Assembly: GCA_002189035.1 (NCBI GenBank)
Contig: CM007989.1
Location: 7,855,501 to 7,919,500, forward strand
Direction: 5' to 3'
Length of the DNA: 64,000 nucleotides
Source: Utricularia gibba
Lineage: Eukaryota > Streptophyta > Magnoliopsida > Lamiales > Lentibulariaceae
Shown in pieces: positions 1 through 64,000 of the stretch. Both the position numbers and the translations under genes were made by a program. Numbering within the stretch: the first letter of the stretch is position 1; the number at the start of each line of letters is the position of its first letter. Below the pieces are notes generated by a model, which did not search any database, was not told where the DNA came from, and saw only the letters and a program-made list of their open reading frames with translations.

Positions 1-1149
1 CCCGCTTGGGTTATTAAATGGTAAAACACATCCTAAAATATGTTTAAGAAAAGTCGCGGTCAAAACTCCGGGAAATATCTTCCACAAAAAATCCCCCCTA
101 CAAACCGCCTCAAAATATCTATAAATAAATGCTTCGTGTAATCACGTGCTCATTTGGATTCAATGGATCCGAATAAAGAAATAAATGAACATTAATTTTA
201 AAAAATATATTTATTATTTTTAATTTTCTTCTTTTGTGGAGTGGCGGGGACGCCAGGGCATTGCTTTACTTTGCACTCACGAAACTTTAAATGCCACTCA
301 CCGCCTCCACAAGTCAAAGACCCGCCTTTTTCCTTTCAAATATAATATCTCAATAATCAATTTCCCTTTATTTATTTCTTTTTTTTAAACAAAAATAATT
401 TGAAAATTATTGATATATACATATATATATACAGTGTAATTAAAATAATTATAATAAATGGTAGAAGTTTTTGAAAGAAAAGTCTAATATTATATTTTGC
501 CATTGTATTATTAATTAAATCGAATTAACATCAATTTTTTATTTTGATTAAGAAATTATTTACATACATAATCTTTATTAATAAATATCAATACTTATTA
601 AATATGTAAATAATATGATATAATGATATCTTCTAAACCGTGATAATACACAATATTCCTAACATATTATTTTGAAACTCGTTTCAAACCGATTGTGTTG
701 GTGCATGAAAGGATGATAGTCCGATTTGATCAAGATTCGATTCTATTTTTGAAATTCAGGATTTGATCCGATTTAATTCAAATTTATGATTTTTTAGATT
801 CGGATACAATACTTTTTTACACAAAATTAAAAAATTTTGAAATTTAGATATTTTTTTTAAAACAATGGTTCAAACTTGAATTAATTGATTATATTAAAAA
901 AATTAATTGAGGAGGGGAAAAAAGGAATTTGTTGATGGGCCAAAGGAGACTTGTTGGGAAAGAAAACGCAGAAAAGCAAAAAAGGGTAGGTGGAATTTGG
1001 CTTGCCGTAGGCAGCCCACCCCATCGGCGGGGCGCCATCAGCGAAAGATGGGGTTTTTTTGGGGGTCCATGAGGAGGAAACCAACAATCGAGAAACAGCT
1101 CACGCCTCCTCCTCCTCTTCTCGTGCATTCCCGTCGCTTGCTTTCATTG
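1..1149. other. AT-rich 5' flank and probable NAC promoter
   Basis: No gene is supported here. The first 900 bases are strongly AT-rich with many short homopolymers. From about 905 the composition becomes purine-rich and then mixed, which fits the promoter and 5' leader of the NAC gene. Longer reading frames in this stretch lack any recognisable domain and are treated as chance. Confidence 0.6.
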
Positions 1150-1224
1150 ATGTTATCGATTTCCGTGTCAAGCAAGCATCATCGTCACCACCCAATTCCC
1201 CCATTTACTTCCAGTGGGCGATAA
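1150..1224 (+). CDS. upstream ORF (24 codons) in the NAC leader
   Basis: A 24-codon reading frame begins at ATG 1150 and ends at TAA 1222-1224, about 120 bases before the NAC start codon. The C-terminal half is rich in His and Pro (SSKHHRHHPIPPF). Its codons look constrained compared with the flanking leader, which is visible but not quantified. I recall that NAC genes of the ANAC082 type are reported to carry a peptide-conserved upstream ORF, which would fit, but I cannot check that here. It could also be a chance ORF. Whether it lies in the transcript depends on the unknown transcription start. Confidence 0.45.
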   Translation: MLSISVSSKHHRHHPIPPFTSSGR

Positions 1225-1345
1225 AATCTCTTTTGCGATTCGTTTGGTCACTTGATGGACCCATTCCTCCTCGCCTTGTGATTTACCCTTCTCCTTCTCT
1301 CTCCCCTTCATCTCTGTGTTCCCCTTTGTGTTGGTTTTCTTAGAC

Positions 1346-3284
1346 ATGGGGCAAGAGGCTGTGGTGGTGGCGGGTGTCAACATGAGGTTGAAGCCTTCCA
1401 GGCTGGGGGCTCCTCCCCCGACTTCCTTGGCGCCGGGGTTCAGGTTCCATCCCACTGATGAGGAGTTGGTCAGATATTATTTGAGGAGGAAAGCTTGTGG
1501 TAAACCCTTTAGGTTCCAAGCTGTCGCTGAGATTGATGTGTACAAATCTGAGCCTTGGGAGCTTGCCGGTATCTTGATTCATTCATGGATCTCATTCGAA
1601 TGAATTTTTTTTTCTGCAAGATGTGCTTTTGCTTTTTCATGGGTATTGTGGTGTGGTTGGTATGCACGGAAAGCTGTGGCCTTTTCTTGCTTCTTCATGT
1701 GTTTATGTGTTCTGGTCTTAACCCGACTTAGGTTCACATTCTTGTATTCAAGATTGGATTTTTACACCCGAAGAGTTTGAGTAGAATTTTGGGTTCAAAT
1801 TTGAATTGATCTGAATAATTATGTTGACGATGACGAAACCATTGTTGGATAAGATTCGAGAAAGAAGCAAAAAACTAAAATTTGGGGACAGATCTGGAGT
1901 AGCAGAACAATGGCCCTTAATTGGTTGTATTAGTTGACTGATGGGGCGCAGGGGGTCATGAGAGCTTTCACTTTGATTTATGTGATGCTCCTCTATGTCT
2001 GGCTTACCCTTGTGTTTTAAAGCTCCTATTTTTATTTGGTATGCTCTATAACGGTCCCTTCTCTATGTTAATTTGTTCTGTTCTTCTGTGTTTGTCTTTT
2101 GGTTAGACTATTCATCTCTGAAGAGCAGAGATCTGGAGTGGTATTTTTTCAGTCCTGTGGATAGGAAGTATGGTAATGGGTCTCGTCTGAACCGGGCCAC
2201 CGGAAAAGGATACTGGAAAGCAACCGGTAAAGATCGAGCTGTGCGCCATAGGAACCAGAACATAGGGATGAAAAAAACTCTTGTTTTCCACAGTGGACGA
2301 GCACCAGATGGCAAGCGAACCAATTGGGTTATGCATGAGTACAGACTTTGTGATTCTGAGTTGGAAAGGGCAGGAGTAGCACAGGTGAGACTGCAGTTTC
2401 ATCCGCAGTTCAGTGTTTCTTTCTGCTGTTTATAATGAAACCTGAAGAACGTTTTCCCTTTTCTTTTGCGGAAAAGGATGCGTTCGTCCTATGTCGAATT
2501 TTCCAAAAAAGTGGTCTTGGGCCTCCCAATGGAGACAGGTATGCCCCTTTTGTGGAAGAAGAGTGGGATGATGAGGCTCTCATGGTTCCCAATGGTGATG
2601 CTGAGGATGACATGGCTAATGGGGATGATGCCCTGCCCGACGCCCCTGGTGTCGAGCTGGTACGGTTCCCTCTTTCTCTGCAGAGCTTCGTCTAGACTTG
2701 TCTGATATTCATTGAAGCAGAACCAGTTCGGAGAGACCTTTAATCTTTGTTTCTGTAATGTTCACTCGTGTACTGTAGCAGGAGGATCAAGCTCTCACCA
2801 TGGCCCCTCCGGCGATACCCCAACCGCTTCCTCTAATGTGCAAGAGGGAGAAATCAGAAGATTGCCCGGAGTCCAGCTTTGGTCAAACCAAAAGACCAAG
2901 GCAGGAGGATCCAAGCTCCGGCCAAACGAATGGCTCCGAGGACTCAACAACGACGTGCCAGGAGCACGCCGGAAGGATGATGACGACAACCAACAAGTTT
3001 TCCCCCACCCTGCTGGAATTCCCCCTCCTCCAACCAGTAGAAGCCAAAGAGAACCCTCCAACCAGCCACCATTTCACCTTCGACTCTTCCAATCTGGAGA
3101 AGTCCGTCCCCCCGGGTACCTGAAATTCATCAGCAACCTCGAGAACGAGATCCTGAATGTGTCGATGGAGCGGGAGACCCTCAAGATCGAAGTGATGAGA
3201 GCCCAGGCAATGATCAACGTCCTTCAGTCTCGGATCGACTTGCTAGTGAAGGAGAACGACGACCTGCGACGGTGTGGCTCTTAG
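1346..3284 (+). CDS. NAC-domain transcription factor with C-terminal coiled coil (frame broken once)
   Basis: Four exons: 1346-1568, 2107-2384, 2477-2659 and 2782-3284. Exons 1 to 3 encode a complete NAC DNA-binding domain (about residues 30-190) with the hallmarks [60 protein letters not shown] and [10 protein letters not shown]. The exon 1/2 junction gives ELADYSSLK, a standard intron position in this family. An acidic segment follows (FVEEEWDDE), then a basic KRPRQED stretch. The C-terminus has a leucine-rich coiled coil ([15 protein letters not shown] onward). This layout resembles the ANAC082/ANAC103 group, which acts in stress signalling in the nucleus; that assignment is inference. As written, the frame ends at TGA 3121-3123 (341 aa). 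The coiled coil lies one frame away, and one extra base in the C/G run at 3108-3116 would give about 395 aa. Confidence 0.88.
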
Positions 3285-3663
3285 GGAAGGTAGCTACCTA
3301 GCTAGGGCTGTTTACCCCTGTTAGATGAGTTGGGTTTTGTGAGTTTGGTAGAAATCCGCAGGAGTTGGTGCCGAGTTCTGCTAAACCCCCCTCTTCCTTT
3401 CATTCAAAACATCAACAAACCAATGGATGCTGCCTTCCTTCTGTCAAAGTAGGGATCTTTTGCCCATTACATGAATCAGAAAACAACCATAACCACAACC
3501 CATCATCAACACCTCAAAATAGTTTTGTATTTGTTTAGCAATGAAACAGTATAGGTAACAGAGACAGTGAGCAGGCTTCCCTCCCTCTAAAGGAGGGATC
3601 TTGAACACAGATCAAGAACCAGCCACAGAAGGAAACGCAAAAAGATGGAGCAATCCACTACAT
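3285..3663. other. tail-to-tail 3' UTRs of NAC and H2B genes
   Basis: This 379-base gap separates the NAC stop codon from the H2B stop codon on the op­posite strand. It must hold both 3' UTRs. No further reading frame or RNA gene is visible. Confidence 0.6.
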
Positions 3664-4086
3664 TTAAGAACTGGTAAACTTGGTAACAGCCTTGGTTCCT
3701 TCTGAAACGGCGTGCTTTGCCAACTCTTGAATCTCCACTACAAGCCTCACTGCAGTTTGAATCTCCCGCGAGGTGATTGTAGGCTTCTTGTTGTATCGCG
3801 CCAGTCGCGATGCTTCTTGCGCCAGTTTCTCGAAAATGTCGTTGATGAAGCTGTTCATGATCCCCATCGCCTTGCTCGATATGCCGATATCAGGGTGCAC
3901 CTGTTTCAGCACCTTGAAGATGTAGATCTTGTAGGTTTCCGTAGCTTTCTTCCCGCGCTTCTTCTTCTTATCAGCCGCCGCTGCGGAAACGTCCTTCGGA
4001 AGCTTCTTTCCTGCCGCCTTCACCTTCTTCTCCGCCGGAGCCTTTTCCACCGCCGCGGCGGGCTTCTTCTCTGCCTTGGGCGCCAT
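3664..4086 (-). CDS. HTB: histone H2B, variant C-terminal segment
   Basis: An intronless 140-residue core histone that pairs with H2A in the nucleosome. The N-terminal tail (about residues 1-50) is Lys/Ala/Pro-rich, as in plant H2B. The histone fold is well conserved ([46 protein letters not shown]) and the end is standard ([15 protein letters not shown]), including the Lys of AVTKFTSS used for monoubiquitination in known H2Bs. One segment is abnormal: the near-invariant LPG between RLV and ELAKH is replaced by VEIQ, a net gain of one residue. The change keeps the frame and is not the simple indel seen elsewhere in the window. A TATA box and two CCAAT boxes lie just upstream. Histone identity is certain; whether the variant is functional is not. 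Confidence 0.95.
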
Positions 4087-4148
4087 TCAACGATATGAAA
4101 CCTCGGGTGGCAATGCGATCGCGATCGGCAATCGAGGGAAAGGTTTCT

Positions 4149-4190
4149 TATTTATAGGGAACAACAGTGAATTTTGATTGGCTGAATTGG
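4149..4190 (-). promoter_or_regulatory. H2B promoter: TATA box and two CCAAT boxes
   Basis: Read on the minus strand, TATAAATA occupies 4156-4149, about 65 bases before the start codon. Reverse CCAAT boxes lie at 4181-4177 and 4190-4186. This compact arrangement is usual for plant core histone genes. I did not find an exact histone octamer element. Confidence 0.65.
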
Positions 4191-4954
4191 GTTCACATCG
4201 GATCGTCACAGCTGTTGAGATGGACGGTCCAGATCAAAGGGCTCGACCTCCATAGCGGGCCCCAGAATCTAATTTGGTATAATTTAATATCATTTTTTAT
4301 TCCGGAAAATCATGCAAAATTGTTTTACTTTTTCAAATTGAGTAAATAACAATAACAAATGAATACAAGTAAATACAATAAATTAGTTTTATTTAAAATA
4401 TAAGTATTTCATTCTGAAATTGCATATAATCGTAAAAATAATAAATAAGATTGTATTTATAAGTAAATAATTATTTTTCAATTTTTTTAAAAAATTATTC
4501 GAATCAAACGATAACAAAACAAAAATATATATGTTAAAAATAATAAAAACAATTAATATTTATCAAGACTCATCATATATAATTTTATTCTTATGTGTAA
4601 ATGTAAATCTCAATAATTGATTCGTTTGTGTAATTTTAAAGAATAATTAAACACATTTAATACGATTATATAAACAAAATACTATTTTTTCATTCGTTTT
4701 GGTTTCAAATAACTTCTCCTTTATTCTCATCCATTTGATGGAAGCCTCTAGTCTTCTGGGAAATGGTTTCAATGAAGCAAATTATTTTTCTAGTATATTG
4801 TGCAGGGAGACGACGCCTGGTCTCTTCTTATGAAGCTATACTACGAAGGAATTGGATTAGGCGGGGAAGTTAGCGACCGGGGAGTTGACAAGTTGGCTGC
4901 CTGAGATGATCTCCGATGGCGGGCTGGCTTCCTATCTGCTTCCAATGTCGGCAG
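4191..4954. other. AT-rich spacer between H2B promoter and RING gene 3' end
   Basis: Very AT-rich from about 4270 to 4760, then mixed sequence that likely holds the RING gene 3' UTR. No gene, repeat family or RNA is recognised. Confidence 0.5.
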
Positions 4955-7953
4955 CTACAAGACTGTGTAAGCTCTGATGACCTCAACAATGGGCGCCCGG
5001 CACAGGGGGCATTTGCCTCCTCCTCGCATCAGCTCATTCGCGCATCGAGAGCAGGCGCACATGTGCCCGCACCTGTCAAGCCAACAGGGATCATCGTCAT
5101 CATCTGTTGATGGAGGGAACTCGCGTGGCTGTGGTTGCTTACCTGTACATGAGGGCATCGATGTGGCTGTCACAGCACACGCAGCATGTGCCCTTTCTGG
5201 CAATGCACCATTTGGGGTCATCATCTGGTGTTTTGATGCAGTAATAAGAGATCAGCATCTTGGTTTTTCATGGGAACTTGAGGTGGGAGATTGGGTGTAC
5301 CGTGTTCGTTGAAGGAGCGGTGGAGAGCTGCAGAAACTTCTTGTCTGACTGATCTCTGGAGCTCCATTTGCATATCCATGCACGCTTCTAGCATCTTCTG
5401 CATGTGGTTCATTCCTTGATGGAGCTTTAACACGTCTGCCCGGAGATCGTTGATCATCTCCCACTCCTGGAAAGAAGAACGCACAAGCACCTGGTTTCAT
5501 ATCCTTGCTGCAGTAGTTACAAACTGTTCATGGTTTTTTAACTCACAAGTTCACAATTATTCATGCTGTGGCGAGACCAGGAAGGATGGTGCATCTCCCG
5601 GTGCCAAACCGGTTGTATTGGCGGGGGTGGAGGAGTTCGAGATGCCGCCGGTGTTGGGCTATCAACTGCATCAAGATGTTCCTGGCTTTGCATGAGACTC
5701 GACTGGTCTGAAACTGCCTCAGGCGACTGAGCATCATCAAAATGCAAAGGGGGTCTGCTTTGCCTTTCCACATATGACTGAATTAGCTGATCTAAGCTTT
5801 CACGAAAGCCGCTACGCAGAAGATTTGAGACTCGCCTCCTGAAGGAGACCATCACCATCACTTAAGTAACACAGATGAATGAAAAAGGAGTAAAATGGGA
5901 ATCCCACCTGTTCAGTAGTTCCCTTAGTTCCATGCTGTACACATTATCATCATCTGGGGGGTGGAAACGGGTAATCCCTTGAGATGGAAGACTGTGCACC
6001 ATTGTAGGAGTATCTGGAGAAATGTCTAGGTGATTTATTTCATATGACGTCTCAGAGCCTTGAGGTGCAGAAACGTGGCCTTCATTTTGAGATGCAAAGT
6101 CCTCAAATTGTCTGCTGGATACCGCAGAATGACTTCTATCTTCATGGATAGATACATGATCACCATGTGAATATTCTGGGCTCGATCCTTCAGACTCAGT
6201 TACCTGCACCTGCAATTCATCTCTCTCATGAAAAGGGTGTTGATTTTGACTAGAACTGTGGCCTTCTGGATTCCCACTGATTCCAGAGGCCTCTTGAGCT
6301 TCTTGATTCTCAGATCTATTTGCCAGGTTACTTCTAGAGCTACTGTTGTTATCATTTGAGATTTCCCCACGAGTAATAACTTGGCCTCGTACGATTCTTT
6401 CTAATCTGAAACGGAATCCTTCCCTGGAAACAAGTGATTCATTTAGGATGATGAGAAGCAGTCAAGAATGTGATGATTCCTAAACACAGAGCAAAAAAGA
6501 CATACCTCAGGCCAGAAACTGCATGTCTCTGTCTCAGTTGGCTTAGCTCACCAGCCGCAGCAGAAGGTGGTCTCTCTTCTTCAACCGGACTTTCATTTCT
6601 TAAGAATCTGCCTCTAAGCAGTGACTGAAAATCAATGTATACAACATCATGTTCCTGAACTTTTTCATGGAAGTCAGCTACTACACTGCATATACCTGAG
6701 CTATAGAAAAGATTATATTGATGAAAAAAGAAATCTTTTTTGTTCACTAGAAAGGACAAAGAATCTACAGGACTTAAGTTATGTACCTGAATGCGATTAC
6801 GATGAGCAAAATCTGTAACAGGACGTTGTTCCTGCAGATTTTGTATTTCTTGTTGCCTTTCTGCTTCTACTCTGACAAGCATGCTAAGGAGAGCTTGTCT
6901 ACCCCGCAATCTATGCAGGTCCCTTCCAGCATTCTCTGGCTGTGCATCTTCATTACTGGGAAGAGAAACTTCTCTAGAAAGACTATCCTGATATCTAGCA
7001 CCATTTTCTTGATCTCCCCTTTGTCCACCATGCAAACCTCTTGGTTGGCTACTCATTTGCATCCATTCTCTCACAATTCTTACCCTTTCACGCTCAGTCT
7101 CGCCAAGCAAATCTGCTCTAGAACTGTCCAAACTGCCGTTCCTGACAGTTGATGAAGCATCACTTGCACTACTCCCTGTCCATCTTCGAAGAATATGTCT
7201 TACTCTTTCCCGGTCAGTTTCACCAAGATCTGGAGATGTTTCCCGACTGGAATTCTCCTGCTCCCTGTTGCCAACCTGTGGACCTGATTGATCCGGGGGC
7301 CATGCTGAATACTCATTCTCACTCCCACTAGCACCCAGAGAAGTGCTGTGAGCGTCATTCTCCCTACTCTCTGACATACTTGTAGATGAACTTGCATTTG
7401 ATTCAACACTGTTCTGATGCCTTAATCTCCATTGCATTCTCTCACATGCACGGTTAAGTTCATGTTCATCTTCCAACTCCCTCCAACTCTGCAAAATTGA
7501 AGAGGCGCGAGAGCTCAGCCTCTCAACATTCCCCTGACGCCTAGAGGTAGGAGACTGTGATTCTTGCAAAAATGAAGAATCAAGCATGGATACAGTTTGC
7601 AAGCCTGCAAGTGCCATCAACTCCGACTCACGGCTCCTCCTCTCCCTCGTTGTGATCATCTCTTGCGCCTGGCGAGCAGCCCACCGCCCCAAAATCCTTG
7701 ATTGTTGCCGCCTCGCAGCAGAAGATTCAGCCAGGTCATCTCCCTGGAGATCAGATCTCCTTCTCCTTCTGAGAATCTGTTCTCCATCATCCTCCTCGTC
7801 TTCAGTAGTAGATGTTCTCGGTGAGTTGCAGGAACCAAAAGACACACATTCATCATAATGCCCGCAGATTAAATCCTCCAAACCCCTTTCAGATTCAGAG
7901 CGAGAGTCCCTATTCATGCTCTCGGATTTCTGGTTTTGCTGAATACCCGCCAT
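4955..7953 (-). CDS. large disordered protein with C-terminal RING finger (E3 ligase type)
   Basis: Seven exons on the minus strand: 7953-6787, 6624-6506, 6423-5908, 5838-5547, 5466-5301, 5224-5143 and 5072-4955. All junctions are GT-AG and the phases close on an 819-residue protein. The first 700 residues are Ser/Arg/Glu/Gln-rich and look disordered, with repeated units of the type [14 protein letters not shown] (around [14 protein letters not shown] and [14 protein letters not shown]). A helical stretch follows ([15 protein letters not shown]). The C-terminus holds a C3HC4-type [19 protein letters not shown], then [14 protein letters not shown] and [16 protein letters not shown], split by an intron after MYR. 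The family is found across plants and is annotated as RING/U-box proteins of unknown target. E3 ubiquitin ligase activity is inferred from the RING. Confidence 0.88.
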
Positions 7954-10766
7954 AGCGGAAAGATATTACACGCTCCAAGCTAATAACAACAGGAAGCTAC
8001 AAAAGTCGGGCTAAAGATCACAAGGTTCGCCCTTTCAAGGACCAAAGCACCCATATTCTAAACACACCAAAAAAACCCAACTTCAATCCAAGTCACCCAA
8101 ATGGCAAATCAGTATATCCCGAAGAGCAGAACTCTCTCCACCCCACGTACCCACTACACGGCGGCATAGCATCGCCTGATTAACTTAACCGAGGGAATCA
8201 ACAACCTAACGTGAAGGATCGGCGTCAAAGGGAATCAGCCCAGAATCTGGAAATCGTAATTAAACAAGGATGAGACGACAGCGAAGGGTCATACCCAACA
8301 AAAAATTCAACGATCCGCACCCCACGAATGCTGCTTGAACTGTCGTAAACGAAACGTTAAGAGGGAGCTCCGACTCTCCAAGTCATAGCGCTTGCACACG
8401 CAAATGGGTGCGAGAGGGCTCGATTCTTTTGGCATAAGCGCGTGTGGTTTATACTCGTCAACGGCGAAGACTTGTGAAGGTGAAGAGAAAAAACTGTCCA
8501 TAAAAGCGACCAGAGGAAGGTAATATATATAACACTCACCGGAAACCCAACTCCCTTGTCCTCTCCCTCCTACTTGACATTCAGTGTAACAGTTCCGATT
8601 GCCCTCCATTATTGATGTGTCATAACCGCGAGGTTTGAGCAGAGTGGGCGTGGTGAATGAATGAAAGAACGACAGGGGCAACAAGAGCATAGAGATAAAT
8701 TCCGGCATGGAGATCTGCGCTACACTGTGGACAGTTGAACAAGGAAGATACCTCCATCACCATCATGACAAAAGAACATGGCTGTCGCCACATCAACTCC
8801 CAAATAACCCATCACACAAATGGAGCCAATCTCTTGCAAAGTTTCAATCTTTTTCGGCAACATATCTCTCATTTACTCAAGCCCCTTTCTATTGACTATT
8901 CTAGTGACGCACCCCGCACGCAGGCACCGCCAGGGGACACGGCCAAAAACTCCATGACAAATCAACCCCATCCAACCATGTTGTCATTGCAGCTAGTCCC
9001 ATGTGGCTCCACGAGTGGCAGGGCAGCAGCATCACCGACATCCGCATGGGATGATGGACGGTGCCCTATGGGCATGGGTAATGTACCACATATGGAGTTG
9101 GTATATGTTTGGAATTTGCCACACACCAAGTATTTCATAAGTGGGGATAAGGACTAAAGATGATGAATCTGGAACTATTTCCAATGTGAATAAATATGAA
9201 TTGAAATCAAGTAATTTCAGCTATCATGTATGTCATTGCTCAAAATTCTGCTTCTATGTTTAACTAAGATGCTATTTGTTGTTTCTTTGAACTCCATGAA
9301 AAATGCATTTTTTTTTCATGTGCAACATATAAGAAAGGATAATTATGTTGCATAAGAACCCAATATCTGAAAGTTTCGAGTTAAATCAATCAAACCAAGC
9401 ACTTAGTATATGAAGAAGACTTCTGCCTAGTCCATATTACAAATTTGATCACTGTATTCTGAGTGTGTGATAAAATTGGCTACACTGTATATGTAAATTT
9501 GTCATCCATTTCCAGAGCTTTGGCAGCAAGCTCATATTATCCTTGAAGTTTTTCTTTTATGGAACCATAACAATTGAGTCTCTTCTTGGCATGGAGTTAA
9601 TCCCATTGTCTGGGCATTTCAATTTTTTTTGAATCTTTTTGCTCTGGAATAGGTTTTGTGGGAAGATCACTTACTCTGTGTGGATTAAATTTGACTTCAA
9701 TTTTTTTTTTGGATTGTATTGTGGATGAGTTGACTTCAACATTGATTATTTTGTACATTGTTTTAACTTTGTTATTGAGAGAAAAATCCAATGTTTTTGT
9801 AGTCAACCTACATTAAATCTTTTCCATACTAATTCAACCATAGACTTTATTGCTCAAAAATTGATTATTGTAGTTGTTGTTGTGATGGTTGAAAGATGGA
9901 CACCAACATTGATGAAGCTATGTAATTTATTAATTTTTTTGTTATTCACAAAAGTTTGTGTCATCCATCTGATATATTTCTTATAGAAAAAAAATGTCTT
10001 ATTGGATGTGATTGAAAAATAATGATTATGCCAAGATGTATCACCTTCACCTTCCAAGAACATGAAGTCAAACAAAAGCAATTCAAAGAAATCTGTTTTG
10101 GTTGGTGTTAAGGATGCTTACATTGTTTATTACAATGAAAACGATGAACTAAACATGATTTGTTATAATTAGTTTAACTTGAGATCTATGGATTATGAAT
10201 GCTATGTTGATTATTAAAAAAATATTTTTTTTATATATATGTTGGTATGTTATTTAGTATTGAAGTCTTGCATTTTTTGGACCACAAATATGTAAAAATA
10301 ACTATAGAAGATTATGCTGTACAATATTATTTTAGTTCAATGTAAGTAAAAAAATGAAAAATATCATCAAGTTGTAAAATGCAAAGAAAAGATGAGACTT
10401 TGCATAAACAACATATTTATCCCAACTAGGAGTCCCCTCATGAATCATGCATTATAATAATAATATTATTAATATTAAAATTTCAGAGAAAACATCTAAT
10501 TATTGATTTAGTCTACCTTAAATTAACTTAATATTTTGAATAAATTCATTAATATTTGATAACAAAATGATTTTTTTCAAATACTTTGATTCATTTGGCG
10601 AAAACTATACTTGTGTTTTGTTCATTGGTATACACTAATATAAAGCGATTTTCGGGTTATGAACCACCCAAAACACATTACTCTTACAGTATGAAATGAA
10701 ACTTGCAACTTTCCCTTCTTTTAGAAGAAGAAAATTGAGTACAATAACAAGGTGTCACACCTAAGT
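7954..10766. other. spacer: RING gene 5' leader, then AT-rich DNA
   Basis: The part next to the RING gene (7954 to about 8600) is of mixed composition and probably holds its 5' UTR, perhaps with a leader intron. From 9150 to 10680 it becomes AT-rich with poly-T and poly-A runs. Some frames between 9590 and 10340 are faintly protein-like, but no transposon motif could be confirmed. No gene is called. Confidence 0.45.
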
Positions 10767-13132
10767 TCACACATCCTTTCCACCAAGGCTTTGCACAACA
10801 ATTTTCTTCACATGCTCCAAGTATTTCTGCATGTAGTCGCATAGCTCATGGGGATCCCTTACCAGTTCCTCGTTGGCCGCCATTGAAATCACCATCTTCT
10901 TGTCATAGCTGTGGTAATGCATGATCAAGCCCTGAGACACTCCAAAAACCCACTCAGAAATACGCAGAAGAAACCATTTGGAAAGCAGATAGGGTCCCGG
11001 TGCTCACCAACGGGAAGCCGCGAGCAGTGGGGGAGATGTAGGCGACGGGGTGGCCGAACAGGATGATTTCCTCCGATGGTCCGACGACGTTGGAAACGCC
11101 GACCGTTAGGGAGCTGAACAGCCCCCGGGTGACCCTCGCGGCGGCCTGCTCACCAGCACGGGGTTAGTGAAGGTAAAGCAAAGCATGATGGATATTCAAT
11201 GGGTGTAACCTGAGCTCCAAAGAGCACCATCACCAGCCTCATTATGAAGTTCTGAACTCTGGGACTGTGCGACATCTTCCTCTTGTCCATGGTGGCCTTC
11301 ACATCACGAATGTAGTCCAATGGATCATCGAATTTCCTCAGTGGGATCGTCCAGCTTCCCACAATGTTCCCCCATTTTCCAGGTTCCAAGTCTGCTCCTT
11401 TCTCCAACACATCGGATAATCCCTGCTTGATTCAACAACCCACGAGCCAGTTGATCCTCAACTGCTATATCACTCTCAAAACTTTCAATAGCGTGGCAAA
11501 AAGGTTGAAAGCTTACCGCCACGGTCATGGAGTCCCGGAGATTAACTGCAACAGCGAACCTGATGCGACTCCTTTTCAGGAAATCAGACGACTTTTTGGT
11601 GGTTTCACCACTGCTTTCTGGGTAACAACGAGAGGAGACAATTTGGTCCCATTCAAAAAAAGCCTATATCCTACCCTTTGGACCATGTGATTAATTAACA
11701 TACAATTCTGATCAAATTTGAACTACTTTAGAATAGAAAAAATAGTCATCCATACAATCTTATCTCAACAATGAGTTAAAATTTCTAAATTACGAATACC
11801 CATTTTTATCACACACTGAAAAAGATATGACAAGATTTCTAATAGATCAGGTACACACGTGTATGGCCTAAAACACTCCCCATCAAATCTTGATCACATT
11901 TAAATAAAATGATTGATGAACTTATCATGGTGTATTTTTTTTTATTTTTTTGTTTTAAAAACCTAAATAAAAAAAATAATTTCCAATTGGGTCGAAGGTG
12001 GGAGACCCCCCTGAGTCAGTACTACGGATGAAGGAGGGATGGGTTGGTGTGACGGGTCACCAGGTCTCACCCATCATAGACATTAATGACGATTTAATCG
12101 CAATTGATTTGTTTAATAATTGGACCAAAAAGAAATTACCGTATTGTTGTTTCAGGTACTGGTAAATGGCGAACTCCGTTGCTCCCAGCAAGACATCGTT
12201 GATCGTCTGGTAAGAACATGGGAGGATTAAGGTATCTCGGTAATGGGGTAAAAAGTGAAGTTTTGTCGGGTTAAAAAAAAGCGAAAAAAGTCACCGTGTT
12301 CAAGGCCTCTCTTATCAACTTCAGATCGTCGAGGCTGATGATCCGATGGACGTAGCGGTTGCGAGTATGATCGAGGAGCTTGGGTTGTCTGAGGGGGTTG
12401 TTGGTGTCCTTGAGAAAGAGGAGGGTTGCCAGGTCCCTGTGGCTTTCCACCATCGTGTGGTAAAAGACCAGCATCGAGCTCGAGACACACCGCATGGCTC
12501 TCTGTAGGAGTCTCTTTGGTTTGGGAGCCTCCCTCTTTTTGGTTTGGAGCACCGGGAGGGACTCCGGGTCGGAAGCTTTCTTGCCGCAGGCCAAAAAGAG
12601 CGAGGTCATGGAAACCCCGTCGCCCATCGAATGGTGGATTCTGAAAACGGCGGCGGAGGTTGCATCGGAGAGCTTGAGATTGAGGATGTAGACTTCCCAC
12701 AGGGGCTTGGAGAAGTCGATGGGCTTCGTGGACAGCTCTGCCGTGAAGTCCTCCACGAACTTATCGGGGAACTCCATGTTCGGATCCACGTCGGGGACGA
12801 AGACATGATCGTCAATATTGACTTTGGTTCGCTTCCAAGCGAACTTGTACCTCTTCTTGTCCTTGATGTCCTTAACAACGGCGTGTAGGAAGACTCCCAG
12901 AAATGAGCATATCAGACTGAAAACAAAAATGGAAGCAACGGGGAGGAAGAGAAGGGTTTACCAGAAGACTCGAGAAACGTGGGTGTTTGATGATGGTTTG
13001 CTCCATACATGTCTTGAAATAAGGAACATCGATAGGCGTGGAGAAGCCCATGACCACCAATATGCAGAGATCGAAGCACGGGACATGGAGGATCCTGGAA
13101 GGTGGGCTCACAGGCTCTTCTTGTCGCACCAT
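10767..13132 (-). CDS. WSD1-like wax ester synthase / diacylglycerol O-acyltransferase
   Basis: Seven exons: 13132-12962, 12870-12295, 12206-12140, 11617-11517, 11422-11210, 11145-11008 and 10931-10767. Phases close on 476 residues, the usual length for plant WS/DGAT proteins. The acyltransferase active-site motif HHxxxDG is present in exon 2 (IHHSMGDGVSM). Other family landmarks are PVSPPSRILHVPCFD at the N-terminus, DDHVFVPDVDPNM, TINDVLLGATEF, GVSNVVGPSEEIILFGHPV and the C-terminal GLIMHYHSYDKKMVISMAA. Such enzymes join fatty alcohols or diacylglycerol to acyl-CoA, making cuticular wax esters or storage lipid, usually at the ER. The acceptor chosen for exon 2 (before DIKDKKRY) rests on phase and alignment to the family and is the least certain junction. 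Confidence 0.9.
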
Positions 13133-13203
13133 GGCCGCCTCCCTTTTCTTGTCTGAGAGAATTGGAATCTCTGCAACTACTAAACCCCTCCACCCCTGTT
13201 ACA

Positions 13204-13211
13204 TATATATA
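13204..13211 (-). promoter_or_regulatory. TATA box of the WSD1-like gene
   Basis: TATATATA on the minus strand, about 75 bases upstream of the start codon at 13132. Distance and sequence fit a plant TATA box; the transcription start is not known. Confidence 0.5.
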
Positions 13212-15955
13212 ACGAATCAAGCCCCTCAGTGACGAAGTTACTCCCCATGTAAAGGAAAATGACGGTGCTGCTGCTGCAAAGCTGAAACAATTCCCTTTAT
13301 GCATTTTCTGATGTGGCACCTCAGGACACATTTTCTCACCTCACCCACGATCCAAACAACAAATTCACTCCATTTTTAATGAGGTTTTGCTTAAAGAATT
13401 CGAATTTAGACAGACAGATACGTTTGCCCCTTTCTTTTTTATTCACAATCTCATGTGCAACATCCCTTGGCTCGCAGGAAGAGACATGTGGAGCAGCTGA
13501 GCCAGCATACGCGGTGGAGCCTCCTGGAAAAAAACTATTTGGTTCTGGACCCATAGCCATAAATGCATCGATCCAACTTACAACTAACTCCTGTGGATCG
13601 TCATAACACCTTTCTTTCTCCCCCGTTCCCACTCTCAGCCTTTTTAGACTCATCCCCAGCCATTTAATGCCCAGAAAGGAGCTAGCAGTTGGCTCATCCC
13701 CTCCGCCACCGCTTCCCAACGTCAAAACGACGCTCCTCCCACGCCACCATTCCAGGAAACATGACTGAACGCGACAGACTTCCCCTCCGCCACGGAACCC
13801 ACTCCTCCTCACACCCACTCACCATGAAAAACGGGAGAACGCTTTAGTACGAAGCCCTGTTCTAGAAGATTGATGGAACCCATTATTTCACCATATTGTA
13901 ATGAATTTAATTTAGATTAAAAATTTAAAAATATTATTTAAAAATATTTATTTAATCATATATTAAAAATGAATTGTTTAAGTTGAAATCATGATTTAAA
14001 AACATTGGTATGAAGTTAAAGACGTATGCTATGTGGCCACCACCAACTTGATTATCTGATTTTCAGTTTGGAGTGATTTTAAAATAATCTTGTTATTAAT
14101 ATGATTAATGCTAATGCAGTGATTGATGGGATTTGAGTCGGTTTAAAGATATCATTATAAATTATAGAGTAATTACTTTTATATTGATGAGATGAGGAGT
14201 CACTAACGATGAGGTTACTTGTCTATAGATAATATAAGATCGTATATTTTATAATGATATCTCTGATGAAAGAATAGATATGATTAAATAGACTAAATTT
14301 TCTAATCTTATATTACATTTTTTTTCAGAAGAAAAGAATGTAAAAATATGATGATTGAGTGTTCGAAAGATATAATATTATACAAGACGATTTTGGATAA
14401 TGACATTTAATATACATAAGTTTATTTAGAACAATACCCCTTTAATTAATATTACATAATTTCAATTCTAACTAATTAAATACTATCAACTCACTTTTTT
14501 TTTATCTTGCAACCAAACACTATAACATGATTCGTGTAACACTTCCCATTGGTTTTAAGCGAGGATTAAATCTTCCCATTTTTATTGCCCACACACTATT
14601 TTATAATCTTCCCATTGTTTGGTAATGTTTTATAATTTGATAAAATTGATCTTCACACCATATTGAACTCACCGATCCATCCGCCGCCGATTCCGGCAAT
14701 CATCCGCCGTGCTGGGCCATCGGAACCTGCCTGCCCAGCTGACAACGACCCCACCTCAATGACGACGCACCCAACAACGCCTACGCACATAGACAAACGG
14801 CGAGGCGTGGCCGAGCGACGGCAAGTGGTTGGCTTCCAGGTGGAATTCCAGTAATAACTATTGGCATAGTTTCTTTTTTAAAATAATATTTCAGAAATAT
14901 TTGTATTATTAAACATGACTGATTTAAACTTTAAAAAATTAGAATTAATTCTCATTTTTTAAATGTTGAAAAACTTTTATTCTACTTTTTTAGAACCACT
15001 TCTCCAAAATATGTATTAAAAAAAAGTCTAAAACGAATACTATTTGGAAATTGGGGTAAAAATTAAGCTTTGATAATATATATAATAATTTTATCATAAT
15101 AAAAAATATTGAAGATTGACTATATGTGATTTGAACAATGTTTCTTTATAAAATAATTGTACTATTACAAAATTAGCAGGGACCATCTATCTAAGGTTCC
15201 CAATATCATCAATTAGTGTTGTTGAAATTGATTATAAAATATAAAATGAGGCCAATGGTACTTTCTGATATGGATTAAAAAAAATTGTGTGGTTGGGATT
15301 CCACAACTAAAAATTTTAATGTTGTACATAATATTTAGTATTCAGTTTTTATTTTATTATTTGTTTAAATTTTGAAGGGACCACCCAAATTGTTGTCATT
15401 TTTGACCCATCTCTCTGATTTTTTCTGTTTTATATATATTCACGCTCTTATTATACGGATAATTGAATACTTATATAAATTCATGTACAAATATTCAATA
15501 AATATTTATTAAAAATTTAAATTTTAAAAATATCATTCATTACCTCCTCCACTTTTATTTAACCCTAATTAGATTTTACTCCATTACTTGCTATGCAAAT
15601 TAGCTCCCACCAAAACTTGTGCATCATAGGGGGTATGATCGGATTACTGGGTTGGGGTCGGGTCAACCCGTACCCGGGTCACCCGCTCCATTAATCATCA
15701 CGTGTCTCTTTCCATCAATATTTTTTTTTATTTTATCTTTTACCGATACGTAAGGTGAGATGGCAGAGCACATGCACCGGAGACCACCAGATCGGGTCAA
15801 TGCTGCTATTTTATATAATAACGAATATTATATTTTTAATTTTATTGCGGTGGCGAGAAGAGTATTTATTATTTTTATGTACGATGATTAGGGAGTTTAA
15901 ATAGAGGATGTGACATTAATATGTGTCATATGGTATATTTGTGAATTATTAGGTA

Positions 15956-15973
15956 GGGGGGCCCCGGCCCCCC
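15956..15973. repeat. GC-only palindrome
   Basis: An inverted repeat with arms GGGGGGCC and GGCCCCCC around a two-base CC spacer, in an otherwise AT-rich block. It is followed by another GGCCCC. It can form a strong hairpin. No function is apparent. Confidence 0.6.
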
Positions 15974-16550
15974 GGCCCCGTACGGAAGTAAACAGAGGAT
16001 GGTCTATTGGATTGGTCCCGGTGAATGAATGGCTCGACAGGGAGAGGCATTGGGATCCTGAGTCTTGTCTGCATCTCTTGTATTAAACGCGAGATATGAT
16101 CGAACCGAATCATGCTGCCGCCGCCGCGCGCGTGGAGGAGGCCGATGACAACGGCGACCTCCTATCTGTCTCGACGGCGGAGTAAAGAGAGTGTCGCATG
16201 TGTTGGAAACCATCAAGTTACATCTGGTTATTTTCGGTCACACAAATAACATATAGATAAAATACGAGTAATGGAAATAATTATTTTTCATATGCACAAA
16301 AATGTAAATGATCATTTTTCAAAATCACCTCATTCTAACATTCTAAGGTCACGTTTGATTAGACATTTTAGATGGGTTTTCACTTAGGTTTAAGAATAAA
16401 CTCACATTTGATATAAGGGTTTAAGACAAGTAAAAATAAACCTGTTTACTATCTATATATTCGACAATAACCCTCTATTTAGTGTGTAAGAAAAATAATT
16501 ATCATCAACGTATGTATTTTAATTTTATATATAAAAAAAACGTACAAGTC

Positions 16551-16620
16551 GTTATTTTTCAAAATAAATGGTCGAAAACCATTATTCACACAACATTATT
16601 TTGAAAAAATAGCCAAGGGA
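16551..16620. repeat. imperfect inverted repeat, possible MITE remnant
   Basis: Outer arms resemble TTTTTCAAAATAA and its reverse complement TTATTTTGAAAAA. Between them a second small hairpin reads ATGGT-CGAAA-ACCAT. Nested hairpins of this kind are typical of decayed miniature inverted-repeat elements, but no target-site duplication was identified. Confidence 0.35.
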
Positions 16621-17490
16621 GAAATATTGTATCATTTAAAAAATGACCACACGTAGAATTTATCTCATACAATTAAAATTTTTACATTATCGATGATTAT
16701 TTTTCTCACACACTCATGAAGGTATAGTCAATTTTGTAATACATTCAAGGAGTACTAGATTAATAGTAATATTGTATTTATTAGTTTTGTTTATATCTCC
16801 CACACATGTATGTGTGTTAATAATTTAGTTTGATTGATAAATGAATTGTTAATATTAGCGTAATTGGAAGATAATTTAGTAACTCTTTTTGAAAAGTTTT
16901 ATTTTCACGTGAATTTGTAATATTATTTTAAATACATATTCGTAACATTTATGTTTAAAAGAATCTTTCAATTTTGATTGCATAATGTATATTTATTAAT
17001 ATACGAATAATTCAAATACAACGTTAATTAAATTACGGTGGTCCATGGGAGATTTGATTCTACGCTTATAATTGAAGTTCTAGCCGCCACAAAAAAGATA
17101 TATTAAGGACGATGTTTATTTCCAAGATTCCTTAGGGTTTAGAGGGTGCACACTACCATTCCATCTTTGCTAGGGCTGCGCATGCCCTAATTCTGAGGGG
17201 TAAAACTGTCCTCACACAACTATTTCGGATTATTTCCCATTGCAAATGAGCCCACCGGATTTGGGTTATGTCCAGGCTTTTTTTGTAATCGGGTATTGGG
17301 CTTATCTGGGCTAGGCTCATGTAAGAAGCCTGGCCTGGGCCGGTGAGTGGTTCCGGGTCAAATATTTAGGGCTAAAGTATTCGGGTAATGTGTTGATTGG
17401 ATTTTTTCAATTACAAAATTCAACACGAGTTCACTGGATCCTCCCAAGGGATCAGCGACTGGTTGCTTTTGATTATCTAAGGACGGGGGA

Positions 17491-18664
17491 CTAGAAATCG
17501 ATGATGGGTTCCCCGATGTTGAGATTGCGCTCCAGGTCCCATTCCAGATCGAACAGCTTCGCTGTGACGAACTTGAAGATCTTGTTCACGTTTATGTTGT
17601 ATGTTGCACTTGAAAAGAACAATGGTGCATTCATGGCCTTCGCATATCCTCTTGCCTGCAATCCCGTCAGCCATCAGGTTCTGTGTGGGTTGAGTCTAGA
17701 ATCACGAAAGTCACCTGGCTCGCGATCGTCCATTGGAGGTCGATTGGCAGTTGAACAAATTCGTCGAACTTGGTTCCTACCAGCACCGGAATTGCATTCT
17801 TCCAAGTTGCAGATGGTGAAAAGTGGTTAGTTCTCCTGGGGAGGATGAATCATGCGGGATGGGTTGATGTTTACTACTTACAGGGTTCCATCTTCTGGCG
17901 TCCTGATACCATCCTATGATGCTGCATTCCAAGTTGAGAACAGACACAGGATGTGAGCTTTTGATTGTTGTGATTAGTGTGCAAGTGTGTGTGGGTATGT
18001 TTACCTGTTTAACGTGCGTCGACTGGTGAGATCGAACATGAACAGTAAGGCGACTGAGTCTTTGCAAGGTTCGGGGATCCGATGATGAGGTGATCCGTTG
18101 TCTGATTCGAAGCAATTGTGTGAGAATCAAGATGGTGCGTTGCCCACAAATTGATTCGAAGCAGCGGTGAAGATGAACGTGATCATACCTCCCACAACCA
18201 AAATGGAGTAAGAAATCCTGGCGCCTCCGACGGATAGTGTTCTGTTCACGTTGTTTTCTCCTGTTACAACGGATTCTCGTTCATCTTCTCCGGCGAATGC
18301 TTTCTGAAATGGGAATAAGGGAGGGAATGGTGAGTACCTGTTAGGGGACATGTGCGTATCTGTGAGAACTTACCAAAAAACTGCTTTTCCCAATGTGGGA
18401 ATCCCCGAAAAGAGTGATCTTCAGGGAGACAAGATCAGAGGAGGAGTCCCTGGCGTGATCAAAGGCGGGAATATCTTGAGGCAGGGGAGGTGGGTGGGGC
18501 ACGGGAAGATGATGGTACATGACGGACGATTTGCTCATCCAGCAAGACAGAAAACGGGCCCACATTGACCTGATACGGCGGCGGAGGGAAGAGGCGCGGT
18601 GTCCTAAATCGGGTTTGGCTTTGCCTTTCGTTTTCGTTTTGGCTCTGATGCAGAGATGATGCAT
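17491..18664 (-). CDS. SGP1: SGP1-like septum-promoting-type small GTPase
   Basis: Six exons: 18664-18374, 18303-18189, 18101-18005, 17921-17882, 17798-17715 and 17655-17491. Phases close on 263 residues. A basic, Ser/Pro-rich N-terminal extension precedes a Ras-like GTPase fold. The P-loop is GDSHIGKSS (near residue 90), spanning the end of exon 1. Other landmarks are LSVGGARISYSI, CKDSVALLFMFDLTSRRTLN, WYQDARRWNP, the guanine-specificity segment PVLVGTKFDEF and the C-terminal NINVNKIFKFVTAKLFDLEW...GEPIIDF. Plant SGP proteins resemble yeast Tem1/Spg1 and interact with MAP4K kinases. The start at 18664 is the first in-frame ATG of this exon; an internal ATG (MWARF) is also possible. Confidence 0.9.
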
Positions 18665-20225
18665 AGCTTCTGAGCACGGCCCCCCTGGAAATGGGCCTCC
18701 GGCGAGACCTCCGGTGCCCGCTGCTTCCTATAAAGAGATCGCCAGAAAACGCCGTCGTCGTCGTGAAAAGACGAGAGAATGAGATTCGAATCGCGCGGCG
18801 GTGCGAGGAGGAATTTTCCATTCTTTTCCTTCTCTTAAAACATCGGATTATCAGGACTCCATTTGCTCGGTCAATATTTTCTGCCATCCCCTTCCTGCGC
18901 GTGAAATTACCTATTCGTCCCGTAGGGTTACCACTCCAATCCCCAAATTTATATATTTATTTTGGAAATACGTGAAATAAATCAAGTATCTTTACATAAA
19001 AGATTATAATAATCTATTTATTTAAATATATTTTGTTCAATAATCTTTACATGTTCAACATTTGTTCTAATATCAAATGTTATGATTCGCATTCTCATTG
19101 CACAATGATTAATGAAATTCGATTTGAATTTTCAATACTTATTGTTTTATGTTATTATCTTTTATGAAAATATTATTTATAAATCTTGTTTATAAATATA
19201 TCCAAATAAATGAAATTCTATTCTATCCAAATAGAGTTGAGTAGAGTACTATTTGATAGAAATACTACCACCAACAACCCACCTAATTCCAAGGCTATTC
19301 ATTGATTTTTACATCTCATCCCCTCACCGAACTCACCTCCATCTCAATTATAGCCCCTTATCCAAAATATTAAAAAAAATAAAAAATACCCATTTTTTTT
19401 TACATATCAATGAATATAATGTAATAAGAACATTGGGTACTAAACTAATAAAATGTAGAATCGGTTTGGATATTATATGTATTAAATGAGTTTATTAAAT
19501 AAAATTATATGAACATATTTCATAGAATATGAAATTTTATTTTAGATTAAATAAAAATTATGGTATATTATATTCTTTGATGCAAATAACAAAATTTTTG
19601 CTATAAATATCATTAAAATTATTAATTTAATTTCATTAAAAAATAAAAATTTAATATAAAAATATTCATAAGAAATTGTTAAAAAAAACTATGCTCGTGA
19701 CACATCGTGAGGTCCTCCACGTGCTAGCCCTAGGAGTGCTTATTCTCAATATTCTTATTCTTTTAAGTTTTTAATTTATAGAATATGTATAATGAAAATG
19801 CGAAAAATTAATACCTAAAAATGAAATAAATTGTCACAAAATTTAATATATATTTATTCTGAAAAAGAAAAAAATTAAAAAAAAAAAAAAAACAGCATCA
19901 GGAGAGTGGGGGGTGGATGTAGTGTAGTGTACATTAGCGGGAATGATGATCGCCGGGAAGAAAGGCAATGCGCCACGCGTCATTGGGGGATTGGTTGTCC
20001 CCAACTGCCCTACACCCCCCACACAATCCCGTGAGAGAAATCAATATTATTCCCGTGAGGTCCACCGTAGTTACTGTGCTCCACTTTCCCCACACCCCAG
20101 CCCTCCTCCCTCGCCCTCTTAACCGCTCTCTGTGCTCTGACACAGTCCTTCTCACAACACACACATTACCTACACACAACTCCCCTTTAACATCTGTCAC
20201 ATGCTCCTCACTCACTCCCCTTCTT
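18665..20225. other. divergent spacer between SGP and IQD genes
   Basis: The first 250 bases are of mixed composition and probably hold the SGP leader and promoter. From about 18950 to 19900 the DNA is AT-rich and ends in a run of A (about 19876-19891). The last 300 bases are C-rich on the plus strand, as expected for an IQD promoter and leader. No gene is seen. Confidence 0.5.
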
Positions 20226-20232
20226 TATATAT
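20226..20232 (+). promoter_or_regulatory. TATA box of the IQD gene
   Basis: TATATAT in a pyrimidine-rich context, 68 bases upstream of the IQD start codon at 20300. Position and sequence fit a plant TATA element. Confidence 0.5.
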
Positions 20233-20299
20233 CCCATTCTCACCCACAATCTGAGATTTGATCCCCCTCTTTCTGTATCGCAAACGGCGCTCGCCGGAG

Positions 20300-22246
20300 A
20301 TGGGACGGAAGGACGGCGGAAGAAGCGGCGGGTGGTTATCCTCCGTTAAAAAGGTTTTCAAGATCTCTCCCGTTCGCCCCTCGCCGGAAAAGAAGGTCCC
20401 CTTCTCTCTATTTCTTATTGCATGCCCTCACGGCGAGGTGCCCCCGCCTCTGTGATTCGTAGGGATGATGAGTGCAGCCCAGTGTGGTTAATTAGTTTCG
20501 CGTAGATTGGGTTAAGCATAGGGGGGTGATTAGTACCCACTAAGAACACAGTTATGCTTCTTCATTAAGGTGTATCCATCCCACGATGATGAGATCTATC
20601 AGAATCTAGACCTGAAACGCGAGTAGGATGAAGAACTACGGGTATGAGGGAGGCCCTTTAGACAGTACTTTTTATGGTCCCCTGTTAATAATAACACTGG
20701 GAGCAACACACAAGGGCCTTGTGTCACATTGCTTTCCATCCAACCATGCATTCACGTTGGGGCATCACGCGCCCCCATCGCTTTTCACTTACGGCTTCGA
20801 TGTCATCATGTTATTTGTCTGGGATTTCACTTTGGCTGCATCTTCCACCTTTTTCACTCATGATCTGACGTTGCTGCAGGAGGCCTGGCACTACGGGGCT
20901 CCGGAGGTGCTCACCCTTGAGCGTTTTCCCACCGGCAGCTCCACGGACGATGTGAATGGGGAGAGCTTCCGGTCATCGCCGGAAGCGGTGAGGTTTCCGG
21001 GCAGGGGCGGAGATCCAGGGAGGAGAAGGCGGCGACGCTAATCCAATCCTACTACAGAGGATATCTGGTAAACAAGAACAAACACATCATACTTCTCCAT
21101 ACTCCTTACAGGAGCTCTGACATCCCTTCCTTAGGCACGACGTGCCTTGCGGGCGCTGAAGGGGCTGGTGCGGCTCCAGGCGCTGGTTCGAGGCCACAAC
21201 GTGCGAAAGCAAGCTCGGATGACGATGCGGTGTATGCAGGCGCTGGTTCGGGTCCAGACCCGGGTTCAGGCACGCAGGCTCCAGTCCGTCCGGGGCAACC
21301 TCCCTCACCAGAAACCCGAACACGACGAAGAGACCATGGAACACGAAGCCAGCCCCACGCCAATGGAACTCTCCCAGAGAAAGTTGCTGGAATCCGACAT
21401 GGAGCGTGAAAGAGCTCTGGCATATTACCAGGTAACTGAAGTCAACGGTCCCTATCACAGAGTTTTAACGGTAGTAACTACTTTATTACCGTCCCTTCTT
21501 CTTTTCTTGCAAAATGGGAGTATGAGGTGGGGCCCACATAAAAAGATGTAGTTCATGTGTATCCTCTTTTGATAAAATAAAGCTAAAAAGTGCAGGACGT
21601 GGACCACTGTCTGAATACAGCAGTGGATTTTTCTGGTAATACCTTCCAAAAAAAAATATTATCTTTTTTTTGTTTTTTTGTGGAAATTAATATGATAAAC
21701 CAACAGGTGAGACAGAAGCTGCTGAAGTCTGGGATTGACTGCGGCCGGCTCTCCGGTGAGGAGGAAGAAGACGAGGAGGAGGAAGGACGGGGATGGAGTT
21801 GGCTGGAGAGGTGGATGGCATCGCAGCCACACCATCACCATCACGCGCCGCCGCTTACTTCCGACACCTCCGCGGAAATGGACGCAGTGGGCTGCGGCAA
21901 GCCCACGGCGGCTCATCTCAGACCGAGTCCGGCGAGGGCGCAGCGCCGGCCGAGAGTAGAGGATCGGATCCCTAGCTACATGGCCGCGACCCAGTCGGCG
22001 AAAGCGAAAGCGAAAAGCCATAACCCGGTAAAGCAAAGGAGCCCGCCGAGAGTCCAATGGGTATCTTCGACTAGAACAGGCGGGGAACGGGTCCGGTTCG
22101 GGTACGACTCTTCGAGCTCAGGCGGCGGAGCAACGGCGGGGCGGGGGAGCCCTTGCTTGAAGGAGAAAGTGAAGTGGATGTTGAGCCCGGAATGCAAGGC
22201 CGAAGACAGGATCCCGGCGCCGGGATGGAGAAACAGTAACAACTAA
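20300..22246 (+). CDS. IQD: IQ67-domain calmodulin-binding protein (frame broken once)
   Basis: Four exons: 20300-20395, 20880-21067, 21135-21431 and 21707-22246. The N-terminus ([21 protein letters not shown]) is typical of IQD proteins. The IQ67 domain spans the exon 2/3 junction: [13 protein letters not shown] then [20 protein letters not shown] and [18 protein letters not shown], with the conserved phase-0 intron inside the first IQ motif. The C-terminus has the [14 protein letters not shown] motif (DUF4005). IQDs bind calmodulin and link calcium signals to microtubules or the plasma membrane. As written, exon 2 runs into TAA 21039-21041. One extra base in the G-rich run at 21004-21010 restores [14 protein letters not shown] and a product of about 373 residues. 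A spliced solution would need a 20-35-base intron, too short for plants. Confidence 0.88.
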
Positions 22247-23033
22247 GCCATGTGCTAATCATTGTTAATAATCACTCATAAGTCCCTCTGTTTATGTGTA
22301 ATGATGATGATGATGATGATGGATCATTTTTTAGTATTTTTCGATGAAATTTTGGATTTTAAATATAATTTTAAGAGATATTTATAATAAAATATAATAC
22401 ATATCATAAATTGAAAAATTATTAGACCCGTTGAAATTAAAAATACAATAGAATCAGTTGAGGATATCCTAAATTCAATTACATAATAAATGTAAATTAT
22501 ATTATAAAAAATTAAACTAATCCAATTATTAGTGATATATAATTTTTTATATAATTAATTATTTTACTTTTAAATTTAAATATAAGATTGATTGTTCTAA
22601 TAAGATTATAATTTAAATTATATAATTCTGAGATTGTGAAAGAATAGATTTCTTAGGTTACAAATGCATACGATAAATGACATTTAAATATTATATTCAA
22701 AATTAGTATGTTTATTTTTTACCATAAAAAAATAATGATAAAAAAATATTTGATATGTTTATTATATAAAATCTGGAATAAAAAATGAATTTTAAAATTC
22801 GGTAAAATAACAAATGAAATTGGCCCATGTCTGATCATTTGGGTACGTATCTCTAGGCCCAATAGGGGCCCACACTTTGGAAGGGGATGAGTATGTTATG
22901 GGCTTAGCTGATGACACGTCATCACTACAAATTTTCCACATTATCATTTCTGTATTATGGCGCATTTAATATTAATATTAATATTATTAGATTAAATTCA
23001 GGTGCATCCTCCATGCCTCTTGATCCTGGAACC
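22247..23033. other. AT-rich spacer before starch synthase gene
   Basis: Begins with the IQD 3' UTR, including a short (GAT) microsatellite near 22302-22322. It continues AT-rich to about 22800 and ends in the starch synthase promoter. No other gene is seen. Confidence 0.5.
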
Positions 23034-23041
23034 TATAAATA
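23034..23041 (+). promoter_or_regulatory. TATA box of starch synthase gene
   Basis: TATAAATA, 83 bases upstream of the start codon at 23117 and preceded by a C/T-rich stretch. It is a good match to a plant TATA box. Confidence 0.55.
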
Positions 23042-23116
23042 CTGTGGCGCTTTTGTTGTCGTCAGTAAACCTCACTCGCCATCAGGGTTCTCCCATTTCC
23101 AGTCTCTGTATTGGGA

Positions 23117-26100
23117 ATGGGTACTCTGCAAATCATCCCCTCACCAATCGGTGTTTCTAAATCTGGAAAAAGTTCAGCATTCAGTTGTTTCAGGGGTGTT
23201 GGGCAAGTGGGTTTTTCTTCTGTTTTGAGGAGAAAAAGTAGTGGAAAATTGTTGTTTGTTCGAAGAACAGGGTCATTATCAGAGGGTCAGAAGATGGGGA
23301 GGTTCTGAGGAGTAATGATGATCAGGAACCGGATGAGATTCTGAAAGCTGGTTCTGTTGCTGGGGTTGATTCGGTTTATCGTTCTGGTAGAGCTTGTCAC
23401 AACTGTTTCTTTCGTTTTTTTTTCCTTTTTGTTGATGTTCATTTATTATTTGAGTTTACCAGATCTGTTTGTGTGATCCATGGCCGTTACTTCAGTGTTA
23501 CTCAATGAAAGATCCAAACTTTTTACATCAAAGATGAACATATTCTATGCCTAAATCTAAAGAAACCCCAACTTTTGCATATTTGAATTTGTGTTGTGTT
23601 GTTTTTTTATTGGGTACGCCGTTGTATGCATTTGATCTTTTTTTTTGTGTTGTCTAATTAACATTTTTGTTAATAGTGTGTTCATATGATGTTCTTATTC
23701 AGCTTCTATTTTCTCTTGTTTCCCCCCTTACGATCCTATTAGAAGTGCATCCAACTCCAGTTACTGGCGCCGAACAACCGCCTGAACTTCAAAAGGATAT
23801 CATCAATGGGGTAGAGAAATCTGTCAACATTGTAGACGATGACGAGAGTTCAAAGAGAACAATGTTCAATGTTGTTTTTGTATCTGCGGAAGCATCTCCA
23901 TATTCCAAGACTGGAGGCTTGGGAGATGTTTGTGGGTCATTACCTATTGCCTTGGCAGCACGTGGCCACCGAGTAATGGTTGTTTCTCCAAGATACATAA
24001 ATGGTAATCCTTCAGACAAAAGATATGCCAATGGGGTTCAAAGGGAACAACGTGCTAGGTTCTACTGTTTTGGTGCTGAGCAAGAGGTCACGTTCTTCCA
24101 CGAATATAGGCTGGAGTTGATTGGGTAAAAAGATGTCTTCTTCGTAATGTTCTCATAGGAAGTTGTTTTCATCAGGGGTCTATCTTTTGTAAGTGTGGAA
24201 TTTGGTTTTATATTTGCAGGTATTTGTTGATCATCCTTGTTACCACCGTCCTGGAAACCCCTACGGTGATAGCTATGGTGCATTTGGTGATAATCAGGTC
24301 AATTTTCATGTTTTAATTTTTTGTATATACACATACATACATATTATAAACGAGTGTGTATATCGTATTTGAACATTCTCATTTCGGCATTGCAGTTCAG
24401 GTTTACTTTACTTTGTTACTCTGCGTGTGAAGCTCCATTATTGCTGCCCTTGGGAGGATATACCTATGGACAGAAGTGTATGTTTCTTGCAAATGACTGG
24501 CACGCTGGCCTAGTCCCAGTGTATGTTACTTATGTATTGCACTTGTTGTGTATGTGGACAATGTGTTCTTCTTGACACCCGAAGTCTCTGTTCTGGAAGT
24601 TTTCTAGTTCATTATACACCCATTATCTCTTGCAAAATTTCAGACTACTAGCAGCAAAATACCGGTCTCATGGTGTTTACATGGATGCTCGGAGTCTCAT
24701 CGTAATACATAATATAGCTCACCAGGTTAAATTATTTCTCCTCCTATCTTAGTTCAATATATATACACAGCTGCATATGATATGCTGCTATTCTTACACC
24801 TTTTGGAAAGGAGCAATTGAAGCAATTTTAGATATGATCTGTCGTTGGGTATTTTTGATAGATCCTGTCAGTTTGGAAATGGTTGAACCCATTTTAACAT
24901 TTGTGTCTTATCATCTGAAGGAGTTGAACCTGCAGCGACTTACATGAACCTGGGCTTACCACCAGGGTGGTACAAAGCACTTGAATGGGTGTTTCCCACA
25001 TGGGCTAGAACGCATGCTCTTGACCCAGGGGAAGCTGTGAATGTTCTAAAAGCTGCAATTGTCACTGCAGATAGGATTGTGGCAGTTAGCCAGGTTGCTT
25101 CTTCTTGTCCTCTTTTTCCCTGCATTTGGTTTACATGGGATTTCCTAAAGACTCTTTTTTCTGCTTGTGCTCTCTTTGTTCAGGGTTATTCATGGGAAAT
25201 AACTACCCCTGAGGGTGGATATGGTTTGCATGACCTGATCAAATGTCGAAATATAGTTGTAACAGGTATGCTTATTTTCTCACAATGCAAGATGCGTTTA
25301 ACTTTAACTGGTATTTAGCAAGGGATGCTTATACATGTTCAGGGATCACTAATGGGATTGATATCAATGAATGGGATCCATCTACTGATGAGCATATTGC
25401 ATCGAAATACTCTCTAGAAAACCTCGATGGAAAGGTGATGAACAGCTTCTTCTAAGTTATTTATAAAGAACACCTTTGCTTCAACGGTCTTTTAGAAGAA
25501 CTCATCATGTCTCGGACTGCAGAAAGAATGCAAGATTTCCCTTCAGAAGGAACTTGGACTGCCGGTTAGGCCAGATTGCCCCTTGGTGAGAGCATCCCCT
25601 GTGGTTATTATTTTGGCATAGCAGTCCCCTGCTTTTAATTCTCTCATTGTTTGTTTCTCAGATTGGATTTATTGGGAGATTAGACTACCAGAAGGGTGTC
25701 GATATTCTTCTTTCTTCTGTTCCAGATATCATGCAAGATGATGTTCAGTTGGTATGCAAGCTGTTTTCTAGATCATCCTTAGAAAAACTCCATGAGAAGT
25801 GGAACAATCTGAAGAATGATGCATTTTCCCTCAGGTGATGCTGGGATCAGGAGAGCAGCAATACCAAGACTGGATGCGGCATCTCGAGTCTGAGTATAGA
25901 GACAAGTATCGCGGTTGGGTTGGATTCAACATCCCAGTTTCTCACCGGATTACAGCAGGGTGAGCCAAAAGTTCTCAAATTTACCTCTCTTTTCCATGAA
26001 GATGCGTATACCAATACTGGGAAATTGCAGCTGCGATATTATTGTCATGCCTTCGAGATTCGAGCCGTGTGGTCTAATCCAGCTCTATGCAATGAGATAC

Positions 26101-26714
26101 GGCACCATTCCTGTCGTTCATAACACCGGGGGGCTCAGAGTGAGATACTTTCATTTTGCAAGCTTCTCCATTATTTAATTCACTAGAAGAAGGAAGAAGG
26201 ATGATGCACCATATGATGCTGTGTGGGTTGCAGAAGAAAAGGGTGATTGATTCTAACATACTCCTCTGCATTTCACAGGACACAGTTCAGACCTTCGACC
26301 CTTTTGCAAAAGCAGGCAGTGGAGAAGGCACAGGGTTCAAAATTCCTCTACAATAATTTTCAACCATAAATGTCCTCTTCTTTGCTTTCATTCTGATTCT
26401 TGCCTCATTTTTGGATTGGGTTGCAGGTGGGCGTTTGCTCCTCTTTCTGTAGAGAGCCTGGTGGCAGTAAGTTCCCATCCCAGATCATAAAACTGAAGGA
26501 TTTTTGCTTTTCTTGATCATGTACGCAACCCCAATACCCTGTCTCTCGCCTGCAGACACTGCGCATCGCAGCAAAGACATACAAGGAGCACAAGCCATCG
26601 TGGGAAGGGCTTATGAGACGCGGGATGCAGCGGGACTCATCGTGGGACAAGGCTGCAGCCCAGTACGAGCAGGTGTTCGAGTGGGCGTCTTTGGATTCCC
26701 CCTACGCTTGCTGA
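23117..26714 (+). CDS. SS1: plastid starch synthase I (frame broken three times)
   Basis: Fifteen exons: 23117-23386, 23743-24124, 24220-24297, 24396-24520, 24644-24725, 24921-25093, 25184-25265, 25343-25434, 25523-25585, 25662-25751, 25835-25959, 26031-26139, 26279-26334, 26427-26466 and 26556-26714. The enzyme transfers glucose from ADP-glucose to short amylopectin chains in the plastid. A Ser/Gly/Arg-rich transit peptide comes first. The ADP-glucose-binding motif is [13 protein letters not shown]; further landmarks are [57 protein letters not shown] and VVHNTGGLR. The length would be about 642 residues, usual for SSI. Three one-base losses break the frame: between 23242 and 23305 (best at GGG 23284-23286), near 24109-24113 (EYR to VDW), and at the start of exon 6 (24919-24922, before GVEPAATY). 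The other twelve exons close perfectly, so error is likelier than decay. Confidence 0.93.
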
Positions 26715-27093
26715 GGTGAACCGAACCAGTACTAGAGCGCCATGTCTTCTGCAATAAAGATGCGGGAAAGCATCACATGACGTTGCTGGTTCTAGGAGCT
26801 GTTTAAGTTGAATTAGGCTTCTTTCCTCTCCCATTGAGAAAGTTCGATTTTTTCTACGCAGTTTCACCGTGTCGTAGGAACTTTGGTATCTGATTTCTTG
26901 TATGGGGTCTCAATGATTCCATCGTCTTCATCAACCGTCTGATGACCGGCGACGACGGGCAAAGAGGGTATTCAAAAGCAGCTTAACGTGAACTCACAGT
27001 TTCAACGAAGAACAGAAAGTGAAGTTGAGGCAGTTTGGAATCCCAGAGGCAACTGGAAGAGAGTATGGGTTAGAAAAATTGATTTAATTTATT
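26715..27093. other. starch synthase 3' UTR and snRNA 5' flank
   Basis: Mixed-composition sequence holding the starch synthase 3' UTR. It runs up to the upstream sequence element of the U4 gene. Nothing else is recognised. Confidence 0.5.
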
Positions 27094-27144
27094 ATCCCAC
27101 ATCGGAATCTGAACCTCAGTAGAAGGCGTTTCGGGTTATAAATA
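27094..27144 (+). promoter_or_regulatory. plant snRNA promoter: USE and TATA
   Basis: The upstream sequence element ATCCCACATCG (27094-27104) matches the plant snRNA consensus RTCCCACATCG. TATAAATA follows at 27137-27144, leaving 32 bases between. This longer spacing is the RNA polymerase II type; Pol III snRNA genes such as U6 have about one helical turn less. The RNA starts about 25 bases downstream of the TATA. Confidence 0.88.
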
Positions 27145-27168
27145 AAGACTTTGGCACCTACGATTGTC

Positions 27169-27319
27169 ATCTTTGCGCTTGGGGCAATGACGCAGCTAGT
27201 GAGGTTCTAACCGAGGCGCGTCTTTTGCTGGTTGAAAACTATTTCCAAACCCCCTCTTAGGCTTGGGTTATCCTCAAGCCTACGAGAATTTTTGGAAGGG
27301 TAGACTACGGTCATTCCCT
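27169..27319 (+). ncRNA. U4: U4 spliceosomal snRNA
   Basis: The RNA begins ATCTTTGCGCTTGGGG and continues through GAGGTTCTAACCGAGGCGCG, the U6-pairing and 5' stem-loop region of plant U4. It then runs through TTGAAAACTATTTCC to a 3' hairpin and an Sm site (AATTTTTGG near 27290), with a final stem built around GGGTAGACTACGGTC. The length of about 151 nt fits plant U4. A 3'-end element of the CA-N-AGTNNAA type follows at about 27320-27334. U4 holds U6 inactive in the U4/U6.U5 tri-snRNP. The promoter upstream and the intact stems suggest a functional copy. The 3' end is approximate. Confidence 0.92.
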
Positions 27320-27334
27320 ACAATTCTAGTTAAG

Positions 27335-27840
27335 TCTATTTTGGTGTTCAGCAATAGCTACTGGAGGGGGATCTATTCAGCCCAATTATCTGTTCACATA
27401 GTATTGTAGCGCTTAGTAGTTACGGGTGGGTGTTTTTGAGATGTACCCACTGTCCATTTCTCTCTCACATACCACGCACAAAAAATTACAGGTGGGTAGA
27501 AGGTACATTTCTAACACAGTGAAACCACAATGAATATTTTTCAAAAAAACCCTAGTAGTTACGGCGACTGCATAAGCAGAAGGTGGAAACTCTTGAATGA
27601 GAACACAAGCCTCTCAAGCTGTCTGAGGTTGGGCAGTGCTGTCCTTTCGATCATCTCACCGCATTCAGTAAATCACAAGCAACTGATCAGCGGGTGCTTT
27701 TCGAAAACGAGAGACAGACAGACACATCTTCCTTAAGGCGTCGGTAAGGACGAACCGAAAGAGATGGAACAATGATATCATCATCGTGTAGTCTGCGGAC
27801 GAGGCCCAGTACCCGACCCAACACAACACAAAAAAATTGC
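27335..27840. other. spacer between U4 and tRNA-Gly
   Basis: About 500 bases of mixed sequence with no recognised gene. A short reading frame at 27530-27736 has no family resemblance. Confidence 0.5.
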
Positions 27841-27844
27841 AAAA
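27841..27844 (-). terminator. Pol III terminator of tRNA-Gly
   Basis: TTTT on the minus strand, 20 bases past the tRNA 3' end, with a longer T7 run just beyond (27836-27830). Runs of four or more T end Pol III transcription. Confidence 0.65.
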
Positions 27845-27864
27845 GAGTTTACGTCACAATATGT

Positions 27865-27934
27865 TGCGCATCCGGGGAATCGAACCCCGGTCAGTACCGT
27901 GGGAGGTACTATGATACCACTACACCAGATGCGC
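27865..27934 (-). tRNA. tRNA-Gly, probably CCC anticodon, one base short in the anticodon arm
   Basis: The acceptor arms GCGCATC and GATGCGC pair fully, with discriminator A at 27865. The D arm carries GTAGTGGTA (A box) and the T arm GGTTCGATTCC (B box), both intact. The anticodon arm reads AGTACCTCCCACGGTACT. Nuclear tRNA-Gly normally has GTACC, a 7-base loop and GGTAC; here only six loop bases (TCCCAC) remain. One more C in the CC at 27906-27905 would give loop CTCCCAC with anticodon CCC. Length is 70 instead of 71. This is the same one-base loss in a C run seen in several protein genes. Confidence 0.9.
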
Positions 27935-28197
27935 GTGTTGATGCTACTCATCTTTTTCCTAGAATTAAATTTACAATCCTTATTTATCTATCATTTTTTT
28001 TCCACATCGTACATTACACAACTATCCTATCGCAAGAACAAATGCTTCAAGAAAAAAAACTTGGTTTTTTCCTCGTAGCAGGTTCAGGTTCAGGTTCAGA
28101 CAGAATTATCAGGGCATCCGTACATCCCAATGATCAAGTTAACAGCAAGAACAAAGAAGGGGCGGGACAGAAACTCTGTTTACCTTGAGAGAATGAA

Positions 28198-31006
28198 TCA
28201 GAGAGCAGACTCGATTTTGTCATGGAGCGTGACGACCAGGTCGTGGGCATCGTCCAGGAGCTTCCACACGTCAAGATGCCCCGCCATTGAGTTGCACTCC
28301 CTCAGGATCTCATCCATGCTGCTGTACTTCTCGATGATCAGCTTCCTCCTTTGCAGGACGGACGCCGCGATCGCATACAGCAGCAGGTCGTCCGTCGGCG
28401 GCGCCCGCTGCCGTATCTTCCTCCAGGCCTTCTTCCCTATCCCGGCCCTGATGGCAGCCTGGTCAGCCCACATCACCTCCCACAGGCACAGGGTCTGCTC
28501 GAAGGTGAGCTCCCGCCGGAAGAGGACCACCACCATCCGGTACACAAAGAAGCAGTCATTGGCTTGGAGTTTCTCCAGGTGCTTGTAGAGGCGCAGGTCC
28601 TTGTACTTGATGATCTTGGAGACGATCATCAGCTGCCTTCTGATGCCGACCTCGTCGAGCCTGAAGTTGTAGCGAGCCTTTTTCATGAACCCAACGAAGC
28701 ACCAGAAGGCTAAGCTGTCATCGGTCATCACAGCGATTATGGGAGACAGGAGGTCGCTCATCCCCTGGCAGTAGCCGATCTCGGGGTCATACCGAGCATA
28801 TGCTTCCAGAATGACAACCAGTCGAGCAGCATGGAAGATCCTGGCGGGATCAAGGTGTTCACAGTCATTCAATCCAGCAATCTCAGACGCGTGCTTCGCC
28901 TCGATGTCTGACACCGTGTTCTGGACTGGGAGTATGGCATCCATTCGGCATTGCACCGGATGGCATCGAGTCGGATGATACGCTGCCATGTAGAAAAATC
29001 TTCTAGACCTTGGGATGCTGGCTTGATTTCCGTCGGCAGGGATGATGATGAGAGCTCATTTAGGGATGGCTCGAGATCAACCGAGGAATCAGTGTCCAAG
29101 GAATCTGAGTCACAGCCATCTATCAATGAACTGGTGGGTTGGTTAGCAACCTCGTCATTACTGACCCCAAACTCACTGGAGAGAGATTCCCTGGTGCTAA
29201 CAGTATCACCGGAATCTGGACAACCCACAACAGAAGAGGAACTCCCATCAACAAACTTGGTACTTTCACCACCTCCATTCATCTTGGCCACTTTACTGCT
29301 AAGCTTAAGAAGCTGGCTACACGGCCTCCATAATCTCTCATATTCTTTCCTGCGTGCATTTTTATCATAATGAGTATGAGGAACGCATGAGACGCCAGTC
29401 AATTAAACATATAAAGAATAAAGGAATGAAAAAATACGTTTTTAAATAAAACAAACAAAACATCCTTTGCCTCGGTTATCCTGTTTCTCGACTGGTGTGT
29501 GATCCAGGAAGGGGTAAAGGAAGTGACCTGAAGAACAAAAAGTGATAAGGGTACGTAGTGCACCTTTTCTGATTAAAAATAGCATCCCTTTCTTCACTGG
29601 TGCTTGTAAGGTCGTATCTACAAATAAGTGAAAAAATAAAGTTAGATCCAGAGCATGGAAGTTACTCGGAACAGATACTCAAAATGAAAGGTAAATGCAC
29701 CAAGAATACGGTAAATGAGTGACAAGTATTGAAAAGTTCCGATTTTGTGTCTTTCATTCACTATCTATGGTCGACTGAACATGCCAGTTAACTAAACGCA
29801 ACCACCATCTAAATAAATATGCGTATCCCGGAAATACTAAGTTGCATGACTGGGGCGCGGCGCAAGTAGCAATGAATCAACTTACACGCCAAGGAGGAAT
29901 GGCCAAACCTCTGCTCTTATACTCGGATCAACACTCTGCACACACCAGCACAAAATCGTACACATCATGATCATCACATCCAAACCCAAATAACAGCATT
30001 TTCACCGAGAGGAGTCATATAAGATATGAGTAACAGGAAAATCACAAGTTCAAGCCATGTGAAACAACTCACCCCACTACGCACAATCTTCAAAAATTCA
30101 ATTCCATCGTCAATGAGTTTGCCTTCTGGTGTAAAAGAACTTTTCCATTGACTCGAAGATAAGAGGCACTTCCTTTTTCTTCGTGACCATCGCGATTTGT
30201 GCTGAACTCTGGAACGGGAAACTATTAGTAACAGATTCAATGAAGGCCGCACTTCTTCAAACCAAAGCAAAACTGAGCAGACGGCATTTTAAAAGTAAAA
30301 TTAGCAATCAACAGGAAATCCTTAAATGAAGAGATAAACTATCTCATTAGCTTATGCGCTAAGAATGTAGGGAAATGAATGATGGGCTTTTCTTTTTGAG
30401 AAATGAAAAAACGGACTAAGCAGATGATTTAATATGACAGTTACAAAAAACAGATCGAGATAGATGTACAGCAGCTGCCTCACAAAAAGAGGAACCAAAG
30501 AACACCAAAATGAACCATGACTTGATCGAAGTAAGACTAGGAAAAAATTCCTGCTTTGTCCCACTTCTAAAAAAGTTTCCCCTCAGGGAAGATTTACTCA
30601 AGCCTAAAAAATACCCTACTTCGTCCTTTCTAAAAAGGTGAACTAGGCGACCTGGAAACGGTAAGAAACCTAAAATATCAGAGAAACAGATCTAGATGCA
30701 CAAACAGCGGATTTCGAACGGAATACGCTGAAGTGTTAGAGAGAGATCTGAAGTAAAATTGGGAGTGGGAGGAAACCAATAATAGAATAAGAAGTAAATC
30801 GAACGATATTTAGAGATAACAGAGACTCACCGGCGGGAAGAAGAAGAAGATGATGATGATGATGAAGAAGCCGGTGAGGAGTTTGTGGATGCTACTAATT
30901 TAATCCACGACAGAGGTGGAGGAGACGACGGCTTATGCGAGGAAGATGAAATTGGCGAAGGTTTTGGCGACGACGACGAAGTATGGCTTCGTCTTAGAGC
31001 TCTCAT
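28198..31006 (-). CDS. GYP7-like TBC-domain RabGAP (frame broken once)
   Basis: Five exons: 31006-30831, 30208-30073, 29935-29886, 29617-29564 and 29349-28198. The N-terminus (MRALRRSHTSSSS) is followed by a long Ser-rich stretch, partly from a GAT/GAA microsatellite. Next come WSRRKRKCLLSSSQWKSSFTPEGKL and SVDPSIRAEVWPFLLGVYDL, which open the TBC domain in this family. A Ser/Asp-rich insert separates these from the catalytic half. That half has the arginine finger IIRLDAIR and glutamine finger GYCQGMSDLL, then FWCFVGFMKKARYNFRLDE. Such proteins speed GTP hydrolysis by Rab GTPases in membrane traffic. The frame is broken near 28923-28924, between EWMPYSQS and QNTVSDIEAKH; one more C restores it and gives about 522 residues. 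Confidence 0.9.
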
Positions 31007-31963
31007 CTACAACAGTCGCTTCTAATTTTCCTCAGCCAGACAAACTACTCCACTCCACCGAGGTTTCAACACCAGTCGGCAAAAATCCTCGTTTACCTAG
31101 TCGCGTAGACGACGGCGACGGCCACAACCAGTCCAGCAACGACAGTTAGAGCGATCCTAGAACCGCGATTCGCCGTCTCCCCTATCCAGAAACCCCCGGC
31201 GCCAGCGCCGATGCGGCCGATGGACTCAATCACCGAGGAGAGCATGGGACGGAGTTCTGGAATGATGAATTCAAAACCGGAAAGCTGCAGCAACGCCGGC
31301 ACTGGATTATTAACCACCAACCAACACACGACTTTGTCCCCCCGCCCTCCTTCCTCATTCACTTCCTCACGACGCCATTATTGGCGTCTGTATATTTCTA
31401 TTTCACTTTTTTTCACGCCCATCGGGTTTTAGGGCATGATTTGGGATGACGGTTTCCCAGAAACATTCTATACGGCGTCGTCTTATGCCCAGATCCTTTT
31501 TTTCCCATTGGAAAGAAAAATGATATATTTTAATATTTTTTCGTTTTTTTAACTTAATTTATTCTCATTTTTTAGCATTATATTTTTAAAATGATTTAAT
31601 TACAGTCATTAATTACTTAAATACTTGATTAGGTTCCATTTAGGTCACTTAACTCTTCCTTTAAGATCCTCTGCTTTGCTGTGCCCCACTTCACAGTGAA
31701 TTGAAGAGCTCACCGGAACAGTGTAAACTCTTGAGCTCCCCACGGCCACAATACGCCGACGGAAATTGGGGTGCAGCTCGGCTTCCGAGTGCCGCTTGTC
31801 GTCATTTTGGGTTATTGGTAATATTTTTTATGTTAATATACAATTCTTGGCAAGCTTTTCATGCCTTATAGATTGGTTCGCCTGTTAAAAACGGTGGAAA
31901 CTTCAGTTGATTTTGCATGCAATGCTTCGAAGGTGAGGTTTTTTGCTCTTTTTTATTCAGTGG
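31007..31963. other. divergent promoter region of TBC and IPK1 genes
   Basis: The two start codons are 957 bases apart and point away from each other. The middle (about 31500-31650) is AT-rich. An acceptor-like TTTTATTCAG sits three bases before the IPK1 start codon, so the IPK1 leader probably contains an intron. No other gene is seen. Confidence 0.55.
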
Positions 31964-34227
31964 ATGGCGGTGGTTTTACGCGAAAGAGATTCCGAGGAAT
32001 GGGCGTACAGGGGAGAAGGAGCCGTGAATTTGGTTCTTGCTTATTGTGGGAAAAATCCAAACTTTGTAGGTCTTTTCTTGTTTGGTAGTTGCTTTGTTAC
32101 AAACTGCAAATGCTCTTTTTTGAGTCTATTCCATCATAGCAATTATGTAAGTAGAGAAAAGATGCTTGCTGGCGTTTCTGAAAACTAGTTCTCAGTAGTG
32201 TTGTTTGCTATGGGAAGAACTTTTGATTTTAAAAAAAGTTTACTTTTGGCTAAATGTATGTTAAATTTTGGTGATAGCTTGCGACTGTAAGTTGCTTGTG
32301 TAGTTTCTGGTTCTCTTTATGCCAACTCGCTGATCCCTTCGTTTTTCTTTCATCTGAGTGGATTTAGGTTGGAAAGGTTTTAAGGATACAGAAAGTTGCC
32401 ACTAATGGATCTGCGTGTGACAGCAACCGCCTACCTCTGATCGATGAAGAATGTCTCATTTGGCGAGATTTTGAAGGCATTGTCACTGCTTCTACTAGGG
32501 AAACTGCTGAGCAACTGTATGTGCAAAAAGTGATGTGCCCCTTGTTGGGTCCAGAGCATGTTGATGCAGGGGTGGGTAATTGAACTTGCCTGTTTTGTTA
32601 TTCTGAAATAATGCCATACATAACTCTCTCAGTTTATGTAGTCCTACTGTTTGATGAGAAGTTTCTTCATCATTTACCTATTATTAATATCACATTTATC
32701 CCGTACAGATCAATATTCTCGTGTCAAAGGAATTTTTGGAAGCTGTTGAAAGGAAAGTCCTTTTCCAGCGTCCCTCTTGGCGAGTTGATGCTGCCAAAGT
32801 CAACTTACTGTCCAATTCAGCTCTTCTAATTTCTGATCATTCAATTTTTCCTCATGGTAGGGGCTAGCTCTTCTAATTTCCGCTAACTCATAATATCCGT
32901 GACTCCAGAATTGATTTTACACATAGGCGGTTCTTATTTCTTTGAATTCATTTTTTTTCTTGTTTTATATGTGGCTGAATCAAGGTGGCCCCTTGTATGA
33001 CAAAAGTCCTGTGTTCAGTTTCAGGTATTTTCACGGAAGACTTTTGTGTATCTGTAGAAATAAAGGTGCTTGCAAGTCCGTGATCCATATATTTATTTTT
33101 CTTTCTACATTCTCTTGCTGATCATTTCCTGTGTATCGTATTATGATGCCCTTCATTACAAATCCTCTCTATGCAGCCCAAAGCTGGCATTCTACCGTAT
33201 TCCGAATACATAACTGAACGAAATGCCATCAAGAAGACCACTACCCGTTTTAAAATGCACCAAGTGTTGAAGATGGCGGAAGGGAAGGTACTTTGTAACT
33301 CTGCCTTATTCTACGTCTTGACTAAAGTGATTCCTGGATACCCTCTTTAGTGAACATTTATTCCAGTAATGTAAAACTGTATTGATACAGATTTCGCAGT
33401 TGAGTAACTATGATCCGCTCGACATGTTCTCTGGATCAAAGGAGAGAATACGAAATGCTGCGGCATCCCTCTTTCTCACCCCTCAGAACAACCTTCGGGT
33501 TTTCTTAAATGGTTCTCTTATTTTTGGAGGAATGGATGGGACCAAGAGTGCAAGCTTTACTGTTGACGAAGCATTTCAAAACGGTCTTCAACATGTCATC
33601 TTAGCCAAACATGGATTTCACACTGATTATCTCCTGGAACTTATTTCTGAAGCTCTTTTCAAGTCTGGCTTACTGAATCGGCTTCTTGAGGTGCAGAAGC
33701 TTGATGCTTTTGATGTTGAAGGTGCCATTCACGCCTACTATGATATAGTTTCTGAGCCATGTGCTGTCTGCCTGGAAAAAGCTCAGATCACATCATCAGG
33801 AAGATACTCTACCCTCCACTCAATGCCACTCGAAAAGAAGGTAAAAATCGTGAGGGATTACTTGATATCTGCTACTGCAAAGGATCTCAGCATGATGATC
33901 AGTTTTCGGCCAAGAGCCACGCTGAATACAGAATCCCCGTCATATGATGCCGTTTCTCTGGAACCCACCAATCAAACTTTTGATTACAAGGTGAGCATCC
34001 GCCTTTCTCAGTATGAAGATATGCATTTATACACTGTCTCATGTAGTCAGACTTTGTAGATATCATTCATTGATCTGGATATGAAGCCTCTAAGGAAAAT
34101 GGAATACTACTATGAGCTTGACCAGAAGATAGTGAAATGCTATACCCAGATGGCTAACAGCAAGCAGCATGACAGGGGGGATGCTGTCCAGGACTCACCG
34201 CATTCTTCCACACCAACCTGTATGTAA
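31964..34227 (+). CDS. IPK1: inositol-pentakisphosphate 2-kinase
   Basis: Seven exons: 31964-32065, 32368-32571, 32709-32856, 33019-33065, 33177-33287, 33391-33990 and 34060-34227. Phases close on 459 residues, close to known plant IPK1. The enzyme phosphorylates InsP5 at the 2-position to make phytate (InsP6), central to phosphate storage and signalling. N-terminal nucleotide-binding residues lie in EEWAYRGEGAVNLVLAY. The family motif EIKPK is present (CVSVEIKPKAGILP, around residue 185). Further conserved blocks are YDPLDMFSGSKERI, LRVFLNGSLIFGG, DVEGAIHAYYDIVSEPC and ATAKDLSMMISF. The C-terminus includes QTFDYKISFIDLDMKPL. Exon 4 uses the acceptor at 33018 because only that joins exon 3 in phase. 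Confidence 0.93.
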
Positions 34228-35350
34228 AACCTTGAGACTCTGTATTGGGAATATTCATAAGTGACATCTTTTCTCTGTTTTCGCTGTTTCTGCAGAAATG
34301 AAAGCTAAACACCATATTTCAGTCACGCAGCTGTGCAGTTAAGATGCAAGAATCCAGGATCAGCAGGTGAAGTTTGAAGAACACTTCTGAAATGTAGATA
34401 TGTCTCCTACACTTGAAAACTCCATCTGGCAACTGAGCTCAGTCTGCACCCTTGTGTTCTTTCTCGTCATCTGTAGCTTGTGAGATAGAGAAGTGGCCTG
34501 CAACTGACATGGGGGAAGGGGTCAGGTTGATGAAGTTCCGTACATGTGCTGTTGCAAGTTTCTGTACGGACTACAGCCCATTGGAATTAAATAATCAAGC
34601 AGAAGCAACGGCTTCATAAACCAAGACGATCTCTCGACATCGCTGAAACTGTGTATCGCAATGGCGGTTGGGGATTCATCGGATATCTCAGTGACGAACG
34701 CAGCATCATTCAGAGACGACGACTGTTAATCAAGAGATTCGAAACGGAGAAGGCCCATTTCGTGGGAGGTCATGGTTGCGGGTGGGCGGCTCGCGAGGCG
34801 CTAAAGATGGGACCTTTACCGGGATCACCGCATGAATCCTCCATCGCGACCACCGTCTCTCCCCCCTCCGGCGTTCTTCAGAGGACACTACTTTCCAATT
34901 CCGATGGTAGCGACTGTAATAGCCCCACCGTCGCCGCCGCAGTTTTACCAGCTGAACTGAATTCCAGCTTCTTTTGACTCGCTAACAACCTGGATTCCAG
35001 GCCACGCTACCTCACCCAGCCGCTTCAAGATTCGTTCTTTTTGTTGTTTTTTCAAGAGAATGCTGTCGGAATTTACCATCAGACAAGATCATGAAACTTA
35101 TTTCCGGCCAAAGGTGCACAACGCCACCTTAAACCAACGCAACCACGCAGAAACGAAGCCATCTCAGGGGAAGCCATTAACGAGCTTCACCTTCAAAACC
35201 AAAAACCCATCACCAACATTCGACCACTGGCCGATAAACGCAACGTTCACGTAAAAGACGACCGGGGTGGGGGGTAATGAAGACCAGTTAACTCATGTAT
35301 AGAGAGATATGTAGAAGAAGACAGTCGTCGGAGATCAACTGCTGATGGTT
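34228..35350. other. convergent 3' region of IPK1 and CID genes
   Basis: This stretch holds the 3' ends of two convergent genes. A GC-richer islet (34640-34980) contains a 109-codon plus-strand frame with no recognisable domain and no obvious splice partners. It is not called a gene. Confidence 0.45.
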
Positions 35351-37372
35351 TCAGTGCATGGAGGAGGGGCGTGGGGTACGTGGCCGGACCGGCGTCTTTG
35401 ATGGGCTGACCCTGAAGAAATGCAACAACACCTGATCATACACCATTAAAACAGACACACAGGAAGAGAGAAAACATTCACCTTATAGGCAGTGATCCTA
35501 AGATGGCACCACTACAGTTCAACGCCATTGTTGCACTCTCAGCCTGGATAAGAAGAATCACAGACAACATCCTGAGTTGAAAAAAGGGCAAGATTTTCGT
35601 AGTTAAATGATGATAATCTCCAAGCAATACCACAGCAAACTCCACAAACGCTATACGAGTTGAGTGATGATAATCTCCAAGCAATCTCAAACGGTGCACC
35701 TGATAGCACACATTTTCATGGCCTTCGGGTGAGATTTCAATACATGGCTTATTCAGAAACAGCATACCTCTCCGCAGAATGATTCGAAGAAGAGTTTGAT
35801 ATCTGCTTGAGTGACCTAACCAGTGAATGACACATCAAGTTTCAAAATTTCTTCTTACAGTAGATCAGCACAGCTGGTAGGAAATTCTGAGGCTACCTTT
35901 TTGTCAATGTTTGTACAGTACACAGTTCTTGCGCACATCTCCCTTTCATCCTCAGACTTGAGACAGAAAATCCACACAGCATCGTTTTGATGCTCAGAAG
36001 AGGAAACAAACTAGAGGAATGGACAAAAATGGAGGGAGGGTGCTCACCCTGGGCAAGAATGTGGGGTTAACAGGTGCAATTGCAGTTTTGGATGGCAGCA
36101 CTCTGACTGGGTAATAGCCAAGCATAGTTCCAGCCAAACTCAGAGCATTCCTTGCTCCCTCTGCATTATCAAGGAGGATGCAGCATGAAGTCAAACAGAA
36201 AATCCTTTACCAGCAAAAGGAAACCGCATGATCATGTTCAGACATACCTTCATCAGTGAACTCAATGAAAGCAAAACGAAGAACAGAATTTGGGTCACCA
36301 CAAACCCGGCAATCCACAACCTTCCAACAATGATATCACAAGAGTATGCATAGTGTAACTTATTCATTATGAGGTGATACATAGACATGACATGTTAAAG
36401 GAATGACTACCTGCCCACAGCCATTAAAAAGTGCAGCGAGCTGCTCTTCAGTAACCTGCAATGAAGCGAAAAATGGTAACCTGATAACTAAAAACAGTGA
36501 AAGGGAAAGTTATAGTTACCTGATGATCAATGTCAGACACAAAGACAGTCCTCCTAATCACATCTTCTCTTTGAGCCATCCTGGTTCGGCTATTCATTCG
36601 TCGTTTTCCATTGATAGAGTCATTTTTCTTCTGCATATTCTCAAATCATCAAAATAAGTATACCATCCTGATAACACACGCACGAGATCATAGATAAAAC
36701 AAGCAAGTGAATAACAGGACCCAAAAATCAAAAACCTTACCTATGATAAAGAAAAAAAGGGGGCTCTTGCAGTTAATCTAGTACATTCTTGTTCGAATCA
36801 ATCACAGATGATTACATTAAGAAAAAAAAAAAAAGAATCCTAAATACTTCTATTTTTCAGACAGAGTACAAAGTACAAACCTTTCCCAACGAATTCCCGA
36901 CAGAGTTGATTGGTTGCTGCACAACAAAACCATTAACATTGTACCCATATTGGCCGGCAACCAATCCAGCAACAGTGGCAGCTGCATGTGGGGAAGCCAC
37001 AAATAGCCCTTGCTGCCCATTACCACCGCCAAAGGCCACTAGTGATGATGGAACATATTCTTCGGCCATGGGATTCAACTTAGACAGCATTTCCTCTAAA
37101 TCTCTCATTTGTCTACTGAACGCCACAGCCTCGTCATCATTTCCATTCGTTCTCTTCTCCCTTTGTGAGATTTCATCCCCTTGTAACTGCAACTGACGGT
37201 GACCATTGGACATCTTCTGCTCCATCAATTCAAAATCCTGATCGGTGGGCTTCGCTGCCTTTTGGGTGGCTTCCACCGACTGGTGATGGTGATCTCTCAC
37301 GACATCGTTCTGTTTAGACGAATCCCGATGCCGCGGCAGCGCGTTCGCCACAACCTTTTCCACCAACACCAT
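35351..37372 (-). CDS. CID-type PABP-interacting protein with PAM2 and two RRMs
   Basis: Ten exons: 37372-36881, 36630-36520, 36455-36411, 36320-36248, 36160-36048, 35956-35897, 35815-35768, 35699-35631, 35543-35482 and 35411-35351. Phases close on 377 residues. A PAM2 motif (LSKLNPMAEEYVPSSL, about residue 95) binds the MLLE domain of poly(A)-binding protein. A basic linker (KRRMNSRTRMAQRED) leads into RRM1 (TVFVSDIDHQVTEEQLAALF, RFAFIEFTDEEGARNAL) and RRM2 (TVYCTNIDKKVTQADIKLFF, RIAFVEFAVAESATMAL). The layout matches the CID8-13 group of Arabidopsis. A role in mRNA translation or stability is inferred from these domains. The start is the ATG beginning MVLVEKVV; upstream in-frame ATGs give an implausible extension. 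No frame break is seen. Confidence 0.92.
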
Positions 37373-38736
37373 GATTAACAAAACACAATCTAGACAATAA
37401 AACCCTGCCCTCCCTTTCGCTTTTTTCCCTTCACTCTCAGTCAAATTCTCTTCATGGGTATCGGAAAAAGTGATCGAAAACAACAAGACGTAGAAGCCGG
37501 ATTCCTCAGCACTTTCGGGTCAGTTCATGATGACTAAAAAACAGAATAAAAAATTGCAAAACAGGATTTTTTGTTCTAAACACCGTCCGTTTCACGGAAC
37601 GCACCCGTCCCAAAAGGCAAACACAAACAGAGAAACACTAAACAAGTAAACAAGAAAGGGCTCCAAACAGAGAAACTTTCACACTATATTCAATCCTCTT
37701 CCTGCTTTGTTTAAAGCAGTTTGCAAGATCACCTCCTCTGTATCTCGAATTCAGTCTCCATTGAAAGAGAGCGAGTTTTTAGACCAAAAAAATGTCAACT
37801 TTTTTCCAGTGAAAACTAAATGGTTCCTCCATTAAATAAGACAAGCTTATTGCATTTTCTTACAGGGAAGGAATCTGATGTGGTGCACCACAGTAGAGAT
37901 GCGATGCGCCGAATTCTCATCATGAAGGTGCCGTATACTGCCACGTGTACGCGTACGGTCTATCTTATTTTCTCCTCGATATTCAAAAAATAAATTAATA
38001 AAATTTTCCTATCCCGGGAATTTATGTAATCCAAATTTGCACAGACTAATCTTATATTTATTAATAAAATAATATTTCCATTTTGGGGAAGGATAAACTA
38101 ATTGGATTTGAAAACATTTTAAATTTTCTCATGATTTTGAATTTAATCCTTTTATAATGTACTTAATTTAATTCAACACATTATAACAATATTTTTAACA
38201 TTTAGATTTTTAATTCTAAAAAATTATCGAATTAAATCCAAAAAAATCATTTTTAATATAAATTACGTTGGTCTTCATTAGTAAAATCAGTTTCTAAACT
38301 TCTTATCTATCAACATTTTTATTCTTCAAAATTTGACGTACCTTACATAATTAATCCATAAAATTGTATATTTAAATATTTTTATACCAATCATTCTAAA
38401 CATAATGAAACTACCAATCATATAAAAACTAGATATGATTAATTGTGTACTAATTTTATCGAATTTTTAAATAATTTGAAGTCTAATAATACCAATTATT
38501 TCAAACAACAAAGATTCTTTATATCAACTTGATTAATACTAAAATATTGGAATCAATTTGTAATTTTTTACAAGAATCATCCCAATTTTAACTATACTAG
38601 CTTCCAAACATCCCTCCCCTTCTAAACCAGTGTATTGTCCAGGGGAAGTTGAGGCTGAGAACTCAGACACAATGAGGTTAACTTAACAGAAGAAGAAGAA
38701 GAAGAAGAAGAAGAAGAAGAAGAAGCCAGCGCTTTA
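37373..38736. other. CID leader, AT-rich spacer and F-box gene 3' UTR
   Basis: The first 450 bases probably contain the CID 5' UTR and promoter. About 37970-38590 is AT-rich and empty. The last 100 bases lie just past the F-box stop codon and include a GAA microsatellite. Confidence 0.5.
38686..38728 (+). repeat. (GAA)n microsatellite in F-box 3' UTR
   Basis: About 12 to 13 uninterrupted GAA/AAG units, read as TTC on the coding strand of the F-box gene, ten bases or so past its stop codon. Confidence 0.85.
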
Positions 38737-40151
38737 TTACAATAAGATCTGTTGAAGTTCCTGATCAGCAGGTAATGGTGCTCTCCTCTCCATTGCATTG
38801 CTTGTGCTGGTTTCCTCACCAGCATCGCAGTTAACAGTTAAGGACGCCCTTTTCGCCTTAAGCCACACACTGGCCTCACTTGATACTCCTCTGCACTTCT
38901 TAAATTTGATGTTCATCAGGTTAGGACAGCCATGGGCGAATGCCTGCATCCCAGAGTCTGTCACACGACAGCACTTGATGCATAGTTTCTTCAAGGCTAT
39001 GCATTTCTCTGCAATGCATGAGATCTCTTTATCACCAATGGTGTCACTCCCACAAAGGGCTAATCTTTCCAGTTTTTGGCAGTTTGAGGAGATTGCCATC
39101 ATGCTGATGTGGGTGGGATTCACCCCAACAAGCACTAACTCAGTTAGATTCAGGCTGTTATTTGCAATTGCAATCAGTCCTTCGTCGTCTATTCTGTTGG
39201 TTCTCCATCCATCAAGGTGAAGCTTCCTCAAAAGCTTGCAGTTCTCAGCAATGGCTGAAAGCCCTTTGTTGGAGCAATCGGGAGACTTGACCAAATGGAG
39301 AGTGTCCAGATAGGGGCATCTGGAAATGGCTGTTAGCCCGGAATCACTCACATGAAGCTTCTCCAAATGGATCTCTGTTAAACATGGCTTGCTTCTAGTG
39401 ATCTCTTGCAGTAATCCATCCCAGTCACCTGAGCACTTGAGAATCTTCATGGTTCTCAAATTCTTAGACTCGATTAGTAAAGGCGAGAAGAATTGCCCAT
39501 TGTAAAGCTCCTTCAGGGTGATGGATTTCAGTGACGCAGCGGCTTTTCCTGGTGCAACCAGTTCAGCTTTGGAGCCATCATTGAAACCTTTCAAGCGCTT
39601 AACGTAGAGATCCTCGAGGGCGCAGTTTTTGAGAAGCGCATTGATGCCTTTGGCCCCGAAATTGCATGATCCGCAAGCAAATTTGAGCAGTGATTTGCAA
39701 TTCTGAGAAAGAATCGACATACCATGGTCAGTGATTTCATGGCATCCGCGGATTTTGAGGGAGGTGAGGTTGGGGCAGCGCTCTGAGATGAAAATCAAGC
39801 CATCATCGTCTATGCTGATGGATCTACGGTTGCAGCGGAGGACGAGTTTGGTGACGGAATCGAAACGTGTGAAGATCGCCGGAAGAAGGGGGTGACGTCG
39901 GTGGAAGCGTGGAGCGCGAGTCGGCCTCGTCTTTCGCCTTCGACGGAGCGCCAGCGGCGACAGATCAAGGAACAATTGTTCCGGTCGCTGGGGCTGAGGA
40001 ACTGGAAGATTAAACCTAGACAATCATCGGGAATCCCAGATATGTAGTCCTTATTCAAAATCGAGATCGAGAAATCATTAGAGCGCGGCTGCTCGGACCC
40101 ATAGCCTACGTGGGACAAACCACCATATGGAGAAGAGGTGGTTTGGCCCAT
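38737..40151 (-). CDS. F-box/LRR protein of the SKIP2/VFB type (frame broken once)
   Basis: An intronless gene. The start at 40151 gives MGQTTSS, as in SKIP2/VFB proteins. The F-box lies near residues 37-75 (YISGIPDDCLGLIFQFL, RNNCSLICRRW). Leucine-rich repeats of the cysteine-containing type follow (FDSVTKLVLRC, LTSLKIRGCHEITDHGM, CGSCNFGAKGINALL, LERLALCGSDTIGDKEI, LKKLCIKCCRVTDSGM). These proteins act as substrate receptors in SCF ubiquitin ligases; VFBs influence auxin responses and lateral roots in Arabidopsis. The F-box and LRR parts lie in different frames. The shift maps to the run of five G at 39888-39892 (C on the coding strand), between DVTP and LLPAIFTRFDS. One extra base gives about 471 residues. 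Confidence 0.88.
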
Positions 40152-40400
40152 GACGGAGGCGACTGGAGAACAAGCGCCGCCGCGAATGAATCCGAGCGCG
40201 TCTGATTGAAACAATGCAGCACAACCTGAAAGAAAATAGGAAATTTACCGGTGACCCGTGATATACTCTAACGGATAGGCCTGGGGCTGTGCCGGGCCTT
40301 CCGGACCTGGCCTGTGCTTTCCCAGGCCCAATCTCGGAGGTTGAGACTTTAGCGCTCACCGGATAAGATAAAGTTCACTTGCGAATTGGGGGAGACTGCC
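40152..40400. promoter_or_regulatory. short bidirectional promoter
   Basis: Only 249 bases separate the start codons of the F-box gene (-) and the DUF3598-like gene (+). Both 5' leaders and both promoters must fit here. A GC-rich, CCAGGCC-repeating segment lies at about 40280-40335. No clear TATA is present on either strand. Confidence 0.55.
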
Positions 40401-42213
40401 ATGGCAACGGCTCTCTCTTCTTCCATGTTGGCGCTCTTCCCCCGTTGCCAATACCCTCCTCTCCAATCCACTCAATTCCGACCTACCCATAAGCGATTCT
40501 TTCGAATACCCATATCTTTATCGATCACATCGCCGGCATGTTCTTGCATTGGCACCATGGTGGAAGACGGAAGCCAGAGCGATGAAGCTATGAGCATCGA
40601 CAATCTTAAAAGATTCATCGACCTGAATTTGGGTCACTGGACAGGATCTTTCCATGTAATGCAGAGTCTTTGAGTTATTCCTTGTCTTTTTATTTAACCG
40701 ATGATCTCTGTTGTGCCTGCAGCAATTCGATTGTACCGGTAATTTGCTGCACAAAATAAGTACAAAGCTTGCTTCCAGCTCCTACGGTGAAGATGAGCTG
40801 ATCAGTTTGATTCAGTCGTAAGCGTTATTGTTACCTTAGCTTTGCAGAAGAATTTGGTTCTTGTACTCAATCTCTAACTCGGAGCATCTCTCCTTCTGAA
40901 GTGTAGTTTATACATTAAACAGCCACTGTTAAGTTCACTGGATTCCAACTCTGAGCCGGAATGGTTTGAGTATAAAATCAAAGAGAGCAACATGTTCACG
41001 GTGGACAAGTATCAGCAGGTTAGATCTTTTTGAGTGGATTCACAAGTGCTGTATTCATCATCATTGTTCGGCTCATCATGGGTGGTACTTAGTTTTCAGA
41101 TTGGCTTTTTCCCTAAAGAAAAGGCGTTTTCTTTGCGATATCAGACGGCTGGAATGTTGGAAACGGTTATCAGACAAGGTGTCTTGGGTGAAGATGACAC
41201 TGGAGAAGTGTCTCCCAGGTCTGCCCTTCTTTCCACAAGAGCAGTTTTATGGGAATAGCTAGAAAACGCATTTTTATACTCTCATGAACAAACGGATAAT
41301 TGTCTGTAACTTCTATTGAATAAATGTTGGTTGATGCATCATCATATGTTCACAAAGGTGCCAGTTTCTCAAATCTTTTCCTTGTCTTTGATGTGTCCAA
41401 GCTAGCTGTTTACCGAAGGTTTTTCTCTTTGTTATCTCTCAAAGAAATCTGAAGCTCCCGTCTCGAAGGCCTGCGGTTGTATGTGAAACATGCCTCTATT
41501 CTCTGGAGCAAGATTCAAGACTGAGAGCTTTCCATATCCTGGACCCGCAAGGGATTCTAGAAATGCTTCTGGTGTTCCTGGAAGAAAGAGGAAGCAGGGT
41601 GGCCGAGCATCCTGCTTTTGGCACTTCCAAGGCATTTTCCCTTATCAATACCACCACCTCTCTAGTCTCCACCTTCAGTTCAGTCTTCAAATACCAACAG
41701 ATGATTCAATGTTCAGGATTCATGTAGACTGGCACCACATTTAGGGACATGGGTGGGACACTCCTTAACCAAACGGAGTGGCGTCTATGGCGCCACCATT
41801 GTCGAAGCAGACACAGTTACCACTCTTGAGATCAATGAGGACGGTCAGCTGGTTCAGGTATCCCCACTCAGCCTCGCTCAGCTTTGGCTCCATGTTTTCT
41901 GATAGCCTCGTGTGTCCAGGATATGAAGTCATCTACATCAGGAGACAAGGATGTGACGACGTCCGTGCAGTGGACAGGCTCGACCTCCGGCAACTTGGCG
42001 ACGTTCGACGGTGGCTTCCGGCTGACGCTGCTGCCAGGGGGTGTATACATGGGATGCCCAACAGACGTGGCGAAGAGTGTGCAGGAGTTCAAGTCGTTCC
42101 ATTTGGAGCTGTGCTGGGCGGAGTCCACAAACCGAAGACAGAGGCTGCTGCGCACATACGACGTGGAAGGTCTCCATGTCTCTTCCACTTACTTCCTGGA
42201 AACCAGACTGTAA
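40401..42213 (+). CDS. DUF3598-like plastid protein (frame broken once)
   Basis: Seven exons: 40401-40655, 40723-40817, 40907-41018, 41100-41218, 41445-41598, 41679-41857 and 41920-42213. The N-terminus (MATALSSSMLALFPRCQYPP) looks like a chloroplast transit peptide. Conserved blocks include LNLGHWTGSFHQFD near the start, IGFFPKEKAFSLRYQ, LPSRRPAVVCETCLYSLEQD, GVYGATIVEADTVTTLEIN and FDGGFRLTLLPGGVYMGCP. The ending RLLRTYDVEGLHVSSTYF is also conserved. The two GxW-type halves resemble a lipocalin-like fold. I recognise the family as DUF3598 of plants and cyanobacteria, with no function I can assign. In exon 6 the frame breaks at CC 41735-41736 between RIHVDWH and HLGTWVGHS; one more C restores it, giving about 402 residues. 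Confidence 0.78.
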
Positions 42214-42385
42214 CAGAAATTCATGATTCATGTGAGGAACTGCAACACTTCCATGGAGAAGAAGAAGAAGCAAATTACCCGTAAGTGTCAACCCGACCCG
42301 TTTCTTGGCCCAAGACGCACGGCCCAGACGTTTTTGTGTGGTTCTTCCCACAACGGCAGCCACGTCCGGGAAACCTAGTTCGTTC

Positions 42386-43903
42386 ATGATATTGAGGCGA
42401 CGGCAGTCTGCTTCGTTGTTCACCGATAACTGCATCCGCCGCCGTCTTAAGCACGATTTCGTTACCTTGCTTCTTCCTCCGGATCAGTTCATGGTTTCTC
42501 ACACCCAGGCCCTGTCTTCGCAGCCTTTACCTGACAACGGCGACGATGACTCCCTTTGCGGTGCTGAAATCACCACCTATTCAGTCGATCGTGAAGCAGT
42601 GGTTCTGAGCCGTCCATGTGGATACTTGGCCGGCGAGGCCCGAATTGAGAAGGCTTGGTCTCATTGGAACCAGTTGGGCTCCCCCAAGTTCATCGTCGCT
42701 CCCATGGTGGATAACTCAGAGCTCCCATTCCGGTTGCTCTGCCGCAAATATGGCGCCCAAGCGGCTTACACACCCATGTTGCACTCAAGAATCTTCTCGG
42801 AGAATGAGAAGTATCGATCCCTAGAATTCACCACTTGCCAGGTTTATATGCAATCAATCTGGGAAAGGGCATTGCTGTATCTCGGTGTTTGATCAACTTC
42901 TTTTGGGCTAGAAAGTTCAGTTTTTTTCTGTTGTTGTCTAACAGGAAGATAAGCCCTTGTTCGTTCAGTTTTGTGCAAATGATCCTGATGTGTTGCTTCA
43001 GGCTGCTAGGAGAGTGGAGCCCTTCTGCGATTACGTCGACATTAATCTTGGGTAAGCGTCAAAGTTTACTCCTTTTCTTTTTGATCAGATCATCCCAATT
43101 TAGTAACAGCTCCACTTTTTCCGTCAAGTCTCTAGTGGAACTGCCTGCACTCCCTTAATTCATCTGTTCCTGGTTGCAGGTGCCCACAGCGCATTGCAAG
43201 GCGGGGGAATTATGGAGCTTTCCTGATGGATAATCTTCCCCTTGTCAAGTCTCTGGTGGAGAAATTGGCTGTAAACCTTAGTGTTCCTGTTTCATGCAAA
43301 ATTCGGGTCTTCCCAGACCTCAATGACACAATCAAGTATGCCAAAATGTTGGAAGAAGCTGGATGTTCTCTTCTCGCTGTCCATGGAAGAACAAGAGACG
43401 AAAAGGACGGTAAGAAGTTTCGGGCCAATTGGAAGGCGATCAAAGCTGTCAGAGAGGCTGTCAGAATTCCAGTGCTATCAAATGGTAACATAAGACACCT
43501 AGAGGATGCCCAACAATGTCTGGAAGAAACCGGTGTAGAAGGGATTCTTTCAGCAGAGTCTCTTCTAGAGAACCCAGCACTCTTTGCTGGATACCGAACT
43601 TCAGAGTGGGTTGATTTGGCTCAGGGGAACAGTTTTCAAGATGCAAAACTTGATCAGGCTGATTTGCTGGTCGAATACTTGAAGCTCTGCGAGAAGCATC
43701 CAGTTCCATGGCGAATGATCCGTTCCCATGTTCACAAGATAATTGGAGAAATGTTCAGAATCCGCCCAGATGTAAGGGAGGATCTGAATGCACAGTCAAA
43801 GCTGACGTTTGAGTTTCTGTATGGAATCATTGATAAGCTTAGAGAAGCTGGCGTCAGAATTCCACTCTATGCCAAGAGCGAAGCAGCTGCTGCTGTTGCT
43901 TAG
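42386..43903 (+). CDS. DUS1: tRNA-dihydrouridine synthase, Dus1 type
   Basis: Three exons: 42386-42841, 42945-43051 and 43180-43903; 428 residues. The enzyme uses FMN and NADPH to reduce uridine to dihydrouridine in the tRNA D loop (positions 16/17 for yeast Dus1). The TIM-barrel core begins with [20 protein letters not shown] and [12 protein letters not shown]. The catalytic cysteine lies in [20 protein letters not shown], and the exon 2/3 junction falls in its glycine codon. Further landmarks are [30 protein letters not shown] and [18 protein letters not shown]. The start is the first ATG in frame; an internal ATG (MVSHTQ) is possible. It lies 172 bases downstream of the DUF3598-like gene in the same direction. 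No frame break is seen. Confidence 0.92.
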
Positions 43904-44152
43904 CGGGAACCCCTTCATCTTGAATCACCTACATGTCTGCACAAAGATAACAGAGGCAATCAGAAGTCCCCATTTATTTCATGTCCTCACTGATTGTGTA
44001 CCAAACGCATTCTATCCCCGCACATACTAAAGAACATCTATCATGTACCAAGCTCCTCTATGACTGATTACACTCAGAGAGGACTAAAAAAAGAAATAGA
44101 TTCCAGTAAACTAAAGGACATCTATCATGAGTCTATATTCATGAGTCTATAT
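43904..44152. other. convergent 3' UTRs of DUS1 and Dof genes
   Basis: Short tail-to-tail gap. At its right end a 14-base unit, CATGAGTCTATATT, is repeated in tandem (44126-44139 and 44140-44153), reaching the Dof stop codon. Confidence 0.65.
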
Positions 44153-45658
44153 TCATGAGCTCTCCCTGAAGCTTAATGCCATGGACAATGCTGCTGTATT
44201 TGCCTGCAATACTGAGGAGGACTTCATGTGCAAGGCTCCCTTGTTTTTGGATTCGCCCTTGAAAGATTTTAAAAGGCTGCTGCTGCATATACCTACTGAA
44301 TCTGCTCCATCTTCCTCAATGCCCAATTTCGATGCTTTTGGAACACACAATCTCTGTTCCAAAGTGTTTTTGCTCGGAATTTCCTCTCCAAAGTTGGCAG
44401 TTATGTCATCCCTTGAATGCTTCCCAAGAGTCATGGATGAGGCCCCTGACCACGGGGCCATGGGTGCAGGAGGGCTGACCCAAGGACCCGGGCTGACCCA
44501 AGGACCCGTCCATAAACTGGGTATCTTGGATCCCATCAACTGTGTTGCAGAGGAATAAGATGATGGCATAGGAACGCTACCAAAAGCAAATGTAGGTGCA
44601 GAAGCCAGGGAATGCCACTGAGCAGAATGACAGGGATAAGGCCATGAGGGGAAAGGATGGCAACTTGAAACCTGCTCTTGCAAACGTCTCTTCCCTATAA
44701 CATCATTTGGACTTGCAATGGAAGAGCCGGTAGAAGGATCATGTCCACACTCTTTGCTCCCAAGGGAAACACAACTTTCTTGTTCTCCAGTTCGACTGAA
44801 CACATTGCATAGAGGAGGAGCATCTGAACTAAGCTTAAGGGCAGTGGCGTTTGTGTTAGGCCCTGGATGGTGATGAACTCCAGTTGAATGTTCCACACTC
44901 ACCTTTGGAAGAGCTTCCGGAACGGCAGGACGGAGCTGTCCAACAGCAGCACTCTTGTTCTTGCGGCGACCAGCACCCACAGGGACATTCCTCATGGTAC
45001 CACCCGCAGTCCAATACCTCTGGCAGTTCTTGCAGAAATGTCTCGGCTGGTTGGTGTTGTAGTTATTGTAATAGCAAAATTTCGTGTCCACGCTATTGCA
45101 TCGAGGGCATGTGAGAACTCTCTCTGGCTTCCTGAAGCTTTTCTCCTGTGACACTCCGGGATCTATCTGTTCTTCAGTTTTCGAAGCTTGAACATCACTG
45201 TTTCCGGCGAAGGGGCCATTTGGGTCCTCCGTTAATCGCGTTGCCAAGTTAGTACCTTTCAGCTCCTGCAACCAGACAGTCCGTCTCTTACTGCAATGCA
45301 ACTGGAAAAACGCAAAGGAAAGACGAAGGCTTGCTTGACCTAGCCTAAGAACACAGACATTTCTGAAGGAATTGAAACCAGAAACTCAATCTAAAACCAG
45401 AGAAACCATGGGTGGGATTCGAAGATATAACTCGACTCCAAAAGCACTGAACTTGAATCCAAAACCCAACACCCAATTTCCACAGGAACAAAACCCCACT
45501 GAAAGAGAAACAAAATCAAATCTCACCTCCACCAATTCAAAGGTTTGGGGCATCCGGCGGAAACACCCCTTTTCATTGTCCTTGGCTCCCGGTTCGGCGG
45601 CCAAGGTCTCCGGAAGCTGAATCGTTCTTCCAAACAGCTTGATCCCAGGGTCCGACAT
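44153..45658 (-). CDS. CDF: cycling-DOF-factor (CDF) type Dof zinc-finger transcription factor
   Basis: Two exons: 45658-45527 and 45265-44153; 414 residues. The N-terminal [16 protein letters not shown] is the hallmark of CDF proteins. The Dof zinc finger starts near residue 97 ([20 protein letters not shown] then [20 protein letters not shown]), with the CX2C...CX2C cysteines intact. It binds AAAG sites. The C-terminal CDF motifs used for contact with FKF1 and GIGANTEA are recognisable ([19 protein letters not shown], then [17 protein letters not shown]), though less basic than usual. CDFs repress CONSTANS and flowering under clock control. Inside the protein a unit encoding GPWVSP is repeated in tandem. 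The first acceptor is chosen to give [12 protein letters not shown] in phase. Confidence 0.92.
44481..44511 (-). repeat. tandem repeat encoding [12 protein letters not shown]
   Basis: Two near-identical copies of an 18-base unit (on the plus strand GGGCTGACCCAAGGACCC) in the Dof coding sequence. They encode GPWVSP twice. The duplication is in frame and looks recent. Confidence 0.7.
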
Positions 45659-45670
45659 TCTGTACTCAAT

Positions 45671-45696
45671 CCCCCTCCCCCCCCCCCCCCCCCCCA
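45671..45696 (-). promoter_or_regulatory. poly-G tract in the Dof 5' leader
   Basis: On the coding strand this reads 20 G, one A and 5 G, ending 13 bases before the start codon. Such a tract could fold into G-quadruplexes in DNA or RNA and affect translation or transcription. The run length is uncertain because the assembly appears to drop bases in G/C runs. Confidence 0.5.
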
Positions 45697-46483
45697 AAAA
45701 AACGATATATCTATCCAAAAAGTGAAAAACAAACCAAGGAGGAAAACAGCAGTCACCACCGGGGAAGTTAAATAAAAAATGGGGATGGTAGCGATCTGAC
45801 ACACACACAATGGAAGGTGTGAGTGCGTTTTCTGGGAAGCTCGCCTTTTCAGACGGGCGATGTTGAAATCAGCAAAAACATGTAATGTAGGGGCAACACA
45901 ACAAATGTGACTACTGGTGAAGCGACGTTACCTGGTCGGCTGCCACGTAGGCACCCAAAAGAGCATCTTCTAACCCAAGCCACGCGTGCGGTTCCTTCTT
46001 CTCCCTCCCATCATCAACAACCTAGGGTTCACTCTGCTGCGCGATTTATGCCTACTTGCCTACCTTTGGTTTTTTTGAATTTATATTTATTTAAATAGGA
46101 TATATCAGTTATATATAATTTATATTATTCGAATTTATTTTTATCCTAAGGGTTTGCATTACAAAGACTTTAGACCCATAGATTAGCAATAGATTACAAT
46201 TGCGGAAATAATTTCTACTATTTACCTAAATGGTATAATTGGTTTTTATCAACATTGTGTTTATAAAAATATTCATTATTTTAAAATTAGACAAAAAACA
46301 CTCATTATTTATATTAATGATACAATTGAACCTTCATTTCAAACCCTATTTTTTTTTCAATTCAATTTTAAGGGTTTTTTACTATTCAACTTGGTGATTA
46401 TTGAAGGAAAAAAATGATTTTATAAAAAAATAAGTTGCGATCGTACAAAAATATATATTTTTTATTTGCGGTGTATTTTTCTT
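45697..46483. other. Dof promoter, then AT-rich spacer
   Basis: The first 350 bases hold the Dof leader and promoter. From about 46080 to 46480 the DNA is AT-rich and empty. Confidence 0.5.
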
Positions 46484-48361
46484 TTATATTTTTACTATTT
46501 TTTTACTTGAGGGCCCCACAACGAAGACTTTACGGTGTTGCCTTTCCCATCGGATCCTGGCTGAAAAGAGAGTACCTTTACTGGTCATGGATGACGTGGA
46601 GGAATGGAACGAGGGTATTTTTGGAAACAAGACTTCTATTTTTAACAGTACTTGGAGACTCATCTCGGCAAGTATTTTTTGTACTTGTGAATGCTTGCTT
46701 TGACTCTTCTGGGGAGAGAAGCAAATCCCATGAGCCCAAGATTTCGATTTCTCCACAGGCTTCCTTTTTTTCCCTTGTTGGCAGCCGTGTCTTTCATGTA
46801 TTTGACAACAGCCTGATCACATCATAGCCCCTGTTCCCCCTTTAGTGTCTTGCATTCCATGAACTGTCACAAACAGTGCTGACAGGTTTGAGTTACATTA
46901 CCTGAGCTCCCTTCTCCACTACTTGCATTGGCGGGATTTCCAGAGGGTTCCCTTCGAGATTCAAAACAGCAAGGTTAGAGAGCATGCCAAACGAATCTGG
47001 AAGACCTGTTATCTGGTTGCTGTTACAGATCAACTCCTCCAACGTCTCTATGTTGCCAATGGATCTTGGTAGAGCTCTCAATTCCGCGAAGTTGTTGCTT
47101 ATGTCCAACTTTATGAGTTTTGGGGTGGCACACAGGCTCTCCGGGATGGCTGCAAGCTGATTGAAACTGAGATCAAGGTGTCTTAGGCTCAGCATAGATG
47201 CTGTGGTTGTGGGAAGCTGTCGGATGTTGTTGTAACGGACTGTGAGGATCTCCAGTGACTGGATTCTTCCGATGGCCTCAGGTAGCGCTTTGAGACAGTT
47301 ATAGCCTGCATGAAGTTCCTTAAGTGAAGTACAATGACCAATGGTGTAAGGGATTTCCTCTATGTCGTTTGTGGCAACGTTTAGTATCTGGAGACTTGCG
47401 AGAGATCCCAGAGTTTCAGGCAGCACTATCAGTGCATTGGAGCTGAGATCAAGCTTACGGAGGCGAACCAGCTTACTGATGGTGGGAGGCAATGTGATGA
47501 GGTTATTCTCTCCGAGATCAAGGTGAAGTAAGCTGCGCAGGGTGGAGATTGATTCGGGAAGTTCATGGATACGATTTCCATGGAGATTCAGTGTCTGTAA
47601 TGAGAAGAGCTCTCCAATGGCGTTTGGTAGTGTAACAAGCCTGTTTTCTGATAGGTCTAAGTTGATCAAGCGTGAGAGTTTTCCGATGGAATCAGGGAGC
47701 CAATCTATCTGATATGATAGTTTATGTTTGAGAATCAGCTCCCGAGCTCCCTTCCTGGCTGATAGTTCAACACAGTGAGCTAAGCTCATCAAATCAAGTC
47801 TTCCTCCATCTGCATCTGCAACAAGCGAGCAAGCAGGCATTCATTGTTTTGAGCTTAACATTACTCACCAAATGCTCACAACTCACCGCAACTATCAGCT
47901 TGCTGGACATCAGCATCAATCTGAGAAGATGTTTCAGGATTTCTCAAGTGCCTGTCCTCAGCTTTCTTCAGGCGCTCCTCCGAGTCATCCGTGGAAGAAA
48001 CTGAAATCTCCGTGCAGGAAACACTGGAATGCATTGACTCTGAATGCTGAGACTGCACAATTTGTGAAGCTCTCTGAATCAAAACGCCTATTCGTGAGTG
48101 CAGGTCTTCAAGATCCAACAGTTCCTGAGCTTCCCTTTTGCGTTCACTGCTCTGGAAACTGATCATGTTGCGCCTCATCTCTTGCAAAATGATGGACAAG
48201 TCATCTTTTCCACTTGTCTGGTTCTCTAATCCCTCTAGTTTCAACCGAGCTTCTTCATCAACCTTATTGATTACACCTCTCGCTACATTTACTTCCTCAA
48301 CGTCGGGTCGAGCCGGCAACGATCGGTAAACGTTCATAATTTCTTCTACGGCGTCATCCAT
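46484..48361 (-). CDS. PIRL: plant intracellular Ras-group LRR protein (PIRL), last exon frame-broken
   Basis: Exons 48361-47887 and 47815-46902 are clear; a last exon begins at 46812. The N-terminal 160 residues form a helical, acidic region (MDDAVEEIMNVYRSLPARPD). Then come GGRLDLMSLAHCVELSARKGARELILK and about ten 23-residue leucine-rich repeats (LPDSIGKLSRLINLDLSEN onward) of the Shoc2/Sur-8 kind. The family-specific ending ISNNFAELRALPRSIGN and GNPLEIPPMQVVEKGAQ follows. The last exon continues AVVKYMKD and, one frame away, PVEKSKSWAHGICFS, the usual PIRL tail. One more base in the A/G run at about 46765-46774 joins them. The final C-terminus and stop are therefore uncertain. PIRLs act in gametophyte development in Arabidopsis; the molecular role is unknown. 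Confidence 0.87.
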
Positions 48362-49025
48362 TGTAATCGCCAACCTTTATACTGCAATAGAAAAAGCTCA
48401 AGACGCCATTTTGATGCAAGCAGAGTAGAGAGCATCACATTGGTTCCCTTCCCTTACTTTCCAAAATGTAGCAAACCATTTAAGGGGAAGAAGAAGATAA
48501 ACAGTTGTAAAAGCTCCCCCATTTGCATACGCAGACAGGAATCAATCTTCTTTCTGAGGCTGATATCATGGAATTCCCACCAGGGCAAGAAATGATCAAA
48601 GCTCAACTACACCTTACCTCGAAAGTAAGAAAGCGATAAATACGGCCATGTTCGTGACGACGCCGCACTTTCGGCATCAGTTCACGGTAAGGTTGTCTGG
48701 AGCGAACGCTACGGCTACGTTCAACCTCCAGCGTGTGCCTGCCAAAAAAAAAAAAAAAAAATTGTCTTTTGGCTTTTGGCAGAGTTGAGCTGCCTTGGCC
48801 GCCGATCTTGCGCTCGGAAGTCAGATCGCAATCCACGATTCTAACAAAGGTCCGTCCTTGATGGTTGCGCGAGGCGGAGATGCTCTATAGCTATGGCCGT
48901 CCAACCCCAGATCGCGAAACCGTGTTCTTTGGTACGGCGAGGCTGAGTTGCAATTTTTCCATAGAATAGGGTAATGAATGAAGGGATAAATCAAAAGAAT
49001 CCTTGCGAAGCACAAATGAATTGAA
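48362..49025. promoter_or_regulatory. divergent promoter region of PIRL and PP7 genes
   Basis: The two start codons are 664 bases apart, pointing away from each other. The stretch contains a run of about 19 A near 48745-48764 and otherwise mixed sequence. No further gene is seen. Confidence 0.5.
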
Positions 49026-50800
49026 ATGACTAGTCTTTCTCCGGCCCCGGCTGTGGAGCCGCCGCCGCCGTCCGAGGCGGATTCACCATCCGAACCTCCC
49101 CCCTCCACTATCTCCGATTCGAATCCTCATCCGCTACCCCACACAGAGCATCCGCACATCCCCATCACATGGCCCGACGACGGAATCCTTTCAGCTACTT
49201 GGGTTACGGAGGTCATGCTGGCCTTTGAATGGGCTTCAAGAAATTTGACGCCGGAGGAGTTCCCATCTGTTCTTCCAGTTAGCGTGTTGGATAAACTGGT
49301 GCTTTCTGCATCTAAGATTTTGCATAAAGAACCCAATTGCGTACAAATTGATGAGAAATGCGGACTGGGTTTGGATTCGCGCGTTGTGGTGGTTGGAGAC
49401 GTGCACGGTCAGCTCCATGATGTATTGTTTCTACTCAGAGATGCCGGATTTCCCGCGGACGATCGATTTTTTGTTTTCAACGGGGATTATGTTGACAGAG
49501 GTGCCTGGGGACTAGAGGTGTTTCTCCTCTTGTTGGCCTGGAAGGTTTGTATTCTTTTCTTGAATAATCCATATGCCCTTTTTCTCGATCTTGAGCTTAT
49601 AATTTTTTATCTTGGTTGCTTATTCAAACTGCCAACGGTGACCAGCTAAGCTGCTTCACTTTGTGTTGCCTGATAATGAAAGTTTGATCATTTCCAGTTG
49701 AAGTTCAATTTGCTTCCATTCTCTATTCTAGGTTCTGATGCCTCAGAGGGTGTATATGCTTCGGGGAATCATGAGTCAAAGTACTGCACTTCTGTATATG
49801 GTTTTGAGAAGGAAGTGTTAGCAAAGTATGGAGAAAATGGAAAGCATGTTTACAGGAAATGTTTGGGATGTTTTGAGGGACTTCCCCTTGCTTGTATTAT
49901 AGCTGGAAATGTGTATACTGCTCATGGAGGACTCTTCCGTGGATCCACAATCATGCCTTCGAAAACGAAAAGGTCCAAGAAGAAGAACCGTAAGGTTATC
50001 TGCAATGGCAATTCAGAGACCTTAAAACTCGGTTCTTTAGAAGACTTAGCAAGGGCTAGAAGGTCTGTTCTTGACCCCCCTTGGGAAGGTACCAATTTGA
50101 TACCTGGAGATGTCTTGTGGTCAGATCCAACCATGAAGTCTGGTCTTTCCCCAAATTTGGAGAGGGGAATTGGTCTCTTATGGGGTCCTGATTGCACAGA
50201 AGAATTTCTGAAGAACTTCAGTTTAAAGGTGACCCCTACTGCATCTGCTCTTTGTATGGTAACTGTTGCAGATTGATGTTGTTCTTTTACATGCTCGTTA
50301 TGTTCTGCGCCTTTTCTTTTACTTCTGGTGCAGTTGATTATCAGGTCACATGAAGGCCCTGATGCACGGGATAAGCGATCTGAGCTGGGCGGTATGGGAA
50401 CAGGCTACACTATAGATCACATTGTGGAGTCTGGAAAGCTCATCACATTGTTCAGCGCTCCTGATTATCCACAGTTTCAGGTGATTTCTTTGTGTTTATG
50501 TGGCCACAAAACCTTCTCAAAGGTTGAGCAAGTTTGTTCTTTTACCAGGCATCAGAAGAGAGGTATAGAAACAAAGCAGCATATATTGTTTTAGAGCCCC
50601 CTGAATTCGATACACCCGAGTTTCACACCTTCGATGCCGTTGCTCCTCGACCGAAGGTACCATTCTTCAACCATAACACAAGAGCCTGCAACTAAATGTG
50701 GATATAGCAGTCACAAAGATGCCTGCATCCTTTGCAGGTAAATGCATACTACGATTATGAAGAAGTTGTTGATTCTGATGAAAACCTGGAGGGCTGGTAA
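49026..50800 (+). CDS. PP7: serine/threonine-protein phosphatase 7 (frame broken once)
   Basis: Five exons: 49026-49544, 49732-50228, 50334-50480, 50549-50656 and 50738-50800. A Pro-rich N-terminus precedes [14 protein letters not shown] and the PPP-family catalytic core. The metal-binding motifs GDVHGQLHD and GDYVDRG are intact. The third motif, [18 protein letters not shown], lies just after a frame break. Further core blocks are [51 protein letters not shown] and [10 protein letters not shown]. Plant PP7 acts in blue-light and heat responses and binds calmodulin. As written, exon 2 shifts out of frame at GGGG 49763-49766, between MLR and GNHE. One extra G gives about 444 residues with exact phase at both ends of exon 2. 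Confidence 0.92.
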
Positions 50801-51903
50801 TGTTGGTGATTGTTTGGAGACACTACCAGAAGCAGATTTTTAATGGTTTGTTGTATGATTATTTTTGCTCCAACTGTGGAGTTTGCATTGTGCCCTGAAA
50901 ACAAGACATGGGTGTGTTACAGAGAAGGCAATGGTTAATTTGCCGGTGTTTTGACATGTGTGAGTTGATGCTTCTTATACAACTCAGCTCCAAGTTGGGA
51001 TAGCCTGCTCTTGCGCTTTCCCTCTAGAACAGAGCCTTCAAAGCTTGGACAAACCCGGCAACCTGGCATCATATTCGGGATGCAGAAGTATCATATAGAA
51101 TCAACAGAGATTCATTGCATGCCAATCAGTCAGCCGATGACTGTATGTATTGGCCGCATAAATGGGGAAGGTGAACTGGAATGGGAAGATGAACAGAAGA
51201 ATCAGAAAAGCAACTCACCCAGAGCATGATGGAGCGAACTTGTGAGACTCCACTCAAGGAAAACAATCAATAATCGTTAGGTGAATCTCACACTAGTGAT
51301 GGATTGTAAAATATAAATCTACACAAAATCTTTTTCATGGAATCCACCTCATTAATAAAAACTCGAAAGTTAAACTACACTACTATGCATCAGACTGGGC
51401 TTTAACATGAACTTCAAGGAGGTGCAAAAGACTGTAGTACCTCCGAGCCATGTTCCATGTAGATTGCCTTCTGAACTCCCTCTGGAACAATTACGCTGCA
51501 GCAATCGGAGTCCAAATGGCTGGCTGAAGTTTTTCCGGCAAAAGGGGTACTGGAGTGCCTTTTAACTCCATCGAAGTGCCGGCAACAGAACCCTGAACCC
51601 CTTCACCGCTTTTCATCCTTCGACGCCATGGAAGGGGCCCAACAGCCAAAATCGAGAGAGATTACCAAACAACCAGTGATCGGAATCAGGGGATTTAGCG
51701 TAGCCTGGTTGAAGGCTCGACCTTTAGAAAGAAGGTTAGCAAATTAGCTTCGGCTACCCACTCCTTACCAAAAGGAACAAAGAACCAGAATTCTTTGATA
51801 TGATGTAGTTGATGGTATTCATACAAACTACAAACCTTAATCCGCCGGAGAGAAAATTGTCTTTTAGAGTGCGCTTGGATTGCGGAATAAGCGTAGAGCA
51901 AGC
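50801..51903. other. convergent 3' region of PP7 and HEM4-domain genes
   Basis: Mixed-composition sequence that should hold the two 3' UTRs. Short reading frames here show no domain. No RNA gene or repeat is recognised. Confidence 0.5.
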
Positions 51904-52818
51904 TCATGAAGATTGGGGTCGAGAATTCGGTTGCTTCCAGTTGTACTCGAGCGCATCAACTACGCCGCTGAAGCTTTGGAATCGGGCGCTCACCACGTCG
52001 ATTCCGACGCCGAGCCTCTCCGCACCCGCCGCCGTCACTGGTCCATGCGCCGCCGACAACATCCGGGGACACATTCTCCGCAGCATCTCCCAGTTCAGCC
52101 CTATTTCCTCCAGGCTTTTCAGCAATCCCTCTACCTCGGCGGTGCTCGTGAAAATAATGGCGTCCACGCCATCCGAAGCCACGATCATATCCACCAGCGC
52201 CCTGAAGCCGCCGTTGCGCCTCCACCGCGTCTCGTAGGCTCCAACCTTCACGGCAACCCACCCTTGATTTTCTAATCCTGCTAGAAATAAGGGCACCACT
52301 GGTGGCTCCTCTAACCCAATGACAACAGGGACAGGGCACAAAATCTCCCTTCCATGACCTAATCCCAATTCCTTCACCATCCCACTCGGCGTCGCCATCT
52401 CAGGAACAACCACCCGAATTCTCCCCTCATTCTCGCACAACCTACTGATGAAAGACCCATCCAAAAGCTCGGAGTCCTTGCCCAAAGCAGAGATCCTGAA
52501 AATTTCTCCATCCGGGTCCAACGGCGGCGTATTGCAGACGCTGTCTAGTGCCTCCGTGAATGCAGTTATCCCAGTCCTGGAAGTAAATGCTATGGCCGAG
52601 AATCGGCGGAGAATCGGATCCGGCGGCTGAAGATATCTCCGAACAGCGGTTATGGTTCCCGGCGTGGTCTCGACGGCTATGGTGGGACACCACAAAGGAT
52701 TCCACCCCCTTAGCTCGATGAGACGAGAGAGCTTTCCGGCATAATTTTCCGGCGTTGTGAATGCGACTAACCTAATATCCGACACCGGAGGAGAATATTG
52801 CTGCGAACTCAACATCAT
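51904..52818 (-). CDS. uroporphyrinogen-III synthase (HEM4) domain protein, intronless
   Basis: A single 304-residue reading frame without introns. The HEM4-type fold is suggested by two alternating lobes: LVAFTTPENYAGKLSRLIE near the start, FSAIAFTSRTGITAF in lobe one, then VDAIIFTSTAEVEGLLKSL and HGPVTAAGAERLGV in lobe two. Uroporphyrinogen-III synthase closes hydroxymethylbilane into the macrocycle used for heme and chlorophyll. Sequence around these motifs fits the HemD superfamily, but no obvious plastid transit peptide precedes it; the N-terminus starts directly with MMLSSQQYSPPVSDIRLV. It may be a second, cytosolic or divergent HEM4 protein rather than the main plastid enzyme. The alternative start is the second Met. 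Confidence 0.75.
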   Translation of the reverse strand: MMLSSQQYSPPVSDIRLVAFTTPENYAGKLSRLIELRGWNPLWCPTIAVETTPGTITAVRRYLQPPDPILRRFSAIAFTSRTGITAFTEALDSVCNTPPLDPDGEIFRISALGKDSELLDGSFISRLCENEGRIRVVVPEMATPSGMVKELGLGHGREILCPVPVVIGLEEPPVVPLFLAGLENQGWVAVKVGAYETRWRRNGGFRALVDMIVASDGVDAIIFTSTAEVEGLLKSLEEIGLNWEMLRRMCPRMLSAAHGPVTAAGAERLGVGIDVVSARFQSFSGVVDALEYNWKQPNSRPQSS

Positions 52819-53727
52819 TTTCCGCCGTTCCCGAGTCCGCGCGTCTAATCCACTTCAACTGCCGAAGGAAAAAAATTAAAAAAAAAGAAAAATTTAAAAA
52901 GGCTAATTGTCCCAATTGAAAGCAGCCACGTCCATTATTATCGGACCACGTTAGTGTACAAGGCCCGTTATCCTCCCACTGACGAGAGCGGGGAGTTCTC
53001 GCTGCTCTGTGAAGCCAGCCTAACGCGTTCTCCCCCTCGTTAGGGACCAAGGACATGCAAGCCTTCGCAAGCATGCCCTGGCCCACTCAAGTCTTGGGAC
53101 GGGCGGGCCCCACAACACTAACAAGGCCCAACGAACCAGCTAAGCCCAAAGGTCCAATCAACCGAACGTCCTCACTCGAGTTATAAGCTCGCGTTACCAA
53201 GCTCGGCGACAATAGTATGTGATGATCATTTATAAACAAGAAAGCAAATGATCAAACTAGCGATGTGGGATAGAATTCTCAGCCTATCACAAATATTCAC
53301 AAATTATTACAATTATTAAGTATCATACATGTAATACCTATATTTTAAATATGCAACTCGAATCAATTCATAATATGAATCAAATTAAGTGTACAACTCA
53401 TTGACTCATGATTCGAGGAGTTGTATTTTTTAACCTAAACCCGTCTAATCACGATAACTTGATGAGTAAAAACTCGTGCCCACGTCTACTAATTACATAT
53501 TTAGCTGACGTATTCATCGCACCACGTGAGCGTAAGAATTGAAGAAGAACAGGCGTGCTTCTCAGTACAGAGACGAAATCTCGTAAAGGTTATTACTTTA
53601 GGAATCCATTGCAAAATAAAAGTGCTGAGGTTGAAACAATCAAGAACCAGTAATACTGAATTGTGTATCTTGTTGGGTCTCTCTCTCTCTCAACTCAAAA
53701 GAGCATCGGAGTTCAAACAAGCAAGAA
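52819..53727. other. spacer between HEM4-domain gene and acyltransferase gene
   Basis: Holds the HEM4 gene promoter and the 3' end of the acyltransferase gene. A C/T microsatellite lies near 53680-53692. No gene is recognised. Confidence 0.5.
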
Positions 53728-55338
53728 TCATTGTTTGGTGAAGCATGATTTAGCAGCAAGATCACGCAATGCCTCCATGGTTCCTCGCAGATGGTCGGAT
53801 ATTGTTGTGTAAAGATGTATCTGGGCTGCCTCATCGAGCCCACACCTGGTCCGAGGCCAACCATGTTGGGAGTTGAGTGAGTTCCTTGACATTTCTACAG
53901 CTTTCTGCTTCATTTCAGGGAGATCAAATTGGATTGGTTCGCCAACCACAAGACTTATTTCCTTGCCACACAAAGGAAACAGGGGTCGCTTCCCGTTTCT
54001 GTACTTTTCTGGCATAACCTGCCAAGTGGAAAACGCTGAACAGCGTTCAGATTATGTTGCTTAATTGTATAATACCCCATTTGAGGTCAAGGTGGAACAA
54101 ATGGAAGCATTTGTGGTCATAGAAAAGAAAAGCAAGCACCTTTTCAAAACCATGATGAACAATTGGAAGAACGATAGGTGTTACAGGTGCACGAGCAATA
54201 AGACTTGCGGTACCCCATTTCAAACGACGAATAGGTGCATCATCTTGACACACTTTTCCCTCTGGAAACGTATGCAACTGCACAATTGAGATAATCACGC
54301 TTGATAACAAATACAATCTTCTGAATCAAAATGCGTACCCTGAGTTCTTATCTGATCACTAAATATCTACAATATGCAAACATTGATTCGCATAAATGTG
54401 CCTAAATCACAAGATACTAGGTTGTTGTTGTATACCCTGTAAAACAAATGAACCAAAAATGTTACCCATTCTCCATCAGTAAGACGTTCCAAGGCCTCAT
54501 TCATGTGCTCCTGGTAGATCCCAGCCCCCCTCGTTATGGGGATGCATTTCCCTGCCAACATGACAACCCTTGTGAACATTTTAAAGAAGAATAGTAGAAA
54601 TGTCAATATAACTAGTCCAATCTTGGATGTTGCAGAAACTGTTACAGAAGCATCATCAATTGCGCATGCTCCTAAGCTGTCCAAACTGATCATTAACTTA
54701 CACAAAGGGGAATCGGCCACTTGTTTTCTTTAAAAAAAAAAAAAAAACAGAACTACATGCGATTTGCTGATAAAAAGCTCGAAAAAAAAAAGCTCATGGA
54801 ACTTACAGAAACTAAATTTTTACACACCAAGACGAAATAGATATGAAAGCACTGGACTTCGGAAACATATATCTTCAGCTGCAAGAACCCATCTCCCTAA
54901 ATTTTCTTTGCATACAGGAAAATCTTTTATCCCCCACATCAAAGGGTCATCCAACCTGAAAAGAACAATATACGGCTTACAATCACATCAACCACAGAAT
55001 ACACTTGAAATGAGTACAGAAACCCCAATCTTCTAAACTCCATTCATAAACAGATGACCCCCCATTTCCCGTAGAAGGGATATGCAACAAAGCCAACAAA
55101 AGCTACTACTTTTACTTGAAGAATTGACTGACGTGGACATGTGATTGCTGACGGTGATTAAAGGAACTCCTGGCGGCCGATGACGGACGAGTCGGTGTAG
55201 GGTTTCCAGATTGTGAACACTAGTATTATTCAGCAAATTCACCACCACTTTGGCGAATGCACCCACCGCGACAAAGATTATCCTGCGAGGTATACCGCCA
55301 AGGTGATTTCTCCGCGCCGCCCATTCCATTGTTCGCAT
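53728..55338 (-). CDS. tafazzin-like / LPLEAT-type phospholipid acyltransferase
   Basis: Five exons: 55338-55133, 54955-54828, 54551-54466, 54277-54140 and 54018-53728. Phases close on 282 residues (279 from the next ATG, MEWAAR). The acyltransferase motif I NHX4D spans the exon 1/2 junction (VSNHMST then LDDPLMWG). Other blocks are WVLAAEDICFRSPVLSY, CIPITRGAGIYQEHMNEAL, HTFPEGKVCQDDAPIRRLKWG, APVTPIVLPIVHHGFE and VVGEPIQFDLP. The closest family I know is Arabidopsis At1g78690, described as a lysophospholipid/NAPE-forming acyltransferase related to tafazzin. A hydrophobic segment (IIFVAVGAFAKVVVNLL) near residue 20 suggests membrane association. No frame break is seen. Confidence 0.9.
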
Positions 55339-55734
55339 TCTTCTCCTCCGCGCATGGCCGGCGCGCCGCCAGGCAGACTCTTGCGCTAGTTTCTCGCTGT
55401 CATCACGTACCCTACATCTCAAAACTCCATAATTCTAAAACTCGGAGACACCAAACCAGTACAGAAGACGACCCAGGAATGATGCATCCGAACTGGGCCG
55501 TAAATGGGCCGAGATTGATCAATCGGATTTGGGTCACGGGCTCGGTAACTTGTTTTGTTTTCAACAGTCAACACATGCCTAAATCATGAGTTGGATTTAG
55601 GAACGAAGCTTCTAGACGTATATTAAAATAAATCCTGTCTGAGGGCTGAAGCTACCGCGGAGTTTCGATTCTTCTTCGTTCAGCTTTTCTCCTAACTGCG
55701 GTCAAGATTCCGGTGTTTGAAGATCGAAGCTAAC
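55339..55734. promoter_or_regulatory. short bidirectional promoter of acyltransferase and RABF2 genes
   Basis: The start codons are about 400 bases apart on opposite strands. The stretch is of mixed composition with no clear TATA box. Both 5' leaders must lie here. Confidence 0.5.
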
Positions 55735-57226
55735 ATGGGCCACAACAATCTCAACGCAAAGCTTGTTGGTGTTTGATTCGATTCGATAAATTTTATCTAA
55801 ATTCATTTTGTAAGTGAATCGACGGTTTTCAGGTATTGCTTGGGGATATGGGAGCTGGAAAGTCGAGCCTTGTGTTACGGTTTGTGAAGGGTCAATTTCT
55901 TGAATTCCAAGTAATTTTCTTGGATCGTAGTTTGCTTCTTCTCATTGGATTGATTCGGTTTCACTTTACACCTTTGTTGTTTGACTTCTAGGAGTCAACG
56001 ATCGGGGCTGCTTTTTTCTCTCAATCTGTGTCTGTGAACAATGCCACTATAAAGTTCGAGATCTGGGATACGGCTGGTCAGGAGAGGTACCACAGTTTGG
56101 CGCCTATGTACTATAGAGGCGCTGCTGCTGCGATCATCGTCTACGATATCAGTAATTCGGTAATCGCGTGTTCTGATTTTTCTTTGACTGCTATCTGTTT
56201 CTGGTGTTTTTTCTCGTTATTGATTTACATTGGGAGTTCAATGTCGGGATGATTGACTGTAAGTGTTGGTTGCGACTCAGGATTCATTTTTGAGAGCTAA
56301 GAAGTGGGTCCAGGAGCTGCAAAATCAAGGTGCTAGAATTTGCTTGTCTCTCTCTCTGTCTTTGCGTGTACTACATATGAAGAACGAATGGAAAGTATCT
56401 ATGTTTGCGGGAGGGATATAGTTGTGGGGAGGTCCGACTCATCAGAATGATTTTGCTAGCATTTCAGGTAATTCTAACATGGTTGTGGCACTTGCTGGAA
56501 ATAAGTGTGATCTTGAAGACAAGAGGAGTGTTACTACAGAAGTAAGTTCATGGGTTCTATTCGTTCCTAATTTTCATCATGACTGTACCCTTTATCGATC
56601 TTGAACAACCTCTCACCTGTTGCTTCGTTTAAAAAATCGTTAGCATGTGTAATGTGAGAGTAAAACCTGTTTCCAATTATTGGATATCTAGAACTACGAA
56701 ATTGCTCTTTTGATGACAGCAACATGCTAAATTTTGTGGGAAGATCTTATATGTTTGGTAGGTCCGAGGAAATGCAAAAAGTTCACTTTTTTATTGATTC
56801 CGATCTTTGACTTTCAGCTTCAATTTCTAAAGTTTGATCAGCTTGCGCTTTGTGCACTCATTTTTTTAATGTATTTCAGGAAGCCAGCGCTTACGCTAAA
56901 GAGAATGGTCTTTTCTTCACGGAAACCTCAGCCAAAACTGCAGCTAATGTCAATGATGTATTCTATGAAATAGGTACATAAACTGCATCGTTGTAACTCT
57001 CATTTTAAATTCTGATGAACTGTCTCCTGGTACAATTTTGCCAGTGCGAAATGAGATCCATGAAGTTTTACATCGTCTACCACTGTTTATATTCTGGATT
57101 TTGCTTTCTATGTTTTCAGCCAAGAGATTGTCCGCAACACCTCCTGCACCCCCAAAACCTGCCGGGATGGTCCTAGTTGACAGGACTCCACAAACGGCTC
57201 AAGCTGGCAGCTCGTGCTGTTCGTGA
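55735..57226 (+). CDS. RABF2: Rab5-type small GTPase RABF2 (ARA7/RHA1)
   Basis: Seven exons: 55735-55764, 55833-55910, 55992-56159, 56281-56329, 56468-56541, 56880-56973 and 57120-57226. Phases close on 199 residues. The P-loop is [16 protein letters not shown], followed by the effector region [11 protein letters not shown], switch [22 protein letters not shown], the guanine motif AGNKCDLED and ETSAKTA. The protein ends in SSCCS, giving two cysteines for geranylgeranylation. Plant RABF2 proteins control vacuolar and endocytic traffic at prevacuolar compartments. The first exon encodes only ten residues, and its donor was fixed by requiring AKL-VLLGD. No frame break is seen. Confidence 0.95.
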
Positions 57227-58055
57227 TCCATTGTTTCTTCTTCTTCCTGAAAGAAAATAAAATGTCTGCATTCGCGTGATGTGATCATGTGTTAGTGGTT
57301 TCTACTACGTAAGTAAATACCTGTTGCCAACTCTCATGTACCTTTATTTGTAATTAAAGATGAATTATCTTGTCTGGCGACATCTACTATTCACTAGCTA
57401 AACCATTCAAATCAATATAAAGAACCGCAACGTTTGATGGAAAGAGCAAGTGCATCTTGCTAGTAACACAGTGACTGAGGCCTAAGGGTGCTTGAGAGAA
57501 CAAAAGGGTACAAGACCAACAACTGTGCGGCCATGCCAAAACCAGTGAAGTGCATTTGGCGTTTCCTCTACGGATGGATATTCCTTTCTCCATCATTACT
57601 CAGGAGAAGGCATGCTGTTAAATAATGGAGAACAAAACTCCCCCTAAATCTAACTTCAACCTTCTCAGAACCAGCTTTTGCATCTAATCCTGTGTTGTTT
57701 TTCTTTCCTTTTTTTTTTCCCACAGGACTTCTAAAATAACTTTCTGGAGGTAAGCCTGCCGGATAATGACTGACCTCCAGCAGAAAGCAGCTAAAGTTGA
57801 TTCTGAAAAGCAGCTAATGATGCCGGCACTTTGCTGATTCTGGTCACAAGAATAATTCCTCTCCTGGCCTACCATTGCACTTTACAGTCAAGCGCAAGAA
57901 CAACATGAGGCTGAAACAGAAACCTGTTTATATGTAACTTCAATTAATAAGGATCATGGCTGAATCATACATCTATTTGAAACATCAATTGCATTGACAG
58001 ACTCTGATACTAAAACAGAAACAGAAACAGAAAGGGCATAACGTTGTTTCTAGTT
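57227..58055. other. convergent 3' region of RABF2 and secreted-protein genes
   Basis: Contains the two 3' UTRs. A T-rich run lies near 57699-57719. No gene or RNA is recognised. Confidence 0.5.
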
Positions 58056-60415
58056 CTAGAGACAAGCAACAGCAATAGGCTCCATGGGAATAGCAATCTC
58101 TCGGTCACACGTTTCAGGGCCAATGCTTGTAACTCCTTCTCCCTGTAAAACAACGAGGCTTTACTACATGGCACACTTGAGCTAGATGAAAATGAAGAGT
58201 CTCGCACCTTAGCAATATTCCGGAAGTATGTAGCAGTATAGTTTCCGGATGGTAATAGGGCCTCGATCAGATCCGCCAGGACAACGTGAGGCTGGGAGAT
58301 TGCTCCATCATACCAATCTTCAAGGGTCAAAGACATGAAAAAGGTACAACTTTTCCTTCAGGTTCATGGCAAATAGCATAACTATGCAAGTACTTAGTGA
58401 TTTTTTGAAGCAAACAGAAGGCTGTAATCTGATAACATTACCCAAAAGAAATGAATTATGAATTCTTTTGTCAAATCTCCATATGCTCTTGTTGGTCATG
58501 AAGGCAAAGCAAGATTGATCTTCCACATGCAAGTTTTGCAGAAAAGTTGAAACATCATAGGACGTCGGATCAGGTGTATATGTCTCATCAATCACAACCT
58601 CAACAGTCTAGATAAAAAAAAGCATATCAATCGTTGAGAGAACAGCACTAACTGAGAAAGAGTTAAACAACAATAGTACTGCATACTTACGCAGAGGATA
58701 GCATTCAATGCTTCTAGGTCATCAGGTTCAGAGATATTGTATTTGACCTTATTGATTGACTCATCTATGTTTTCACCTCCAGCATCCTCTATGTACTGCT
58801 CCAATGTCATCAACTCCAGATGAAAACCTTTACCATCAATAACGAAAATCAAAAAAAGGAATGGTTACCTTTAGCTTGTACATCTCTTTTGTGAATGACC
58901 AGATGCTCTGCACCAAAAAAAAAAAAAAAATGAGGGAAGATCTAGTGAAACATGAAAAGTTTTGGCTTGCACATTGTTATACTCCATCCAAGCAACAATT
59001 GGCTTGAACGATGAATTCTTGCAGTTTGCCATTCTACTCAAGCACGTATATCTCTCCTTGATCTGCATACAAAGTAAAAATCTCAGGCGCCCAGTTGATG
59101 CCAACTAGTTGCTGAAGCTTTTTACTTACTTGATCATACACTTGATTTGCTCTAGTTTCTGCATTAGCAAAAACCCCAAGGTATTTGATCCACTCGACTC
59201 TCTGAAAAGTTGCAAAATGAATATTTTGCATCCAAAACTTTTGGATAACACATGTTACGATTGATCAGGGACCATCTATCTACAAACCTGCAGAGGACTC
59301 TCCTCAACATAAGGGAGAAAAGTAGCAAAGTTGCAGGACTGTGGCTGATCGGTGTTCAATATGAAATGAGCTGTAAATTGAGAAAGCTGCTGAACCTCAC
59401 TGTTGTTTAACATCAGAACTTGGCCATCATTATATAGTTTTTGAACGCATGGAGAGGAAATACGGTCTGATGTAACGCCCCTCAAACTACCCAGAAGTCC
59501 CAGAAGCTGTCAATATGATAACCATCATAATGGGTAGTTGCAAAAAATCAGGAACCACGCCACCCACAAAAATTAACTACTAATTACAGAATCTGTTTCT
59601 CACCTCAAAGAAGGAGACTGAGAAATCACAAGAAAAGCAGAAAAGAAGTTCAGTCGTTAGCTTCATGTATTGTAGGCATTCGGGTTTGATATGAAAATCA
59701 ATGAGAACTAAGATTCATCTAGAACTACCTGGAAATGATTCTGCATTGATCGAGTAGTTTGATATTGGAATAACAAAAGATTTTATCCTGGAAGTGCAAT
59801 ACTTTGTTCTAGCTGCCATCTTGGAGTTACTCTGTTAAAAAAGCATCCAACTGTTGAACTGGAAGTCTTATGCTTAACAATTTGTACTCAACACAAACCA
59901 TAAACGAATGCTGAGAGAATGAATATGTGTTCGCCTACTCATTGTACAACAGAGAAACAACTACTTTCAGACCATAGCACAAGAACAGCACCAAAGTAAA
60001 GGTATTTCAAGAAAACACAAATGGGGTACTAAAAGTTAATATGGCATGTTCCTAGACGTAGATTTTTCTTGAATATCTAGAAAATTCCAAGATCATATGT
60101 CCATGGGTAGTCCAAGCAAATGCTGATGAGTAGCATATAGATATCTTGCTTGGGTTAATAATGAGAGTATTTAGAGAAAAAACTTTACTGAGGTACCTGA
60201 ATGAGAAGATAACTCTTGCCATCTATCGCATTCTTGATGACTTTAAAAGTCTGGCCATAATACAGTTTGAAATTAGCAGCATCCACTGCAGACGAAGTGC
60301 TGCTAGCTTTCACAGACGGAGGAGGAACTACTCCGAGAGCCAAAATGGGGAAACTCAAAAACATGAAAATGTGAACAAAATGACTCCATGGAATTGATGA
60401 TGTTAGTACAGACAT
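58056..60415 (-). CDS. uncharacterised secreted plant protein, possible periplasmic-binding-like fold
   Basis: Eleven exons: 60415-60197, 59831-59729, 59617-59604, 59506-59288, 59201-59130, 59062-58973, 58907-58869, 58795-58691, 58607-58442, 58317-58208 and 58142-58056. All junctions close in phase on 407 residues. The N-terminus has a signal peptide (hydrophobic [16 protein letters not shown]). The body has conserved-looking blocks: [99 protein letters not shown] and [20 protein letters not shown]. The repeating [10 protein letters not shown]...PIVAWM pattern recalls metal-siderophore binding proteins (FecB/BtuF type), but this is inference. I know of homologs across plants without an assigned function. 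One exon is only 14 bases long. The longer start (60439) would precede the signal peptide. Confidence 0.8.
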
Positions 60416-61028
60416 GGGCTCAAGTACTAGAGCTCCCACTCAAAGTTTAGTTCCCACCCACAAAAAGCCACCCTCAGAGAGTAAAAGGGTTGCTGTTGAA
60501 GAAAAAACAAGACTGGAGTTTGACTTTTTGACAAGATTGCAAACCCTTTTACACTCACGTCCAGCAGCTTGTGTGAACGCAACTGTAGAAAGAAGGGCGT
60601 TGGCAAAACTTTTTCGCTGGGTACAAGTTGGATTTTTAATGCTTCTGTTATAACCCGTGAACAAATTCTTATATTTGCTTCGGCATCTTTTGCTGATCCT
60701 TCAGCTTTTCCGGAGGCTTCTAATGGCGTTTTAAGATACCTGAATTATCAACATTTGGAATTTATTCAAAGTTTTGTTCTTTTCCACAGATGGGTAGAAA
60801 TGATAAAATTCAGCGTCACATGATGTATAAACTTTTTTGAATCTGAAAGATCACATTACAAACCGTACTATTTTTTTCATTGAGATTTCATCATCTTCAT
60901 GACTTCCAAACTCATTTCAGACAAAGCCAAGAACATGTAAATTGGAAGTTACTGTTCCACAACAGATGTATAAACACTGTAGTCTTGTGCAATGTGTAGG
61001 GGCTCGGGCTGGAATGCACATAACGTGT
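60416..61028. other. spacer between secreted-protein gene promoter and ATG5 3' end
   Basis: Two same-strand genes flank this gap. It should hold the ATG5 3' UTR and the promoter of the secreted-protein gene. Nothing else is seen. Confidence 0.5.
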
Positions 61029-63396
61029 TCAGGGTGTTTTCAGATATAAGCAAATATGAAGATAGTGTTCAGGGTTCATCAAAGTGTTCACCACCCATCC
61101 AAATGGAATTTCCATCAAGGGTTCAATACCTTGGATGCGCACCATCTTGATCTCTGCACCTTCAAGAAGTAGCCGTACACCTTCATTTGGTGGTGCATCC
61201 CCAGCTTCTTCATTGCTTCTTGAGCTGCTCCCCTCCGATCTTTCCACATCACCGGTGCCTTCCTGGTACGTTTTGGCATCTGCTGACGCTCTATATGCAA
61301 ATACCTCTGGTAATAGAGCTTTTAGAGCATCATTTAGAGTAAAAGCTTTTCCTGCAGAGAAATGGAAAAAAATATTGCTCCATGTAAGTCAAGCATCAAC
61401 AAAGACTTTGGAAGGAGCAAATCAGCTGACTTTTACCTTCCTCCTCGTGAACCTCAACAGGTCGATTCATATAATAAATCTTGTCCCAGCTATCAACAGC
61501 AGAAACATCTTCGAGATCATCAATAGCTTCATGGATAGTTCGAATATATAGCCGGACAGGTACTCTAGCTGGTGAATCAGCAGAAATTGGGAGTGAACAA
61601 GACAAATGGAATCACTTCTAATGAGTAAGTTGGCATAAAACTTCCAACTATAACCTGTCCTGCTTGTTCCCGCACCATCCACTTCACTATTCGGTCGAGG
61701 CTTTGGGATGGAAGAGCTTAACTTTGAAAACGAGTCATCCTCAAAAACTTCAAGCTTTAGTTTCGTGGACAGAGGAAGATATGTGTCCAGCTTGCCTGGA
61801 TCATGCCATCATCAAACAACTTTACTAAAAATTGTAAAGACAAAATGGATCTAGGCAGTGAAGGCAAAACTAACCAAAATATTCCACTACTAAGTTATTG
61901 CATACCATTTAAAACGGCAAGCCAGAGATCAGCTTGATCAGATCGTGACATATTCATGATGTTCTTGCAGCTTCCACTGATTATATATGCTGCCTGATGA
62001 GAAATGAATGCAACATTCAACAACATTACACAATAGTAAAAGCCAAATGGACTGCATGAATTTGTTGCCGCAATCATGCTGTATGAGAAACGTTTTATGA
62101 TAGAGCTTCCAAACATGAATTGCATGCAAAGTGATTGTTATACCTAACCTCTTTGAGGGCATTAATAAAACTCCATTTTACACTGTCTTCACCTTCACAA
62201 GGTGTCAATATGTTTCCTGGATAGCCTCTGAAATGTATCTGCATACGTCAAGCATGTGATCAATTGAATATACTTTTAAAGAGAACCCATGATCAAGTTA
62301 CCCTTACAGTATATTCCTCTGAATACTTTCATCTAACATGCAAGCATCAAAAAATCCCAAATAGATGTTCAGATTCATGACCTAGACCGTTTTTGGATCG
62401 TTTAGAAAAAACACATACCAACCACATACGATTTTTTCTTGGTAGGTCAGCATGTTGCCAAGACATAAATAAACAAAATTTTCTGAAAAGACCCATCAAT
62501 TTCTCATTCCCTAGTAATCCACAATATTTAGCATAAAAAACTGCAGGCTTGCTTGTGCACATTCATCCTAGCTTGAGAAAGATACTGAATAGAAGTACAT
62601 ACAGTTAAGTTCCATGGCCTTTCTGGTTCTGCACAAAGAATATCAAAAAGAACCCCAGTGGGAATATACCTGACAAAGAATGCGCGACATGGTCATAGAA
62701 AGCAAGTAGAGTCACTAATATTGCCAAAAAAAAAAAGCATGAAACACTAAATAAGCTTTTGAGAAATGAGCTAATTTAAATCACGCAAATAAACACCGTA
62801 AAAACGCCCTTTCATATTTGTTCATGGATATTAATATGATGTGATCTCTTCAATCTTAAAAGTAATTAACAGTTCACAGTGCTGAACTCACCATTTGAGA
62901 GGCAATCCTTTATACTCGAACCATACCGTGTCAACTCCAGGTGGAAGTGAGCTACTAAAGAAAGGCTTGATCTGAGATACTAACAGTGGTAGGTATCCCG
63001 TACGAGGCGCTAGAATCTGTATCACGAACCCATGTACAAGATACATCAACTAAATTACCCCTTCGCCAAGCATTCAATCCCTAATAATCTCCTTTCAAAA
63101 ATCTTGATTTCTTTATTTTTTCTCAGAACAAAATGATACCCACAGATCATTCTTCTGAATGCAGTAAAACGCACGGCCGGCCAATGCGCAGAGAGTAATA
63201 AAAAAAAATTGTTTGGGCGAGAAATACTTGAGCCACAAACCAAACCAAAAAAACCAAATTACAGAAAGAGTACCAAGGCCGGCGGCGGCGGAGGAAGAGT
63301 AGTGACTTCGGCGTCGTGGAGGTGAATCTGAAGGGGTATGGCACCACTCCATACATACTGCAGCGCCTCCGTTCTGCCTTCATAATCCCTCGCCAT
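61029..63396 (-). CDS. ATG5: autophagy protein ATG5
   Basis: Eight exons: 63396-63274, 63016-62892, 62669-62603, 62238-62149, 61993-about 61906, 61795-61655, 61568-61437 and 61351-61029. Phases close on 362 residues, the usual plant length. The start gives MARDYEGRTEALQYVWSGAI. The two ubiquitin-like regions are recognisable (IPLQIHLHDAEVTTLPPPPP, ILAPRTGYLPLLVSQIKPFF; then ARVPVRLYIRTI and MVRIQGIEPLMEIPFGWVV). Between them lies EDSVKWSFINALKEAAYI, whose lysine (about residue 134) matches the conserved acceptor for ATG12. ATG5-ATG12 with ATG16 promotes ATG8 lipidation on the phagophore. The 3' edge of exon 5 is uncertain by one base. No frame break is seen. Confidence 0.95.
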
Positions 63397-64000
63397 AACT
63401 CTCCTCGACAGGAGAATCGTAGACGCGGATATTTTCCTTCCTCGAAAAATCGATTTTTTGCCAACGACTCTCGTCTCGTCAACTGCTTCTGCCAGAGCAA
63501 GCCGGCGACTCCTTCCCGTCAGCCCAATCTAGAGCTCCTGGATAATTTTTCTCTGTGATCTGGGCCTCCAACTTCACAAACCCATTTACTGTTGGCCCGA
63601 AATGACAGCTGGCAAGATATTACAATCTGTGGGCCCCATGCATCCATTGCTGCCACATCATTTTTTAATTTTAGCTTCATCCTCGACAGATTCTGTCCCT
63701 TTATTCGCCCCATTTCACGATAAGATAATTTTCCCCTCCGCTCCTGATATTATTCAGATATTTTTTTATTTTTTGAATTAAAAATAATAAAATAACACGC
63801 CCAAAAAAATGATTCATGATATTTAAAGTCTATTTAGAACATTTTTTTTTTATTTTTGAAGATATGTTCCAAAAATAGTTTTGTGATTAAATATAAATAA
63901 TTTATATTTAAAAAAAAATCAAAGTTTTAAAAACATTTATTATTTTTAAAAATGCACATAACTTTAACTTACTTTTTCAGAAATACCTTATTTTTTTACG
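63397..64000. other. ATG5 promoter and AT-rich right flank
   Basis: The first 300 bases are of mixed composition and probably contain the ATG5 leader and promoter. From about 63760 the sequence is AT-rich with no gene to the window end. Confidence 0.5.

What the first reader, a model, noticed from the sequence alone, without database searches (positions are those of the whole stretch)
1346..49766. Eleven one-base losses of the same sign, mostly in G/C runs
When splice sites are chosen so that phases close, seven protein genes and the tRNA need exactly one extra base at a run of G or C: NAC 3108-3116, IQD 21004-21010, SS1 three times, tRNA 27905-27906, TBC 28923-28924, F-box 39888-39892, DUF3598-like 41735-41736 and PP7 49763-49766. 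PIRL needs one in an A/G run. None needs a base removed. Random gene decay would give both signs and other lesions. A shared deletion bias at homopolymers points to uncorrected sequencing or consensus error.
Basis: partly seen in the sequence, partly recalled or inferred. Interest (0 to 1): 0.75.

Follow-up and report, generated by a model that had tools for sequence, protein, structure and literature searches.

The report
One-base gaps from assembly errors
Several plant genes in this stretch look broken because the assembled sequence has dropped single G or C letters, a known kind of long-read sequencing error that recurs elsewhere in this genome, so the genes are probably intact in the plant.

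Summary
Of eleven claimed one-base losses, four are confirmed by comparison (NAC, SS1 at 24108, tRNA, TBC), four are likely (PP7, F-box, BFA1/"DUF3598", PIRL) and three could not be shown (IQD, two of three in SS1). All eight supported sites have the same sign. As a control elsewhere in the genome I placed 19 exon-internal frame switches in GRAS and KCS genes: 17 are -1, 2 are "+1 or -2". They sit on G/C runs far above chance (run of 6 or more at 6 of 19, 0.04 expected) and not on A/T runs. The pairs tested are not decaying. Both NAC homoeologs switch frame at the same C/G run, yet both sides evolve under purifying selection (dN/dS 0.144 and 0.144); a GRAS pair gives 0.21 and 0.19. Two KCS copies identical over 75 of 75 downstream codons differ by one C at the switch. 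Best reading: uncorrected single-base deletions at G/C runs in a long-read consensus, probably the Utricularia gibba PacBio/HGAP/Quiver assembly (organism inferred). An ordinary artefact of low interest, but gene-loss counts from this assembly need care.

The parts
3108..3116 (+). NAC gene: frame switch (-1) in C6-G3, shared with the homoeolog at C413:5.016 Mb
24106..24110 (+). starch synthase I exon: frame switch (-1) at GG
27865..27934 (-). tRNA gene one base short (at 27905-27906) against two other copies
28923..28924 (-). TBC/RabGAP gene: frame switch (-1) at GG (+ strand)
39888..39892 (-). F-box/LRR gene: frame switch (-1) at G5 (+ strand); likely
41735..41736 (+). BFA1 (DUF3598-like) gene: frame switch (-1) at CC; likely, weakly tested
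46763..46774 (-). PIRL gene: frame switch (-1) in GGG-A7-GG (- strand); likely
49763..49766 (+). PP7 phosphatase exon: frame switch (-1) at G4; likely
21004..21010 (+). IQD gene: claimed loss, not testable here
23242..23305 (+). SS1 N-terminal exon: possible further -1 switch in a variable region, not shown

Best explanation
The one-base losses are consensus errors of the assembly, not mutations of the plant. G and C runs were read one base short often enough that the consensus kept the short version. SHOWN: one sign, G/C-run preference, rise with run length, recurrence in unrelated genes elsewhere in the genome, and purifying selection on both sides of the switch in two gene pairs. INFERRED: that the reads themselves would show the longer runs, that no accurate short reads were used for correction, the sequencing platform and pipeline, and the species (Utricularia gibba, PacBio with HGAP/Quiver).
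For: (a) 17 of 19 exon-internal frame switches placed in GRAS and KCS genes are -1 and 2 are '+1 or -2'; 8 of 8 supported window sites are -1. (b) A G/C run of at least 4, 5 or 6 lies at 10, 7 and 6 of the 19 (expected 1.55, 0.24, 0.04); an A/T run of at least 4 at 1 of 19 (expected 2.2). (c) In 54 loci with 83,414 coding bases the share of G/C runs inferred to be short rises with length: 1/1313, 2/346, 3/58, 1/9, 1/1 for lengths 3 to 7; none was assigned to the 592 A/T runs of 4 or more (the assignment is mine, L032 has an A4 beside its C4, and L064 and one of the two losses that fit L066 were not assigned). (d) NAC homoeologs: dN/dS 0.144 upstream and 0.144 downstream, each in its own frame; GRAS L067/L068 0.21 and 0.19; KCS L029/L032 identical over 75 of 75 downstream codons but C5 against C4 at the switch. 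(e) Two other copies of the tRNA with the extra base. (f) Counts of G/C runs in the genome: 14,854 of length 6, 2,706 of 7, 214 of 8, ratios 0.18 and 0.08. (g) An HGAP plus Quiver consensus of a bacterium had 561 single-base homopolymer deletions seen with Illumina reads (PMC4888979, passage).
Against: No reads were seen. Four of the eight supported window sites are only GG or CC. The NAC and GRAS switches recur at the same place in related copies, which needs a context-driven error. G/C runs of 7 and 8 exist in the assembly and one C run of 19 in the window, so there is no hard cap, and no other plant genome served as a control for run spectra. G/C runs of 6 are commoner in the window than the genome mean (21 against about 9.5). 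Three of the 18 loci with switches (L037, L064, L077) have stop codons listed inside the match; I did not settle whether these lie only in the wrong frame. PP7 can be read without a lesion. The 54 loci were the top-scoring part of 126 matches, so the rate is not a random sample.
Confidence: 0.93

Rival explanations
1. Real gene decay: the genes carry true one-base deletions, from a deletion-biased mutation process in a shrinking genome.
For: One sign of lesion predominates; the likely species has many gene losses (PMC6041341, passages). Some GRAS/KCS matches carry stop codons inside the match.
Against: Both sides of the switch remain under purifying selection in the two pairs tested, at dS of about 0.3 to 0.8. 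A/T runs, which are not rarer than G/C runs in the same coding sequence, show no excess of switches.
Confidence: 0.04
2. Programmed -1 ribosomal frameshifting (or RNA editing) at C/G runs lets truly shifted genes make full proteins.
For: NAC homoeologs and several GRAS paralogs switch at the same run; the NAC pair and the GRAS pair L067/L068 keep both frames under selection. By eye the window NAC run fits an X-XXY-YYZ slip site (recalled motif).
Against: The tRNA lesion cannot work this way. The switches sit on many different runs, several of only 2 to 4 bases. By eye the NAC homoeolog fits the slip motif less well. A near-identical KCS copy has the longer run.
Confidence: 0.02
3. Wrong gene models: unrecognised introns or other splice sites explain the phase breaks.
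For: Fits the conserved SS1 exons beyond 24108 and the PIRL break at 47840-47876; possible for IQD and for PP7.
Against: For tRNA, TBC, SS1 24108 and NAC the switch lies inside continuous conserved sequence with no room for an intron.
Confidence: 0.01

Closest known systems
Residual homopolymer deletions in PacBio HGAP/Quiver consensus (e.g. PMC4888979)
   Different: Here inferred from gene frames and paralogs, not from reads; a marked G/C preference, with some sites only GG or CC.
Programmed -1 ribosomal frameshifting
   Same: Two conserved frames meet at a homopolymer in NAC and GRAS.
   Different: Switches lie in unrelated genes and contexts, and one lesion is in a tRNA.
Pseudogenes from deletion-biased decay
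   Same: Frame-breaking one-base deletions.
   Different: Purifying selection on both sides in the pairs tested, and nearly one lesion type only.

Membership tests
Consensus homopolymer deletion error | Indels almost all of one sign | tested here: met
   17 of 19 are -1, p = 0.0007; 8 of 8 supported window sites
Consensus homopolymer deletion error | Located at homopolymers, more with longer runs | tested here: met
   G/C runs only
Consensus homopolymer deletion error | Affected genes evolve as functional genes | tested here: met
   two pairs by dN/dS, a third by identity; the other loci were not tested
Consensus homopolymer deletion error | Accurate reads disagree with the assembly | not testable with these tools
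   no reads held
Programmed -1 frameshifting | Slip heptamer at the switch | tested here: inconclusive
   judged by eye only, motif recalled: fits the window NAC run, not the many runs of 2 to 4
Pseudogene decay | Relaxed selection after the lesion | tested here: not met
   two pairs
Utricularia gibba PacBio assembly | Size, contig number and contiguity | tested here: inconclusive
   G000: 100,091,633 bases, 516 contigs, contigs up to at least 8.5 Mb; PMC5793159 passages: genome 82 Mb, 581 contigs, N50 3.4 Mb, HGAP

The most novel reading that the evidence does not exclude
A conserved -1 frameshift at a C-run is really used to translate NAC and some GRAS regulators in this plant: both NAC homoeologs, and several GRAS paralogs at the GGPP column, switch frame at the same run while, in the pairs tested, both frames stay under selection.
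Probability: 0.02. Interest if true: 0.8.

Novelty: not a real feature. Interest (0 to 1): 0.2.

Why it matters
Nine frame-switch junctions fell in 83 kb of GRAS and KCS coding sequence, about one per 9 kb. If that rate held for all genes (my extrapolation from two families, not a random sample), thousands of gene models in this assembly would be split or truncated, and claims of gene loss or truncation drawn from it would need read-level checks. One published truncation in the likely species, DCL3, was checked by its authors with transcripts and 5' RACE (PMC8333044, passage), so it is not put in doubt here.

Tried and rejected
A hard cap on G/C run length was considered and rejected: the genome holds 2,706 runs of 7 and 214 of 8, and the window one C run of 19. 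Listing non-triplet gaps in homoeolog DNA alignments was of little use: many gaps look intronic or untranslated, and errors shared by both copies (NAC) do not show. The Rfam tRNA search scored and listed only 63 of 4,728 candidates, so it could not measure a lesion rate. Joining frames for Pfam gained only 0.7 bit for TBC and 0.3 for BFA1; TBC was then settled with paralogs, BFA1 was not. In one search the PP7 comparison was against a cut-down sequence and so was unfair; against the unbroken frame itself the Pfam scores are equal (44.0, 43.2 joined), and only the comparison with solved chains favours the joined reading, so PP7 was moved from confirmed to likely.

Rows dropped before the count of 19: junctions that look like introns; the N-terminal variable parts of L052 and L069; three junctions in two GRAS copies judged pseudogene-like (C416: -1; C244: -1 and '+1 or -2'); the intron-like gap in C4:1155k; and split copies listed that I did not fetch (for example GRAS C3:261k, C402:1216-1218k, C375:103-104k; KCS C244:2620k, C414:2341k). 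L076a was kept although its best interval is not at a G/C run.

Full report
WHAT WAS CLAIMED. Eleven one-base losses of the same sign, mostly in G/C runs, in seven or eight protein genes and a tRNA, read as uncorrected consensus error.

WHERE THE WINDOW LIES. The window is C1:7855501-7919500 of an unnamed plant genome of 100,091,633 bases in 516 contigs. It has homoeologous blocks on contig C413: 5.014-5.051 Mb for window 1-13 kb, and 0.785-0.906 Mb reversed for about 22-58 kb. Contiguity resembles the PacBio assembly of Utricularia gibba, described in a review as 581 contigs, N50 3.4 Mb, HGAP (which polishes with Quiver), 88-fold, genome 82 Mb (PMC5793159, passages). The species is an inference.

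SITE BY SITE. tRNA: two other copies have one more G at 27905 and differ by nothing or one base elsewhere. TBC: read in two frames and joined by one X, the window protein aligns to L009 over 92 columns at 66% and to L008 over 90 at 63% without a gap, and each paralog reads in one frame. SS1 at 24108: the joined protein aligns to starch synthase I (4hln_A) over residues 3-156 and is continuous through the switch, while the unbroken frame meets a stop. By my reading the later exons close with GT-AG introns, and the exon-wise matches to the same chain agree, so two of the three SS1 claims are not supported there. PP7: the joined reading scores 53.0 bits against 44.4 for the unbroken frame on the best solved chain, and its alignment starts 12 residues earlier; the Pfam scores are equal (44.0 unbroken; 43.2 joined), and a second possible acceptor lies upstream. 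F-box, BFA1 and PIRL show two overlapping frames that fit a -1 switch but have weaker tests. The PIRL site is 46763-46774; the break at 47840-47876 closes as an intron. IQD could not be tested.

NAC IN DETAIL. Window and homoeolog align with no gap at the run (CCCCCCGGG against GCCCCCGGG in the same columns), and both meet the same stop just after it. Upstream, 108 codons give dN/dS 0.144; downstream, in the other frame, 51 codons also give 0.144; read in the upstream frame, the downstream part shows 11 non-synonymous and no synonymous changes. Both frames are therefore under selection in their own parts. Either both copies share a context-driven consensus error or the switch is bridged in translation.

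CONTROL ELSEWHERE IN THE GENOME. I took two families that are mostly intronless (recalled; some copies here have introns): KCS (PF08392, 56 matches) and GRAS (PF03514, 70 matches). I read 24 and 30 loci whole, the best-scoring ones, plus small pieces around further junctions. Placing each switch without inserting a base gave 19 cases in 18 loci: 17 of -1 and 2 of '+1 or -2' (L066, L077; L066 fits two separate losses). G/C runs of at least 3, 4, 5 and 6 lie at 16, 10, 7 and 6 of 19, against 5.8, 1.55, 0.24 and 0.04 expected from 20,000 random coding intervals each; A/T runs of at least 3 and 4 at 5 and 1 of 19 against 7.1 and 2.2. The GRAS copies L067, L068 and L072 switch in the C run of the GGPP column, and L066 and L069 within the same dozen codons. 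Three of the 18 loci have stops listed inside the match (L037, L064, L077), not resolved.

RATE AND RUN LENGTH. In the 54 loci (83,414 coding bases) 9 of the junctions fall. G/C runs inferred to be short are 1 of 1313, 2 of 346, 3 of 58, 1 of 9 and 1 of 1 for lengths 3 to 7; none was assigned to the 592 A/T runs of 4 or more (Fisher p = 0.002 for runs of 4 or more). The inferred lengths rest on my placing of the switches. In the genome G/C runs of 6, 7 and 8 number 14,854, 2,706 and 214, ratios 0.18 and 0.08. In the 343 kb that I held, the ratios at the same steps are 0.11 and 0.13 for G/C (only 8 runs of 7) and 0.54 and 0.34 for A/T. There is no outside control genome for this spectrum.

NOT DECAY, IN THE PAIRS TESTED. 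GRAS L067 and L068 both switch at the same run, and dN/dS is 0.21 upstream (283 codons) and 0.19 downstream (236). KCS L029 and L032 are near-identical (dS 0.07 upstream, 75 of 75 codons identical downstream) and differ by one C at the switch.

LITERATURE. An HGAP/Quiver bacterial genome showed 561 single-base homopolymer deletions against Illumina reads (PMC4888979, passage). Searches of the held library for such errors in the Utricularia gibba assembly (listings, with passages of PMC8333044, PMC5793159 and PMC6041341) gave no statement of them; the main assembly paper is not held, so I cannot say that it is unreported.

VERDICT.

Noticed in passing
L002 at window 12565; L004 at window 28464: The homoeologs of the WSD-type acyltransferase and TBC genes carry one-base losses of their own against the window; the TBC homoeolog also falls into two frames.
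   Followed up: partly
   Followed up: partly
window 27169-27309 (+) and 52899-53207 (-): A U4 snRNA and a plant SRP RNA match Rfam above their cut-offs; the U4 region aligns to C413 at 92% over 156 bases without a gap.
   Followed up: no
G000 contigs C1, C505, C507, C409, C515: Contig lengths are exact multiples of 2,500 (8,500,000; 3,452,500; 642,500; 2,492,500; 267,500), while other contigs read are not; cause unknown.
   Followed up: no
G000 C413:4.947-4.998 Mb: Cluster of KCS matches, several with full-length open frames and some split or with stops.
   Followed up: no
window, one C run of 19 (place not looked up): A single 19-base C run stands alone beyond the otherwise short G/C runs of the window, where no other G/C run exceeds 6.
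   Followed up: no
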